A stretch of 64,000 nt of DNA from Miscanthus floridulus (Eukaryota > Streptophyta > Magnoliopsida > Poales > Poaceae), in assembly GCF_019320115.1 (NCBI RefSeq), contig NC_089588.1, positions 113,906,107-113,970,106 of the forward strand. The letters run 5' to 3'. The position numbers and the translations under genes are program-made. Below are positions 1-64,000 of this stretch, one piece after another. The notes beneath the pieces were generated by a model that was given only the letters and a program-made list of their open reading frames with translations, had not been told where the DNA came from and did no database searches. Numbering within the stretch: the stretch's first letter is position 1; the number at the start of each line of letters is the position of its first letter.

Positions 1-59
1 ATAGTATAAGTTTGTGCACTTGTACTACCTTTGGTTCCTACTTTCCTAAATACTGTTAT

Positions 60-235
60 AACTAGTGGGCACCTAGCAAATTAAGGCCAGTACTTTTTGT
101 TCGCTGCACCATGAAATTTTCAATATTATTTTATATTGTCCTATTGCAGGTTTCCAGTAGCAGCTTCCCAGAGTTCTCTCACCATATATACCACTCCACC
201 TGCATAGCATACTGCATTTCCTGCATCACAGTTAG
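60..235 (+). promoter_or_regulatory. PHAS unit 1 core promoter
   Basis: This is the first copy of a promoter block repeated nine times in the window. The TATA box is at about 184-190, followed by the shared ACCACTCCACC motif and a GCATACTGCA-like segment where transcription would be expected to start, about 30 nt downstream. The upstream shared segments (TATAACTAGTG, AAATTAAGGC, CTTTTTGTTCG) are also present. The assignment rests on repetition of the block and on its fixed place upstream of a miR2118-like site; the start site itself is inferred. Confidence 0.7.
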
Positions 236-358
236 CTTGAGAAACAATTTCCTGTGTCAGCCGGTGTTGTTTGTGTGGCGCTGACAACGAGTTACAGGTC
301 AGGACTGGGTGGCATCAGGATAAATGAATGCAAAGCATGAGTCAGATTTAGGGGCTTA
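215..358 (+). ncRNA. PHAS unit 1, 5' segment (putative 21-PHAS precursor)
   Basis: This is the 5' part of a putative non-coding phasiRNA precursor. It runs from the inferred start site past the miR2118-like site at 300-321 and breaks at 359, where a probable solo LTR is inserted. Homology to the other units resumes at 5125 with the sequence TTAATTTGAGATGTG. No ORF is shared among the copies, so the transcript is taken as non-coding. In the PHAS pathway of grasses the cleaved 3' fragment is made double-stranded and diced every 21 nt. The family assignment is strong from structure; transcription is not shown. The TATA-to-site distance of about 116 nt is the shortest of the array because part of the leader seen in other copies is missing. 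Confidence 0.7.
300..321 (+). promoter_or_regulatory. miR2118-like target site, copy 1
   Basis: Compared with the perfect complement of the grass miR2118 UUCCUGAUGCC-type sequence, this site differs at target positions 1, 6, 11 and 22. The core GGGTGGCATCAGG is intact. Predicted cleavage lies between positions 12 and 13, so the first phase would start at 312. Confidence 0.75.
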
Positions 359-3300
359 TGTAACACCCTGTGTTTTGCATCCTAATAAAAATCACAAAAA
401 AAATTGAATTTGTTAAAACTTCACAACAAATTAAAACATAAAGTAGTTTATTCACTACAAAACCATAACTAAAACCTTTTTCCAAAACCCTTGCATCAAA
501 AATACACCATATACATGCATTCATGTTTGGAATGTTTGATTGGTTCAATAATGATTTGCCCTAGAATTTATTTGGCACCAAATATTCTTCCTTGGCACTC
601 CCCTCCCAATTCCCTTGAATAATTCCTTGGAAACCCTCCTTGACATTATGTAAACCAACCACCATACAAATCTTTTATGAATCCAAATTCAAAACCATTC
701 AAATGACTTGCAAATTTAATCTGGGAAAAACAAAAGCTATTCCATAAATGGAAAATGGCCTCGGGCTCAATATTCCTCACTCCCACTTCTGGCCCGTGCC
801 GCCGCCCGACCTTCCCCTCCTCCCCTCTCCCGCGTGGGCCGCTAACCAGGACAGCCCGCACGCGTGCATGCCTGCCTCCTATCCTCTTCTCCTCCGCTTG
901 GGCTGGCCCAGTCACTCTGCCCATCCTAGCCGGAACTGCCCGTGCCCGCTCCCTCTCCCCGATCCACTGACGACGCGGCCCCACCGGAGTTGTCATCTAC
1001 CCGACGATGACAACGCAACTACCGCATCGCCATACCCGCCGCCTCGGCTTCGCCACCACCTCGTCCTGGTGCTAGAGCGGATAAGGATCGAGGACCTCGC
1101 CATGGACCCCATGAAGCTTCACAACCTCACTCCCTCTCTTCTCTCCCCATCACGCGGCAATGCCTACGGAGTCGACTGTTGCCACCGCCATGGCCGCACT
1201 CTGGCTCCTGCCTATCCCTGACCAGTTTGGATAAGCAGAATATGTGCAGCGGCTAGCACATAGCCAGACAAGCTCGGACACGTGCTAGGAAAGAAGGAAT
1301 CCGAGGCGTGGCAACGAAATATCTGCCATCGGCACCGACCTCGCTGGCCTATAAATAGGCCCGGCCGGCGAGCCCCCGCCTCAACGAGTAGCACATAAAG
1401 CTCCGCCTTAGTCCAGAACAAGCCACCTCCCTCCTAGTTCCTCCTCTCCCCTCTTCTTTTGAGCGGTAGCTCAATTTTCCCCAAATCAGGGCGTCGCGTT
1501 CGCCATTGGAGCGAGCTCCAAGCTCTCCCTCTCCAGTCAACAATAGGTCAATAGGGTTAGCTAATGAGCTCCTAAGCCCCTCCTCTACCTCCTCCGTCAC
1601 CTCAAAGCCGCTCTCCCCGCTGTGTCGCCCTGACCGACGGGAGTCGCCCACTTCCAAGCCGCCATTTCTTGCGCTCGTCGCCGGCAAGGCATGGCCAAGC
1701 TAGTCAAGCCCCGCTACGCACTCACGGACGCCCCGTGACCACACGCCACCTCTCCACATTCGCTAAAACGCTCTGTTGGAGCATCTACTCGTCACCGCGC
1801 CACTGTATTTACTCCAGCAAGCTGCCACGGACACCTCGAGCACCCACCGTCGCCACCATGTGCCCTAGACGCTACGGAATGATCTCAAGGGCATTGTCTG
1901 CCTCACTGCGTCGAGATCCGGTTCGAGACGCCACCGGTGAAGTGAATTCTGTCGAGCCCTGGGGTTTTCCCCTGTTTCCATCACCATGGCGACGTCGCCG
2001 TCTCGACGCCATTTGCCCTCTGTCGTCTCTCTTTCTCTATCAAGTGGGTCGGCACCAAAAGCCACCGCTGTTCGTCTGAGTGGAAGACGGGAGGTTGCCC
2101 ACCTGTTAGTGGTACATGGCACCGCCACGAGGACCCCATGTGGCAGCCACCGTAACTCCCTCTCCTCGCTCCCTTTCCATCTATGGACTTGGTTCACGTG
2201 ATACAGAGAAAGGAGAGATGAGTTCACGGCATAGTGCAAGGCCCGGTGCACGGCATAGTGCCGTAGGCTGACCCCGCTCGTGCTGGCCCGCACGTCAGCC
2301 TCTGACTGAAAGATAAAATGCTGCGTACACCCAAGCATTGCACACAGAGAGGTGAAAAAAGGCCCTTCCATGCATTAAAAAATTCACAGAAAATTCCTAA
2401 ATAAACTAGGTACACCCAAGAGCGTACTCAAGTTTTTCCACCCCTTTTTTGTTAACCCAATTTGCAGAAATAATTTCCAAAGTTTATTCCAAATATCTTT
2501 TTCTTATTAAAACTTTGATAAATCATATCTCCTTCATCTTAAATCCAAATCACTTGATTCTTCCACCAAAAATCTTCTAAAATCAAGCTCTATCTACCCA
2601 TATCCTTTGTCCCACTATTTGGTGCCCATTTAAATTCTAGTTTGTTTGCTTTCCATTTCTTTATTTGAATTAACACTAACATATATTCGTGTATATATAT
2701 ATTCCATACACCTACATAAAGTAATATGGTAAAACAACAAATATCGACCCCATATAGGACACCTAGACACTCAAGTATACACTTATGTATGGCTAACATT
2801 AGGAACCAAAATAACCTTAGGCGTATATATGTGTGCAAGCATGTATATGCCACTAACCCTAGCCATAACCGAAACCATCCTAACCCTACCTCCTACTTAA
2901 CCTACATCCTTTCCGTATACAAATCTACACATACATGTATATAAACTCTCCTAGTTAACCTCGCCTAACCCTGGTGGACCTATGGAAGCCAACTTAGCCA
3001 ACTATGATGACTTGGTCGGGCTTTCCCTTTCAGGTTTACATAATAGTGAACCTAATAATATGGTCTGGTTTTCCATCAAGAAACCTAGCCACACTATCAT
3101 AACCACCAAACCGAGTCATTCACGATGACTTGGTCAATCTTCCCCATCTAGGTCTACTAATAGTGAACCCTAATAATGTGGTCTGGTTTTCCATCGGATG
3201 ACCAAACCATTTCCACTTAACCCATAAAAAGCCACATCCTGATAGATGAAACCTCTTCATCTAACTCTTACTTCAAATTTACATAGTAATGATAATAATA

Positions 3301-5124
3301 AGTAAACCCACCAACAGTCAGGACCCACCTACGTAGGACCGCCTTTCTTTCTAAATTGCTTGATGGTGTATGTATCGCCTTCCTTGCTTGGTATTTTCCT
3401 TGCTTGTCGACGCTAGGCCGCATAGGATAGAAGACAATGAAACCTGGCTACGAGGACGAGAAGATCATGAATCAGGATTACGGGATAAGGATGTCATTGC
3501 CAGCAAATGGAGGCAAGTCCTAACACCCACTTACCCTTCCACCTAATACACCACATATACCCAACCCCACCTTTCCACCATTACCAAATGTCACCACTGT
3601 ACTACATAACCTCCCACCTCCCACTTCCTATTAAATACCTAATAAACATAACTTATATTCTTCATATTATTATGAGGATCAATATTGTGAGCATAAATGA
3701 TGAATACTTGTGATAAATTATGAACTTAATGATATAGATGAGCAAAGAGCATAGCTCGTGATGATAATTGAACTGGTAAACAAAACTGATTTTCCACGGG
3801 AGCGAGTGGGGGTATTTCCATGTGGTATGGACTACCATGGTAGGTTCACCTAGTGAGGGTTCCTGTTGGGAGATACTCGCTTCGGTCATATAAGGACTGG
3901 CTCATTTGCCATCTCGCATAGCCAGAATTCCATACATCCACATGTCTATATTGGTAGACTTGATCTCACACCCCGATAGATAAAAGTATAATTTCTACTA
4001 GGAGGCCAAAGTGGCAATGGAATATAAGGAGAAGACACGGATGCTAAGTGATCTTCCGTGGTCCGATTGGCATGGTTGCTAAGTGATCTTCCATGTAAAG
4101 CCTCTTGGTTTGGTCATGTTCGAGCCCTTACTTATTATTAACTGGATGATGTGGCATCATCCGGATTATTGAATTGGATGATGTGGTATCATCCAAAGCT
4201 TTGTGTGTTTCCAACCCCTGAGAATCCATGGTGAAATTATATGGACATCTAAGGTCGCGTACTTTTTGGGTATGGGGTCTCGTTAGACCTGTCTAAGCCT
4301 GACGATGGTGTCGGACTGTGTCTATCATGTGGGGAAATGTGTACAACCTCTGCAGAGTGTATTGAATCTGTTTGAATAGCCATGTTGCTGGAATGGGCAA
4401 TCGCTGGGATGAGGTTATAAATGATTAGACTCTTTTATGTGTAATAAAACTAGAGCAATCTGGTAAGTTGTAATCAATTAATCTGGTAAGTAACAACCTA
4501 TAAACCCCGGTAACTGGTGAGAATGGTTAATACTCTCCCAGGGCCCAAACTCCCTTATAAATAACACAACTCTCACTAAGTACAACTCTACCACCATAAA
4601 CCACCTTCACCCAATCCTACCTTACCTCCACCACCATAAACCACCACCAAATATAGCCTTCACCAACTGCCATCCACCTTACCCCAATAGATAGGCCTTG
4701 TTGAGTACTTTATGTACTCAATCCCCTCCATTCTATGTTTTTAGGAGTAAAGCTACAGGAACACATGCAAGGATGGAGCTATCGAGGACTACAAAGGTAA
4801 TATAACAGGAGTATCCCCCGAAGACAAAGTAGTATGGCTACGCAAGAGAGCTACGCTAGGGCTACCACGATTAAGATATATGATTGAGCTTAAGGATAGG
4901 GTTTACGTCCGCACTCCAAGTTGCCTATAGGAATGGAGCCATGACATCTTAGGACCGCTGTGAAAGAACTCCGATAATCTATATAAGGCTACTATGTAAC
5001 ATGTTTTCCCCGTTAGGAATAAAAGTATGGTTTTTTATATCAATCTTGTTCAACTGTGCGTGTCAGCTACTGATCCAGGGACCGATACACGATGCATAGA
5101 GGACCCTAAACTAGGGGCCTGACA
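359..5124. mobile_element. Probable solo LTR of a Gypsy-type retrotransposon (~4.8 kb)
   Basis: The segment starts TGTAACACCC and ends GGGCCTGACA (TG...CA). It interrupts PHAS unit 1 between GCTTA (354-358) and TCTTA (5125-5129), an imperfect 5-bp duplication. I see no reverse transcriptase, integrase or gag and no second copy of the ends, so a solo LTR left by recombination fits best. LTRs this long are known in the Del/Tekay chromovirus lineage, but the lineage is inferred only from length and end sequence. A GC-rich stretch at about 760-1420 contains CTATAAATAGG at about 1350, a likely LTR promoter. A ~75-bp motif (GATGACTTGGTC ... GGTCTGGTTTTCCATC) occurs twice, at about 3005-3080 and 3124-3200. 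ORFs in the GC-rich part look like compositional artefacts. Confidence 0.6.
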
Positions 5125-5457
5125 TCTTAGTACTTAATTTGAGATGTGATAGAATAAAGCTTCTCTTTCGAGGAAGGGAAGGTTTGGTACAAAAGAGCCC
5201 CGAACCTGATTGCCGTTGGTGGAATTGCCTAACCCATTCGTCAACAATTGACACGAAGTAGATGCCAGTGGTTCCGTGAGAGAAACCGGTCGGTGGCGCA
5301 AGCTCACCTGCTACTCATGGCTGCTGGCAACTAGGAGCTTGTTGACGCATTCAAGCAGTCTGTTAGAAGCAAATGGTATGTAATGTCTAGAAGAAGGACT
5401 AGTCTAGGATGGCGTGGTTTCTCGAGGGTGCACTGGAGGCAAAGGATTAGAAGAGGT
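5125..5457 (+). ncRNA. PHAS unit 1, middle segment
   Basis: This continues unit 1 after the solo LTR. It carries the block shared with the other units downstream of the miR2118 site: a GAGATGTGATAGAATAAAGC-like stretch, then CCTGATTGCC and TTGGTGGAATTGCC. The segment ends at the 5-bp duplication GAGGT (5453-5457), where a Copia element is inserted. It is non-coding, and no function is visible other than as precursor body. Confidence 0.65.
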
Positions 5458-5938
5458 TGTTGGCCCACAGGATCACCGGCTCAAGCGAGTGAAGCACTCG
5501 CCGGTCTTGCCGAGCACCCGCTAGTGTTGTCGAGCACCCACTAGCCGTGCTGACCATGAACAGGCGTTGTCCGTCCCACGCACTATGTCTGGAGCTATAA
5601 GAAGAAGAGAGAATAGAGCAAGCACGCACAATACAAGACACCAGCGTTGGCCAAAGCCCTGTCTGTGAGATGGAAATCTAAACTCTCTTTACTAAGTTGC
5701 CTTGTATGTCTATTTATATAACTCTATCTATCTAGTCCTAGTACAACTCATATGCTATAACAGTAACTAGATAACACTGACAGGGCTGACTCTGCGTCGG
5801 CCACTGCATGTTCCTACAGTGCTGCAGGTGAGCCGTGCGGCGCCTGCACCTGTAGCGGCTACAGTATCACAGCACGGGGCCCTTCGACGCCGCCTTCCCT
5901 TGCTGTGTTCACACAAGGTAATAGTAGATTAGCTAACA
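5458..5938 (-). repeat. Copia A left (3') LTR
   Basis: The LTR begins TGTTGGCCCACAGG and ends ATTAGCTAACA. A minus-strand TATA-like box (TATATAAATAG read on the minus strand) lies near 5712-5722. It is paired with 10520-10981 and carries about 19 bp more than that copy. Confidence 0.93.
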
Positions 5939-7453
5939 GCAACAATCTTCCCCTAATCCTACTACTAACCCTTGTACCCCTTCCATCCCGATCACCTCCT
6001 TTATCTCCGTGAGTCGAAGTCGTCCGAGCGGCTTGGTGAGGATGTCCGCGAGTTGCCGACCAGTTTTGACGAACTCAATGACGATCTGCCCTCCATCGAC
6101 ACAGTCCCTAAGGAAGTGGAACTTTACATCGATGTGTTTGCTCTGGTCGTGCAGAACCAGATTCTTCATGAGGGCAATGGTGGGCTAGTTGTCCACCATC
6201 AGTGCTGGTGGGTGAGCTTTCATGCCAGTCAGCTCACCCAGCAGCCGACGTAGCCACACAACTTGGCATGCCGCTGTGGCTGCCGCTACGTACTCTGCCT
6301 CGTACGTAGATAGCGCCACCACCTTTTGTTTCAGCGACAGCCATGAAATTGGGGCCGACCTGAGGAAGACGAGCACGCTAGAGGTGCTCCGTCGTCCGTC
6401 GATGTCCCTCGCCATGTCAGCATCGCTGAACACAGTGAGCTGCAGCCTACTCCTGCTGGTCTTGGGAAAGATGATCCCTTGATCCACTGTCCCTTTGACA
6501 TAGCGTAGTAGCCGCTTCACCGCAGCCCAGGGATCCTCCCTAGGATCCTCCATGAAGCGACTGACGTAGCCCACGGTGAACGCAATGTCTGGCCTTGTGT
6601 GGACTAGGTAGCGCAGACCGCCGACGATGCTCCGGTAGAGTGTTGCATCCACCTTCGCCGTGGTGCTGGCCTTTGTCAGCTTTAGCCGCTCGTCCATTGG
6701 AGTCACGCATGGCTTGCACTCAGCCATGCCGCTCCGCTCCAACAGCTTGGAGGCATACGCGCTCTGACCGAGCATGAGTTCCTCCTTCCCCTGTCTCACC
6801 TCGACGCCGAGGTAGTAGGAGAGTGCGCCGAGATTGCTCATTCGAAAACGAGCCGCCATCTCGTGCTTGAAGCTGTTGATGTCCTCCGTGCGCGCACCGG
6901 TGACAATCAAATCGTCCACATACACGCTGACGACAAGCTCCTCCTTCCCCCATCGCCACGTGTAGAGCGCATGCTCGGTTGCGCACCATTGAAACCCAAG
7001 CTCGCCTAGCGTGGCATCAAGCTTGGCATTCCATGCTCTGGGGGCCTGCCGCAGCCCGTAGAGCGCCTTGCGCAGTCGGAGCACCCTATGCTCCTCTCCC
7101 TTGATGGCAAAACCTAGGGGTTGCCTGACAAAGACCATTTCCGCCAGTTCACCGTTGAGGAAGGCCGATTTAACGTCCAAGTGATGGACGCGCCAGTCCT
7201 TTGCTGCTACCAAGGCAAGTAGCAAACGGATCGACTCCATGCGCGCTACTGGCGCAAAGACATCCTCGAAGTCAATGCCCTCACGTTGAACAAAGCCTCG
7301 GGCGATGAGGCGCGCCTTCTGCTTGACAATGGCGCTAAGCTCATCCCTTTTGACCTTATACACCCACTTCAGGCTGATCGGACGGCATCCTAGAGGTGGA
7401 TCGACGAGCTGCCAAGTCTCATTTTCCTCGATCACCTTCATCTCCTCCAGCAT
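5933..7453 (-). pseudogene. Copia A reverse transcriptase and RNase H
   Basis: This is the C-terminal half of the Copia polyprotein, which copies element RNA into DNA and removes the RNA strand. On the minus strand from 7453 it carries the Copia RT start (LKWVYKVKRD), the HHLDVKSAFLNGEL motif, the LRKALYGLRQAPRAWN motif and the catalytic YVDD in SVYVDDLIVTG. RNase H follows, with VFSDAD, DGRRSTSS and STYEAEYVAA. A stop at 6185-6187 separates the last part (HIDVKFHFLRD ... ADILTKPL, 5933-6169), which is still in recognisable order. A further stop near 7465 separates this segment from the integrase side. The RT core is intact over about 420 codons, but the polyprotein as a whole is broken. Confidence 0.9.
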
Positions 7454-7690
7454 CGCCCGTCGCTAGGTTCCATCACGCTCGGCTAGCGCGAACATGGGTG
7501 GTTCCTCTGCACTGACGAGTAGCAGCTCTGCGTCGTTGAGCAGCCTGCCCGCCAGACCTAAGGGACCTATGCCACCGACGATGTCGTCCAGCCTATGGAA
7601 CCGCACCTCCTCACCTTTGTGGTAGGCGTCCACGAACTCAGTGATGTCACTTGGAGGTGAGGCGAACTCGATCGGTGTCGATGGAGTTCC

Positions 7691-8902
7691 CTATTCTATC
7701 GGAGTGCTTGGTACAGCACCTTGAGTGCTTGGCACTACTTCTAGACTGCTCGTCATAACTCCTGTAGTGTTTGGCCACACTGTAGGAGTGTCCAGCCTCA
7801 GTCTTGGAGTGGTCGACACCACTACAAGACGTCTTGGCTCCGCCACGGGAGTGCTTGGCACCTGTCTAGAAGTGGTTGCCACCACTGCAGAACCTCTCGG
7901 CACCACTCTTGGCGTGCTTAGCATCCCTCTAGAAGTGCATGATACTCCTCCCGGAGTGCTCGGCATCCCTCCCGAAGTGCTCGGCACTGCCCCAGGAGTG
8001 CTCGACTCTACCGTCGGAGTGCTCGGCGCTCCTCCCAGAGTGCTTGGCACCTCTTCCCTAGCGTCTCCACCACCATGGATGACCAAGTGCTCGACGACAA
8101 AGGTGTTGGTGAAGTCGCCAGCTTCCCCCATGCTCGGACTGCTCCAGTCCCAAGACGCCTTCTCGTCGAACACGACGTCGCGCGAGACAAGCACTTTGTC
8201 TCCACGTGGGTCGTAGAGCCGGTACGCCTTGGTACCCTCCGTATAGCCCAGGAACACCATCGGTGTGCTCCTGTCCTCTAGCTTGGTGAGGTTCGGCTTT
8301 GTCTTCCTAACGTGGCTGATGCAACCGAATGTCCAGAGGAATGACACGTTCAGCTTGCACTCATACCAAGCTTCGAACGACGTCTTGCCCGTTAGGGCCT
8401 TGGTCGGAGCGCGGTTGAGGATGAACACCGCCATGGTCACCGCCACTCCCCGGAACTTTGTCGGCATGCCTTTGGCATTCATCATGGATCGGGCCATGCT
8501 AACCACCGTCTGGTTCCGTCGCTCCACCATGCCATTCTGTTGTGGTGAGTACGGTGCGGTGTGGTGTTGCCCCACACCTTGATCCACGCAGTATGTAGCG
8601 AACTCCATCGAAGTGAATTCACCACCGCGATCAGTCCTCAGCACGCAGAGCTTCTTGCGGCTCTCGGCCTCCGCACGTGTCTTGAACTTCTTGATCGCTG
8701 CCGCCGCTTCATCCTTGCTCGTTAGGAGTTGCAGCCACATGTAGCGACTGCAATCGTCCATGAGCTGGAGGAAGTACCACCGACCACCGCATGTAGCAGG
8801 CGTGATCGGCCTATAGAGGTCACCGTGAATGAGCTCGAGAGCTTCCTCCGCGCGATACTTGGCCGCCTTTGGGAAAGGTAGCCTCCTCTGCTTCTCGGCC
8901 AA
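7691..8902 (-). pseudogene. Copia A integrase with Pro/Ser/Thr-rich tail
   Basis: The catalytic core of the Copia integrase is recognisable: ELIHGDLYRPI, YFLQLMDDCSRYMWL, VLRTDRGGEFTS and YSPQQNGMVERRNQT supply the D, D and E of the DDE triad. FGCISHVRK and DRSTPMVFLGYTEG, typical of the C-terminal region, follow. The last ~115 residues (about 7691-8040) are an unusual run of short PSTP, PSTPGG and STPRVVP-like repeats linking integrase to reverse transcriptase. A TGA at 8948-8950 lies just upstream and splits it from the zinc-binding pre-integrase region (WHAQFGHLSFDTL, about 8945-9050). Confidence 0.9.
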
Positions 8903-8944
8903 GCAGCTGTCACACAGCTCACCTCCGTGCTTGATGTGGGGTAG

Positions 8945-10390
8945 CCCTCAAACCATCTTTCCCTGCCGACCAAGCGTGTCAAAGCTGAGATGTCCAAACT
9001 GGGCATGCCACATCCACGGTTCCTCGGAGTGCCTTGCCGTCAGGCACACCGGCTGCTCTACCTTCAGGTCAAGCAGGTACAACCGGTTCAGGGACCTCTT
9101 CACCTTGGCAATAAGTCGCTGCTCCCGGTCCCTGATCCTAAGGATGCCGTCCTTGATCAGTACTTCGCTGCCACGCTCATCCAGCTGACCAATGTTGATG
9201 ATGCTAGAACGTAGCTGCGGGATGTAGTATACATCCGTTAGCGCGCGGTGCTCCCCGTTCTAGCATTTGAAGATGATGGTGCCGCGCCCTTGGATAGCCA
9301 CCCTTGAGCTGTCACCAAACTTCACCGTACCGGTAACATCACCGTCGAGCTCGGAGAAGGATTCCTTGGAGCCCATCATGTGGTTGCTGGCACCAGAGTC
9401 CAGATACCACCGCTGCTCCTAGTTGGCGCCCACACGCCCGAGGTGAACTTGGGCGCGCGGTTCATTGAGGTTGATGGTTTTCAGGTCCCTCCCAGGTCCT
9501 TCCACTGTCGTCGCCTCTTCCTTCTCCTCGGCCTCGATGTCGTGTAGTGCACAGAACGTCGCCATCAGGATAGTGGCCTCATCCTCATCATCGGCTTGCG
9601 CCAGGTGAGCCTGAACCTTCTTCTCCTGCTTGCGATTTGGGCACTCCCGTGCCTAATGGCCCATCTTCCTGCAACACCGACAGACGTTGGGGTCGACCTA
9701 CTTCTTCTTCGAAGAAGCCCTGCCGCGGTGCTTGCCCTTTCCACCATGACTGGAGGAGGCTGCCTTCCTGGAGTTCCTCTGAGCAGTCCACTCCTCTTCC
9801 GTCAGTAGGAGTTTCCCACTGTCCTTCGTTGTTGTCGCCTGCTCCAAGCGCTCGTCCATCACCCGCAGACGGCCTGTCACATCCTCAATGGTGAGGGTGG
9901 ACAAGTCCAGCATCGTCCCTATGAAGAGAGCGATATGGATGTACTTTGCCGGAACGGAGTGGAGGTACTTGGAGACCACCTCCTCTTCGTCGATGGTGAC
10001 GTCGTGGCTCTTCAGCTTGCTGATGAGCATCTGCAGGTGGAGGGAGAAGTCCTCCACCATTTCAATATCCTTGAACTTGAGGATAGCGTACTCCTGCTTC
10101 AGAAGCTGGGCCATCGCCTTCTTTGCGCGGTCGGAACCGACGCGCATCGCCGTAATAGCCTCCCACACCTCCTTAGCCGAGCTCTTCGTCCCCAACGGCT
10201 CCCTATACTCCACCGGTACAGCAGGTAGGATAGCCTCCAACGCTGACATGTCATCCTCCTCATTGTCGGTGCCCTTGTCAACAGCATTACAGAGCCGTCG
10301 GGCTCTTAGCTTGACCTTCATGGTCACCGACCACTCTTCATAGTTGGTGTGAGTCAGTGTCGGCCAACTGGTGCCGCTGACCTCCCGCAC
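8945..10390 (-). pseudogene. Copia A gag, protease and pre-integrase region
   Basis: Gag starts at 10390 on the minus strand ([20 protein letters not shown]), with the UBN2-type gag body typical of plant Copia ([26 protein letters not shown]) up to about 9698. A zinc-knuckle region follows in a shifted frame at about 9600-9690. The aspartic protease is visible at about 9390-9420 as WYLDSGASNHM. The pre-integrase domain lies at about 8945-9060. Several stops and frame changes between 9698 and 8945 mean no single protein can be made. Confidence 0.85.
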
Positions 10391-10519
10391 CGTGCGAACA
10401 ACAACCTCCCCTCATGGCTGGGCAGCCACAGCAGTGCCACTACTGTCGCCCATCTCCGAACCGCCCGTCATCGCCATCGGTTAGACTGGCGACGGCACTT
10501 GTACGGCTCTGATACCACT

Positions 10520-10981
10520 TGTTCGCCCACAGGATCACCGGCTAAGGTGAGTGAAGCACTCGCTGGTCTTGCCGAGCACCTGCTAGTGTTGCCGAGCACC
10601 CACTAGCCGTGCCGACCACGAACAGGCGTTGTCCGTCCCACGCACTATGTCTGGAGCTATAAGATGAAGGGAGAATAGAGCAAGCACGCACAATACAAGA
10701 CACCAGCGTTGGCCGAAGCCCTGTCTGTGAGATGACAAATCTGAACTCTCTTTACTGAGTTGCCGTGTATGTCTATTTATACAACTCTATCTATCTAGTC
10801 CTCGTACAGCCCATATGTTGTAACAGGGCTGACTCTGCGCCGGCCACTGCATGTTCCTACAGTGCTGCAGGTGAGCCGTGCGGCGCCTGCACCTGCAGCG
10901 GCTACAGTATCACAGCAGGGGGCCTTTCGGCGCCGCCTTCCCTAGCTGTGTTCATACAAGGTAACAGTAGATTAGCTAACA
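10520..10981 (-). repeat. Copia A right (5') LTR
   Basis: The LTR begins TGTTCGCCCACAGG and ends ATTAGCTAACA. It pairs with 5458-5938 and lies directly beside the initiator tRNA-Met primer-binding site, which makes it the 5' LTR of the minus-strand element. Confidence 0.93.
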
Positions 10982-12790
10982 GAGGTCAGGCTTAGCACCA
11001 AATGTAGGTAATACACTGCATGCTTGTTTCCTGTCTTACGGAGCTGTATCTGATCAAATCATTGTGTAATATCCAGTCACATAAATGTAACCCCATAATA
11101 TGTACATTTATCATTTTGAGAAGTAGATTTCTGAACTTTTTGCTGAATGTCCTACTTAAAGTACGTGCAGGTAGATAGCTGGATAGCCAGTAAAGGATTA
11201 CCCCTGTGCCTGCAGAATCAAATGCAGATGAACATGAAGCCATTGCACAATTATGCTTACTATAGTTATTCTTCGGAAATGTGCAGACTTATCCTCTCAC
11301 ATAAATGTAGGTGATCGTGCTGGTAGGGTGCTGGAAATTAAGCCAGTACAGAATTCTGCATAATAATATTATTCTTCGGAATTGTGCTGTTCTAATCAGT
11401 AAGACTTGTGTAAGGAAATGAGTAAAGTGAAGCCATATCTTGGAGGACTAATCTATTATTAATTAGTATGTATGCTTATTACCATTTTTCCCTGTCTCAG
11501 TTTAGGTCGATACCTAATACTAAGCAGTTAGTATAATTTATTTCTGTCTGCACCAAGCATTTACTGTATGAATGCATCCATTTGCATTGAACAATATAAT
11601 GGGGAGTAGCGTATACCCATGTCCTTGCATAAGTGATCATTTTTATTTGCTGCACGCAACACGTTTCTGCTTGTGAAATTTCTGTAGATTGATTTCGTAT
11701 AGCACACAGCTCGTTCCTCTTCCTCTGTTTGTACCATCATCATTGCTCTATTCATCCATCTCTCAATAACCTACAGGTCAGCTGGCTCTATGACTATTGC
11801 AGTCGTTTGTACCAGGTTCTTTGCTGACCCAGCAGCCTGTTAACCAGAAGAGTGCTTGTGCTCTGCTGGCTAGGTGACCGTGTCTGGCACGGATTCTAGT
11901 GAGGGCTTCTACATGACAGTCAATCCACTGGATAGTTTTCAGTTTCTAACCTATTTTAAAATCATTTAATTGGAATATTGCTTTTGATACACTCTTAGTA
12001 GTTGGGGTATAACATTTCATATATAGACAGAGATGACAGTTAAATATGCCATTATGTTGCAAGGGGATGTACTTTGGGGGCCCTCTCCATGCTTCCCTCT
12101 CTCTTCATCCCATAAAACGATAATGCAAACTGTAGAGCACGGTCACACGCACTGGCCCTGCTCAATACTCTAGCCGTTGCAACTTGTGCTTCCCTGCCTA
12201 CTTGGACGAGATGCCATGCCCACGATATCCACCATGGGGACCTCCCCTTGAACCACTTTGCGGGCAGGGAAGGACCATCGTTTCCATCGCGCAAGATCTG
12301 GAGGTGGCAGTGCCGGATAGATCTGGAGGAAGGCAGTGCTGCTTCTCATGCATAGAGAGGGGGGAGCCCAGCCACCCGCTCATGGTGGCATCGTGGGTGG
12401 AGCGCGTGTACGTATGAAGCTTCCGAAATGTGTCTATGTAAAAAATCCATACAAAAAACAACGGGCCATGATCTATATTTACTAGATGTAAAATTGTTGT
12501 ATGGAGCAATGTATATGAGAAGTGTTAACAGATCTGTAAATATGACTTTGCACAAACTTTTTTTTCTAGTTTTTTTTTTTGTTTCTAGTGACATTTAAAA
12601 TTATTTAATACAAATAATGCTTTTGATACATTTCTAGTAATTACGATATAATATTTCATATTAGCGGCATTATTCTTTTATACATTTGTTAAATGAAGGG
12701 TCTCATGTTTTAGTTTCAGCCTTGTCCTCAAAAATCTCTTGACGGACTGTGGTTGTTATTTCTCTGTTTACACTTTTTTTAATGTTTGTG
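10982..12790 (+). ncRNA. PHAS unit 1, 3' segment
   Basis: This is the remaining ~1.8 kb of unit 1. It opens with the block GAGCTGTATCTGATCAAATC ... GAGAAGTAGATTTCTGAA, also present in unit 2 (about 13590-13690) and unit 9 (about 60545-60670). It ends with the conserved 3' block (CTAGTGACATTTAAAATTAT ... CTTGTCCTCAAAAATCTC, about 12575-12745) that precedes the next promoter. Reading frames are short and not shared with the other copies. Apart from the shared blocks I see no other feature in this stretch. Confidence 0.6.
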
Positions 12791-12829
12791 CACTTGTACT
12801 ATCTTGAGTGCCCACGTTCTTTTAATGTT

Positions 12830-13010
12830 ATAACTACTAAGCTCCTAGCAAAGTCCACTACTTTTTGATCGATGCACCCTGAAATTTTTAATAATTTATT
12901 ATATTGGTCTTTTAATTGGAGATTTCTAGTAGCGGCTTGCCAAACCCCTGTCATTATATATACCACTCGGTCAGCATACTGCAGTATCCATCATCACCAC
13001 TAGCCGGTGT
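12830..13010 (+). promoter_or_regulatory. PHAS unit 2 core promoter
   Basis: The TATA box is at 12954-12962, followed by ACCACTCGGTCAGCATACTGCAG. Upstream are the shared TATAACTA, CTCCTAGCAAA, CACTACTTTTTG and GATTTCTAGTAGCGGCTTGCC elements. The start is inferred at about 12985. Confidence 0.7.
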
Positions 13011-14957
13011 AAGGGAGTGTTGATATTGTTTGCCACGTAGTAGTAGCATTAGCCATACCTATCGGCTATCCCCGCTGCTCTCCTAGCTGGTGTTGTTTGA
13101 GTGGCATAGACAACGAGTGAAATACAGAACAGGACGTACTGGGTGGCATCAGGAAAGATGAACCGAAAGCTCGAGTCAGATTTAGGTGCTTAGTTCCTAA
13201 TTTGAGATCTGAGGGGATAAGGCTTCTTCCGTAAGCATGAAAGACTAGTAGACAGGAGACTCACCTGATTTCCATTGGTGGAATTGCCCAACTCTTTCTT
13301 CAATCACTGCACCATGCAATGGATGAACTGTGCTTGATTGACACTAGATGCCATTGGCTCAGATCGTGGTTGCAGGGCCAAGACAGGCACGAGGTGGGAA
13401 AAATGAACCCGACAGCACAAGCTTGGCACCTACTCATGGCCGCCGGCGACTCATGTCTACCGATGACTACAACCTACCTGACACTTGCCAGCATTGCTGA
13501 AGAAGCAGCTTGGCTATTCACGAACTATTGCCTAGTTTGCACTGCTGGTTTGGAGTATCTCGCAACAGTTCACTGCTTGGTACATGTTTGATGGAGCTAT
13601 ATCTGATCAAACCTTTGTGTAATATCCTGTCACATATTGTGACACCACCATATCTCGTTTAGAGAAGTAGATTTCTGAAGGTTCTTCAGAATATCCTATC
13701 GAAGTATGCAACAAAATCAAATGTAGATGAAGAGAAAGACATTGTAGACCCATGCTTACCACTATTTGAATCTTTATGGAAATAAATCATCTTCAGGTTT
13801 ACTGGGTAGATGATCGTTGTGAACCACCTCAAGGTCATGTAGTCGAACAAAATCTTAGACCACAGGACTACGCCAGATTGTGTTGAAGTATCAATAAATA
13901 TCACCATATCGGATTATTCTCGAAAAGTGGCACTATGCATCTCATCATGCAAATGCCAGATATCATCATGAAAAGTCAAGAGTATACAAAATAGGTTGCT
14001 AGCGTCCTAGTACAAAAATAATGATACAGTGCAGAGTTTTATGATCTTTTTATGATGTAGGCGTTTGTGACACGAACAAACATCATTATGAAAAGGGATA
14101 AAGACATATGTCTTCAGTTACAAATGCAACTGATGAAGCGTCATATTCAATTTCAGATAGAATCTTTTGGCTCAAGAATCTTTGGGCAGGACAATATTTC
14201 CAGCACTGTCATAATTTTTCTGACCTAGGGTTAGTTTTCTTTACTTTTGTCTGGGCCCTCCATTTGGGATGCTGTTCAGGGCTGTGTGCTTCTAACGTGG
14301 GCTCAATCCTGTAACTTGGCCACAAAACCCTAACTGGGCCACAAAACCCTAACTTGATGTCGTTGTCATGACCAACAACATCCACACCTGAGCCATATCC
14401 CTCGATGACAGATCCCAGTGTTACCCGATAGATCTAGCAATGCCAACCGGACAGGACTCCCAACGCTCAAGGTGTAGGAGGACCCTACTGGGATGTCGAT
14501 TAGTTGGCGGCAGTGTTCATGGCCGAGGCAGTGACCATGAACGTCGATCAGCTATTGCGGGGTTGGCACAATGAGAAGGCCACCTGGGAATCATCTTCTT
14601 GGACTCGCCATGCAGATCCAGATCCAACAAGGGCAGATGGCACCAGGGGAAGAGGTGGCAACTTGCGAGGGCATCGGACACTGATCTTGGCTGCTCCATG
14701 TCCGTTCCCAGCAAGGGATGTTACAATACCTTTGTAGCTTTTTTCTAGTTTTCATTTCTTAAATTATTTCACAGAAATATTGCTTTTGATACAGTTTTAT
14801 AGTATACTAATAGTATAGTATTTCTTATGTTGAGAATTGATTCTTTTATATTCACATGAAGGGCCTCCAATTTTAGTTTTGGCCTTGTCCTCCATAATCT
14901 CTAGACGCACCATGGTTGTTTTGACTATTATTGGACACTTTTCTAATAAAATAGAAG
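12990..14957 (+). ncRNA. PHAS unit 2 (uninterrupted putative 21-PHAS precursor)
   Basis: This is the only copy in the left half without an internal insertion. Its leader carries the ACAACGAGTGAAATACAG segment just before the miR2118-like site (13134-13155). The body has the shared CCATTGGTGGAATTGCCCAAC block at about 13274-13295 and the GAGAAGTAGATTTCTGAAG block at about 13662-13680. It ends in the conserved 3' block at about 14735-14957. A 19-bp phrase with CCACAAAACCCTAACT is repeated in tandem at about 14319-14355. No frame exceeds about 100 codons and none is conserved in other copies. It is the best template for testing phasing because all 21-nt cycles would come from unit sequence. Confidence 0.75.
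13134..13155 (+). promoter_or_regulatory. miR2118-like target site, copy 2
   Basis: The site differs from the perfect miR2118 complement at target positions 1, 2, 4, 6 and 11, so the mismatches concentrate at the end facing the miRNA 3' end. The seed-facing half (GGCATCAGGAA) is perfect. A small insertion (GT) relative to the other copies lies within GGACGTACTGGG. The first phase would start at 13146. Confidence 0.68.
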
Positions 14958-14972
14958 TTTGGTACCTACATG

Positions 14973-15955
14973 CAACTCCGCCTATGTTGTCTCAACATAG
15001 CAGGTCTCAAGCCCTGGTAAGGGAGGAGGGTTGTGATAGACGTGGCGAGCCAACATTAAATCTAGCCATTCTAATGGAGATGAAACCCGAAAGAAAACCG
15101 TTGGGGCATATCGGAACCTGGGTCTGGTGTTAAATGGGCAAGGGTCGGGTCATCACCCCCTTGGTGACACGCCGTGTCATGATCTGGGCAAGGTGTCAAG
15201 TGAGCAAGGATCGGGTCGTCGCTTACTTAGTGGCGCGCTACATCGGCGCCTGGGTGTAGTGAAAAATGAGCAAGGGTCTTCACATCTGAGTCGACGGGTG
15301 CGAAGGGTAAGGAAGCTAGTCGAGCCAACTAGGATCCGTTTAGGTAGTTGGAATGTAGGGTCGCTTACAGGTAAGTTAAGAAAATTAGTTGATACTACGA
15401 CTAGGAGGCGTGTAAATATATTATGTGTTCAAGAGACTAAATGGAAGGGTCAGAAGGCAAAGGAGGTGGACAATACAGGTTTCAAGCTTTGGTACACAGG
15501 GACAGTTGTGAATAGAAATGGAGTAGGAGTTTTGATTGATAAGAGCCTCAAGAATGGTGTGGTGGAAGTGAGAAGGCAAGGAGATAGGATTATTTTAGTC
15601 AAGCTTGTCGTTGGTGATATGGTCTTGAACGTAATTAGTGCGTATGCCCCCAAGTAGGCCTCGACAAGAGTGCTAAGAGATAGTTCTAGGAAGACTTAGA
15701 TGGCCTGATTAGAGCTATACCTAGTAGTGAGAACCTTTTTATAGGAGATCTTAATGGGCATGTAGGTACTACAAGCGCAGGTTTCGAGGCAGTTCATGGA
15801 GGTTTTGGGTATGGTAGTAGGAATCAGGAGGGGGAGGAAGTTCTGGACTTCGTAGTAGCTTTTGACCTGATGATAGCCAACACTTTCTTTAGAAAGAGAT
15901 AATCTCATCTAGTGACCTTCAGTAGCGGACAACACTCTAGCCAGATTGACTTTGT
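14973..15955 (+). pseudogene. RTE-type LINE, 5' part with endonuclease
   Basis: This is the 5' part of a non-LTR retrotransposon whose AP-type endonuclease nicks the target DNA. The frame at 15127-15657 contains RLGSWNVGSLTGK, ILCVQETKWKGQK, NGVGVLIDK and NVISAYAPK, the endonuclease signatures of RTE-like plant LINEs. It ends at a TAG at 15655-15657. The domain continues in other frames (NLFIGDLNGHVG, SSQIDFV), so the gene is broken by stops and frameshifts. At 15955 it is interrupted by a DNA transposon and resumes at 17863. The element as a whole spans 14973-32210 and is flanked by the 16-bp duplication GTTTGGTACCTACATG (14957-14972 and 32210-32225). Confidence 0.9.
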
Positions 15956-17862
15956 GAAAGGTCCTAATGGCTAGAGGGGGGTGAATAGCCTAATAAAAAT
16001 TTCTACAACAACACTTAGAAGGCCAATTAGACAATTATGAGGCGAAGCAAGTGTTGCGCTAGCCTACTAAAATTGCAAGCCACCTACCATAATTCTAGTT
16101 TATATAGTTTCTATCCACACAATGGCTATGTCGCTACACTAAGTTAGTGTGCTCTCAAAGACTAACTAAAGAGCCACACTAACCAAACTAACAAGCTCTC
16201 ACAACTAGCTACACTAAAGAGCTTGACAACTAGTTTGCGGTAATGTAAAGAGAGAGTAAGATGGTTATACCGCCGTGTCGAGGAATGAACCAATCAATCA
16301 CAAGAATCAATATCAATGAAGACCAGTCACCTCGGAACCAAATGATGAACATAATGATTTTTTACCGAGGTTCACTTGCTTGCCGGCAATCTCGTCCTCG
16401 TTGTGGCGATTCACTCACTTGGTGGTTCACGCGCTAATTGGCATCACACGCCAAACCCTCAATAGGGTGCCGCACAACCAACACAAGATGAGGATCACAC
16501 AAGCCACGAGCAATTTACTAGAGTACCTTTTGGCTCTCTGCCGGGAAAAGGTCAAGAACCCCTCACAATCACCACGATCGGAGCCGGAGACAAACACCAA
16601 CCTCCGCTCAACGATCCTCGCTGCCCAGAGCCATCTAGGTGGAGGCAACCACCAAGAGTAACAAGCGAATCCCGCAGCGAAACACGAACACCAAGTGCCT
16701 CTAGATGGAAACACTCAAGCAATGCACTTGGATTCTCTCCCAATCTCACAAAGATGATTAATCAATGATGGAGATGAGTGGGAGGGTTTTGGCTAAGCTC
16801 ACAAGGTTGCTATGTCAATGCAAATGGCCAAGAGAGTGAGCTTGAGCCGGCCATGGGGCTTAAATAGAGAGCCCCCACAAATAGAGCCGTTGTACCCCTT
16901 CACTGTGCACAACACGGGGCGACCGGATGCTCTGGTCATATTGACCGAACATAGGACCCCAGCGTTCGGTCGTTCGATGCACGCCACATGTCCCCTCTTT
17001 TAAAATACGGAATGCCCAATCCCAACAGTCAAGTGATGACCGGACGTGCTGCTACGAAGTGATCGGACGTTGGACCACAACGTCCGGTCATTTCCAGTAA
17101 GCATCCAGAAATGAAAAATCACGACCGGACACGTCTGGTCATGCTCGACCGGACTCACCCAGTGTCCGGTCACTTGGCATCTCCTCTGTGTGCTGCCATG
17201 TCAGTGGGACCGGACGCAACCCTCTAGCGCCCGGTCACTAAGTGATCCAGCGTCCGATCAGAGACCGATGCCAGAGACTTGCTGCTTCTACAGACCGGAC
17301 ACGTCGGTCCTTCCAAGACCAGCATCCGGTCACTTACAGTAGCATCCGTCTTTTCTGTATAGGGCGCCGGTGGCACCGTCGGATGCCGATGAAGTTCCTA
17401 ACCCTTGCTCAAATGTGCCAACCACCAAGTGTATCACCTTGTGCACATGTGTTAGCATATTTTCACAAATGTTTTTAAGGGTGTTAGCACTCCACTAGAT
17501 CCTAAATGCATATGCAATGAGTTAGAGCATCTAGTGGCACTTTGATAACCGCATTTCAATACGAGTTTCACCCCTCTTAATAGTACGACTATCGATCCTA
17601 AATGTGATCACACTCACTAAGTGTCTCGATCACCAAAAACAAATTGGCTCCTACCATTTATACTTTTGCCTTGAGCCTTTTGTTTATCTCTTTCTTCTTT
17701 TCAAGTCCAAGCACTTGATCATCACCATGGCATCGCCATCATCATGTCATGATCTTCATTTGCTTCACCACTTGGAATGTGCTACCTATCTCATGATCAC
17801 TTTGATAAACTAGGTTAGCACTTAGGGTTTCATCAATTCGCCAAAACCAAACTAGAGCTTTC
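15956..17862. mobile_element. Non-autonomous DNA transposon (GAAAG...CTTTC ends)
   Basis: This 1907-bp insertion lies within the LINE endonuclease. Its ends are GAAAGGTCCTAATGG and ACTAGAGCTTTC. The flanks are GACTTTGT (15948-15955) and CACTTTGT (17862-17869), a 7-bp perfect duplication (ACTTTGT) or 8 bp with one mismatch. Removing it restores the endonuclease frame (QIDFV joined to LARKDKRAC), which fixes both borders. It has no transposase. The short inverted ends and 7-8 bp duplication suggest a hAT-like or Mutator-like origin, which I cannot decide. The middle part (about 16910-17350) has many GACCGGAC or GTCCGGTC motifs. Confidence 0.75.
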
Positions 17863-20108
17863 ACTTTGTCCTCGCAAGAAAGGACAAACGAGCATGCTTG
17901 GGTTGCAAGGTGATACCAGGGGAGTGTGTTGTTTCTCAACATAAACTTTTGGTGGCAGACTTTCATTTTCAGGTGCGTGCCCGTAGGGATAAATAAGCTA
18001 AGATTGAAAGAACAAAGTGGTGAAAACTAAAATGGGAGACGTCAGAGGTATTCAGGGAAAGAGTTATCAAAGAGGGCTCTTGGAAGGAAGAGGACATAAA
18101 CAACATGTGGGAGAAGATGGCAACCAACATTCAGAAGGTGGCCTTAGAGGTGTGTGGATTGACCAAAGGAAGTGTATGCGAGGCTAAAGATTCTTGGTGA
18201 TGGAACGAGGAAGTCCAAAGGGCTATTAAGGAGAAGAAAGAAGCCTATAGACGCTTGTACCATGATAGGAGTGTGGACAACATAGAGAAGTACAAGGTGG
18301 CAAAGAATACTGCAAAGCGAGCTGTAAGTGTGGCAAAGGGTAGAGCGTATGAGGATCTTTACCAACATTTGAGTACGAAGGAAGGAGAGAAGGACATTTA
18401 TAGGATGGCTAGGGTTTGTGAGAGAAAGACAAGGAACTTCAACCAAGTTAAGTGCATTAAGGATGAAAGGGAGCATCTCTTGGTGAAGGAGGATGAGATC
18501 CGACATCGATGGCAAGAGTATTTTGACAAATTGTTCAATGGTGAGAATACAGACACAACCTTTCAGTTGGATGACTCTTTTGATGATACCAATAGGCGCT
18601 TTGTGTAGAGAATCCAAGAATCTGAGGTTAGAGAGGCGTTGAAAAGGATGAAAGGAGGTAAGGCGATGGGACCGGATGGTATCCCAATCGAGGTGTGGAG
18701 ATGCCTCAGGGACATAGCTATAGTATGGCTAACCAAGCTATTCAACCATATTTTTCGATCGAACAAGATGCCTGACGAGTGGAGGAGAAATATATTGGTA
18801 CCGATCTACAAGAATAAAGGGGATATTCAAAGTTGTACTAATTATCGGGGAATTAAGTTGATGAGCCATACTATGAAGCTATGGGAGAGAGTTATCGAGC
18901 ATCGCTTGAGAGCAATAACCCGGGTCTCTATGAACCAATTTGGTTTCATGCCCGGAAGGTCAACCATGGAAGCCATTTTCTTAATAAGACAGGTTATGGA
19001 GCGGTATAGGGAGAAGAAGAAGGACCTACACATGGTTTTTATTGACTTGGAGAAGGCTTATGATAAAATACCAAGGAATGTTATGTGGTGGGATTTAGAG
19101 AAACATAAAGTCCCAACGAAGTACGTCGGGCTCATTAAGGACATGTACAACAATGTTGTGAGTAGTGTTCGAACAAGTGATGGAGACACGGATGACTTCC
19201 CATTTTGGTTAGGTCTACATCAAGGGTCAGCTTTGAGCCCTTATCTGTTTGCCTTAGTGATGGATGAGGTCACAAGGGACATAGAAGGGGACATCCCTTG
19301 GTGTATGCTTGTCACGGACGATGTAGTGCTAGTTGATGAAAGCTGGATAGGAGTGAATCAGAAACTAGAGTTATGGCGGGAGACTTTAGAGTCCAAAGGT
19401 TTTAGACTTAGTAGAACTAAAACTGAGCATATGAGATGTGACTTCGGCACTACTACTCGAGAGGAGGAAGATATTAGTTTGGAAGGTCTAGTAGTACCTA
19501 GGAAGGATACCTTTCGATATTTAGGATCAATGATATAGAGAGACGGGGATATTGATGAAGATGTTAGCCATAGAATAAAAGTAGGATGGATGAAGTGGCG
19601 TCAAGCATCAGGTGCCTATGTGATAAAAGGGTACCACAGAAAGCTAAAAGGCAAGTTTTATAGGATGACGATTAGACATGCTATGTTGTATCATGTAGAA
19701 TGTTGGCCTACAAAAAGACGACATGTTCAATAGTTAAGTGTCGTGGAAATACGTATGTTGCGTTGGATTTGCGGTCATACAAGAAGGGATCGGGTTTGGA
19801 ACAATGATATACATGATGGATTAGGGGTAGCACCAATTGAAGAAAAGCTTGTCTAACACCGGTTGAGATGGTTTGGACATGTCCAATGGAGACCTCCAGA
19901 GGCACTGGTGCGTAGTGGAATCCTAAGCCAGGATAGTAACGTGAAGAGAGGCAGAGGAAGACGAAGTTGACTTGGGTAGAGGTAATAAAAGGAGACTTGA
20001 AAGGATGGAATATACCCAAAGACTTAGCCTTAGATAGGAGTGCTTGGAAAACAGCTATTCACGTGCCTGAACCTTGATTGCTTCTGCTGGGTTTCAACTC
20101 TAGCCTAC
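17863..20108 (+). pseudogene. RTE-type LINE reverse transcriptase and 3' part
   Basis: This continues the LINE polyprotein. The end of the endonuclease (GECVVSQHKLLVADFHF) is followed by a linker at 18255-18608 and the reverse transcriptase at 18639-19538. RT motifs are GGKAMGPDGIPIEVW, LVPIYKNKGD, NYRGIKLMSHTMKLWERVIE, QFGFMPGRSTMEA, FIDLEKAYDKIPR and LHQGSALSPYLFALVMDE. The catalytic motif reads VTDD in MLVTDDVVLV, where active relatives have an ADD-type motif, so its first residue is altered. Stops at 18606-18608 and 19536-19538 cut the frame, and the thumb region continues to about 20030 (HRLRWFGHVQWRPPEAL). It breaks at 20108 where the Gypsy element is inserted. Confidence 0.9.
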
Positions 20109-20893
20109 TGTTGTAACATGGCCTCCGAGAGTGGCGGAGACCTACGCGGCCAGCAGTTCGCAAAGATGTCTCTGACCAACTACCTAAGCAAAGGCCCAGC
20201 TACCACGCCTCTAGACCTAGAAAGATGACGGTTTCTCAAACTGCTTGCAGGACGCTGCCGGTGACCCTGGCGCAGCCTCCACCCGATTAGCTTGTAGGCG
20301 TCTCCAGGCGGAGGGGGAGGAGGCCGCCCCGCTGCAAGGCTAATCAAGTGCCAACGTTACCTATGTGTGTGTGCAGGTAACCAGAGGAAGGCGCTCGTGG
20401 ACGGCGCGGGCGCGCTGGTTCGGCCTCCGCTCGAAGGGGCAGAGACCCAAGCAGGAGGACAGCAATACTGGGCGTCGGGGGTCTACGGCCTCGGCGTCCC
20501 AGGGGCGGAGACCGATGGCGGAGGTCTAGAGGCCCGTCACTGAATCCTAAGGCCTGATGGGCCGGCTGATCGCGCAGGCCCAGTACCTGAGGGCGGCATG
20601 ACAAGATTACCCCCGAGACGAAAGGCGAGTAGTGGAATATTTCGAGAATGTACTGTAGCAGTGGAAGGGTACTATTGTAAACTCTGTAAAAGTGGTAGTT
20701 GAGCCCTATAAATAGGGAACACTTGTAACCATACCGGTGGTTGGAAAATGAATGAATGAAACCCTAGTTTTACATGCCATTTCCCTACACGCCCACTTGT
20801 CATGCCTGTTTCCCGAGCCTTCACCTGAGGGCAGCGCTTAGCGGGCGGAGGCCTCTACCTCCTCCACACTGTCTGAGACCGCAAGTCTCAACA
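20109..20893 (+). repeat. Tat-type Gypsy 5' LTR (785 bp)
   Basis: The LTR starts TGTTGTAACATGG and ends GTCTCAACA. TATA-like CTATAAATAGG is at about 20706-20716. It contains about 132 bp (about 20173-20304) absent from the 3' LTR. That segment is bounded by copies of GTCTC, so the 3' copy probably lost it by recombination between short repeats. Confidence 0.92.
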
Positions 20894-20930
20894 TTGGCGC
20901 CCACCATGGTTTAGCCAAGGCAAACCAACG

Positions 20931-22757
20931 ATGGCAGGGAAAAGAAAAACCACAACCAGAGTAGCAACGACCATAGGTCAGAGAGGAAGGCCTAGGCGCA
21001 CCACTCGTAGCACCTACGCAACCTTGCTAGTGGAGGATGACACCAGAGCAGATGCCTAGGGTCAACCACCGGAACCCCAAGATCCGGAGGCCCAACCAAA
21101 TTCAGGCACAACACTCGAGCAAGAACTGCAACAGCTGCAAGCACAGTTGCAAAGAGCGCAACAAGAAAGGGACAGAATGGCAGCAGCATTCGCAGCTAAT
21201 CAGCAAGCTACTCAAGCGTCAGCACAAGTAGCAGAAATAAGGCAGTAGTTGGCAGTCCTACATACTGAGATGCTAAGTATGCAGCATGCAGTACCAGCGT
21301 CAACCTCCGCAATCCCAGCCTCCGCAGCAACACCAACTGCAACCATATCTCCGCCAGTGATCAGCCCGACCACGATGCCATCTCAGGTGATACGGAGGCC
21401 TATCGATCCCAAGTCCCCACTCTCTGAAGGCATACAACAATTGCCATGGCCAACGGCGTACAAGCCAATCACACTACCAAAGTTCAACGGAAAGACAGAC
21501 CCCCATCAGTTCATTATGAGTTATGAGGCAGTAGTCACCTCCGCCGGTGGAGACGACGCCGTCCTAGCAAAGTCATTTGTTATTGCTACCGAAGGTGACG
21601 TGTTGGCTTGGTATTCCATGCTCAAACCAAGCACGGTCTATTCTTGGGAAAACCTCTGGGACAATATATTGGCAAATTTCAAGGGGCTCACAGCACAGTC
21701 GCTGACATCCATAGATATGTTCTAGTGCAAGCAAATGCAGGGAGAGACACTACACAACTACTTCCAGAAATTCGTGCAACTAAAGGCGAAGGCACTAGAC
21801 GTCCCAGACGAGATCGCCATTGAAGCAGTGATCAAAGGCCTCCGAATCGGGTCGTTCGCAGCACACCTAGCAAGAAAGAAACCAACTTCCATACAATAGT
21901 TGTATGATGAGTTCGAGAAATACTGCAGATCAGACAATGACCTACGGAAAAGGCTGGAGGAGCAGGGTCAAAACAGATAGCAAAATAGCAGCAAAAACTC
22001 CCAGAAGAGCTATATGAACCAGAATGCATTAAATCAGAAACTAGGCCAGGGGCAAGTGCTCAGCATCGAGGGTCAACCTTACCCTGAGCAAGAGCAACTA
22101 GCAGTGCCAGCAGGGCCAGAGACCTAGACCAGGAACCAAGGTTGGCAAGGTTACCAAGGCAAAAACTGGAACAAAAACCAAAAGCAGAAACAACGCAGGC
22201 CATATTGCATTTTTCACGGCGAAAGCGCAGGGCACAGCACCAAAGATTGTCCGGAGACAAAAGAGACATAGGAAAGGATGAAGAACAAGCAGACTGCCCA
22301 ACCTCCGACACAGTAGAGCGCAAGAGAGGTCAACACCACCTACACAACTGGCCACCAGCAGTACTGCCCAATGTACCCAGTGCTAAATGGAAACCAAATA
22401 CATCCCTCCACACTGGCCTCTGCCTATTACCCAAACTTCCTACCAGCATGGCGGTCAGCGCCTTCGCAGCAGCCTCCGGTGGGTAACTATAGGTCGGAGG
22501 CAAGCCTGACCTACATAAACCCAAAACCTCCCCACATAACCTACCTTGAAACAAACCAACCACCACAAAACCAAAGCAGGTTTGAGCATCCGCCGCAACA
22601 GCAGCACATGCAGCAACTGCCTCCGCCGCCACCTCACAACCAACCCCCAACACCAAAAAATGAGCCAAACCTAGAAAACCAAGTCAACCCTCATGGAGCA
22701 CTACCAACAATAGGCATGATACTACCAATCACCGGAGGATCATCAATGGAGTTTTAA
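20931..22757 (+). pseudogene. Gypsy gag (nonsense-riddled)
   Basis: Capsid-like gag of the Tat-type element, read in one frame from the ATG at 20931. There is an N-terminal basic segment (MAGKRKTTTR), a Gln-rich coiled segment (EQELQQLQAQLQRAQQERD), then the retrotransposon gag domain (LPKFNGKTDPHQFIMSYEA, GDVLAWYSMLKPS, LHNYFQKFVQLKAK). A zinc knuckle of CxxH...H...C type follows (YCIFHGESAGHSTKDC, about 22200-22250), then a Pro/Gln-rich tail. In-frame stops are at 21057, 21246, 21723, 21897, 21978, 22125, 22269, 22314 (all TAG) and 22755 (TAA). There is no frameshift. Confidence 0.88.
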
Positions 22758-24557
22758 ATGAAAAAGCAGAAAAAGGATCACCTCCGCCTGGTAAACAACG
22801 TAGCAGTCCAAGGCCCAGCAAAATACACAGATTGGTCCAGAGTCCCAATCACCTTCATAGAAGAAGATCTCCAGCTAGAAAGCTACCCTCACACAGACGC
22901 AATGGTAATCAAGACAAACATAGTAGCATGGGAGATAAGCAGAGTGTTGATTGACACTAGCAGTTCAGCAGACATCATCTTTGCAAATACCTTTGACCAA
23001 ATGAAGCTCAGTAGGAATCAACTACAGCCCTCCGAATCCCCTTTGATAGGATTCGGAGGCAAGCAGATACAAGCACTAGGAAAGATATCACTCCCAGTGT
23101 CGTTTGGAACCCAAGCAAATGCTAGAACCGAATACATAACCTTCGACGTCATCGATCTGTATTACCCATACCATGCCATCTTGGGCAGAGGATTCACAAC
23201 CAAATTCAACGCAGCCCTGCATATGACCTACCTGTGCATGAAAATACCAGCACTCCATGGTATTATCACAGTCCAAGGCAGCCAGAAAGAAGCAAGAAAC
23301 ATAGAAAAAGCAATCTACAGAGCCCAAAGAAACATCAATGCAGTCGAGTTGGCAGACAAAGAACTAGAGCCTCCGGATATGCCTAGAGGAAAAACAGATA
23401 TGGCAGGCCAAGAAGAGACAAAGGTGATCCCTCTAGAAAAGGAGTTACCAGACAGAAAAGTAACAATCAACTCAGAATTGAGCAAAGCAGAGGAGGAAGA
23501 GCTCATGGAAACTCTAGTAAAAAATAAAGACATCTTCGCCTGGTCAGCCTCTGACCTCCAGGGAGTCAGTAGGGACATCATACAACATAAACTGGATATC
23601 AATGAAAACATGAGGCCAAGAAAGCAGAAACAGAGAAAAATGTCGGAGGATAGAATCCTGGCAGCAAAGGCGGAGGTGCAAAGATTGCTAGATGCAAAAG
23701 TCATCAGGGAATTCAAGTATTCAGAATGGCTTGCAAACGTAGTACTGGTACCAAAGAAGAATGGCAAAATGAGAATATGCATAGATTTCACAGATCTGAA
23801 CAAAGCTTGCAAAAAAGACCCTTTCCCATTGCCAAGAATAGATGCCTTCGTCGACAAGGCAGCCAGATGCCAGAGGTTTTCTCTCCTTGATTGTTTCTCT
23901 GGGTATCACCAAATCTAGATGAAAAAAGAAGACGAAGACAAGACAAGTTTCATGACTCCATTCGGGACATATTGCTACACCAGAATGCTGGAGGGCCTCA
24001 AAAATGCTGGAGCAACCTTTACCAGAATGACAAAGGAAGTTTTGGGCTCACAACTAGATAGAAACATCATAGCCTACGTCGACGAGGTAGATGAACTAGC
24101 AAAAGTCACGATAAACAACTTGTCACTGCCACCAAACACTTTTTACCAGATCCTGAAGTTTCCGGCAACTACGGAGACATCTAAGGCACCTAAGCCCATA
24201 CTACACCTGCAAAATGAAGATTGGAGAAAGGCGATAACAGAATTCTTAGAAGGCAAAACCACCGAAGAAGATGAAGCAAAAGCAGCAAGAATACAGGCCA
24301 GGGCAAGAAATTACACAATCATAGATGGTGTACTGTACAACAAAGGAGTAGTCCAGCCTCTCCTCAAATGCATATCACAGAGCGAAGGCATAGAGTTGCT
24401 TCAAGAAATACACTCAGGAATTTGCGGGTCGCACATTGGCTCTAGAGCATTACCAGCAAAGGTAATAAGGCAAGGCTTTTATTGGCCAACACACATACAA
24501 GACGCAGAGCAGACAGTCAGAACATGCAAAGCATGCCAAACATTCTCTCCCGGGTAG
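22758..24557 (+). pseudogene. Gypsy protease and truncated reverse transcriptase
   Basis: This continues the gag frame. The aspartic protease has VLIDTSSSADIIF (about residues 55-70 after 22758, with the usual DTG/DTS catalytic motif) and YHAILGRGF. RT begins with KWSASDLQGVSRDI-type linker sequence, then ANVVLVPKKNGKMRICIDF, KDPFPLPRID and FSLLDCFSGYHQI, a TAG at 23916, and TSFMTPFGTYCYTRMLEGLKNAG. The catalytic box reads IAYVDE at about 24070-24090 and then jumps to a segment (LAKVTINNLSLPP) that normally lies beyond RNase H. The C-terminal RT, the connection and RNase H are therefore deleted in frame. The zinc-binding HHCC part of integrase follows (LLQEIHSGICGSH, CKACQTF), ending at TAG 24555. 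Confidence 0.88.
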
Positions 24558-25443
24558 TCAAAACCATCGTCGGAGACACAGCTTATACCTCCGACATGGC
24601 CACTACAAAGATGGGGTATGGACCTGGTCGGCCCATTACCACCATCCCAAGGAGGAAACAGATTCACAGTAGTGGCAATAGAATATTTTACAAGATGGAT
24701 AGAAGCAAAGCCGCTGGCAAAGATAACCTCAGAAACTATCAGAAAATTCTTCTGGCAAAACATCATTTGAAGATTCGGTGTACCGAGGATTCTGACAGTA
24801 GACAATGGAAAACAATTCGATTTAGAGAACTTTAAAGAATTCTGCAAAAGCATTGGGACAAAACTAGCCTTCGCCTCAGTATACCACCCAGAGTCCAATG
24901 GTGCTGTGGAAAGAGCAAATAGAATAGTGTTTTCAGCAATATCAAAAACATTGCTGGGCCTACACAAAGGAAAATGGGTAGATGAATTACCAAGAGTGAT
25001 TTGGTCACACAATACATCTATCTCAAGAACAACAGGATTCACACCATTCAAACTGCTTTATGGAGAAGAGGCCATGATGCTAGAAGAAATCAAGCACGAA
25101 AGCCTCCGCACAAACGAGACAGCTAATGTTGCAAGATGAAGAATATGCAAAAGAAACAATAGAAGCCATAAGACTGGAAGCAGTCGAAAACATTGCAAAA
25201 TATCAGTCCCAAACCAAGAAGTGGAGAGACTCTCAGGTGGTAAGAAAAGACATAAAACACGGAGACCTCGTACTCAGAAGAAAACCCAACGCACAACTTG
25301 TTGGCAAACTGCAACCGAAATGGGAAGGCCCATACACAGCAACGGCAGCAGGCCGCCCTGGCTCTTTCCACTTGACCGACAGCGAAGGTGTCACGACAAC
25401 CCACACCTGGAATATTGACAACCTCCACAGATACTACATCTAG
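24558..25443 (+). pseudogene. Gypsy integrase
   Basis: The integrase catalytic core follows the TAG at 24555 in the same frame: PLQRWGMDLVGPLP, FTRWIEAKPLAKIT, then a TGA at 24768, FGVPRILTVDNGKQF and YHPESNGAVERANR. The three acidic residues of the DDE centre are present (D of MDLVG, D of TVDNG, E of GAVERAN). Around 25130 the frame shifts by one. The C-terminal part (25126-25443) reads KWEGPYTATAAGRPGSF, the GPY/F-like module, ending at TAG 25441. Confidence 0.88.
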
Positions 25444-27479
25444 GCAATGTACCAAAGGGCAACCTCCGCAAATAATAAGCGGAGGCCCCTCCGTTCATTT
25501 ACCTTTCAGCTCTTTTTTTTCTTCAACCCAAAAAATGTAAAAGAGCCTGTACTCTTTTCCTCATAGGGGAACTCCAAGCGGAGGTGAGGTTTTTAACGAG
25601 GCAGGCTCAATGTAAAAATCCTCTAGAAGTATAAAGAGGTAATTCCCCAAAAGAACGCTTGAAAAGTCCAAAACTAAAAGCAGCCAGCTCTGGCGCCGCA
25701 ATATTCGGTGAACAAAAATAAGCATAGGTCCTTTCAAAGCGCCGGCCACAGGCATTGGCAATTTGAAACCACCTCTATGGCCAAACAGACCTTCGACCTT
25801 GACAAAGACCTGTCCAAAGTCAGGCATCAAGACAGAAACCACCTTGGCCAAACAGGCCTTCGCCCTTGACAAAGACCTGTCCAGAGTCAGGCATCAAGGC
25901 AGAAACCACCTTCGCCAAACTGGCCTTCGACCTTGACAAAGACCTGTCCAAATTCAGGCATCAAGGCAGAAACCACCTTGGCCAAACAGGCCTCCGACCC
26001 TTGACGAAGACCTGAACAAATTCAGGCATCAAGGCAGAAACCAACTTGGCCAAATAGGCCTCCGACCCTTGACGAAGACCTGAACAAATTCAGGCATCCA
26101 GGCAAAAACAACCTCGGCCAAACAGGCCTCCGACCTTAATAAAAAACCACCCCAAGCATCAGGGGCAACACCATTATGGCGCTAGAACAAGGAAGAAGGT
26201 CTCCACCATCGAAAACAACAAAAAGAGGAAAATGTCTGACAAAACACTATCACCATTATGGCGCTAGGCCCATTTACTTCAAAAGATCTCAAAAGGAACG
26301 AATAATTCAAGCAAGATATAGGCCATTAAAGCCAAGATACGTTCCAACTAACAACGTACCAAAAAGTTAACACCCAAAAGCCACCACCCCACTATAAAAC
26401 AGGCTCCCCCCATGCCCTTAAAACCTCAGTCAGCATAGGGCGCAAGGGGGGAAGAAGGCATAGCACAAGCACAAGCCACAACAACAGCCATGGAGGCAGG
26501 GGTCTCCTTAGATATCTAAGTCGGCCGTAGATATTGTACGAAAACTCGTAAAATCAGAGGCACCAATAGACGGTCGGAGACAGTGGGAAAAGAGATAGGA
26601 ACTACGGCACGGTGATGAACAGCGTAGGCCTACGAAAGAAGGGGGATATCGCACAAAATCTTGTAACATCCCCCTGACGCCGGAGACCTAACCTGCCATC
26701 TCCATAAATGAAACATGTCCCACGGGTGTGCAGCGTCGGAGGCCCATACCACTAGACAACTAAAACACCCAGCTAAAGAAATACCAAAAGTCTCCACCGT
26801 CTGCACAAGCCGCGCCAAACCTCCTATTGGATTACACACCAATTCAGCAAGCCTCGCCAGGCGGACCTCAAGTACGCCTCCGCCAGGCAAAAACTGCCAA
26901 CACTTCTACCTCGGCCATCAAGCAAGCACAGAGAAGGAGAGAACATGGGGCAGAGGTCCTGGCCACCACCTCTGTATCGCGCATGTTCGCCCAAGCAAAG
27001 GTACACGGTGTGCAAGCTCAGGACTAGACGAGATATGTAAACCAGCACAACAGACATAAGCCCCCGCACAAACAATCAAGAAAGTGAACCTATTTTGTAT
27101 TCCATAAAACATCAAGTACCATTCTTATAGGACACAAACTTACAATAAAATCCAAACTATTGTGGTGGAGGTCCACGCCAAGCAAGCGCGCGAGTAAACC
27201 CAGCTCGCTCGTCGTCTATGTCAAACTTAACTGACTCAAACACGTCGCACGCAACGCTGCGGGGAAAGGCCGAACGCCAATACTCCCAAAGCTCTTCGCT
27301 CACATAAATACCATCGTTGTAGAGAGTCAAAGAAGCAACATCTTGCGCAGGCTCCTGATTCAGAACGTGCGCAAGATTAAAATTTTCCACAAAATCATTC
27401 AGAACAAAAGAAACTTTATTTACAAGAGTCCAACTGGACAACAATATACAAGTCAAAACAACTAAGTCCTCAAAAGAGC
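25444..27479 (+). repeat. Gypsy post-pol spacer with ~67-bp tandem repeats
   Basis: This is the non-coding spacer between integrase and the antisense gene. At about 25770-26165 a unit of 67-68 bp is repeated about six times. GGCCAAACAGGCCT-type starts lie at 25779, 25846, 25913, 25980, 26048 and 26116. Such minisatellites downstream of pol are typical of Tat-lineage elements. The rest (26170-27479) holds short non-conserved frames, and I see no gene in it. Confidence 0.8.
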
Positions 27480-30400
27480 CTAGACCTCCGGCATCCCGGC
27501 CGCAGCAGAAGTCCCTGCAACGGAGCCCGCATCAACTATGGGCGGGGACGGCGCCTGCGGCCTCCAACCATCACCACCGCCGATCGTAGCGCCCACTGGA
27601 GCACTAGCGGTGGCAGAGGCATCGCCCGCGGTTGCCGAGTGCGGAACTGGCGGAGGCCTACCCGCAAGACTCTTCTGCACATCCTGTAGCACAGCCTAAA
27701 ATATCAGGGGCACAGGCAATGAAAGCCTTCGTAGCTTCGCAAAAAGCAAGGAGAGAAAAATAGCGGCTACAAAGACTAGAAATACCTTCGCCCTCTTTTC
27801 CTCCGCCAGTTTCTAGGCAGCAGGTCTCCCAAATGGAGCCCAAAAGTACCCAATGAAATTTCTCAAGGTTTTTCGCAAACCAAGAGAAGTCTCACCAAGC
27901 TCCTCCGAACCCGGCAGCGCTCCCTCCAGAATACTTTCGGTATGCGTACACCCACTGCGCACCAAAAGCTTGGCGTAATTCGCTACTCCCGCCAGCGCCC
28001 CGTAGTCCGTGCAGCCATTGATCAGACCGGGGAGCTTCGCAAGGTGACGCTTTAGCCAGGAGGCGAGGGCGTAGACGCTGTTTTCCTCCGGAGGAGCGGA
28101 GGTTTCGCCTCCGAACTCGGTGATGATGGCCTGGTAATGGCCAACGGTTGCAGCAAGGACCCCCTTGACCGAGTCCAAACGCCTCATCGTCAAAGACAGC
28201 TGCTCCCCCACCGCAGCTGCGGATTCCTTCTCAGAGGCCAGCTCTTGCCGGAGACCCTTGGCCAACTCATTCACCCTGTGGGCCTGCTCGGCGGACAAAG
28301 CTTCTGCATCCTGGGCCTTGGTGAGATCAGCACTCAAAGCCTCCTTTTCTTGTTCCTTCTCCGTCAGAGAAAGGCGGAGAGCTGCAAGGGAGTTGGCCAA
28401 ACCCCCTTTTTCACCTTCCAAGCGCTCGTTCTCCGCCTTGAGCGCTTCAATCACAGTATCTCGGTCAGAGACCTCGCGTGTGCAGCGCTCTTCCATAACA
28501 ACGGCCGTGTGATACCCCTGCAATCAGAAAGAAGAAGACCAAGGCGCTCAGCAATAGAAACAAAAACAAGTCTAAAGGCGAACATACACCAAAAAAGGCA
28601 AACCACCGAAGACGCACCAAGCTCTGGTGTTCTAGATGAACACGGAGAAGTTGGAAGAAATCCATGTCCATCAGACGCTGTTTGAAGCGATCTGTTCAAA
28701 GAAGAACAAACAAACACAAAACCATAAGGTGAGAAAAGCAAATCTCACAATACATACACCAACTGCCAGAGACCACCTCCAACGTCTCCAAGAACCCCAA
28801 GATAGCACTCTTCCCAACCTGAGATAGAAGTGTCGGAGGAGCCTGCATAGCAAACAACAACAACAACAACAACAACTCAGGTCAGAGGGCCGATCAGAAA
28901 TAGGCAATAACAATAGGCCAAAAGACGAGTAAGATAAAAACACTCTATACTCACTCGGACCCAGCTGCCCCGGACCAAACCTGATGCTGGCAGCGGCCAC
29001 TCGCTCCTCCGGGGTGAGGAGTCCAGCCATGACATCACCTACCAAGCAACAAGTACACGGTATTAGCACTTGGTAGAATACATAAACAAATAAACTGGGC
29101 GAAGACAGTAAACACAAAAATGTGCGACAAACAAACTTACTCATAAAAAGCCTAGGCTGGGCCACCTGTCGAGCCCCCTGGGCAGAAGTCTCTGCGATAT
29201 CATGTGGCAAAGGCCCAAAGGGCCGGCTCTCCTCATCCAGCGGCCTGGTGGGCGGAGGGCTTGAAGAAGACTAAGCCGCCGGGGCCTGCTCAGTAAGCAT
29301 GGCCTCCGACTGCCCGACGTCGGCCGCTGGCACGGGGGAAGACGCAACAACAGCAGGAGACGAAGGAGCGTGCTCCTCCGCGCCCTCTTCAGAACTGGAA
29401 TATAGCCCGCAAAAAATGTCGGCCATAGGATCGGCTGCGCTAGCCTCTGGCTGTTCGGCGACACTTGCAACACCGTGCAAGGAGCGCACCGGAGCAGCGC
29501 TAGCCTCTAGACGCTCTGCACCACACATAGCACCGCGCACAGGGCGCACCAGAGCTCTAGGAGAGCCGTGATCCCCGCTGCTCGCAACCCGCACGTCCAC
29601 TGATGGGACGGAGGAGCTCGGAACGTCTTCACTGCCAGCGGAGGCAACGCCAGCACTATCGGCCGAAGACGCAGCCGCCGCGATCACCAGAGCACCGGTC
29701 TTCTTCTTCTTTTTCGCAGGCGCCTGAGCAATAGCGGCACCCTTCCTCTTCTTGGACTCAGCCTCCGCCGTAACATTCTTCACGAAGGCCTTCTTCTTCT
29801 TCTTCTCAATTGAAGCCAAGACCTCGGTGGGAACCTTGCGCTCCTGGTAGACAATCCCGACCTCCTCAAAAACTCGATTGAGCCGTGACATGGTGCCTGC
29901 CACGGCTCTCCGAGACGTGTACTCACGCTCGGAAATTTTGCCAACCAACCCGACGGTGGCTTCCTCAACCTCGGAGACAAAACTGTCCTCCGTCACCCCC
30001 TCCCCCAAAGACTGCCCGAAGCGAGGGAATGGAATCCTAGCCTTCGGCCCAAAAACAGGAACCTTCACCTTTTCCAGCCGAAAGGCTGGGTTGTCTTTGC
30101 CCAGCCGAAAGGCCCCCGGAGTAGCGGCACGCTGTCGTAAAAGCCCAGTCGCAAGCCTCCCTCGCCGGAGACATCTCCTCCGGCGGATCCACGCACGTAT
30201 GCAGCGCCATCTCCTCCATTCTTGAAGTCAATGGATACTCCATGACCTCCACACCATCCTCGGTAGTGCCGCGGATCCCATAGGTCTTCACGTAGGACCA
30301 CTGCTCAAGCCAGCCACAGTCCCACTTGCCCTTCTGGCAAAAAGAAATCTCCAGGTGGTCTACGCCTTGGTTCCTCTTCGACATAAAGGTGCAACTACCA

Positions 30401-31020
30401 TACTGGTAGATCACCTCCTTGCCCTCCCGCATCTCTTTCTTCTTCTTCAGCTGCTTCTGCAGCTCATACTAAGCGCAGAAGGTGTCCACATCTGGCTCAG
30501 CGCCATAAGAAACACACGCCCAATAGAATTTGCTGAGCGTGAGGAAGGCAATTGGAGTCAGATGATGGAGATGGACATTGAAGGTCTCCAACACCCGGCG
30601 GAGGAAGAGGATGTAAGGAAGGCGGAGGCCGTAGGTGAAGAAGTCCCAAAACACCACCGCATATCCCTCCTTCGGTTCTGGAACAGTCTAGTCAGGCGAA
30701 GGGATTTTTACCCTCAAAGAAGGAAAATACGATTCCTTCAACATCTCCGCGACCACCTCTTTAGTAATGGAGGAAGGGCCGAAATCCCATGACTTTATCG
30801 CCATGTCTCTGGAATCCGCAGCGATCAGGTCTCCGACGGACACAGAGACACTCCCCAAATCCTCCTCCACTAGCTTTTCAAATTCCAACGCGGAGACGGA
30901 GGCAAGCATGCGCTCCTCAAAGCGTGCACTCCAGCCGGCGGCCCTAACGCTGAGAAGGTGGCGATAGGGTCCGAAGAAGGTGGGCCGGCGAGTATGGGTA
31001 GAGGCGGAAAAGAAAGCCAC
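27480..31020 (-). pseudogene. Antisense extra ORF of the Gypsy element (Transposase_28-like)
   Basis: This is a gene on the strand opposite to gag-pol, split into exon-like or broken pieces read from right to left: 30688-31020, 30469-30657, 30037-30432, 29271-30068 and 27813-28523, with a last piece at 27480-27692. The second piece (PYILFLRRVLETFNVHLHHL, FLTLSKFYWACVSYG) resembles the plant family annotated as putative gypsy-type transposon, PF04195/Transposase_28, which is commonly found antisense in Tat elements. Lysine runs (about 29690-29810) look like nuclear localisation signals. The 27813-28523 piece is a long Glu/Leu coiled coil (EALKAENERLEGEKGG ... NELAKGLRQEL). In-frame TAG codons end the first two pieces. 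The role is unknown; a regulatory or chromatin function has been suggested for the family but is unproven. Confidence 0.7.
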
Positions 31021-31511
31021 CGTGGCGGCAACCTAGGCGGAAGACGCAAGCGGAAAGACGGAACGCACGAAGGCAGCTCAGGCGAAAGTGAAGAGAGCAG
31101 AGAGCGATTTCTCAAAGGCAAGGAAAGCGAATGAGCCGTGCGGGGGGGGGGGGACCCCGCCAACAACCCTGCCCTTATATAGGCCGCGGGCTGGCAGTTT
31201 GGCTCCTGATGTACAATGGTCATCTCTGGAGAATTCGCCTGCCATCCAACGGTCATCTCCGGAGAAGTTGCAAGGTATACAACGGAAAGCAATACGACGT
31301 AAACGGCCACAGCGCAGGACAACGGCTAGTTTAGAAGCCTAACGGCTACTATGACAAGACCAGTGGCCACGCCAGAGCAGGCCAGGGGGAACCTGCGGGG
31401 ATCGGTCGGAGACGTGACTACGCGTAGTCTCCACCCCCGTGGACGTCCTTGCTTAGAGCGTTTTGAGCTCATGACACGCTCAGGCGGACCGTGGTCTCAA
31501 AAGGGGGGAGC

Positions 31512-32164
31512 TGTTGTAACACGGCCTCCGAGAGTGGTGGAGATCTACACGGCCAGCAGTTCGCAAAGATGTCTCCGGGCGGAGGGGGCGGAGGCCGCCC
31601 CGCTGCAAGGCTAATCAAGTGCCAACGTTACCTACGTGTGTGTGCAGGTAACCAGAGGAAGGTGCTCGTGGACGGCGCGGGTGCGCCGGTTCGGCCTCCG
31701 CTCGTAGGGGCAGAGACCCAAGCAGGAGGATGGCAATACTAGGCGTCGGGGGTCTGCGGCCTCAGCGTCCCAGGGGTGGAGACCGACGGCGGAGGTCCAG
31801 AGGCCCATCACCGAATCCTGAGGCCTGATGGGCCGGCTGATCGCGTAGGCCCAGTACCTGAGGGCGGCATGACAAGATTACCCCCGAGACGAAAGGCGAG
31901 TAGTGGAATATTCTGAGAATGTACTATAGCAGTTGAAGGGTACTATTGTAAACTCTGTAAAAGTGGTAGTTGAGCCCTATAAATAAGGAATACTTGTAAC
32001 AGTACCGGTGGTTAGAAAATGAATGAATGAAACCCTAGTTTTACGTGCCATTTCCCTACACGCCCACTTATCGTGCCTGTTTCCCGAGCCTCCGCCTGAG
32101 GGCAGCGCTTAGCGGGCAGAGGCCTCTACCTCCTCCACACTGTCTGAGACCACAAGTCTCAACA
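31512..32164 (+). repeat. Tat-type Gypsy 3' LTR (653 bp)
   Basis: The LTR starts TGTTGTAACACGG and ends GTCTCAACA. It is preceded by the polypurine tract at about 31498-31510. It is highly similar to the 5' LTR but lacks ~132 bp. TATA-like CTATAAATAAGG lies near 31978-31989. Confidence 0.92.
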
Positions 32165-32225
32165 CCTACCCAACTTGTTTGTGACTTAAAGGATGTTGTT
32201 GTTGTTGTTGTTTGGTACCTACATG

Positions 32226-32410
32226 CCTTTAATAGTGTTATAACTAGTGAGCTCCTAGCAAATTAATGCTACTACTTTTTTTTCACTGCGCCCTCAAATT
32301 TTCAATAAACTATTATATTGCTTTGTTGCAGATTTCTAGTAGCACCTTCCTAGTGTCCTTTCACTATATATACCACTCCACCAGCATACTTCAGTTTCCG
32401 GCATCTCACA
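32226..32410 (+). promoter_or_regulatory. PHAS unit 3 core promoter
   Basis: TATA (CTATATATA) is at 32364-32372, then ACCACTCCACCAGCATACT. Only about 138 bp of the unit lies between the LINE insertion and TATA. The more distal part, including the conserved 3' block of unit 2, was displaced to the left of 14973. Confidence 0.7.
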
Positions 32411-32755
32411 GTGTAAGAGAGTGTTGACCACGTAGTGTAACTGTGTAAGTTACTGTATCTCTCACACTGCTGTATCAGTCTCATGACACTCAAATAAGGA
32501 TAAGCTTTTAGTCTCTGTCTGGCTATTCCGGTGTTGCTTGAGTGGCCCTGTCAACGAGTGAATTACAAATCAGGACTGGTTGGCATCAGGAAAAATGAAC
32601 CGAAATCCCATGTTACCTAATTTAAGATATGAGGGGATAAGGCTTGTTTCCTTAACACAAATAAGGTATGGTAGAGTGGGGCCCTGAACCAGATTGCCAT
32701 TGGTGGAATTGCCCAACCCTTTTGCTCTGTACATGTACTTACCTGTGGTAGCTAT
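32396..32755 (+). ncRNA. PHAS unit 3 (truncated putative precursor)
   Basis: The transcribed part has the miR2118-like site at 32571-32592, the shared GAGGGGATAAGGCTT block and the CCATTGGTGGAATTGCCCAAC block at about 32697-32718. At 32756 it is cut by a CACTA-type element. What follows that element (33688 onward) is already the upstream region of unit 4. This copy has therefore lost most of its body, and only about eight 21-nt cycles could come from it before transposon sequence begins. Confidence 0.65.
32571..32592 (+). promoter_or_regulatory. miR2118-like target site, copy 3
   Basis: The site differs from the perfect complement at target positions 1, 6, 10 and 11. The seed-facing half GGCATCAGGAA is intact. 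The first phase would start at 32583. Confidence 0.73.
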
Positions 32756-33687
32756 CACTACTACAAAAATGATTTTGCAAGACAGTTCTCAAACATTAAC
32801 GTAGGCAGTCACAAAATGTAACCGTCTCCTAAAATACCTAAGGATTTTCGGAGACGGTCGCAATTGCCCGTCTCACAAAATGGATTTTCGGAGACAAACG
32901 TTTTATTTACGTGGGTGGTTGAAAATTGCCCGCCTTCTAAAATTGATTTGTGGAGTGACCGCCTCCTAAAATAGATTTACGGAGGCGGACCTCTAAAGAG
33001 ACCCCCCTCCATAAAAGGCCCGAGGCCCAATAGGCCTAAGAGGACTGACACCTCTGTTCATGTTTATATAGATGAAGTTAGGGTTTCAACTGGCTCTCTC
33101 CCTCTCTCTCGTGCGGACTAACTGCCTCCGTCTCCCTTCCCCACAGCACAGACAACTCCCTACGTCTCTTTTCCCCACCTCTCTCTTCCCCATCTCACGG
33201 CCGCGGTGGGAACAGGCTGGATCTAGTGGCCCGAAGGCCAAGATCCCGACGATGGTGCACTGCCTACTCCCCCTGTGGCGGCTTCCACCACCTCCTCCAG
33301 CCCCGGCGGCCAGCGCAGGAGATCCTCTACCTCCAGATCCGGTGGAACCAGCGTCTCCCCCTCCACCACCTCCACCTCTAGATCCGGCGTAGAACCCTTC
33401 TTGTCGCGGCAGAGGAGCCCTGTGAGGACAGCCAGTAGTGGGAGATGGAGTATCCGGCGGCGCAAGGGCGGGTGGTGGCTCTCGGGGACTGCAGATCCCA
33501 GCGGCGCATGTGGCCGCGGATCTAGGCATCGGGCTCGGTGGGCCACTGGGCTCGTTGGGCTTTTTTTTATTTTGCGAAACTATTTATGCAGGCGGGCATT
33601 TGTGCCTGCCTCTGTTATTTTGATTAACGCTGGCTTTTGATACGAGGCGGCTGGTTTGCCCGCCTGCGAAAAGATACTGTAGTAGTG
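32756..33687. mobile_element. Non-autonomous CACTA element (932 bp)
   Basis: The terminal inverted repeats are CACTACTACAAAAATG and its partner ending ACTGTAGTAGTG. A 3-bp duplication TAT is at 32753-32755 and 33688-33690, as expected for CACTA transposons. Subterminal motifs around GGAGACGG and CCGTCTCC recur. The centre (about 33080-33540) is GC-rich and pyrimidine-rich and looks like a captured gene 5' end, but no conserved protein is recognisable. There is no transposase. Confidence 0.85.
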
Positions 33688-33779
33688 TATATGCTTTTTT
33701 CCTGAAACAGTAGCTTTATGACTTTAATTGTATAGCTATTGATCTGAACTCCTACCTATTGATCGTGAACAACTCTGCA

Positions 33780-33905
33780 CCCAGAATGTTCAATCATGCA
33801 TTATATTGCTTTTATTACCACATATTTGTAGTAGCGGCTTGTCAAAGTCCCTATATATACCACTCCACCATACTGCAGTTTCCTACATCACCATGCACTA
33901 GCCAG
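33780..33905 (+). promoter_or_regulatory. PHAS unit 4 core promoter
   Basis: TATA (CTATATATA) is at 33851-33859, followed by CCACTCCACCATACTGCAGT. Upstream is GTAGTAGCGGCTTGTCAAAG. The distal part is more diverged than in the other copies. Confidence 0.7.
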
Positions 33906-35590
33906 TTTCCTACTATTATGTCTCACAGCTGCATCTGTCTCTTCTTAACACTGATGTGATCAGATGCTTTTGGTCGCTGCTCCTAGCCGGCATTGTTCAT
34001 TTTTCTGATGGCCCGGACAACGAGTCAAACAGTGATTTGGACTGGGTGACATCAGGATTAAAGCACTGAAAGCCTAATTCAGACATAGGGGATTACTACT
34101 TAGTTTGTGATGATTTGGGGGGACAAGACTTCTTCCTCTGAATATGAAGAACCGTAGTAATGAGCCCGAACCTGATGCCTCTACCACTACACGTACGGCC
34201 ACGTGGATGTCACATGCTTAATGTTGACAGGTTGCCACCGGTTCAGGACATGGTTTCAGGGACGCCGAGAGAAGGCGGTGGCACAAGTTCAGTGGCTACA
34301 CGTGGCTGAGCAACTAAAAGTTTGCCGACGCATGCGACCAGTCCAGAGGAAGCGATGGCGTTGTGGTTGGCTGCCGTGCACACAAACCTAACATACACGT
34401 GGTGCAAAGTGTGAACCGTGTACGAGCCGCTTGCTGCACACTGGACCATAATAGTTTTATTTTGGGGTATGGAGAATAAATAAAACTTGCGATTTCATTA
34501 ACTCTGTAAAATTTTTTCCATCCATTCTTTAATTTGTTGACAATTTTAATAGTAAAAGAATGAGTCCAAAAGTTTTAAAATATAAGATAAATTGTTTTCT
34601 TACTTTCATGTCATTGCATTCGTTTGTCATGTGAAAAACTGGAAAATTTGATTGTCTTGAATAGATCCTGTTTTGTTTAAAAATAGAACGTTCAATGTGT
34701 TTCATTAAAATGTATTTCAATGTGTTTTTGGAAGAGATTAAAAACATATTTCATAATAGGTTTACAAACTAAAATAATCTTTACAAAAGAAATTCTAAGT
34801 AACTCTGAAAATAGCCTATTTGACTATCAAAATTGCTTGAATATAATTTAAAAATTGTATTCAAAATACCATTTGATTGGTTTGCGAAATGAGGTTTGAA
34901 AATTTGGAATATGAGTGAGCCCATTATTCACCCTCTCTCCTTGTATCTGTATCCGGCAATCTAAGCCCGATTTCTACCTATCTCCCTGTATCAGTGCAGG
35001 TGGTGCCTACCTCAAACCATTCCCTATGTCTCTCCTTATCATCTTCATCCCACCACCATGTGTCTTTCCGATCTAGCGCATTCATCACCGCCGCCACACC
35101 CACCTCTTGCCAACTCCGCCCCTCCTTTGTCCCCATCAGACTTCTCAGACTCTGACCCTCTTCATCCCATAGGACTCCGACCCTACCCCGCTGTCCGTCC
35201 CTCCCTCCGCTCGTGCCTCCACTCCCACCCACCACTCCCCCCTTTGGTCCATCCGTTTCTCCTCGCCGCTCGTTCTGCCGCCTGACCCGTAGTGACTCTG
35301 ACTCGCCATGACAATCCGATCCCTTGCGACCTGCCGGGTCCCGACTCTACCTAGATGAGACTTCGCCCCACCCCTCGACTCCAAGCCTGACGACTTCATC
35401 CCCGCGCATGACTCTGCCTTGGCACCTCCATAGACATTCTCTTTTAGAAATTGGATAACATCGTATAATGACGCCATTGAGCAAAAAAATTTAGTAACCA
35501 TTACTATGTTTCTGTCTTTGTTTTTATAAACAAATTAGAAGTTTCTGTTTATACTTGTATGTACCGCAGTCCCTGTTGTCAATTTTATAG
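33883..35590 (+). ncRNA. PHAS unit 4 (putative 21-PHAS precursor)
   Basis: The miR2118-like site lies at 34037-34058, after the shared GGACAACGAGT segment. The block with GGGGACAAGACTTCTTCC at about 34117-34135 matches the other units. The body then changes character: about 34445-34930 is very AT-rich, and about 34950-35430 is C/T-rich with simple Pro/Ser-like frames. Neither stretch matches the bodies of units 1, 2, 7 or 9, so they may be insertions whose ends I could not find. No conserved coding frame is present. Confidence 0.62.
34037..34058 (+). promoter_or_regulatory. miR2118-like target site, copy 4
   Basis: The site differs at target positions 2, 6, 11, 13 and 22. It belongs to the GGGTGACATC class, with A at position 13. 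The first phase would start at 34049. Confidence 0.65.
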
Positions 35591-35755
35591 TTAGTGAACT
35601 ACAAGCAAAGACCACATAATTTGGTTTGAACCTGAATTTTCATTAATTTATTATATTTTACTATTGCATATCATTTCTAGTAGCAGCGCTTGTCAATCTC
35701 CTCTCCCTATATATATGACTCCACCATACTATCCAACACCATCGTTAGCAAGTGA
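35590..35755 (+). promoter_or_regulatory. PHAS unit 5 core promoter
   Basis: TATA (CTATATATATG) is at about 35708-35718, followed by ACTCCACCATACT. Shared upstream elements (TTTATTATATT, TTCTAGTAGCAG) are present. Confidence 0.7.
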
Positions 35756-36022
35756 TGATACTGTTTGTTCCACTTACTACTGTCTCACAGCTGTATCAGT
35801 CTGAGACACTGATATGTTGATAATTCTGGTCTATGGCTGGTTGTATGTATGGCTGGCTGGTGTGGTTGATTTGTTTATGGCCCAGACGATCGAAATACAG
35901 ACTAGGAATGGCTGGCATCAGGAACAATGCTCTGTGACCTCTATGCACCGGCATGTATAGTAAAAGTGGGAACCATGAAGCTGTCAGAGGAAGAACGAGG
36001 GTTACAGAAAGTAGCTAGTACC
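35740..36022 (+). ncRNA. PHAS unit 5 (5' part only)
   Basis: This holds the leader and the miR2118-like site at 35903-35924, the best match of the array with only two mismatches. It ends at 36022 where a Copia element begins. The 3' part of the unit is not seen again before unit 6 and was probably lost with the deletion that fused two retrotransposons at about 40303-40310. Confidence 0.68.
35903..35924 (+). promoter_or_regulatory. miR2118-like target site, copy 5 (best match)
   Basis: The site differs from the perfect miR2118 complement only at target positions 10 and 11. The first nine bases TAGGAATGG and the last eleven GGCATCAGGAA are exact. The first phase would start at 35915. Confidence 0.8.
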
Positions 36023-36114
36023 TGTTAGATGTGTATATATTAGGGGTCTAATTGTAATTGTACTGACCACCTTGCGACTATATCTATGAAAGTCACACCT
36101 TCCTAATGGATACA

Positions 36115-37320
36115 TGGTATCAGCAGCTCAGGTTCTTTTCCTGCCTCCCCTTTAGCTCGTCTCTTGTCCTTCCTTGCGCTGCCGATCCTCAGCCGCGCCA
36201 CCACATCCCCTCGCGCCGCCGATCCACGGCCGCGCCAAGCGCTCACCCCACCTCGCGCTGCCTGCGTCACGATCTTCTCCTCCCGTGCTGCCTAGCGCGC
36301 GACCTTCCTCTCCCTCGCGCTCGTTCACCCGCGCGTCCTTCCTCTGCTCCCGGGCGTCTCTGCTTCCCGTGCGCCGCAGCCTACGCGCGTTTCCGTGCTC
36401 GCTCGTGCCGGCCGCGGCCCGGTCCCCCTTCTTCCCCGCACGCAGCTCCTTCTGCGCGCGTGTCCACTCCTCGTGCCGCCCCGCGCCACGCATCTCCCAG
36501 CCCGCGCGCGACTCTGTCCTCCCCCCCCCCCCCGCGCTCACGACTCGTGCCACCACTCCCACTCGCGGCTCGCGCCTTGGTCCCGCACGCGCGTGCGCAC
36601 CTCTCTCGCGTGCACAAGCGCATCTTTCTCCCGCACGAGCTGCTTCTCCCATCCGAGGGGTCAAGTCCACTCCGCGCGATCGCGGCGAACGCTTGCGCTT
36701 GGTTCCCCTTAGCCACCCCTTCCCCTGCACACGGTCCACCCGTGCCCTGCCCTTTCCCCGCGCATCCTAACCACGCGCGTCCCTTGATCCCCCCCACGCC
36801 GGAATCACGCGCAGCTTCCCTCCCTTCCGTGTGACTCTGTCTGTGTGTGGACCCTACTGACTCGTGCGCGCTCCTCTGCTCTGCTCGCGCAACGCCAGCA
36901 CGCCTCCTAGCTGCTCCTTCTCCCTCGCTCCTCCTTGGCGCGCGTTCACCTCCTGACTCGCGTGGACCGACTCCATCCCAGCCATGCATCCGCCATGAGC
37001 CGCGCGACCTCTCCTCCCCCTTCCCTTTGCTCCGCACTGACTGTGGCTCAGGACACGCTCTCCTTCTGCAATCTGCACGGTAGCCTCTGCCGCGCACACC
37101 CCTACCCGGTCCTCGCGCGATCCCAACTCTACGCGACGCGTGCCATGTCAACCACTCACCCTACCTCCGGTCCTCTGCCTTGCTCGCAGCTATAGCACCC
37201 GGCCTGGCGTGGCCCCGTCATTCCTGGGCCGGCTCTGCAGACCCTTGCGGCCTTTATGCCCCCACAGACTCAGATGCCCACAGACTCATCATCTGATGTG
37301 TCCCCCGCAGCAGGCAAACC
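36115..37320 (+). other. GC-rich leader and gag remnant of Copia B
   Basis: This is 1.2 kb of C/G-rich sequence between the primer-binding site and the protease. Long frames are open on both strands because the composition avoids stop codons, but none has a gag or zinc-knuckle motif I recognise. A poly-C run lies at about 36521-36534. It most likely represents decayed gag or captured sequence. Confidence 0.5.
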
Positions 37321-37329
37321 ACATGTCGA

Positions 37330-40310
37330 ATAGTGCGCCACCTTCTGGACCAGACGCCTGGATCCTTGACACAGGCGCGATGTCCCATATGTCGACAACC
37401 GATGGTATACTTCTCTCTCGATCGCCTTCCTTCCTCTCCTCTTCACATCACCGTGGGCTATGGCAACAATCTCCCTGTTTTGTCACGAGGCACTTGTACT
37501 CTAACCCACACCACACTCGAATCTCCACTTTGGGCAAGTGACCCTTTGCTGCAACAGCGATGGTGACCTCTACACTTTCCCAGCTATCCCTGGCACTGCT
37601 GCTGCCCATACCAACCTTGCTTTGTCAACAGCCTTGTGGCATCGCCGGCCATCCTGCTCCTAATGCTGTCCGCACCATACAGAATATGTCAGCCATCTCC
37701 TGCAATAAACCAGATAACTCCCTGTGTCATGCATGTTAGCTTGGCAAACGCACGTGTCTACCCTTTGCTCGTTCAGCATCAACAACGTCAGAACCCTTTG
37801 CTCTCGATCACTGTGATGTCAGGACTTCTCCTGTCCTTAGCAACACGGGTTATAAAAATTATTTGGTCATCCTTGATGATTTCACTCATTTCTGCTGGAC
37901 CTTTCCGCTGCGCCAAAAATCTGGAGTCTATGGTCACTTTGTTGATTTTGTTGCCCATATTTAGACTAAGTTTAACTCTATTCCCAAGTGTTTTCAGGCC
38001 GACAATGGCACCGAGTTCATCAATAATGCCATGTCTACCTTCTTCTCCAGTCGCGGCATTTTGCTTCGCCATTCTTGCCCCTACACTTCCCAGCAGAATG
38101 CCAAAGCTAAGCATATGCTTTGCACCATCAACAACACCATCCGCACCCTTCTCATCCATGCTTCCATGCCGCCAACCTTCCGGGCTGAGGCACTTGCTAC
38201 AACCACTTATGTGCTTAATCGATGCCCCTCTTCTTCTGTTGGCAACAAAATCCCGTACCAGCTTCTTCATGGCACTTTCCCTGAGTACCCCCACCTTCGC
38301 GTATTTGGCTATCTATGTTATCCTAACCTCAGTGCCACGACTCCCCACAAACTTGTGCCTCGTTCCGCACCTTGCATTTTTCTCGGGTGTCCATCTAACC
38401 ACAAGGGGTACAGGTGCCTTGACATCCTTTCACGATGACTTATCATCTCCCAACATGTCATGTTCGATGAGTCTGTGTTTCCATACCCTGCTACACCATC
38501 TAGTGTGTATTCACTTGAATTTCTGTTGCAGGACGCTTCTTCTACTATGTCGGTTGCCCCACCTTCGGGTGTCGAGCAACCGCCCTCCTCTTCGGCCGCT
38601 TCAACGACTGCTCCCTCCCTCAGCGAGGATGAGCAGCCCGACAGCGATCCTCTACGCTGGCTCGCTCCACCTACCTAGCCATGTCCCATCGGCTGCCCCT
38701 GCACCTGTGGATAGGGGCCCTGCCGCCACACCATCGCCGAGTGGGTCCCCTGCTGCTCCGCATTTGGGCGGGTCGGGCCGATTTGGTCTCACCTACCAGT
38801 GGCGACCTCGACCGATCCCCATGACTCTGACGACGACGGCGCAATCCTTCTCCGCTAGCCTGGTGTCCACAGTGCCACCCCCGGCGCCAAACGTGCAACT
38901 AGCACCACCACTTCCCTCACGCCTGGTGCCACAGTCTCAAACCGGCAGCCTACGTCTAGTAGAGCGCCTCAACCCCTCTACCATGACTGCCTCGCCAGTT
39001 CCAGCGAACTATCGTAGCACCCTCGCCGACCCCAACTGGCACACTGCGATGGCTAACGAGTACAATGCTCTCATCACCAACAGTACCTGGTGCCTTGTGC
39101 TTTGTGCCTCGATCGCTCGGTGCCAATGTGGTCATTGGCAAATGGTTGTTCAGGCACAAGTACCACTCCAATGGCTCCCTCACCCAACACAAGGCGCGCT
39201 AGGTGGTCTGTGGCTTCTCACAGCAGGCCCGCGTCGACTACGACGAGACGTTCAACCCGGTTGTCAAACCAACGATGATCCACACCGTCCTCAGCATCGC
39301 CACCTCGCGTTCCTAGCCCATCCATCAGCTGGACGTAAAGAACGCCTTCCTCCACGGCCACCTCGAGGAGACGGTCTACTATCAGCAGTCGTCTGGCTTC
39401 ATCGACCTCACAAACCTGACTATGTTTGTCTCCTGCAGAAGTCCTTGTATGGGCTAAAGCTGGCCCTCAAGGCCTGAAACCAGTGCTTCACCACATACAT
39501 TTGCAGCATGGGCTTCCCTGTGTCCAAGTCTGACGCATCTCTATTTGTCTACAAAGACAAAGATCGCGTCGCATACCTGCTCCTCTACGTCGACGACATC
39601 ATTCTCACGGCCTCGTCCCATGGGTTGCTACAGTTCATCATGGCACGTCTCCACTTTGAGTTCGCCATGATGGATCTTGGCGACCTTCACCACTTCCTCG
39701 GTATCTCCATGATGCGCGACAGCTCGGGGCTGTTCTTGTCGTAGCGTTAGTACGCCATCGACCTTCTCCGGCGGGCTGGCATGTCTGAATGCCATCCCAA
39801 TGCCATGCCCATTGACACGTGGAACAAGCTGTCCGCCACCACAGGCGCCCCGGTGGCTCACCCCTCCGAGTACCGGAGTCTTGCCGGTGCCCTCCAGTAC
39901 CTCACTCTAAAACAGCCAGATTTGGTATATACTGTTTAGCAGGTGTGCTTGTTTATGCATGATCCCCGTAAGCCTCACCCCGCGCTGATCAAGCGCATTC
40001 TCCAGTACATCAAGGGCTCCCTCTCCGCCAGTTTTCACCTGGGCACCGAACCCATCGGCTAGCTCACCGCCTACTTTGACGCTGACTGGGCGGGCCGCCC
40101 CGACACACGTCGCTCCACCTCTGGCTTCTGCATCTTCCTCGGTGACAACCTGGTGTCCTGGTCCGCCAACCGACAGAACACTGTCTCTCACTGCAATGCT
40201 GAAGCAGAGTATCATGCTGTCGACCATGCCGTTGTTGAGTGCTGCTGGCTGTGCTAGCTTCTCCAGAAGCTCCATCTACCGCTCCCCTCCACCACGGTTG
40301 TCTTCTGTGA
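37330..40310 (+). pseudogene. Copia B pol remnant
   Basis: Copia domains appear in order across shifting frames. Protease is WILDTGAMSHMS (about 37360-37400). Integrase includes FQADNGTEFINNAMSTF (about 38000) and CPYTSQQNAKAKHML (38070-38120), where the usual E of the catalytic QNG.AER motif reads K. VFGYLCYPN and FLGCPSNHKGYRCLD follow. RT has NWHTAMANEYNALI, HQLDVKNAFLHG and YVDDIILTAS (39580-39610). RNase H has AYFDADWAGRPDTRRSTSG and AEAEYHAVDHAV. Many stops and frameshifts make it non-functional. Confidence 0.88.
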
Positions 40311-41341
40311 AATATTCCATTGCCACTAGCTCCTGCAGCAAAACGAAGATTGCCCGGTGCTGGCGGAAGAGGCCCGACTATATCGACTCCCCATCTTTGT
40401 AACGACCAGGTTGGAAAGATTGACTTGGTGAGATTTGCTGGTGCATTCTGCTTCTTGGCGAACATCTGGTAGTTTTCGCAACTTTGGACTAGCTGCTTAG
40501 CGTCTTCGGCTGCTAAAGGCCAATAGAATCCTTGTCTCATTGCCCTATGTGCGATTTCATGCGGCCCCCTATGAGCTCCGCATGAGCCGGCATGGATTTC
40601 GCTGAGCAGTTCGATGCTTTGCTGTTTGCTAATGCACTTAAGCAAGGGAGTGACGATTCCGCTTCTGTATAATTCTGTCCCGATGACCGAATACTGCCTG
40701 GTGTTAGCGGTCATTCTTTCGAGTTCCTGCTTACTCGCTGGTTCATAACTTTCGGTAAGATATGCGAATATGGGAGATCTCCAGTCTTCGCTCAATATAG
40801 CGTGTGTACTGCAGATGGATGGTCCTAGATCTTCTTCCTTGACTATCTTGATTGTCAAGATCTGGAAAAACACATCTGGAGGCATTCACGTGTTCTGAGC
40901 CGCTGCTTTTGCCAATTCGTCCGCTTCCACGCTTTCGGCTCTTGGGATATGACGCAAAGTGAAACCCACGAAATGCTTCTCCATTCTCCGCACTGCTGCC
41001 AGGTACTTGACCAATTTCGGCTCTTTTGCCACGAAGTTCTTCTCGATGTGTCCTACAATTACTTGGGAATCCGACTTGATTATACATCTTCGTACCCCAA
41101 GTGCCCTAAGCTTTCGTAATCCCAGCAATATAGCTTCGTACTCGGTGGTGTTGTTGGTAGTGAGGAACTGTAGTCGTGCTGCATATTGTAGCCTGGGACC
41201 GGTTGGTGGTGTCAGAATGGCTGAGATCCCCACACCTGATGCGCCCCAAGCTCCGTCGCTGTGCACTGTCCATATCAGCTCTTCGAACTGTAGCGTGGTG
41301 TCAAAGGCGGCTGGTGTCCAATTGGCAATAAAGTCTGCCAA
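40310..41341 (-). pseudogene. Gypsy B archaeal-type RNase H and integrase N-terminus
   Basis: The frame 40886-41341 has the dual-RNase-H signature of Tat elements: VHSDGAWGASGVGISA, NNTTEYEAILLGLRKL and IIKSDSQVIVGHI supply acidic residues of the active site. The next frame, from 40885, continues into the linker and the zinc-binding part of integrase (LLSEIHAGSCGAHRG, GFYWPLAAEDA, CENYQMFA). It then shows the first catalytic Asp (LQRWGVDIVGPLPPAPGNLRFA) and a 7-bp insertion near 40330. The sequence leaves Gypsy at 40303-40310. Confidence 0.88.
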
Positions 41342-42374
41342 TGCCTAGGACTTGATTGTGGATCTGTGTTCGAAGTTGACTGTGTATTCGTTCAATTCAG
41401 CAGCCCACTTTCCTATGCATCCTACAGCTTCACTGTTGCAGAAAAGGGCCTCCAGTGGTTGGGCTGATAAGACCCTGATGTGGTGAGCCTGAAAATAGTG
41501 CTTTAGCTTGTGTGAAGCCATGACACTGTGTATGCTATCTTTTTGAGCTCCGAATAGTTCAACTTAGCCCCTGACAGAGCTTCGGAGACGAAATAAATGG
41601 GAAACTGCTTCATCTTATTTTCGTGCTCCTTCTCTTCCACTAGAACCGCACTAACTGTTGTGGGTGACGTAGCTAGATAGAGCAGCAGAGTTGCTCTAGG
41701 TGACGGCTTGGATAATGTCGTTAGTTTCGTCAAGTACTTTTTTAGGTCGTCGAAAGCTTGCTGCTGTTCGGCGCCCAATCGAATAGATCCAAATTTCGGA
41801 GTACTCAAATGAAAGGGAGGCCTCTTTCTGTTGACCTAGCGAAGAACTTGTTTAGAGCTGCTAATCTTCCCGTCAATTTTTGCACTTGCTTCATGTTTGT
41901 TGGTGGTTGCATGTTTGTTATCGCTGCTATGTTGTCCGGGTTTGCTTCGATGCCCCTAGCCGAAACCAAACTTCTGAGCAACTTCCCCTTGTGGAGGCCG
42001 AAAATACATTTGTCTGGGTTGAGCTTGAGACCGCTCTTGCGGAGGTTTGCGAAAGTTGATTGTAATTCTTGAATGTGTGTTTCTTTCTTATTGCTTTTTA
42101 CCACTATATCGTCAACACAGGCGAGTAGGTTCTTCCCCTTCTACTTGTGAAATATGCCATCCATCATCCTGGAGAAAGTGGGTCCTGCATTTCGCAACCC
42201 ATCTAGCATGCGGCGATAACAATATGTGCCCCCTGGAGTGATGAAACTTGTTTTCTCCTCATCCTCAGGATTCAGCCATATCCGATGATACCCCGAGAGG
42301 CAATCCAGCAGACTCATCATCTCACATTCTGCTACGATGTCGACTAACTTGTCGATTCTCGGCAAAGGGTACGG
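41342..42374 (-). pseudogene. Gypsy B reverse transcriptase, C-terminal part
   Basis: On the minus strand from 42365: SLLDCLSGYHRIWLNPEDEE, TSFITPGGTYCYRRMLDGLRNAG, then a stop near 42141, and CVDDIVVKSNKKETHIQ, where the catalytic YVDD reads CVDD. The thumb, connection and first RNase H follow (LRKSGLKLNPDKCIFGLHKGK, LNKFFARSTERGLPF, FQQAFDDLKKYL-type sequence at about 41720-41780, ATLLLYLATSPTTVSAVLV). Stops near 41805 and 41503 break the frame. The N-terminal RT lies beyond the nested Copia C, at 48502-48680. Confidence 0.87.
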
Positions 42375-42804
42375 TGTTAGTTGATCTCCACCAATAGGCC
42401 CAACGGCCTATTGGGCCCTTGCCTCTGCTCCCTGATCGGGGGAGCCTAACCCTAACTGGTTGGTGGGCCCCTGTCGCACAGCACATATATATAGAGGAGT
42501 GGGGAACTGGGCTCGGGTCACGAGGTTGAACGGAGCCGCCATCCCACCTACAGAAAACTCTAATCCGATCAAAGGTCGTGCTGCCAGTGACAGGATGTGC
42601 CCTGCCACCGCCGTCGGCCCACTACAGGGTCACCATCGGACCGCCGTCTCTCCACCAGCGCCACTGGACTTCACCGCCACCGCGCTGGACGTCTTCTACA
42701 CTGCGGCACCAGCATCTACCCGCTACGGTGCATCTACCGAGAAGACAAGGAGAGGCTTACCAGATCTACGGTTACACACACAGAGGTAATCACCAATCCT
42801 AACA
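42375..42804 (+). repeat. Copia C 5' LTR
   Basis: The LTR starts TGTTAGTTGATCTCC and ends ATCCTAACA. The TATA-like box CATATATATAG is at about 42483-42494. It pairs with 48067-48496 and has identical length. Confidence 0.95.
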
Positions 42805-43239
42805 TTGGTACCAGAGCTAGGTTGTCTCTGTGTGACTCTAACCCTAATCGGGTAAAAGAAGAAAGAAAGAGAGACCGGGGTGGCGGATGTCACTGTCTAC
42901 CGGTCACCACCGCCACCGCGTGGGGAGAAAGAAGCCGCACCGTTCGACGGCGCACGGCAAAGAACAGAAAAGATCAAATCCAGTTCGGATCTGACAAGAA
43001 AGAGGGTTCTTCCCAACTCTAACCCTAACTCGCGTGAGAAAGAAGAAGATTGGGTTCGGATTTGGCCGAACCCTAAGACCTAACCCAAGAAAGAAGCAAG
43101 GACGGACGAATCAAAAGAAAAGGTTCAACTGAAACCCTAACCCTAATTTGTAACCCCATATCAAATCGGGTTAATCCCAAGAGAAGAAGGGGAAGGGGGA
43201 AGAAGGGGAAGAGAAGAGATTCGGATGAACTCCGAAAAG

Positions 43240-43760
43240 AAAAGAAATTAGAAGAAAAGGAACCCTAGCATCTCGATCTCGAGATTCAAAAGCAAATCAG
43301 AGAAGGGGAAGGTCAGATTCCGAACCCTAGATCTAAACCCTTGTTCGGATAAGAGAAAAGGAGATACAAATCCGAAGGGGGAAGGGGTGGATCTACCTCG
43401 CCGTGCGTCGAGATGTCCCTTCGCTAACGTGGGAGAAGAAGCCGAGCCGGGGGAGCTGGCTCGTCGGGCTCGGCCAAGGAACCGCCGCGGCCAGGCCACT
43501 CGACGGTGGCGTGCTCACCCATTGGGGAGCACGCGCGCCGGCGAGGGGGCCGGCGACGACGCCATGGTCGCTCCACTGCCTTGCTCGCTCTCGCTCGGTG
43601 TCCTCTCGGTTTTGCGCTGCGCTGAGAAGAGAGCGGCGATAGAGAGAGAACGAAGAGAGAGAGCGGCAAAGAAAGTGAGCTAGGGTTTCTGAGGAGGCCG
43701 GCGTCGGCGGGTTTTTATACCGCCCGAAACGAGCGCCCGACCATCGGATCGAAATCAACG
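43240..43760 (-). other. GC-rich segment with minus-strand promoter-like TATA in Copia C leader
   Basis: Within the Copia leader, a GC-rich stretch resembles a plant gene 5' end read on the minus strand. GGCGGTATAAAAACCC (minus strand, about 43710-43725) is followed by a short frame at 43393-43758. CTAGGGTTT motifs are scattered through the leader. I recognise no protein. It could be a captured promoter or the element's own antisense transcription unit. Confidence 0.35.
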
Positions 43761-44029
43761 GCGCAGATCAAATCGGGCCGTCGTCGGCCCAGGCGGGCGC
43801 GAGCGCGCCGTGGCACTTTGCCGGCCCAGGCCCAGGTTGCAGCCTGGGTGCGGCCTGCACGCGCGCAGACAGATGGGCCGAGTCGGTTTTGATCGGCTTG
43901 GGCCGACACAGGAATAGCAAGAGCCCAATTTTGTTTTTTGTTTTTCTGGAAAATTGAAAATGCAAATCGGCTCAAAAGAAAAATCAAAAAGAAAAATAGA
44001 AAAAGGTATTTTACCTGTGGGTAAAAATT

Positions 44030-44740
44030 CAAGAAATTGAGTATATGTTTTCCGCTGCTAAAGAAAAAGTATATTCTCCAGTGATTTTGAATCGACGTGA
44101 TATTTAACTGGAGAAAAGAAAAGTTTTTCCAGTAAATCTTTATTTCCTGGAAATTGATTAATGGATTAAAGGAAATCAAAAATACAATTTTTCCTGTGGG
44201 TAAAATTCAAGGAAAAGAGAATTTTTCCACAGCCAAAGTAAAGTTGTTGATTCTCTAGTTATTTTGAACCAATGTGGTATTTAATTGGAGAAAAAAGAGA
44301 TTTTTTCCGCTGCTAAAGAAAATGTTGATTCTCCAGCTATTTTGAACCAATGTGGTATTTAATTGGAGAAAAAGAGATTTGACATGATTATGATGTTGTT
44401 ATTTTCTGACCAACGTTGTTAATAACAATATCATAATTTTAATGATTTATGCATTAATTCTACTTCTGCCCAACGGTGATGTAGAATTAGTGTATAAGAA
44501 AAGTTGATAATTTTAATGATTTATGCATTAATTTTACTTCTGCCCAATGGTGATGTAGAATTAGTGCATGAGAACAGTTATAAAAGTTAATGATTTATGC
44601 ATTAATTCTATTTCTGGCCAACGGTGGTGTAGAATTAGTGTGTAAGAACAATTGTGAAAGTTAATGATTTATGCATTAATTCTATTTCTGCCAAACGGTG
44701 ATGTAGAATTAGTGTATAAGAATAGTTGTATGTTTTGATG
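44030..44740 (+). repeat. Minisatellites in Copia C leader (88-bp and 74-bp units)
   Basis: From about 44040 to 44380 a unit containing GATTCTCCAGCTATTTTGAA recurs; the last two starts are 88 bp apart (44247 and 44335). From about 44433 to 44730 a 74-bp unit is repeated four times; AATGATTTATGCATTAATTC starts at 44441, 44515, 44589 and 44663. Each 74-bp unit contains TAATTCTAC and its inverse GTAGAATTA about 20 bp apart, giving a potential hairpin. Confidence 0.85.
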
Positions 44741-44892
44741 TTAAGAAAAGTTTTGACCTGGTTTTCATCTTGTCTAAGGTGGACTGGATAGTCACCTCAC
44801 CGTGTTCCACTGAGTTTGTGGCATCGGTGAGGAAGACAAAAGAGAATGATGCCGATTAGGCAACTAAAGAGAGGGATTTTGAATCCCAAAAG

Positions 44893-47560
44893 ATGTCATA
44901 TGCCCTTGAGCATAGGAAGTGTGTCACTGCTAACAAGAAATGTTTGGCTGTGATAAAGAACACGATTGACCCTACAATTGTGGGCTCAATCCCAAAGTGT
45001 GACACGGTCACCGAGTACCTCGATAGAATAAAGAGTCAGTTCACTAGCTCTTCAAAGACATATGTTACCCAGCTAATAAAGCAGCTGGTAATAGAGTGTT
45101 ACTCTAGAAATGGTGGCATAAGAGAGCTTACGAAGCGTTGTCGAAATTATGGCACTGTCGTTTAGGCCACATTTCGAGGGAGAGAATAGAAAGACAAGTT
45201 AAGAAAGATATTCTTCCTCCATTAGAGCTCTCAGATTTAGAACAATGTAGAGAATGCATAAAAGAAAAGTATGTAAAGAAGATTAAGAAAGATGACAAAC
45301 GAAGCGCAGGAATCTTATAGATTATTCACACAGACATCTGTGGTCAGTTTCCTGTAAAGAGTGTGGATGGTTATGATCCGTTCATAACATTCACAGATGA
45401 TTATTCCCATTATGGCTATATTTATCCAATCAAAGAAAGAACAGAAGCATTGGATAAATTTAAGATATTAAAGATTAAGATAGTCAGGTCTGACCGTGGG
45501 GGAGTACTACGGTCGGCATACCCTAAAAGAATGGCATAGTAGCCCAGTATTCTATACTGGGTGAACCTCAGCAGAATTGAGTAGCTAAAAGAATCAATCA
45601 TACCCTGATGGATATGGTGGGTAGTATGATAAGTTACTCCACCTTACAGTTGAGCCTGTGGATGGAGGCGTTAAAAACCCCATTCATATTCTCAAAAGAG
45701 TACCAAGTAAGTCGGTGCCCAAAACACCGTATGAGTTGTGGACAGAAAGTGTACCCTCACTAAACCACTTGCGTGTGTGTGGGGGAGCCCTGCTGAGGCT
45801 AAAGTATTTAACCCAAACATTGAGAAGTTAGATCCCAAAACAGTAAGGTGCCATTTCTTTGGCTACCCAGAAAAGTTAAAAGGTTTTCGTTTTCTACTAT
45901 CCAGAGAGACATACAAAGTTTGTGGAAACGAGACATGCTGTCTTCCTAGAGGACGAATTGATGAGGGAGAGCATGGTAGCTTGAGAAAATGACCTTGAAG
46001 TGAAGCGGGTGTAAGCGCCCACTCCAATGATTCATGAGCCAATTTTCTCACTACCTGCTATAGCTGCACCGACAGTGCTAAATACTGTGGTGCCAGCACC
46101 TGGTGTTATCCCACCTGTGGCAACAATGAATGACGATAAGGAACCTGGTCTTCAGGATTCTATAGAACCTATTGCCACACATGAGGGGGAGCAACAACAG
46201 CCTCAAACAGAAGATGTGCCAAAAGTGGAGGCCCCTAGAAGGTCTCAAAGAGTTAGAAAATTAGCTATTTCTGCTGATTATGAAGTGTATAACACTAAGG
46301 AATTTCAAATGGAGGATGATCCCACCTCATTTGAAGAAGCCATGAGAAGTGATCATTCATCAAAGTGGCTTGAGACCATGGAAGATGAAATGAAATCGAT
46401 GAATGCCAATAAAGTTTGAGATTTGGAAATAATTCCTAAAGGAGCCAAAATAGTAGGCTGTAAATGGGTCTACAAAATAAAACTTGACTCTCAAGAGAAT
46501 ATAGAGAAATATAAAGCGCGACTTGTGGCAAAAGGCTATATGCAAAGAGAAGGGATTGATTACAATGAGACCTTTTCTCCAGTCTTACGTAAAGTTTCCT
46601 TCAGAATCATAATGGCATTAGTGGCACATTACGATTAAAAATTACATCATATGGATGTAAAGACGACATTTCTCAACGGAGACTTGGAGGAAAATATTTA
46701 CATGGCACAACCGAAAGGTTTTGTCATGGAAAGAAAGAACGAATGGGATGCCACCTAAAGAAATCCATTTATGGATTAAAACAAGCTTCAAGACAGTGGT
46801 ACTTGAAGTTTGATCAGACAATAAAGAATTTTGGGTTTAAAGAGAATATAGAGGACAATTATGCCAATACAAAGTTTAAGAATGGAAAGTTTATCTTCCG
46901 TGTCCTGTATGTAGATGATATCTTACTTGCTAGTAGTGATGTTAGTCTACTACTGGAGACAAAGAAATTTGATATGAAAGATCTTGACGAAGCCTCGTTC
47001 GTTCTAGGGATCGAGATTCACCGAGATAGAAGAAAAAGGGTATAAGGACTGTCACAAAAGGCATACATGGAAAAGATCTTAAAGAAATTCAGTATGCACA
47101 AATGTAGTCCCTCACCTACTCCTATAGTCAAGGGTGACAGATATGGGGATTTTCAATGCCCCAGGAACCAATATGAGCTTAATCGATAAAGTGAAAGTGG
47201 TTCCATATGCTTCAGCTATCGGAAGCTTGCAACATGCTCAAGTATGTACGCGCCCTAACTTGGCATTTGTTACCAGGTTTTACTTGGCAGATTCCAGAGC
47301 AATTATGGAATAGAACACTGAAATTAGTAAATAAAGTCTTGCATTATTTGCAAGGAACGAAAGGCCTCATGATGACATATAGAAGATCTAATTCACTCCA
47401 CATGGTGGGATATTCAGATTCTGATTATGCGAGAGTGAATGCATATCTAGACGTGGATTTTCTATCATCTCGCAAAGGGGAGCTATTTCATGGAAAAGCT
47501 CAAAGCAAACTGTTACTACATCGTCCACAATGTATGACAGTTTGTAGTGTGTTATGAGGC
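44893..47560 (+). pseudogene. Copia C gag-pol remnant with internal deletions
   Basis: Gag is represented by NKKCLAVIKNTIDPTIVGSI ... TQLIKQLVIECYS (44893-45120). It is then joined directly to the pre-integrase domain (SKLWHCRLGHISRERIERQV, 45138 on), so the end of gag and the protease are deleted. Integrase shows IHTDICGQFPVKS and ITFTDDYSHYGY, then a shortened SDRGG region. RT shows CKWVYKIKLDSQENI (46450), [34 protein letters not shown] and LYVDDILLASSD (46900-46930). RNase H traces run to about 47800 (ADLLTKGLPPNMF). Stops and frameshifts are frequent. Confidence 0.87.
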
Positions 47561-48066
47561 AACAGGCAGGTGAACTGACTAAAGAAGTTCATATCCTGTT
47601 TGAAGGTGGTTGACGACATCTATAGACCGCTTAAGTGATACTGCAATAATAATTAGGCAGTACAATATACTCACAACATAAGTCTAGTGGTGCTGCCAAA
47701 CACATTGACATAGAGTATTATGTTGTGAAAGATAAAGTCCGGGATCAAGTCATAAATCTTGAGCATATAAGTACAGAAAAGATGCTCGCGGATCTGCTTA
47801 CAAAAGGCTTACCACCCAACATGTTCAGAGAACATGGTATTCAGAGAACATGTAGCTAGCATGGATTTAAGGGAAAGCCTAAAATTCCGGAACAAAAGAA
47901 GGCCCAAAGATAAGTATCTATTTCAGAACAGAGTAGTGTATTGTAGCTGTTAAGTCTATCGGCAATGGACCGTGACGATGAGACATGCTCTATGCGCTAA
48001 TCTGTAATGGAATGAACAAAAGTAAATGATATGAAAGTGAAAGATGGAATGAGATAAGGGGGAGAA

Positions 48067-48496
48067 TGTTAGTTGATCTCCACCAATAGGCCCAACGGCC
48101 TATTGGGCCCTTGCCTCTACCCCCTGATCGGGGGAGCCCAACCCTAACTGGTTGGTGGGCCCCTGTCGTACAACACATATATATAGAGGAGTGGGGAACT
48201 GGGCTCGGGTCACAAGGTTGAACGGAGCCGCCATCCCACCTATAGAAAACTCTAATCTGATCAAAGGTCGTGCTGCCAGCGACGGGATGTGCCCCGCCAC
48301 TGCCGTCGGCCCACTATAGGGTCACCATCGGACCGCCGTCTCTCCACCAGCGCCACTGGACTTCACCGCCACCACGCTGGACGTCTTCTACACTGCGGCA
48401 CCGGCGTCTACCCGCTACGGTGCATCTACCGAGAAGACAAGGAGAGGCTTACCGGATCTACGGTTACACACACAGAGGTAATCACCGATCCTAACA
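48067..48496 (+). repeat. Copia C 3' LTR
   Basis: The LTR has the same ends and length as the 5' copy. All visible differences between the two LTRs are C/T or G/A changes. Confidence 0.95.
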
Positions 48497-48501
48497 TACG
48501 G

Positions 48502-50160
48502 ATCTTTTGGGCAATGCTTGTTTAAGTCTGTGAAGTTGACGTCGCCATTTCCCATTGTTCTTCTTGACCATGACTACATTTGCCAACCATTCTGTGTACC
48601 GAACAGGCCTGATAACTCTGGCGTCTAGTAATCTCTGTACTTTAGCCTTCGCTGCTTCAGCTCTTTCGGCTAACATTTTTCTCAGTTTTTATTTGCACGG
48701 CTTGGACCCTTTTCGCCACATTTACGCTGTGCTGGGCCATATCACGACTGACTCCTTGTAAGTCTTTTGTTGACCATGCGAACATGTTGTTGTTTTCATG
48801 GAAGAAGGAAACGAGCCCCTACTTGTCGTCTGGAGCTAGGTCAGTGCCGATATGAACATATTTGTCCGGCGCCATTTTTGACAATGGAGTTTTCTAGGTG
48901 TCCTCTCCCGCTTCTGCCCTGGGGCTGACTATGCTTTCGTCATTGGTTTCGGCTTCTTGGCTACTTCATTTATGAGGCTATAACCTGGTATTGGCTTTCC
49001 CTCTATTCGCCCTGAGGCGACTTGATCTCCGTGTACTGTGATTATTCCGAAAGCTGATGGCATCTTCATGCACAAATAGCTTTGCTTGATGACTACTTCG
49101 AATCTGTTGGTGAATCCTCTGCGGAAGATGGCGGTGTATGGATAGTCTATGTTGACTATATCAAATGCTATCATTTCAGTTCAGACCCTTTCGCCTTCTG
49201 CAAATGATACCGGGATGGCTTTTTTGCCGATGGCGTCTATTTTCTTTCCTCCAAAACCGTACAACGAGTTTCCTGCTGGTTCGAGGGTGCGCTTGTCTAG
49301 GCCCATAGATTTGAAAGCCTTGATGAAAAGGATGTCTGCTGAACTTCTTGTGTCAACAAAGATGTTGTGCAATGTGTATCCGGCAACATTCGCCGTTGCG
49401 ATGAAAGCATCGCAATGAGGGTAATCTCGCACTCGGAAATCGTTTTCGTCGGAAATCGTTCTCGTAGTCCCTTCTGGCCCTTTTGCTATCGTGCTCCTGG
49501 TTGGATCCACCCGTTATGGCGAATATGTGACCATGTGATGGAAGGATGCTATTTACTGTTTGCTGGTCTTGTGTGCCCTCTTGCTTGGCCTGGTGCGGCT
49601 GGCTGGACCATTGCTGCTCCGGCTGAACCGGCGACGGCACTACGACTGACTGAGTTGGATACTGATTGAACTGCTGATATGCTGGGTACGCTGGATGTTG
49701 GCAGGCAAATAGTGTCTGAACGTACCCCTGCGAAAAACCAGGCTGATGCATTGTGCTACTTCCTGCCTGAAGGTAGGGTTGGCTGTAGAACGGATTGTGT
49801 GTGTTTTTGCCACGGGGCGTGTTGTAGAAAATGTACTTTGCCGCTTCGCTGCTTCTTGATGCATCATCTTTTTCCTTAAGCTCCTGGCCATACTTACTGT
49901 ACTTGCACTCTTTGGTGATATGTCCAGCGTTTTCGCCGCATACAAAGCAATATGGGGCCCTTTGGCCTCTGCCCCTTGCTCTGCCATCTCATCCTCCGCG
50001 AAGGCCACGGCTGCCTCTACCGTGGCGTGATGATTGGTCGAAATTCCGATATGGTTGAGATTGTGGCGGGCTGGAATGAGCTTGCTCTGGTGCGGATTGC
50101 CCTGAATCTTCTTGTTGGTTGTTTATTGAACGAAAAGGTTACTTTGAACAATTTTTAAGA
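48502..50160 (-). pseudogene. Gypsy B RT N-terminus, protease and end of gag
   Basis: Reading leftward, the end of gag is at 49353-50008 (PHIALYAAKTLDISPK, a diverged zinc-knuckle area, then Gln/Pro-rich sequence). Protease is at 49181-49510, with the catalytic DTR in IFVDTRSSADILF (the usual DTS/DTG is changed), and NSLYGFGGKKIDAIG. It continues at 48929-49174 (YPYTAIFRRGFTNRFE). RT starts at 48491-48676 (AKVQRLLDARVIRPVRYTEW, LANVVMVKKNNGKWR) and is then interrupted by Copia C. Confidence 0.85.
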
Positions 50161-50295
50161 GGACCACGGGACATCCAACACAACTACCACCGACACCATG
50201 CTCAAGTACACACTTTGATGCAACAAATCGTACCACATTTTGCTGCATTGGTGTCTGGGGTGGCCTTGGTACTTTCGCTGCCTGTCTTTGGAGGT

Positions 50296-51668
50296 CAGTG
50301 CCGGCCCTTGGGGTAGGGCACGAGGTGCGACGGCCGAGGGCCCAAGCGGAGGAGGGGTCCAAGCCCAGGTATACAAACCCCCAGGTCCTATAGTCCATTA
50401 CGCATTAGCAAACTAATGAGAAGAGAGGCATATAACTGGCCAGGCGGCCCAAAAAAACAGCATCGGTATTTCTTTCCTAGTTTCCTTTCCCCATGGTCCT
50501 CGGGTAGAGAGGAGGCGAGAAGTCACGCTGCACACAACACACTCTGATCATGAGTTCGCGACACTACTAGAGAACAGACTTTAGAACGATGTCTCAATTT
50601 GACATTAGCCTCGGCATTTTTTGCCCCCGGGACTAGAAGGCCTTTAGTCCCAATTGGTGTCTCCAACCGAGACTAAAGGTCCTTGCTCAACGGCTAAACC
50701 GGGATTAAAAGTCCTCCAACCTTTAGTCCTGGTTGGTAATACCAACCCAGACTAAAGGTAGACTCTTTAGTCCCGGTTGGTAACACCAACCCGGACTAAA
50801 GGTCCCCGGATGGGTTAGTTCAAAAGGAAAGCATCCCATCCATTGTTAGATATGTTGTGTAGGTGGGGTGGTAAGTTACGCGCGAGGCAGTGCATGAGGT
50901 CTTGGGTTCGAATCTCACAGGACGCAGCGGTGGGAGGCATTTTTTTTAAACAGGGAGGATCTTTAGTCCCGGTTGTGGCAAACCGGGACTAAAGAACAAC
51001 ACCTTTAGCCCCGGATTGCTAGTCCCGGTTGGGAAACCGGGAGTAAAGCTAGTTCCCAACCAGGACTAAAGGTCATTTCTGTAGTAGTGCGATGTGCGCC
51101 TTACACACGCGGAGCTGGCGAGCCATGCCGCTGCGAAGAGCTAGACTACCAGAGACACGGACACAGCGCACAGGACGGCGACCAGGCAGGGCTCCACGAC
51201 GACGACATCTTGATTCTTGGCTTCTTACGAATTACGATTACCGATCAGTTGTTTAGGCCCAAGGTATTTTTTCCTTTTTATTTTTAATCCAAATTAATTA
51301 TTTGTATAGTATTCCAGACTTCTAGTACTTTGTACCTATATAGTCATATTTTTCCTTCTAATTTAGGTGTTAGAATTTTAGAATGTTACCTAAGAAACAT
51401 TTGTCATGGGTGAGAAAAGAAAACGAATATATTGCTTTTTAAATCTACATTGTTACTCGATAATTATCATACATCTACAAATATATTGTTTAGTCTACAT
51501 TATTCCTCGATAATTATCAGACATGTTAAATTAAAAATATGTTATTGAATTTGCTTTCGTTTTATAAGTAAAATTAGTATCTATATATTATAAGATTTTA
51601 TATATTGTTAAGATGGGCCGTTGCGACGAGATCGTCAGAGGGCCTTTAAAATCCTAGGACCGGCACTG
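50296..51668. mobile_element. Non-autonomous hAT transposon (1373 bp) in Gypsy B
   Basis: The inverted ends are CAGTGCCGG and CCGGCACTG. An 8-bp target-site duplication TTGGAGGT is at 50288-50295 and 51669-51676, diagnostic for hAT. There is no transposase. The segment right of about 51250 is AT-rich. A CACTA-type MITE (50562-51089) is nested inside. Confidence 0.9.
50562..51089. mobile_element. CACTA-type MITE nested in the hAT element
   Basis: The inverted ends are CACTACTAGAGAA and TTCTGTAGTAGTG, with a 3-bp duplication CGA at 50559-50561 and 51090-51092. It is largely built from inverted copies of TTTAGTCCCGGTTGG and its complement CCAACCGGGACTAAA, giving a strong fold-back. At about 50865-50935 it carries a tRNA-like stretch with a B-box-like GGTTCGAATC. 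Confidence 0.9.
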
Positions 51669-51676
51669 TTGGAGGT

Positions 51677-52801
51677 TACGTGCTACCTTTCATCACCTGT
51701 AATCGTCATCTGATTTGGCGTACCAGTTCATGATTTCGAATAGCTCGGCTACCGTAGCCGGTGGCTTCCTGGCTGGTATGCCGCGCATTGACCCGTGGCT
51801 AAACCTTTAGTGGCCGCTGCTATGACCGCTGCTTCTGGCACGTTTGGGGCTTGCGCTTTCAGCTGAATGAATCTCTTCAAGTACTCAGAAAGGGCTTCGT
51901 CGTCCCGCTGCACGCAGTTCATGAGATCTCTTGTAGTTTTCGCCCCCGGCTGGTACCCTTGAAATGTTGCCAAGAGTTCCATTTTGATCTGGTGCCAGGA
52001 GTGAACGGAAAGAGGCTTCAATGATGTGTATCAGTCATGGGCTATATCCTTGACCGCCAAGGTGAGAGATTTCGCCAGGGTCTGGGTATCGGCCCCAGCC
52101 GAAATTACCGCTGTTTCGTAACTGGCTATGAACTTTCTCAGATTGGTCCTTCCATCGAAAGGCGGAAATGAGGCTTGTAATTCTGTGGCCATGGGTGCCG
52201 CTGCAACTGCTTTGATAATGGTGATGTGGGGTCGTATACTTCCATGCTTTCGTCCGATATGCCCATGTCTAGCAAGAAAATGTTTTTGCCATCCTGCATA
52301 ATGCCTTCGCCGCCGGCTCTCTGAAGCTGCTGAACCTCTCTGGCTAGTCTTTCTCTCTGAATTTCGGCCTGCCTGATGGCCCGCTGGGACTGCTCTGCTC
52401 TATTTCGCGCTGCGGCCTGCTGTAACAGTTGTTCCTTTTCATGTAGTAGCTTTTGGATTTCTTGCTGATACTCGTCTAGCCTTCTTAGCTCTCTTGCTTG
52501 CTTAGTGATTTCGCCACCTTCGTCTTCATTTTCGTCTAGATCAGCGGTTACATCCTAAACCTGCCCTTCTGGAGTAGCTTCACGCCCGGTGGGCAGTTCA
52601 GTGTCATTGCCTTGAGCCCGTGGTACTTTTGGCTCTGTAACACCTGGCGAAACCGCTGCCGCTGCTTCGGCCTCAGCTGCCGATCTCAATGCAGCGGCGA
52701 CTGCCCCTGCTTTAGATGATTCGGCGTTCTCGCTAGTTGTTTGCGCTCCCTTCCTTCTGGCCATGGTAAGCTCGAGCGACAATCACGGTGGGCGCTAATA
52801 T
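51677..52801 (-). pseudogene. Gypsy B gag, N-terminal part
   Basis: Gag starts at 52764 (MARRKGAQTTSENAESSKAG), just after the primer-binding region, with an Ala/Glu-rich N-terminus (52555-52764). The gag core is at 51749-52021 (LSVHSWHQIKMELLATFQGY, DLMNCVQRDDEALSEYLKRF, LKAQAPNVPEAAVIAAA). Stops separate the pieces. The primer-binding-like GCGCCCACCGTG on the minus strand sits at about 52783-52797 beside the LTR. Confidence 0.82.
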
Positions 52802-53668
52802 TGTTCTAGGCCTTAGCCTTCTAACATTGAGTTGTCGCTCAAGTAACTGTTGAGTTGTCGCTCAAGTAACTGAAAGCACAGTAATGGACGGTAGGAATAG
52901 GGAATGATGATATGGCAAACGCAAATGGTGGAAAGAATCAAGCTTTCATTCCTCTCCTTTTACAAGGCTCTCTGGAGCTCTATTTATACACATCCGTATC
53001 TTTCCTAGGGATCAAAATGCCCCTCTAACTGCCCTGATTCTACAATATATTCCGAACCAGCGGGGCATCCTTGCTCTATTCCGCTTTTGGCCTCCCCAGT
53101 GATCACTTCCCTTGTCTGGTCCCTTCTTTCGAGTCCCGCAGCTGACGCAATGGAGGACCCTACCAAGGGAGCCGCGTGGCTTCCGTCCTTTCAGCCGTTT
53201 CCGCCTTCTCGCGTTGTCGACTAATGGGTCAACCTGCACAACACCGCACCACGTCACGCCGAAAGTGTCACGACGAACGAAAAGCGCCCGCGCCATTCTG
53301 GCGGATTCACCGCTACAAATGCCGAAAGGCCTTTCGTATAGCTTCGATCGAGCCATTTCGCCTTCCCTTATCGCCTGCGTCTTGACGAAAGGAGGGCCCA
53401 TGTACCTGCACTTACGACATGGAATAACTTAGCGTTCCCTTGTCCGAAATGGCATGGTATTGGCGCATCGCAACAAATGTCTATCGTAACGATGGCCATA
53501 TCGCACTGGCATTTGGCTGCCCGACTCGCCCATATTGTCCTATCGTGCGAAAGCGAACGCGTCCGCCCTTCGGTTCTACCAGCACTGCCCCTTTCAGCTC
53601 TCCGGGCCGATACAGCGATCGAAAAGGACGGGGAAGGGGGGTACCAAATGGTATATCATCCCCTAACA
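52802..53668 (-). repeat. Gypsy B 5' LTR (minus strand)
   Basis: Read on the minus strand the LTR starts TGTTAGGGGATGATATACC (53668 inward) and ends ...CTAGAACA at 52802, next to the primer-binding region. A short direct repeat (GAGTTGTCGCTCAAGTAACTG) occurs twice at about 52830-52873. The partner LTR is missing. Confidence 0.78.
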
Positions 53669-53689
53669 TACTTCTACTCACCTATGGTA

Positions 53690-53885
53690 CCCACATGGCT
53701 TCAGTTTTATATGTAGGGAACTCCTAGGAAATTAAAGACCACTACTTTTTGTTTGTTGCTCCCAAAGTTTTTTGCAATAATTTACTAAATTAATCCGTTG
53801 CAGATTTCAGGTAGCAGCTTGCCACCAAAGTCTGCCCCTATATATACCACTCCACCATACTGCGTGCATCACCATTAGCTATTGT
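53690..53885 (+). promoter_or_regulatory. PHAS unit 6 core promoter
   Basis: TATA (CTATATATA) is at 53838-53846, then CCACTCCACCATACTGCGTG. It follows the Gypsy B LTR end by only about 170 bp. The distal part (GGTACCCACATGGCTT) matches unit 8. Confidence 0.72.
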
Positions 53886-54030
53886 AGAAATTGCTATCAC
53901 GTACTACTATTATGTCTCACAGCTATATCAGCGTCATGGCACTGATGAAGATATGCTTTTAGTCTGTGTCTGCCTGCTGCTGCTAGACGGTGCTGTTCGT
54001 TTGTTGCTGGCCAAGGACTGAAATAGAGAT

Positions 54031-54052
54031 TAGGACTGGGTGACAACAGGAA
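54031..54052 (+). promoter_or_regulatory. miR2118-like target site, copy 6
   Basis: The site differs at target positions 6, 11, 13 and 16. It belongs to the GGGTGAC class. The first phase would start at 54043. Confidence 0.68.
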
Positions 54053-54861
54053 ATATGCACTGAAGGCCTCAATGAGATTAAGGAGTTCTCTTCAAAAAAA
54101 TAAGATTAAGGAGTCTAGTACTCCACTTTAGACTGAGAGGATAAGGTTTCTTCCCGACCTACAATTGCGAGCCTCTAGCCTCTTGCACTGCACGGCCTAT
54201 TGGATACCGAGGCCTTGGTTGCCAATTGTTGCCATTGGTTCAGCTTCCGGTTCCAGGGCTAGGACATGAGTGCTGTGCTTGAAAGAAGCTGGACGCACAA
54301 GTTGACAGCGACAATTGGGAAACAGTAAAACTGTGCTAACGAGCTCGCTAACCGATGTGAGTATGCGATCGGGTCCAGAGCAGGCAATAGAGGGCGCCAG
54401 ATGACAAGAGGAAAAGGTAGTGTCAGCGCAATGCACCAACCACGAGAACACCGCGAGCTGCGGTGGGCATATTAGAGAAGAGCAGATCTGCATCATCAGC
54501 CACTAGCTGTCGACGTTTGGGTTTAGCTGCTTGCCTTTGCGCTTGAGTATATTCCTATAAATGCCCTAGTCAGCATCGTGATAATAAAACATGATCCATA
54601 TTTACATATAGCCTGTTTTTTTAGCGTGTACTGGATGTGCCACAGTAAGAGGAACAAGGAGAACCCATGCCTGCATGGTGGATTGAATCACTTACTTGAT
54701 GGCCACGGCCCATGGTATTCTTATATGCCCCAAGTACATGCGCCTCGAAAGATTACCACGGGAACCGGACAACCTCATCTTCGTTGGCCTCATCGTTAAG
54801 GGCCCATGGCCAACCCTAGCTGCCACTCCCTAACAAATGAGGGTGCCAACAGACAGTCCTA

Positions 54862-55112
54862 TAGTCTAGTGGTTACAAGAGCCTCAATAGCACCTGAGGT
54901 CCTATGTTCGACTCCATGTGGGAGCGAATATTCAAGGATTTAAGCGCTTTGTACTTTTAGTGTAGGTGAAGTTCCTGTCGACCGCGAGGTGCCTGTGTGA
55001 TGACTTCGTCAATCTTGTCTTGAGGATGTGCCGCGAGGTGCTCATTTGGGTATGGTTTGTGTGCGTGCGTTGTGAGCGTCTGCGTTGTAGTGTGTAATCT
55101 CAAAAAGAAATT
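54862..55112 (+). mobile_element. tRNA-derived SINE (about 251 bp)
   Basis: A Pol III A box (TAGTCTAGTGG, 54862-54872) and a B box (GTTCGACTC, 54906-54914) form a tRNA-like head. The tail ends GTGTGTAATCTCAAAAAG. Flanking 10-bp duplications GACAGTCCTA (54852-54861) and GACAGTTCTA (55113-55122) differ by one base. The tail shares CTGCGTTGTA.TGTGTAAT with the piece at 58799-58946. Confidence 0.85.
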
Positions 55113-55619
55113 GACAGTTCTAGCATCGCCAACCTGCCAAGACTCCCTGTGCTTGAGGCCCTTGAGGACCTCCTGGGATGACGATTAGTTGGCGGCAGTG
55201 TTTATGGCCAAGGCAGTGACCACGGACATCAAGCTGCTCAATCGGGCTTAACATAGGAGATCCCGATCTGTTGATGGCAAATGGAAGCAGGGAAAGAGGA
55301 GGCATCGGCGAGAGCATTGCACGCTGATCTTGGCCACACCTTAATTGGCTGTTCTCAGCAAGGGATTTTATACCTTTTAGGCTTTTGCTAGTTTTCAAAT
55401 ACTAATGAAATTTAAAATTATTTCATTAAAAAAATTGCTTGCATACAGTTTTAGAACTAATATTATTACATTTCATACATGGACAGATTATTTTTTTATA
55501 TTATATGATGGGCCTTGTTCTCCGAAATCTCTAGATCAGCCATATGGTCGTTTTGGACTCTTTTTCTAAAATAAAACAGAATGTTGTGCAGTACTTATAT
55601 TACATATGGTGCGTCCATG

Positions 55620-55810
55620 CCATTAATAATGTTATAACTAGTGAGCTCCAAGCAAATTGAGGCCACTACGTTTTGTTCGTTGCACCCTGAATTTTCCAAT
55701 AATTTATTATATTGCTTGGTTGCGGATTTCTAGTAGCAGTTTCCCAAAGACCTCTCACTATATATACCAATAATCCATCAGCATACTGCAGTGTTTCCAG
55801 CATCACCATT
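55620..55810 (+). promoter_or_regulatory. PHAS unit 7 core promoter
   Basis: TATA (CTATATATA) is at 55758-55766, followed by CCAATAATCCATCAGCATACTGCAG. It is a near-consensus upstream block (TATAACTAGTGAGCTCC, AAATTGAGGCCACTACG, TGCACCCTGAATTTTCCAAT). Confidence 0.73.
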
Positions 55811-55995
55811 AGCCCGCCTAACAGTATAAGAGAGTGTTGATATTGCTTGCCACGTAGTACTACGTACTATTATTTCTCGCTGCTGTATTAGTCTCATGAC
55901 ACTGAAATGAGGAGAGGCTTCTGGTCCCTGTGTGATTGTTCGGCTGGCCAGTGTTGTTTCAATGGCCCAGGCAAGACAACGTATGAAATACAGAT

Positions 55996-56017
55996 TAGGA
56001 GTGGGTGACATCAGGAA
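55996..56017 (+). promoter_or_regulatory. miR2118-like target site, copy 7
   Basis: The site differs only at target positions 6, 11 and 13, and the position-6 change allows a G:U pair. It belongs to the GGGTGAC class. The first phase would start at 56008. Confidence 0.75.
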
Positions 56018-56859
56018 AAATACAGATTCAAGATCTCAGATGATAAGGCTTCCTCCCTGCACGAAAAAGTCTGGTAGAGAGCAACCCAGAACCTGATTGC
56101 CATTGGTGGAATTTGCCCATGTCTTTCCACAACCACTGCACCACAATATGGATCGCCTGGGCTTGATTGGTACTAGGTGCCACTAGTTGTGATTGCTGTA
56201 GGAGAAACCAGCGGCGCAAGCTCCATGGCTAGTCATGTCCATCGGCGACATTGAGCAAGCTGATGCATGCGAGCAGTCCAGAAGAAGCAAGGAAGGCGTG
56301 CTTTGTCCTTGTCAAGCGTGCACAGGAGGACAAGGAAGAGGTGGAGCTTGGCACCAAGGATATGTAATATATATACTGTATGCTTGGTTCCTATCTGATA
56401 GAGCTATGCCTGATCAAATATTTCTGCAATATCCTATTGCATATCGATGGCTTGGTTGGCACTTGAAGTACGTGTACTCGTGCAGGTAATCATATGTGAA
56501 TGAACACAAAGTCATTGTAGAATTATGCTTGCAACATGTAATCTGTATGGTAATAAAAATGAACATCAGGTATACTCGATAGATGATCCACATCAGATTG
56601 TCTAGAGCATCAAAGTATTAATATTATTACAGAATCAGATTATTTTGGGCAAGTAAACCCTGGGTAAAATTGTAAACATCTAGCAGGACACGTGTAGTTC
56701 CGGATATGAAACATAAAGGTTTCTTCATGTTAGATGTTGGAGATTAAAGGAAAGAATGGTTTTTGCATCAGTCTATATAGGAACAGTTTTGTATCATTAT
56801 TGAAGAGGGATAAACACATCTGTCATCAGTATGTCTTGAGTTTGAGTCAGGGAAGTCTT

Positions 56860-57255
56860 CACTACTACAAAACAATTTTAGGAGACACCTTGCTATTTTA
56901 AGACGCGGACAGCTGATTTACCAAGACACCTAAAAAGCCACCGCCTCCGAAAAACGATTGTCAAATCCGGCCTCTGTTAATAAGCGAAGCCCACAACCGG
57001 CCCATTTATCTCTCCCATCAAAACCCTATATATCTCACAGATGAGGATGCTATCCTCTCTACCACACAACATAGCCCCTGCATTTTTCCCTGCCATACGG
57101 TCTGCCGCTCCCTTGTCCACCTCTCCTATCCCTCCACACCTTCCTTCTTTTGCTCTACGCCTCTACCAAGGCCAGCAGATCATCACTGTCGGCGGTTGCG
57201 AGGATGCATGGCAGCGAGGAAGACGTGCACCAGAGACAGCATTGAGGAGTTACTA
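56860..57255. mobile_element. CACTA-type element fragment (one end)
   Basis: The left end CACTACTACAAAA matches the CACTA element at 32756, and the sequence inside (GGAGACACC, CCGCCTCCG, CCTATATAT) has the same style. I could not find the matching TAGTAGTG end before 57720, so it is truncated or rearranged. Confidence 0.55.
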
Positions 57256-57749
57256 ATATTTTTCTATGCTTCCCTACACAAATATGTTATAATATATAGC
57301 GTCAGCAATTAAAACACTCATACCTATCAAAATTAGCAACAGATATATAACAATAAATAGACATATATACTTGTTGACTCACCGCAATCATGGCAATTCT
57401 AATTAGGCTTGTTTGGAACATGGTAATTCCATAGTTAAAACACATATGTAAAAAGTTCCCTCGGTTCCATGTACGTTTTTAGTTCTGTCATCATACAACT
57501 TTACTGACTGATGTGAACCTCCTATATAATTATATCTACGGTGGTTAAATAATAAAAGTTGGAGATGCCGATAACATGCATGAATAAGTCTGTTCTCACC
57601 ATGAGATAACTTTTGGTCCGTACATATGTTCTTTTATCTTTTTAAAAACTCTTTCTCTTCAAATAAAAATAAAAAATATTATTAAAAGAAGAAGTGCAGT
57701 ACTTGTACTTTTTAAAAAAATGTTGTACTTGTATGTATGTATGGTACCC

Positions 57750-57935
57750 ATGTGGCTTGAATTTTATATGTACGGAACTTCTAGAAAATTAAAGACTATT
57801 ACTTTTTATTTTTTGCTCCCTTAGTTTTCTGTAATAATTTACAAATTGCTCTATTGCAGATTCCTATTAGCAGTTTGCGAAACTCCTCGCCCTGTATATA
57901 CTACTCCAGCATACTGCAAGCTTCACCGTTGGCCA
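57750..57935 (+). promoter_or_regulatory. PHAS unit 8 core promoter
   Basis: The TATA-like box is TGTATATACT at about 57893-57902, followed by ACTCCAGCATACTGCAAG. It is weaker than in the other copies: the eight-base CTATATAT core is changed to TGTATATA. Confidence 0.65.
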
Positions 57936-58093
57936 TTGTTGAAATTGTTTGCACGACTACTATTATGTGTCACAGCTATATCAGTGTCACAACAATGATG
58001 AGGAGATGCTTTTAACTTGGTCTGTCTGGCTGCTGCGACGAGAGCTAGCTGGTGTTGTTCATTTGTTGATGGCCAAGGAGTGAAAATAGTGAT

Positions 58094-58115
58094 TAGGACT
58101 GGGTGACACTAGGAA
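58094..58115 (+). promoter_or_regulatory. miR2118-like target site, copy 8
   Basis: The site differs at target positions 6, 11, 13, 16 and 17. Positions 16-17 face the miRNA seed, so this is the weakest predicted site. The first phase would start at 58106. Confidence 0.58.
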
Positions 58116-58798
58116 ATATGCACTGAAAGCCTCAATGAGAACTAGGTATATACTACTTAAAATGAGATCTGAGATAATATGGTTTCTTCCCACATAAAAA
58201 ACTCTTGGAGAGACCAACCGCGAACCTGCCTGCCTCTAGCCTCCAGAATTGCGCTGCCCATTTCATATCGACCAAGTACAATGGAGTGAGATCCAGGGCA
58301 CAGTGACAATGACCTGGCTGATGCAAGCGAGAGGTCAAGGGAAAGCAATCCATGACATTGTTGTTGGTTGGAATGAACAGGAGGAAAAGGTAGTGGCAAC
58401 CGAATTCAGCATCAACAGCAAGAACGCGGTGAGCTACAACAGGCATATATTATAGAATAGGTGCACCATCAGGCACTTGCTGATGACGTCTGGCCATTTT
58501 AGCTGCTTGTATGCCTCAGCACATGAGTGTTCGTATAAACGCCCGGGTTAGCATCGTGATAATTAATCACGATCCATATTTGCATTACAAATAGCCTCTA
58601 TCATTTTTTTTTTGCAAATAAACCTCAATCTGATCCAAATATTTACAAACATAATCATTGTTCGGTCAAAAGGGTGAATTTTAGGCATGGAGAAGGGAAT
58701 GCACGCAAGCTAACTGGGATGTCGACGACAACTCAGTTGAGTTAATTCGCTCTCTCATATGTGCAGGGGAATAAAAAAAATAGGAAAGCAAGCCGTTA

Positions 58799-58946
58799 AC
58801 CTGTGGTGACTTCGTCAATCTCGAGGATGTGCCGGCCCAATCTTCGAAGATGCTCATAGGGGTAGGGTTTGCTTGCGTGTGTTCATAGGAGTCAGTGCGT
58901 GTGCGCTGTAAGTGTCTGCGTTGTACTGTGTAATTCGCAAAAAACA
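58799..58946 (+). mobile_element. 5'-truncated SINE tail
   Basis: The segment shares GTGACTTCGTCAATCT, GAGGATGTGCC and TCTGCGTTGTACTGTGTAAT with the tail of the SINE at 54862-55112 and ends in an A-rich run. The tRNA-like head is absent. Confidence 0.7.
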
Positions 58947-59829
58947 ATCAGCTTAAAATTGTTATATGGAGCGATGTAGATGAGAAGCCCCCAACTGACA
59001 GCTACAAAATGTTTTGCACCAGTTTGCGCTCAGTTGGTCACTGAATACATGGTGAACAAGACTTTGCCTACAGTCGACAATGAAAAATGGTGCGTGTGCG
59101 CAGTAATAGCTGTATACAGAGCATGTCAAGAGCAGGACATTACTTCAACAGGTGCCTCCATGGTGGCCAGCTAAGAGATGTAAACAGAGACTTCATAGGC
59201 TGTGTTGACGTGGGGCCGGCTATACCACTGCAAAACTGACTTTTACTTGTGTACTTTTTTTTCACTAGCAATTAACAATTATAATAAACTACAGCGGTAA
59301 ACGGGTAAACAACTCCGAAGACAAGTAAAAATGTTTTTCAGAGGTGACTACAATGTCCACCCTGCTGCTGAGCAAGCTCCCAAGCCTGCCATGGAGAGTG
59401 TCATGCAGGCATCATGGAGCCATCCCGCTGTTGAGCACATCGTGCAGCCCCACCTTTACCCATGGCATGACAGGAACTCCTACATTTGTTGGATATGCCT
59501 GTACTGGATGTGTCACGACAGAAAGAGCTAGCTCACTTGGTGGCCAAGTCCAGGTTATATTACCTTTGTAGCTTTTCGCTAGTTTTCAATTACTAGTGAA
59601 TTCGAAAATTATTTCATACTAATATTGCTTTTTAATTAGTAATATTTGAAGACATGGTTATTTTATATGAAGGGCGTCCCGTTTAATTTTGGCCTGGTCC
59701 TCGAAAATCTCTAGACCGGCCATGGTTGTTTTCTCTATCTATGGACTCTTTTCTAATATAAAATAGAAGTTTGACTTTTGTCTAATATAAAATAGAAGCT
59801 TGTACAGTACTTCTGCTACCTTTGGTGCC

Positions 59830-60030
59830 TACATGCCTTTAATAATGTCATAACTAGTGCGCTCTTAGCAAATTAAGGCCACCACTTTTTGTTGGCTGCA
59901 CTCTGAAATTTTCAATAATTTGTTACATTGCTCCATTAATTGAAGATTTCTGGTAGCAGCTAGCCAATGTTCTCTCACTATATATACCACTCCGTCAGCA
60001 TACTGCTGTTTCCTTATGCATCAGCATTAA
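59830..60030 (+). promoter_or_regulatory. PHAS unit 9 core promoter
   Basis: TATA (CTATATATA) is at 59978-59986, followed by CCACTCCGTCAGCATACTGC. The upstream block is complete (TCATAACTAGTGCGCTC, AAATTAAGGCCACCACTTT, TGCACTCTGAAATTTTCAA). Confidence 0.73.
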
Positions 60031-61690
60031 CCAGAGTTACAGTGTAAGACAGAGTAGTATTGATATATATTGCTTGTGACATGGTATATTACTATTATGT
60101 CCCATGACACTCAGATGAGATGTTTTGGTCTCTGTCTGGCTATACCTATCCCAGCTGCTCTGCTAGCCGGGGTTGTTTGAGTGGCCCAGACAACCAGTGA
60201 ATAACAGATCAGGACTGGGTGGCATTAGGAATGTGATATTTAGGGGCTTAGTACGTAATTTGAGATATGAGCAGATGAGGCTCCTTCCACAAGCAAACAA
60301 GCATGGTAGACATGAGACTGGAACCAGATTGGCATTGGTGGAATTGCCCAACTGTTTAATCATCCACTGCACCCGCACATAGACTAGCTGGGCTTGATTG
60401 CAGCTAGATGGCAGTAGTTCCTATCGTGCTAGGAGAAATCGGTGGCGCAAGCTTGGTAGATACGAGCTAGCTGATGCAATCGAGAAGTCCAGAAGAGGCA
60501 AGGATGGTGTGGTTGCCCAGCACAAAGGAACAAGTGGCTCTTGGCGCGAACGTAATATACTGCATGCAGGGTTCCTGTCTGATCAATTCTTTGTCTAATA
60601 GCCTATGACAGAACAGAATGTAACACCATGATAAATCGATATCTCGTTTAGAGAAGTAGATTTCTGAAGATGTTTTCCGAATATCCTACTTGAAGTCTAT
60701 GCAGGTAGGAGGCCGGAAAGCCAGTACCGGTCAGGATTATTCCTGTGCCTGCAAAATCAAATGTACATGAACACAGAGTCACTATAGTCTTATGCTTACA
60801 GCTTTTAATCTTTGACCATAGGAAATCCATGTTTACTCGATAGATGATATTTGTGAACCGCCTTATGATCATGTAGTGAACCAAAATCTCTGACCACAGG
60901 ACTACGTCACATTGTCTAGAAAATCAAAGCATCAATATTTTTACTGTATCGGATTATTTTAGAGAAGTGGCACTCTTGTGTGTCTCATCATGCAGATGAG
61001 GGATGTCATTCCATATACTATAAAACCAACCGGATATGAAACACAGTATTAATTCTACCTTCTATAATTAAAATAATGTTTCTTCCCTCCTCTAATCAGC
61101 CTAGAACAGCCTTTTACTGGTAGTAGTACAGTGCAGAGTTTATGACTCTTCTGTTACCTGCTGATAGTGCGAGAGGTTCATTCCAGAAACTATGAATTTC
61201 AGAGAGAGAATCTTTTGGTTCGACATTCTTTTCAGCAAATTGCCTCTGGGTAAAATTGTTTCTGATCATCACATTAGATTGAAAACATATATAGCAGAAA
61301 ATGTGTAGTTGGGATGTGAAGCATGGAGGTTTAATTTATTCATGTTAGATGTTGCATTTTATATTAAGGTAAAGGATAGAATGGTTTTCGCATCATTCTA
61401 CACGCGAACGGTTTTGCATCAGTCTAGACGCAACATGTGCCTGCTGCCAAGCTACATGTTTTCTTCCATCGCATCACTGCAACTACGGTTACCAAATCAA
61501 TGTGGATGCTGCGGTTAGATGAAAACTGACTAATAAACATAAGAAATTATGATAAGAAAAAATATAAATGATATATATGGTGTGGAAATTCATACACAAC
61601 ATGGCAATCTTTGGGTCAAATGATTAACACTTTACCATACAGTCATCCAGCAAACACAGCATGATGACTTCATCGACGTACAAGTAAAGA
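60010..61690 (+). ncRNA. PHAS unit 9 (putative 21-PHAS precursor)
   Basis: The miR2118-like site is at 60210-60231. GGCATTGGTGGAATTGCCCAAC is at about 60330-60352 and the GAGAAGTAGATTTCTGAAG block at about 60650-60668. A 3' body at 60940-61000 (TATCGGATTATTTT, GAAGTGGCACT, TCTCATCATGCA) is shared with unit 2. The sequence runs on into a second site (copy 10) with no promoter block between, so both sites could lie in one transcript. Confidence 0.7.
60210..60231 (+). promoter_or_regulatory. miR2118-like target site, copy 9
   Basis: The site differs at target positions 1, 6, 11 and 17, and position 17 (T) allows a G:U pair with miRNA nucleotide 6. It belongs to the GGGTGGC class. The first phase would start at 60222. 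Confidence 0.7.
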
Positions 61691-62171
61691 ACTAGACACT
61701 GCTGAGGAGTAACGACGAACAAAACAGAGATTAGGAACGGGTGACATCAGGAAAACTGTATTGAGTATCTGATTGGGACGCATGGTATTACTAGTACTTT
61801 ATTTCGGATCTGACCGAATAAGGATTCTTCGGGCCACAAAAATTTGGTAGAGAGGCTTGTTTCCCATCAAATGTCTACAGCAGTACACCACGGAGTGGAT
61901 TGGATGTCCTCATCCCACAAACTGTGCAGTTCTAGCAGTTTTGTAATTATCAGCATGATCAATCTGTGTTGTATGATTACCAAAATATTATAGGCAATTA
62001 TCATCATCTACAATCGATTGGATGCCACCTTAAGTTTCTTGGTGTAAAAGTAAAAGCTTAAGACGTTTTTAATGCTCATAGTTAGGAATTGATTTATTTT
62101 TAGGGGCCACCTCAAGCTGGCCTAAGGGCAAAATGATACTCTTATCTAGAATTTCCAATGCTAAATGACAC
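61691..62171 (+). ncRNA. PHAS unit 10 (promoter-less copy)
   Basis: This partial unit starts shortly before the miR2118-like site at 61732-61753, with the shared ACAGAGATTAGGAA approach. A downstream block follows (GGATCTGACCGAATAAGGATTCTTC, shortened here) like that of the other units. The TATA block found in the other copies is absent in the preceding 500 bp. It ends where a chromovirus LTR begins at 62172. Confidence 0.55.
61732..61753 (+). promoter_or_regulatory. miR2118-like target site, copy 10
   Basis: The site differs at target positions 7, 11 and 13 only. It belongs to the GGGTGAC class. The first phase would start at 61744. Confidence 0.68.
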
Positions 62172-64000
62172 TGTCACGGCTTCGCAGGGAATAGGAGTGA
62201 GTGGTGGCTGGCCGTGGATTGAACCCTCGGCGAGGAACTGGCGGCGCCGTGACCGACGCCTGCTCCCTGGATGACAAGGGGATGACGATGAATAGTACTT
62301 TCGGCTGGGCACCCAAGGGAGACGGAGAGTCTCAATCCCAGGTTAATCCCTTCATTCATCGAATGGTTTGCCATATAGGCTGATACAAGCATGCCACTAA
62401 TTTAGGGATAACAACTAAACACGCATAACCAACTAACAAACTCCCCACGAATTATTCCTGTGATCTAACAAACTAACTGACTCAATTAACCACTTGCGAC
62501 TCAGCCATCAACCGGGCCGGCTCCACCACCTGGTGCCGGCGACTTAGCCACTGCTGAGATGCCTCTTGCGTTCATAGGTCCGGCCGACCATAACATCTCT
62601 CCCCTCCTTCTGAAACAGCTCGTCCTCGAGCTGGAATGTAGGGTGGGCCGCCCGAAACTCATCCACCAGCTCCCATGTAGAGTCAGACACAGGCAAGTCC
62701 ACCCACTGGACTAGCACGTGCCACGCACCGCGGCGAAGGCTGGCGCGCAGCACTCGTGCTGGCTGCAGAAGAGGACGACCATGGCGAAGCGGTGGCAGTG
62801 CCGGGACTGTTGATGGGGGCGGACCACGAAGTGGCTTGAGCACACCAACGTGAAATACATCATGAATGCGAGCACCGTCCGGTAGCTGTAGACGATACGC
62901 CACCGTTCCAATGCGCTCGAGCACCTTGAAAGGGCCTGCATACTTGGGTCCAAGCTTGCCACGGCGACCCGGAACTAGGGACTGGGTAGGGCGGTGGAGA
63001 AGACGAAGCCACACCCAGTCCCCAGCCGAGAACTCCAGCACGCGGTGTTTGTTGTCGTAGTGGCGGCGCGCGTACTCCTGTGCCTGAAGAAGCCGAGCAC
63101 GCACCTCAGCTAAGAACTCGTCCCGGTTGGCGAGCAAGGCGTCCACGACGTCAGTCTACGCCTGGCCAGGGGCATAGGGCAGGAGCTCCGGTGGCGGACG
63201 GCCGTAGACCACCGTGAATGGCGACGTCCGGAGCGCGGTGTGGTAGGCGGTGTTGTAGCAAAACTCCGCCCACGGTAGCCAGTCGAGCCAGTCGCGCGGC
63301 CGATCGCCCGTGAGGCAGCGGAGGTACATTGCGATGGTTTTGTTCACCGCCTCGGACTGACCGTCCGTCTGCGGGTGGAACGCCGTGCTCATGCGGAGTT
63401 GTACCCCAGCCTGTCGAAACAGATCGCGCCAGACGTTGCCGGTGAAGACGGGATCACGGTCGCTGACGATGGAGTCGGGGAAACCGTGCAGCCGCACTAT
63501 GTCATGGAAGAACGCGCGCGCGACGGAGGATGCCGTGTACGGGTGGCCCAGCGGAATGAAGTGGGCGTACTTCGAGAACCTGTCGACGATGGTGAGGATG
63601 ACGCTCTTGCCATGGACCCTCGGGAGCGCCTCGACAAAGTCCATGGCAATGTCCGCCCATACCCGGGACGGAACCGGCAGGGGCTGTAGCAGGCCCGCAG
63701 GGTGCAGCGCCTCCGTCTTGTTACGCTGGCATGTCGTGCAGGCGAGGACGAAGTCCCGGACCACACGGCGGTCATGCTCGACGAAGAACTCGGTGCGGAG
63801 GCGCTGGAGGGTCTTCTGTATGCCCTCATGTGCCGCCGTATGAGCCAGCCGGAGGACGTCGTCGAGGATGGCAGACGAGGTGGACACGAACACGCGACCT
63901 TTGAAGAGGATGAGGCCGTCCTGCACCCGCCACTCGGCGCCGTGCGCGCCAGCCGCGACGGCGTCCCGGTGGGAACGTAGCTCGTCCGACGAGCTGATCT
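62172..64000 (-). mobile_element. Chromovirus (Gypsy) retrotransposon, minus strand, runs off window
   Basis: The left (3') LTR begins TGTCACGGCTTCGC at 62172 and probably ends at about 62510; its inner border is uncertain. Inside lies the C-terminal half of pol on the minus strand, leaving the window at 64000. Only one stop (TAG at 63156-63158) breaks the visible pol, so this is the least decayed element here. Confidence 0.82.
62544..63926 (-). pseudogene. Chromovirus integrase with chromodomain-like C-terminus
   Basis: Integrase inserts the element DNA into the genome. From 63926 leftward there is the zinc-binding segment (HTAAHEGIQKTL, CTTCQRNK) and a DDE core (MDFVEALPRVHGKS, IVDRFSKYAHFIPL, SIVSDRDPVFTGNVW, FHPQTDGQSEAVNKT). 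It continues to FCYNTAYHTALRTSPF, then a TAG at 63156-63158 in the same frame. The GPY/F module follows (KYAGPFKVLERIG, DVFHVGVLKPLRG). Last is a chromodomain-like tail (AWHVLVQWVDLPVSDSTWEL), which in this lineage can guide insertion to heterochromatin. The frame resumes unshifted after the stop and ends at 62544. Confidence 0.88.

What the first reader, a model, noticed from the sequence alone, without database searches (positions are those of the whole stretch)
1..62171. Tandem cluster of about ten putative miR2118-triggered 21-PHAS loci hidden under transposons
Seen: ten same-strand sites with the core GGGTG(G/A)CA....AGGA, nine of them 116-238 nt downstream of a near-identical TATA promoter block (CTATATATACCACTCCACC). 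Non-coding bodies follow, sharing ordered blocks (GGATAAGGCTT, TTGGTGGAATTGCC, GAGAAGTAGATTTCTGAA) and a common 3' block. Known: in grasses, clusters of non-coding loci with one 22-nt miR2118 site each make 21-nt reproductive phasiRNAs in premeiotic anthers. Inference: this window is such a cluster, about 2 kb per unit before insertions. ORF-based annotation would miss it entirely.
Basis: partly seen in the sequence, partly recalled or inferred. Interest (0 to 1): 0.95.

Follow-up and report, generated by a model that had tools for sequence, protein, structure and literature searches.

The report
Tandem phasiRNA-precursor cluster in a grass
This stretch of what is very likely a grass chromosome carries ten same-strand sites complementary to the microRNA miR2118, nine of them in related repeat units with a shared TATA block, and is likely a known kind of non-coding gene cluster predicted to make small RNAs in young anthers, split up by transposon insertions.

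Summary
Ten same-strand 22-nt miR2118-complementary sites lie at the stated places; the other strand has none at the same cut-off, and a Markov null gives 0.35. Nine sit 118-238 nt downstream of a shared TATA block. Those units are diverged tandem paralogues, and in them the site and the TATA block are the two most conserved 22-column windows.

The genome is held (2.68 Gb, very likely Miscanthus floridulus). It has two tandem MIR2118-like arrays; 4 of 33 listed members were folded and all 4 form hairpins. Against 17 variants from those arrays the ten sites are the window's ten best + strand matches. The promoter block has 20 matches, all in three clusters on C9/C10, so it is not a dispersed transposon. 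The ten-site order recurs inverted at C9:135.64-135.68 Mb, where a 19.4-kb step is 2.4 kb.

Verdict: a 21-PHAS supercluster, a new member of a known kind. Transcription, cleavage and phasing were not tested. Unusual: all ten sites mismatch at miRNA position 12, near the cut; only 3 of 10 score 4 or less by a weighted rule, and recent copies show no extra constraint on the sites.

The parts
10..236 (+). Promoter block of unit 1 (TATA block at 182)
   Evidence: BLAST to other units 69-80%; TATA block 1 mismatch
300..321 (+). miR2118 site, unit 1
   Evidence: Best weighted score 4.5 against the genome's MIR2118 variants
322..12783 (+). Body of unit 1 in pieces: to about 358, then 5126-5456 and 10981-12780; the rest is inserted DNA
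   Evidence: 358 and 5126 correspond to adjoining positions 13192 and 13189 of unit 2; the second break is a copia-type insert flanked by GAGGT
5457..10982 (-). Copia-type LTR retrotransposon inserted in unit 1
   Evidence: LTR pair 89.9% identical, GAGGT on both sides; RVT_2, rve, Retrotran_gag_2
12784..14961 (+). Unit 2 (limits approximate): promoter block, leader, body and 3' block
13134..13155 (+). miR2118 site, unit 2; four extra bases in its 5' half
   Evidence: Score 6.0; extra GTAC
15040..32164 (.). Retroelement DNA between units 2 and 3 (RT-bearing element about 15.0-19.5 kb, LINE-like by my reading; LTR pair 20300-20893 / 31571-32164)
   Evidence: RVT_1 at 18609-19538; LTR pair 94.1%; step of 19437 here is 2400 in the inverted copy
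32193..33770 (+). Unit 3 (limits approximate)
32571..32592 (+). miR2118 site, unit 3
   Evidence: Score 5.5
33775..35600 (+). Unit 4 (limits approximate)
34037..34058 (+). miR2118 site, unit 4
   Evidence: Score 5.5
35581..35960 (+). Unit 5: promoter block, leader, start of body; the rest not recognised
35903..35924 (+). miR2118 site, unit 5
   Evidence: Score 4.0, 2 mismatches to canonical miR2118
42375..48497 (.). LTR element between units 5 and 6
   Evidence: LTR pair 95.8%, TACGG on both sides; RVT_2
53669..55530 (+). Unit 6 (limits approximate)
   Evidence: recent copies +45 kb and at C9:135.65 Mb
54031..54052 (+). miR2118 site, unit 6
   Evidence: Score 5.5
55553..57700 (+). Unit 7 (limits approximate)
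55996..56017 (+). miR2118 site, unit 7; unchanged in the three other copies examined
   Evidence: Score 3.0, best in window; 0 of 22 changes in 3 of 3 copies
57720..59773 (+). Unit 8 (limits approximate)
58094..58115 (+). miR2118 site, unit 8 (weak)
   Evidence: Score 6.0
59770..61421 (+). Unit 9 (limits approximate)
   Evidence: copy around C9:135639044, 98.66%
60210..60231 (+). miR2118 site, unit 9
   Evidence: Score 4.5
61732..61753 (+). miR2118 site 10; no promoter block; similarity to other units limited to the site and its near surroundings
   Evidence: Score 3.5; BLAST 33-34 nt to units 6 and 7; profile match 61712-61791
61754..62172 (+). Sequence after site 10, to the point where similarity to the inverted copy ends
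   Evidence: 98.66% over window 59347-62172

Best explanation
Ten same-strand miR2118-complementary sites, nine of them in paralogous tandem units that share a promoter block, mark what is likely a cluster of non-coding precursors of 21-nt reproductive phasiRNAs, grown by local duplication and split apart by retrotransposon insertions. Shown: the sites, the shared promoter and TATA block (9 of 10), absence of coding signal in the units tested, MIR2118-like hairpins in the same genome, confinement of the promoter block to three clusters, and a second copy of the ten-site order. Inferred from the established grass pathway (recalled): the TATA block starts a polyadenylated non-coding transcript in premeiotic anthers; a 22-nt miR2118 in an Argonaute cuts it between site positions 12 and 13; SGS3 and RDR6 make the 3' piece double-stranded; DCL4 dices it into 21-nt phasiRNAs in register from the cut. 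The bodies diverge, which would diversify the small RNAs, while promoter and site stay recognisable. The five sites with A at target position 13 would be served best by the MIR2118 variant with U at position 10.
For: - 10 sites on one strand at score <=8, 0 on the other; null 0.35.
- The ten best + strand matches to 17 MIR2118 variants of the same genome are exactly these sites, scores 3.0-6.0; next + 6.5, best - 7.5.
- miRNA positions 2-5, 8, 9, 11, 14, 15, 18 and 20 match the canonical target in 10 of 10 sites.
- In nine aligned units the site (mean pairwise identity 0.80) and the TATA block (0.74) are the top two non-overlapping windows of 608. Around all ten sites: 0.84 (four insert columns of unit 2 left out) against at most 0.595 for any window outside.
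- MIR2118-like arrays at C11:46.78-46.92 and C12:46.18-46.26 Mb: 33 listed members with <=2 mismatches, 13 and 20; 4 folded, 4 hairpins with the miRNA on the 3' arm.
- 250 genome places within 3 mismatches of miR2118, genes and sites together, against 3 for the reversed control.
- Promoter block: 20 of 20 matches in three clusters on C9/C10.
- No Pfam match above cut-off in 9 + strand frames of 3 units; no ORF clearly longer than shuffles in 6 units.
- Published pattern: rice 21-PHAS in large clusters, one 24-kb example 'interlaced with repetitive sequences' (PMC5100018, passages).
Against: - No RNA evidence of any kind; phasing, slicing and anther expression untested.
- All ten sites mismatch all 17 listed MIR2118 variants at miRNA position 12, near the cut. 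Weighted, 3 of 10 score <=4 and 2 of 10 <4, the cut-off of the wheat study (PMC7057497). All ten are <=5 unweighted, the Brachypodium rule (PMC4053937), but 3 other places in the window pass that rule too.
- Between recent copies the sites change about as fast as the rest: 4/198 against 402/14841, p=0.82, nine sites; the tenth, 13134, was not in that count and differs by a 4-nt insertion. Sites 54031 and 58094 changed in copies.
- No trace of the register in base composition: position 19 is not C-enriched.
- Site 10 has no promoter block; units 1 and 5 are broken by insertions.
Confidence: 0.88

Rival explanations
1. A decayed remnant: the array was a 21-PHAS cluster, but transposon insertions and site mutations have silenced most units, so few or none now make phasiRNAs.
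For: Units 1 and 5 are broken by insertions; site 13134 has four extra bases; sites 54031 and 58094 changed in recent copies; sites change as fast as the background between recent copies; position-12 mismatch in all ten.
Against: Sites 55996, 61732, 35903, 60210 and 300 still score 3.0-4.5; 55996 is unchanged in 3 of 3 other copies although one of them differs at 60 of 549 body positions; 5 of 10 sites are identical in the inverted copy.
Confidence: 0.2
2. A family of transposons or satellite-like repeats that happens to contain a miR2118-like word.
For: Repeated units with shared blocks in a transposon-rich region.
Against: Promoter block in 20 of 20 cases, and a leader/site probe in 15 of 15, confined to clusters on C9/C10 of a 2.68-Gb genome (the search skips very common words, and the unit-body search did not complete); no transposase or RT domain in the three unit bodies scanned; the miRNA site is the conservation peak.
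Confidence: 0.03
3. A decayed tandem family of protein-coding genes, for example NLR genes whose P-loop codons carry the miR2118 site, as in eudicots.
For: miR2118/482 targets NBS-LRR genes in eudicots (PMC4788661, passages).
Against: No NB-ARC or other domain above cut-off in nine frames of three units; ORFs not clearly longer than shuffles in six units; the site lies only 118-238 nt from the TATA block in nine units.
Confidence: 0.03

Closest known systems
Grass reproductive 21-PHAS loci and superclusters (rice: Johnson et al. 2009, recalled and seen cited in PMC4788661; maize W23: 463 loci, PMC11127045, passages; Brachypodium: PMC4053937, passages)
   Same: No coding signal found, clustered, one 22-nt miR2118 site per unit near the predicted 5' end, interlaced with repeats; MIR2118-like genes in tandem arrays elsewhere in the genome
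   Different: Here nine units are recognisable paralogues that share a promoter/TATA block and body blocks besides the site, and every site carries a position-12 mismatch. No small-RNA data.
Reproductive 21-PHAS loci of wild strawberry triggered by miR11308 (PMC8368212, passages)
   Same: Mostly predicted non-coding precursors with one conserved trigger site
   Different: There the trigger site is reported as the only conserved region in the alignment of the precursors; here promoter and body blocks are shared too
miR2118/482-NLR phasiRNA loci of eudicots
   Same: Same microRNA family
   Different: Those are protein-coding; no NLR domain found in the three units scanned here

Membership tests
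Grass miR2118-triggered reproductive 21-PHAS locus | A 22-nt site complementary to miR2118 | tested here: met
   10 of 10 unweighted <=5 against the genome's own MIR2118 variants, above background; by weighted score only 3 of 10 are <=4
Grass miR2118-triggered reproductive 21-PHAS locus | Non-coding precursor | tested here: met
   No domain above cut-off in 3 units x 3 frames; no ORF clearly longer than shuffles in 6 units, lowest fraction 0.067. The other units were not tested.
Grass miR2118-triggered reproductive 21-PHAS locus | Occurrence in genomic clusters or superclusters | tested here: met
   Three clusters on C9/C10, ten sites in this window
Grass miR2118-triggered reproductive 21-PHAS locus | A 22-nt miR2118 gene in the same genome | tested here: met
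   Arrays on C11 and C12; 4 of 33 listed members folded, 4 of 4 hairpins. Expression not tested.
Grass miR2118-triggered reproductive 21-PHAS locus | Pol II transcription, capped and polyadenylated | tested here: inconclusive
   TATA block in 9 of 10; no RNA data
Grass miR2118-triggered reproductive 21-PHAS locus | Cleavage between target positions 12 and 13 | not testable with these tools
   Needs degradome reads; the position-12 mismatch makes this worth checking
Grass miR2118-triggered reproductive 21-PHAS locus | 21-nt phased siRNAs in premeiotic anthers | not testable with these tools
   Needs small-RNA reads; a composition test of the predicted registers showed no C enrichment at position 19
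Dispersed transposon family | Copies at unrelated sites across the genome | tested here: not met
   20 of 20 and 15 of 15 matches in clusters on C9/C10; body search not answered
NLR gene family | NB-ARC domain with the P-loop at the site | tested here: not met
   No match in nine + strand frames of three units

The most novel reading that the evidence does not exclude
This is a lineage-specific 21-PHAS supercluster whose founding unit fixed a mismatch at miRNA position 12, and whose sites then split into two classes at target position 13 (G or A, five each) served by different MIR2118 members (C10 or U10), so that one cluster is read by two microRNA sub-populations through weakened slicing.
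Probability: 0.2. Interest if true: 0.62.

Novelty: new member of a known kind. Interest (0 to 1): 0.42.

Why it matters
It shows that a likely 21-PHAS cluster can be found and dissected from DNA alone: sites, shared promoter, MIR2118-like arrays and duplication history all come from one genome. Because nine units are true paralogues, promoter and trigger site can be compared against diverging bodies, which is useful for asking what keeps such loci active. The position-12 mismatch in all ten sites gives a direct test of how much slicing phasiRNA triggering needs. In rice, loss of MIR2118 genes causes sterility (PMC7305157, abstract) and mutations in a few 21-PHAS loci cause conditional male sterility (PMC11127045, passage), so such clusters matter for breeding.

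Tried and rejected
- Rfam search of the window: no match at gathering score, so no MIR2118 gene is recognised inside the window.
- miR2275 and miR482 as triggers: their best scores are 7.5 and above, scattered over both strands and not on the ten sites.
- Register composition test (C at position 19, U at 20, after PMC11127045): no enrichment there. A at position 12 (z 4.98 at n=71) and a few others deviate, but the units are related, so these are not independent. Inconclusive.
- Extra constraint on the site between recent copies: none seen (4/198 against 402/14841). The count covers nine sites and includes some transposon DNA on the other side; 13134 was not in it. Over all ten, 7 of 220 site positions differ, 3 of them from the insertion in 13134. 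The constraint claim therefore rests on the old paralogues only.
- Indels in multiples of 21 downstream of the site: lengths between copies run from 1 to 31 and none is 21 (the C10 copy of unit 8 aligns poorly beyond the leader). Register is not preserved.
- A MIR2118 variant with A at position 12 that would pair with the fixed T: none among the C11/C12 array places listed within 3 mismatches of such a query. More distant members would not be seen.
- C14 places resembling miR2118 (58262472, 68536929) do not fold as hairpins, so they were not counted as miRNA genes.
- Sequence-word searches of papers for the site, for an A12 miRNA and for the TATA block gave no paper on phasiRNA that bears them, judged by title: one search listed 20 of 81, one search listed 1 of 1; one search found the canonical miR2118 forms in grass papers, and an A12 word only in a lung-cancer paper. 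The Miscanthus/phasiRNA search listed 20 of 248; none of those titles is on Miscanthus phasiRNAs. This does not show that the locus is unpublished.
Full report
WHAT THE SEQUENCE SHOWS. Scored as targets of miR2118 (UUCCUGAUGCCUCCCAUUCCUA, printed as osa-miR2118f in PMC7847607), the window has ten places at <=8 on the + strand and none on the - strand; 400 third-order Markov sequences average 0.35 per strand. Nine sites follow a TATA block (CTATATATACCACTCCACC, 0-4 mismatches) at 118-238 nt; the tenth (61732) does not.

UNITS. BLAST of each unit against the window shows one ordered family: promoter block, leader, site, body blocks and, in four cases, a 3' block, at about 65-80% identity. Site 10 matches units 6 and 7 only over 33-34 nt; a profile extends this to 61712-61791. 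In a 9-unit alignment of promoter to site, the miR2118 site (mean pairwise identity 0.80) and the TATA block (0.74) are the best two non-overlapping windows of 608. Around all ten sites the site scores 0.84, leaving out four insert columns of unit 2, and the best window outside it 0.595. Three units scanned in nine frames have no Pfam domain above cut-off (one chance-level match, E=0.19), and six units have no ORF clearly longer than shuffles (fractions 0.067-0.65).

TRANSPOSONS. Unit 1 is split: its sequence up to about 358 and from 5126 corresponds to adjoining positions of unit 2, and a copia-type element with 89.9% identical LTRs and GAGGT on both sides sits at 5457-10982. Retroelement DNA lies between units 2 and 3 and units 5 and 6.

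THE GENOME. The window is C9:113906107-113970106 of a 2,684,536,002-base assembly in 2420 contigs. The size, the similar lengths of C9 and C10, the parallel arrays on C11 and C12 and a C8 longer than 220 Mb fit Miscanthus floridulus as described in PMC8238680 (2.68 Gb, 19 pseudochromosomes, homoeologous pairs, a fused Chr8; passages). This identification is inference.

MIR2118 IN THE SAME GENOME. A pattern search with up to 3 mismatches finds 250 places, genes and target sites together, against 3 for the reversed control; the first 100 were listed. Exact or near-exact copies form two arrays, C11:46.78-46.92 Mb (13 listed with <=2 mismatches) and C12:46.18-46.26 Mb (20 listed), all on the - strand. 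Four of these 33 were fetched and folded; all four give hairpins with the miRNA on the 3' arm. Scored against the 17 distinct sequences among the 33, the ten sites are the ten best + strand places of the window (3.0-6.0; next 6.5; best on the - strand 7.5). Array members with 3 mismatches to the canonical form fell outside the list and were not used.

THE PECULIAR MISMATCH. All ten sites have T at target position 11, a U:U mismatch at miRNA position 12 for all 17 variants. No array place listed within 3 mismatches of a query with A there has it. Five sites have A at target position 13. The array member with U at position 10 (C12:46229032, hairpin) pairs with that A and is the best variant for four of the five; 58094 scores best with another. 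With 22-nt miRNAs the cut falls between target positions 12 and 13 (recalled), so the position-12 mismatch lies close to it. By the Brachypodium rule (unweighted <=5, PMC4053937, passages) 10 of 10 pass, together with 3 non-site places (2 on +, 1 on -). By a weighted score 3 of 10 are <=4 and 2 of 10 are <4, the cut-off of the wheat study (PMC7057497, passages).

NOT A DISPERSED REPEAT. The promoter block of unit 9 has 20 matches in the genome, all in C9:113.9-114.0, C9:135.60-135.71 and C10:121.01-121.11 Mb. A leader/site probe from unit 6 gives 15 of 15 in the same clusters, extended to C9:113.82 Mb. The 18 places within 1 mismatch of the cluster's own site type lie there too; at 2-3 mismatches there are others elsewhere (120 in all against 24 for the control). 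These searches skip very common words, and a search with the unit body did not complete.

DUPLICATION HISTORY. The ten sites have ten counterparts in the same order, inverted, at C9:135637522-135677342; 5 of 10 are identical. The last two match at 98.66% over 2826 nt with the same 1522-nt spacing. Units 6-8 also recur about 45-52 kb downstream. Whether the inverted copy is a duplication or a misplaced haplotype cannot be told here. Between recent copies nine sites are not more conserved than the rest (4/198 against 402/14841), and the tenth differs by an insertion, although site 55996 is unchanged in three other copies, one of which differs at 60 of 549 body positions.

MECHANISM AND STANDING. 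The best reading is the known grass pathway: Pol II non-coding transcript, cut by a 22-nt miR2118, copied by RDR6, diced by DCL4 into 21-nt phased siRNAs in premeiotic anthers. The anatomy is shown; every RNA step is inferred from established knowledge. Rice 21-PHAS loci lie in clusters and superclusters (PMC4788661, passages) and can be interlaced with repeats (PMC5100018, passages), and maize W23 has 463 such loci (PMC11127045, passages). So this is a new member of a known kind. Less ordinary are the shared promoter of still recognisable paralogues and the position-12 mismatch in all ten sites.

Noticed in passing
60210-61753: Two miR2118 sites 1522 nt apart without a promoter block between them, with the same spacing in the inverted copy (C9:135639044 and 135637522); they could lie on one two-site transcript.
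   Followed up: partly
L040 (C12:46229000-46229180): A MIR2118 member with U at position 10 that folds as a hairpin (20 of 22 paired) and pairs with the A at target position 13 of five window sites.
   Followed up: partly
L041 (C14:68536800-68537130) and C14/C15 67.9-73.7 Mb: Fifteen listed places with one identical miR2118-like sequence; the one tested does not fold as a hairpin. Perhaps target sites of other 21-PHAS clusters.
   Followed up: partly
13134-13155: The unit 2 site carries four extra bases (GTAC) not seen at its counterpart C9:135667414, which has the cluster consensus.
   Followed up: yes
L019, about position 4906 (C9:113974906): A unit copy broken off inside its site, where the duplicate at C9:114025407 runs on.
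   Followed up: no
L018 position 5666 (C9:113905666) and L026 position 180 (C9:114040180): Further miR2118-like places (weighted scores 6.5 and 6.0) near the cluster without recognised unit sequence.
   Followed up: no
25765-26135: A tandem array of about 67-nt units inside the LTR element between units 2 and 3.
   Followed up: no
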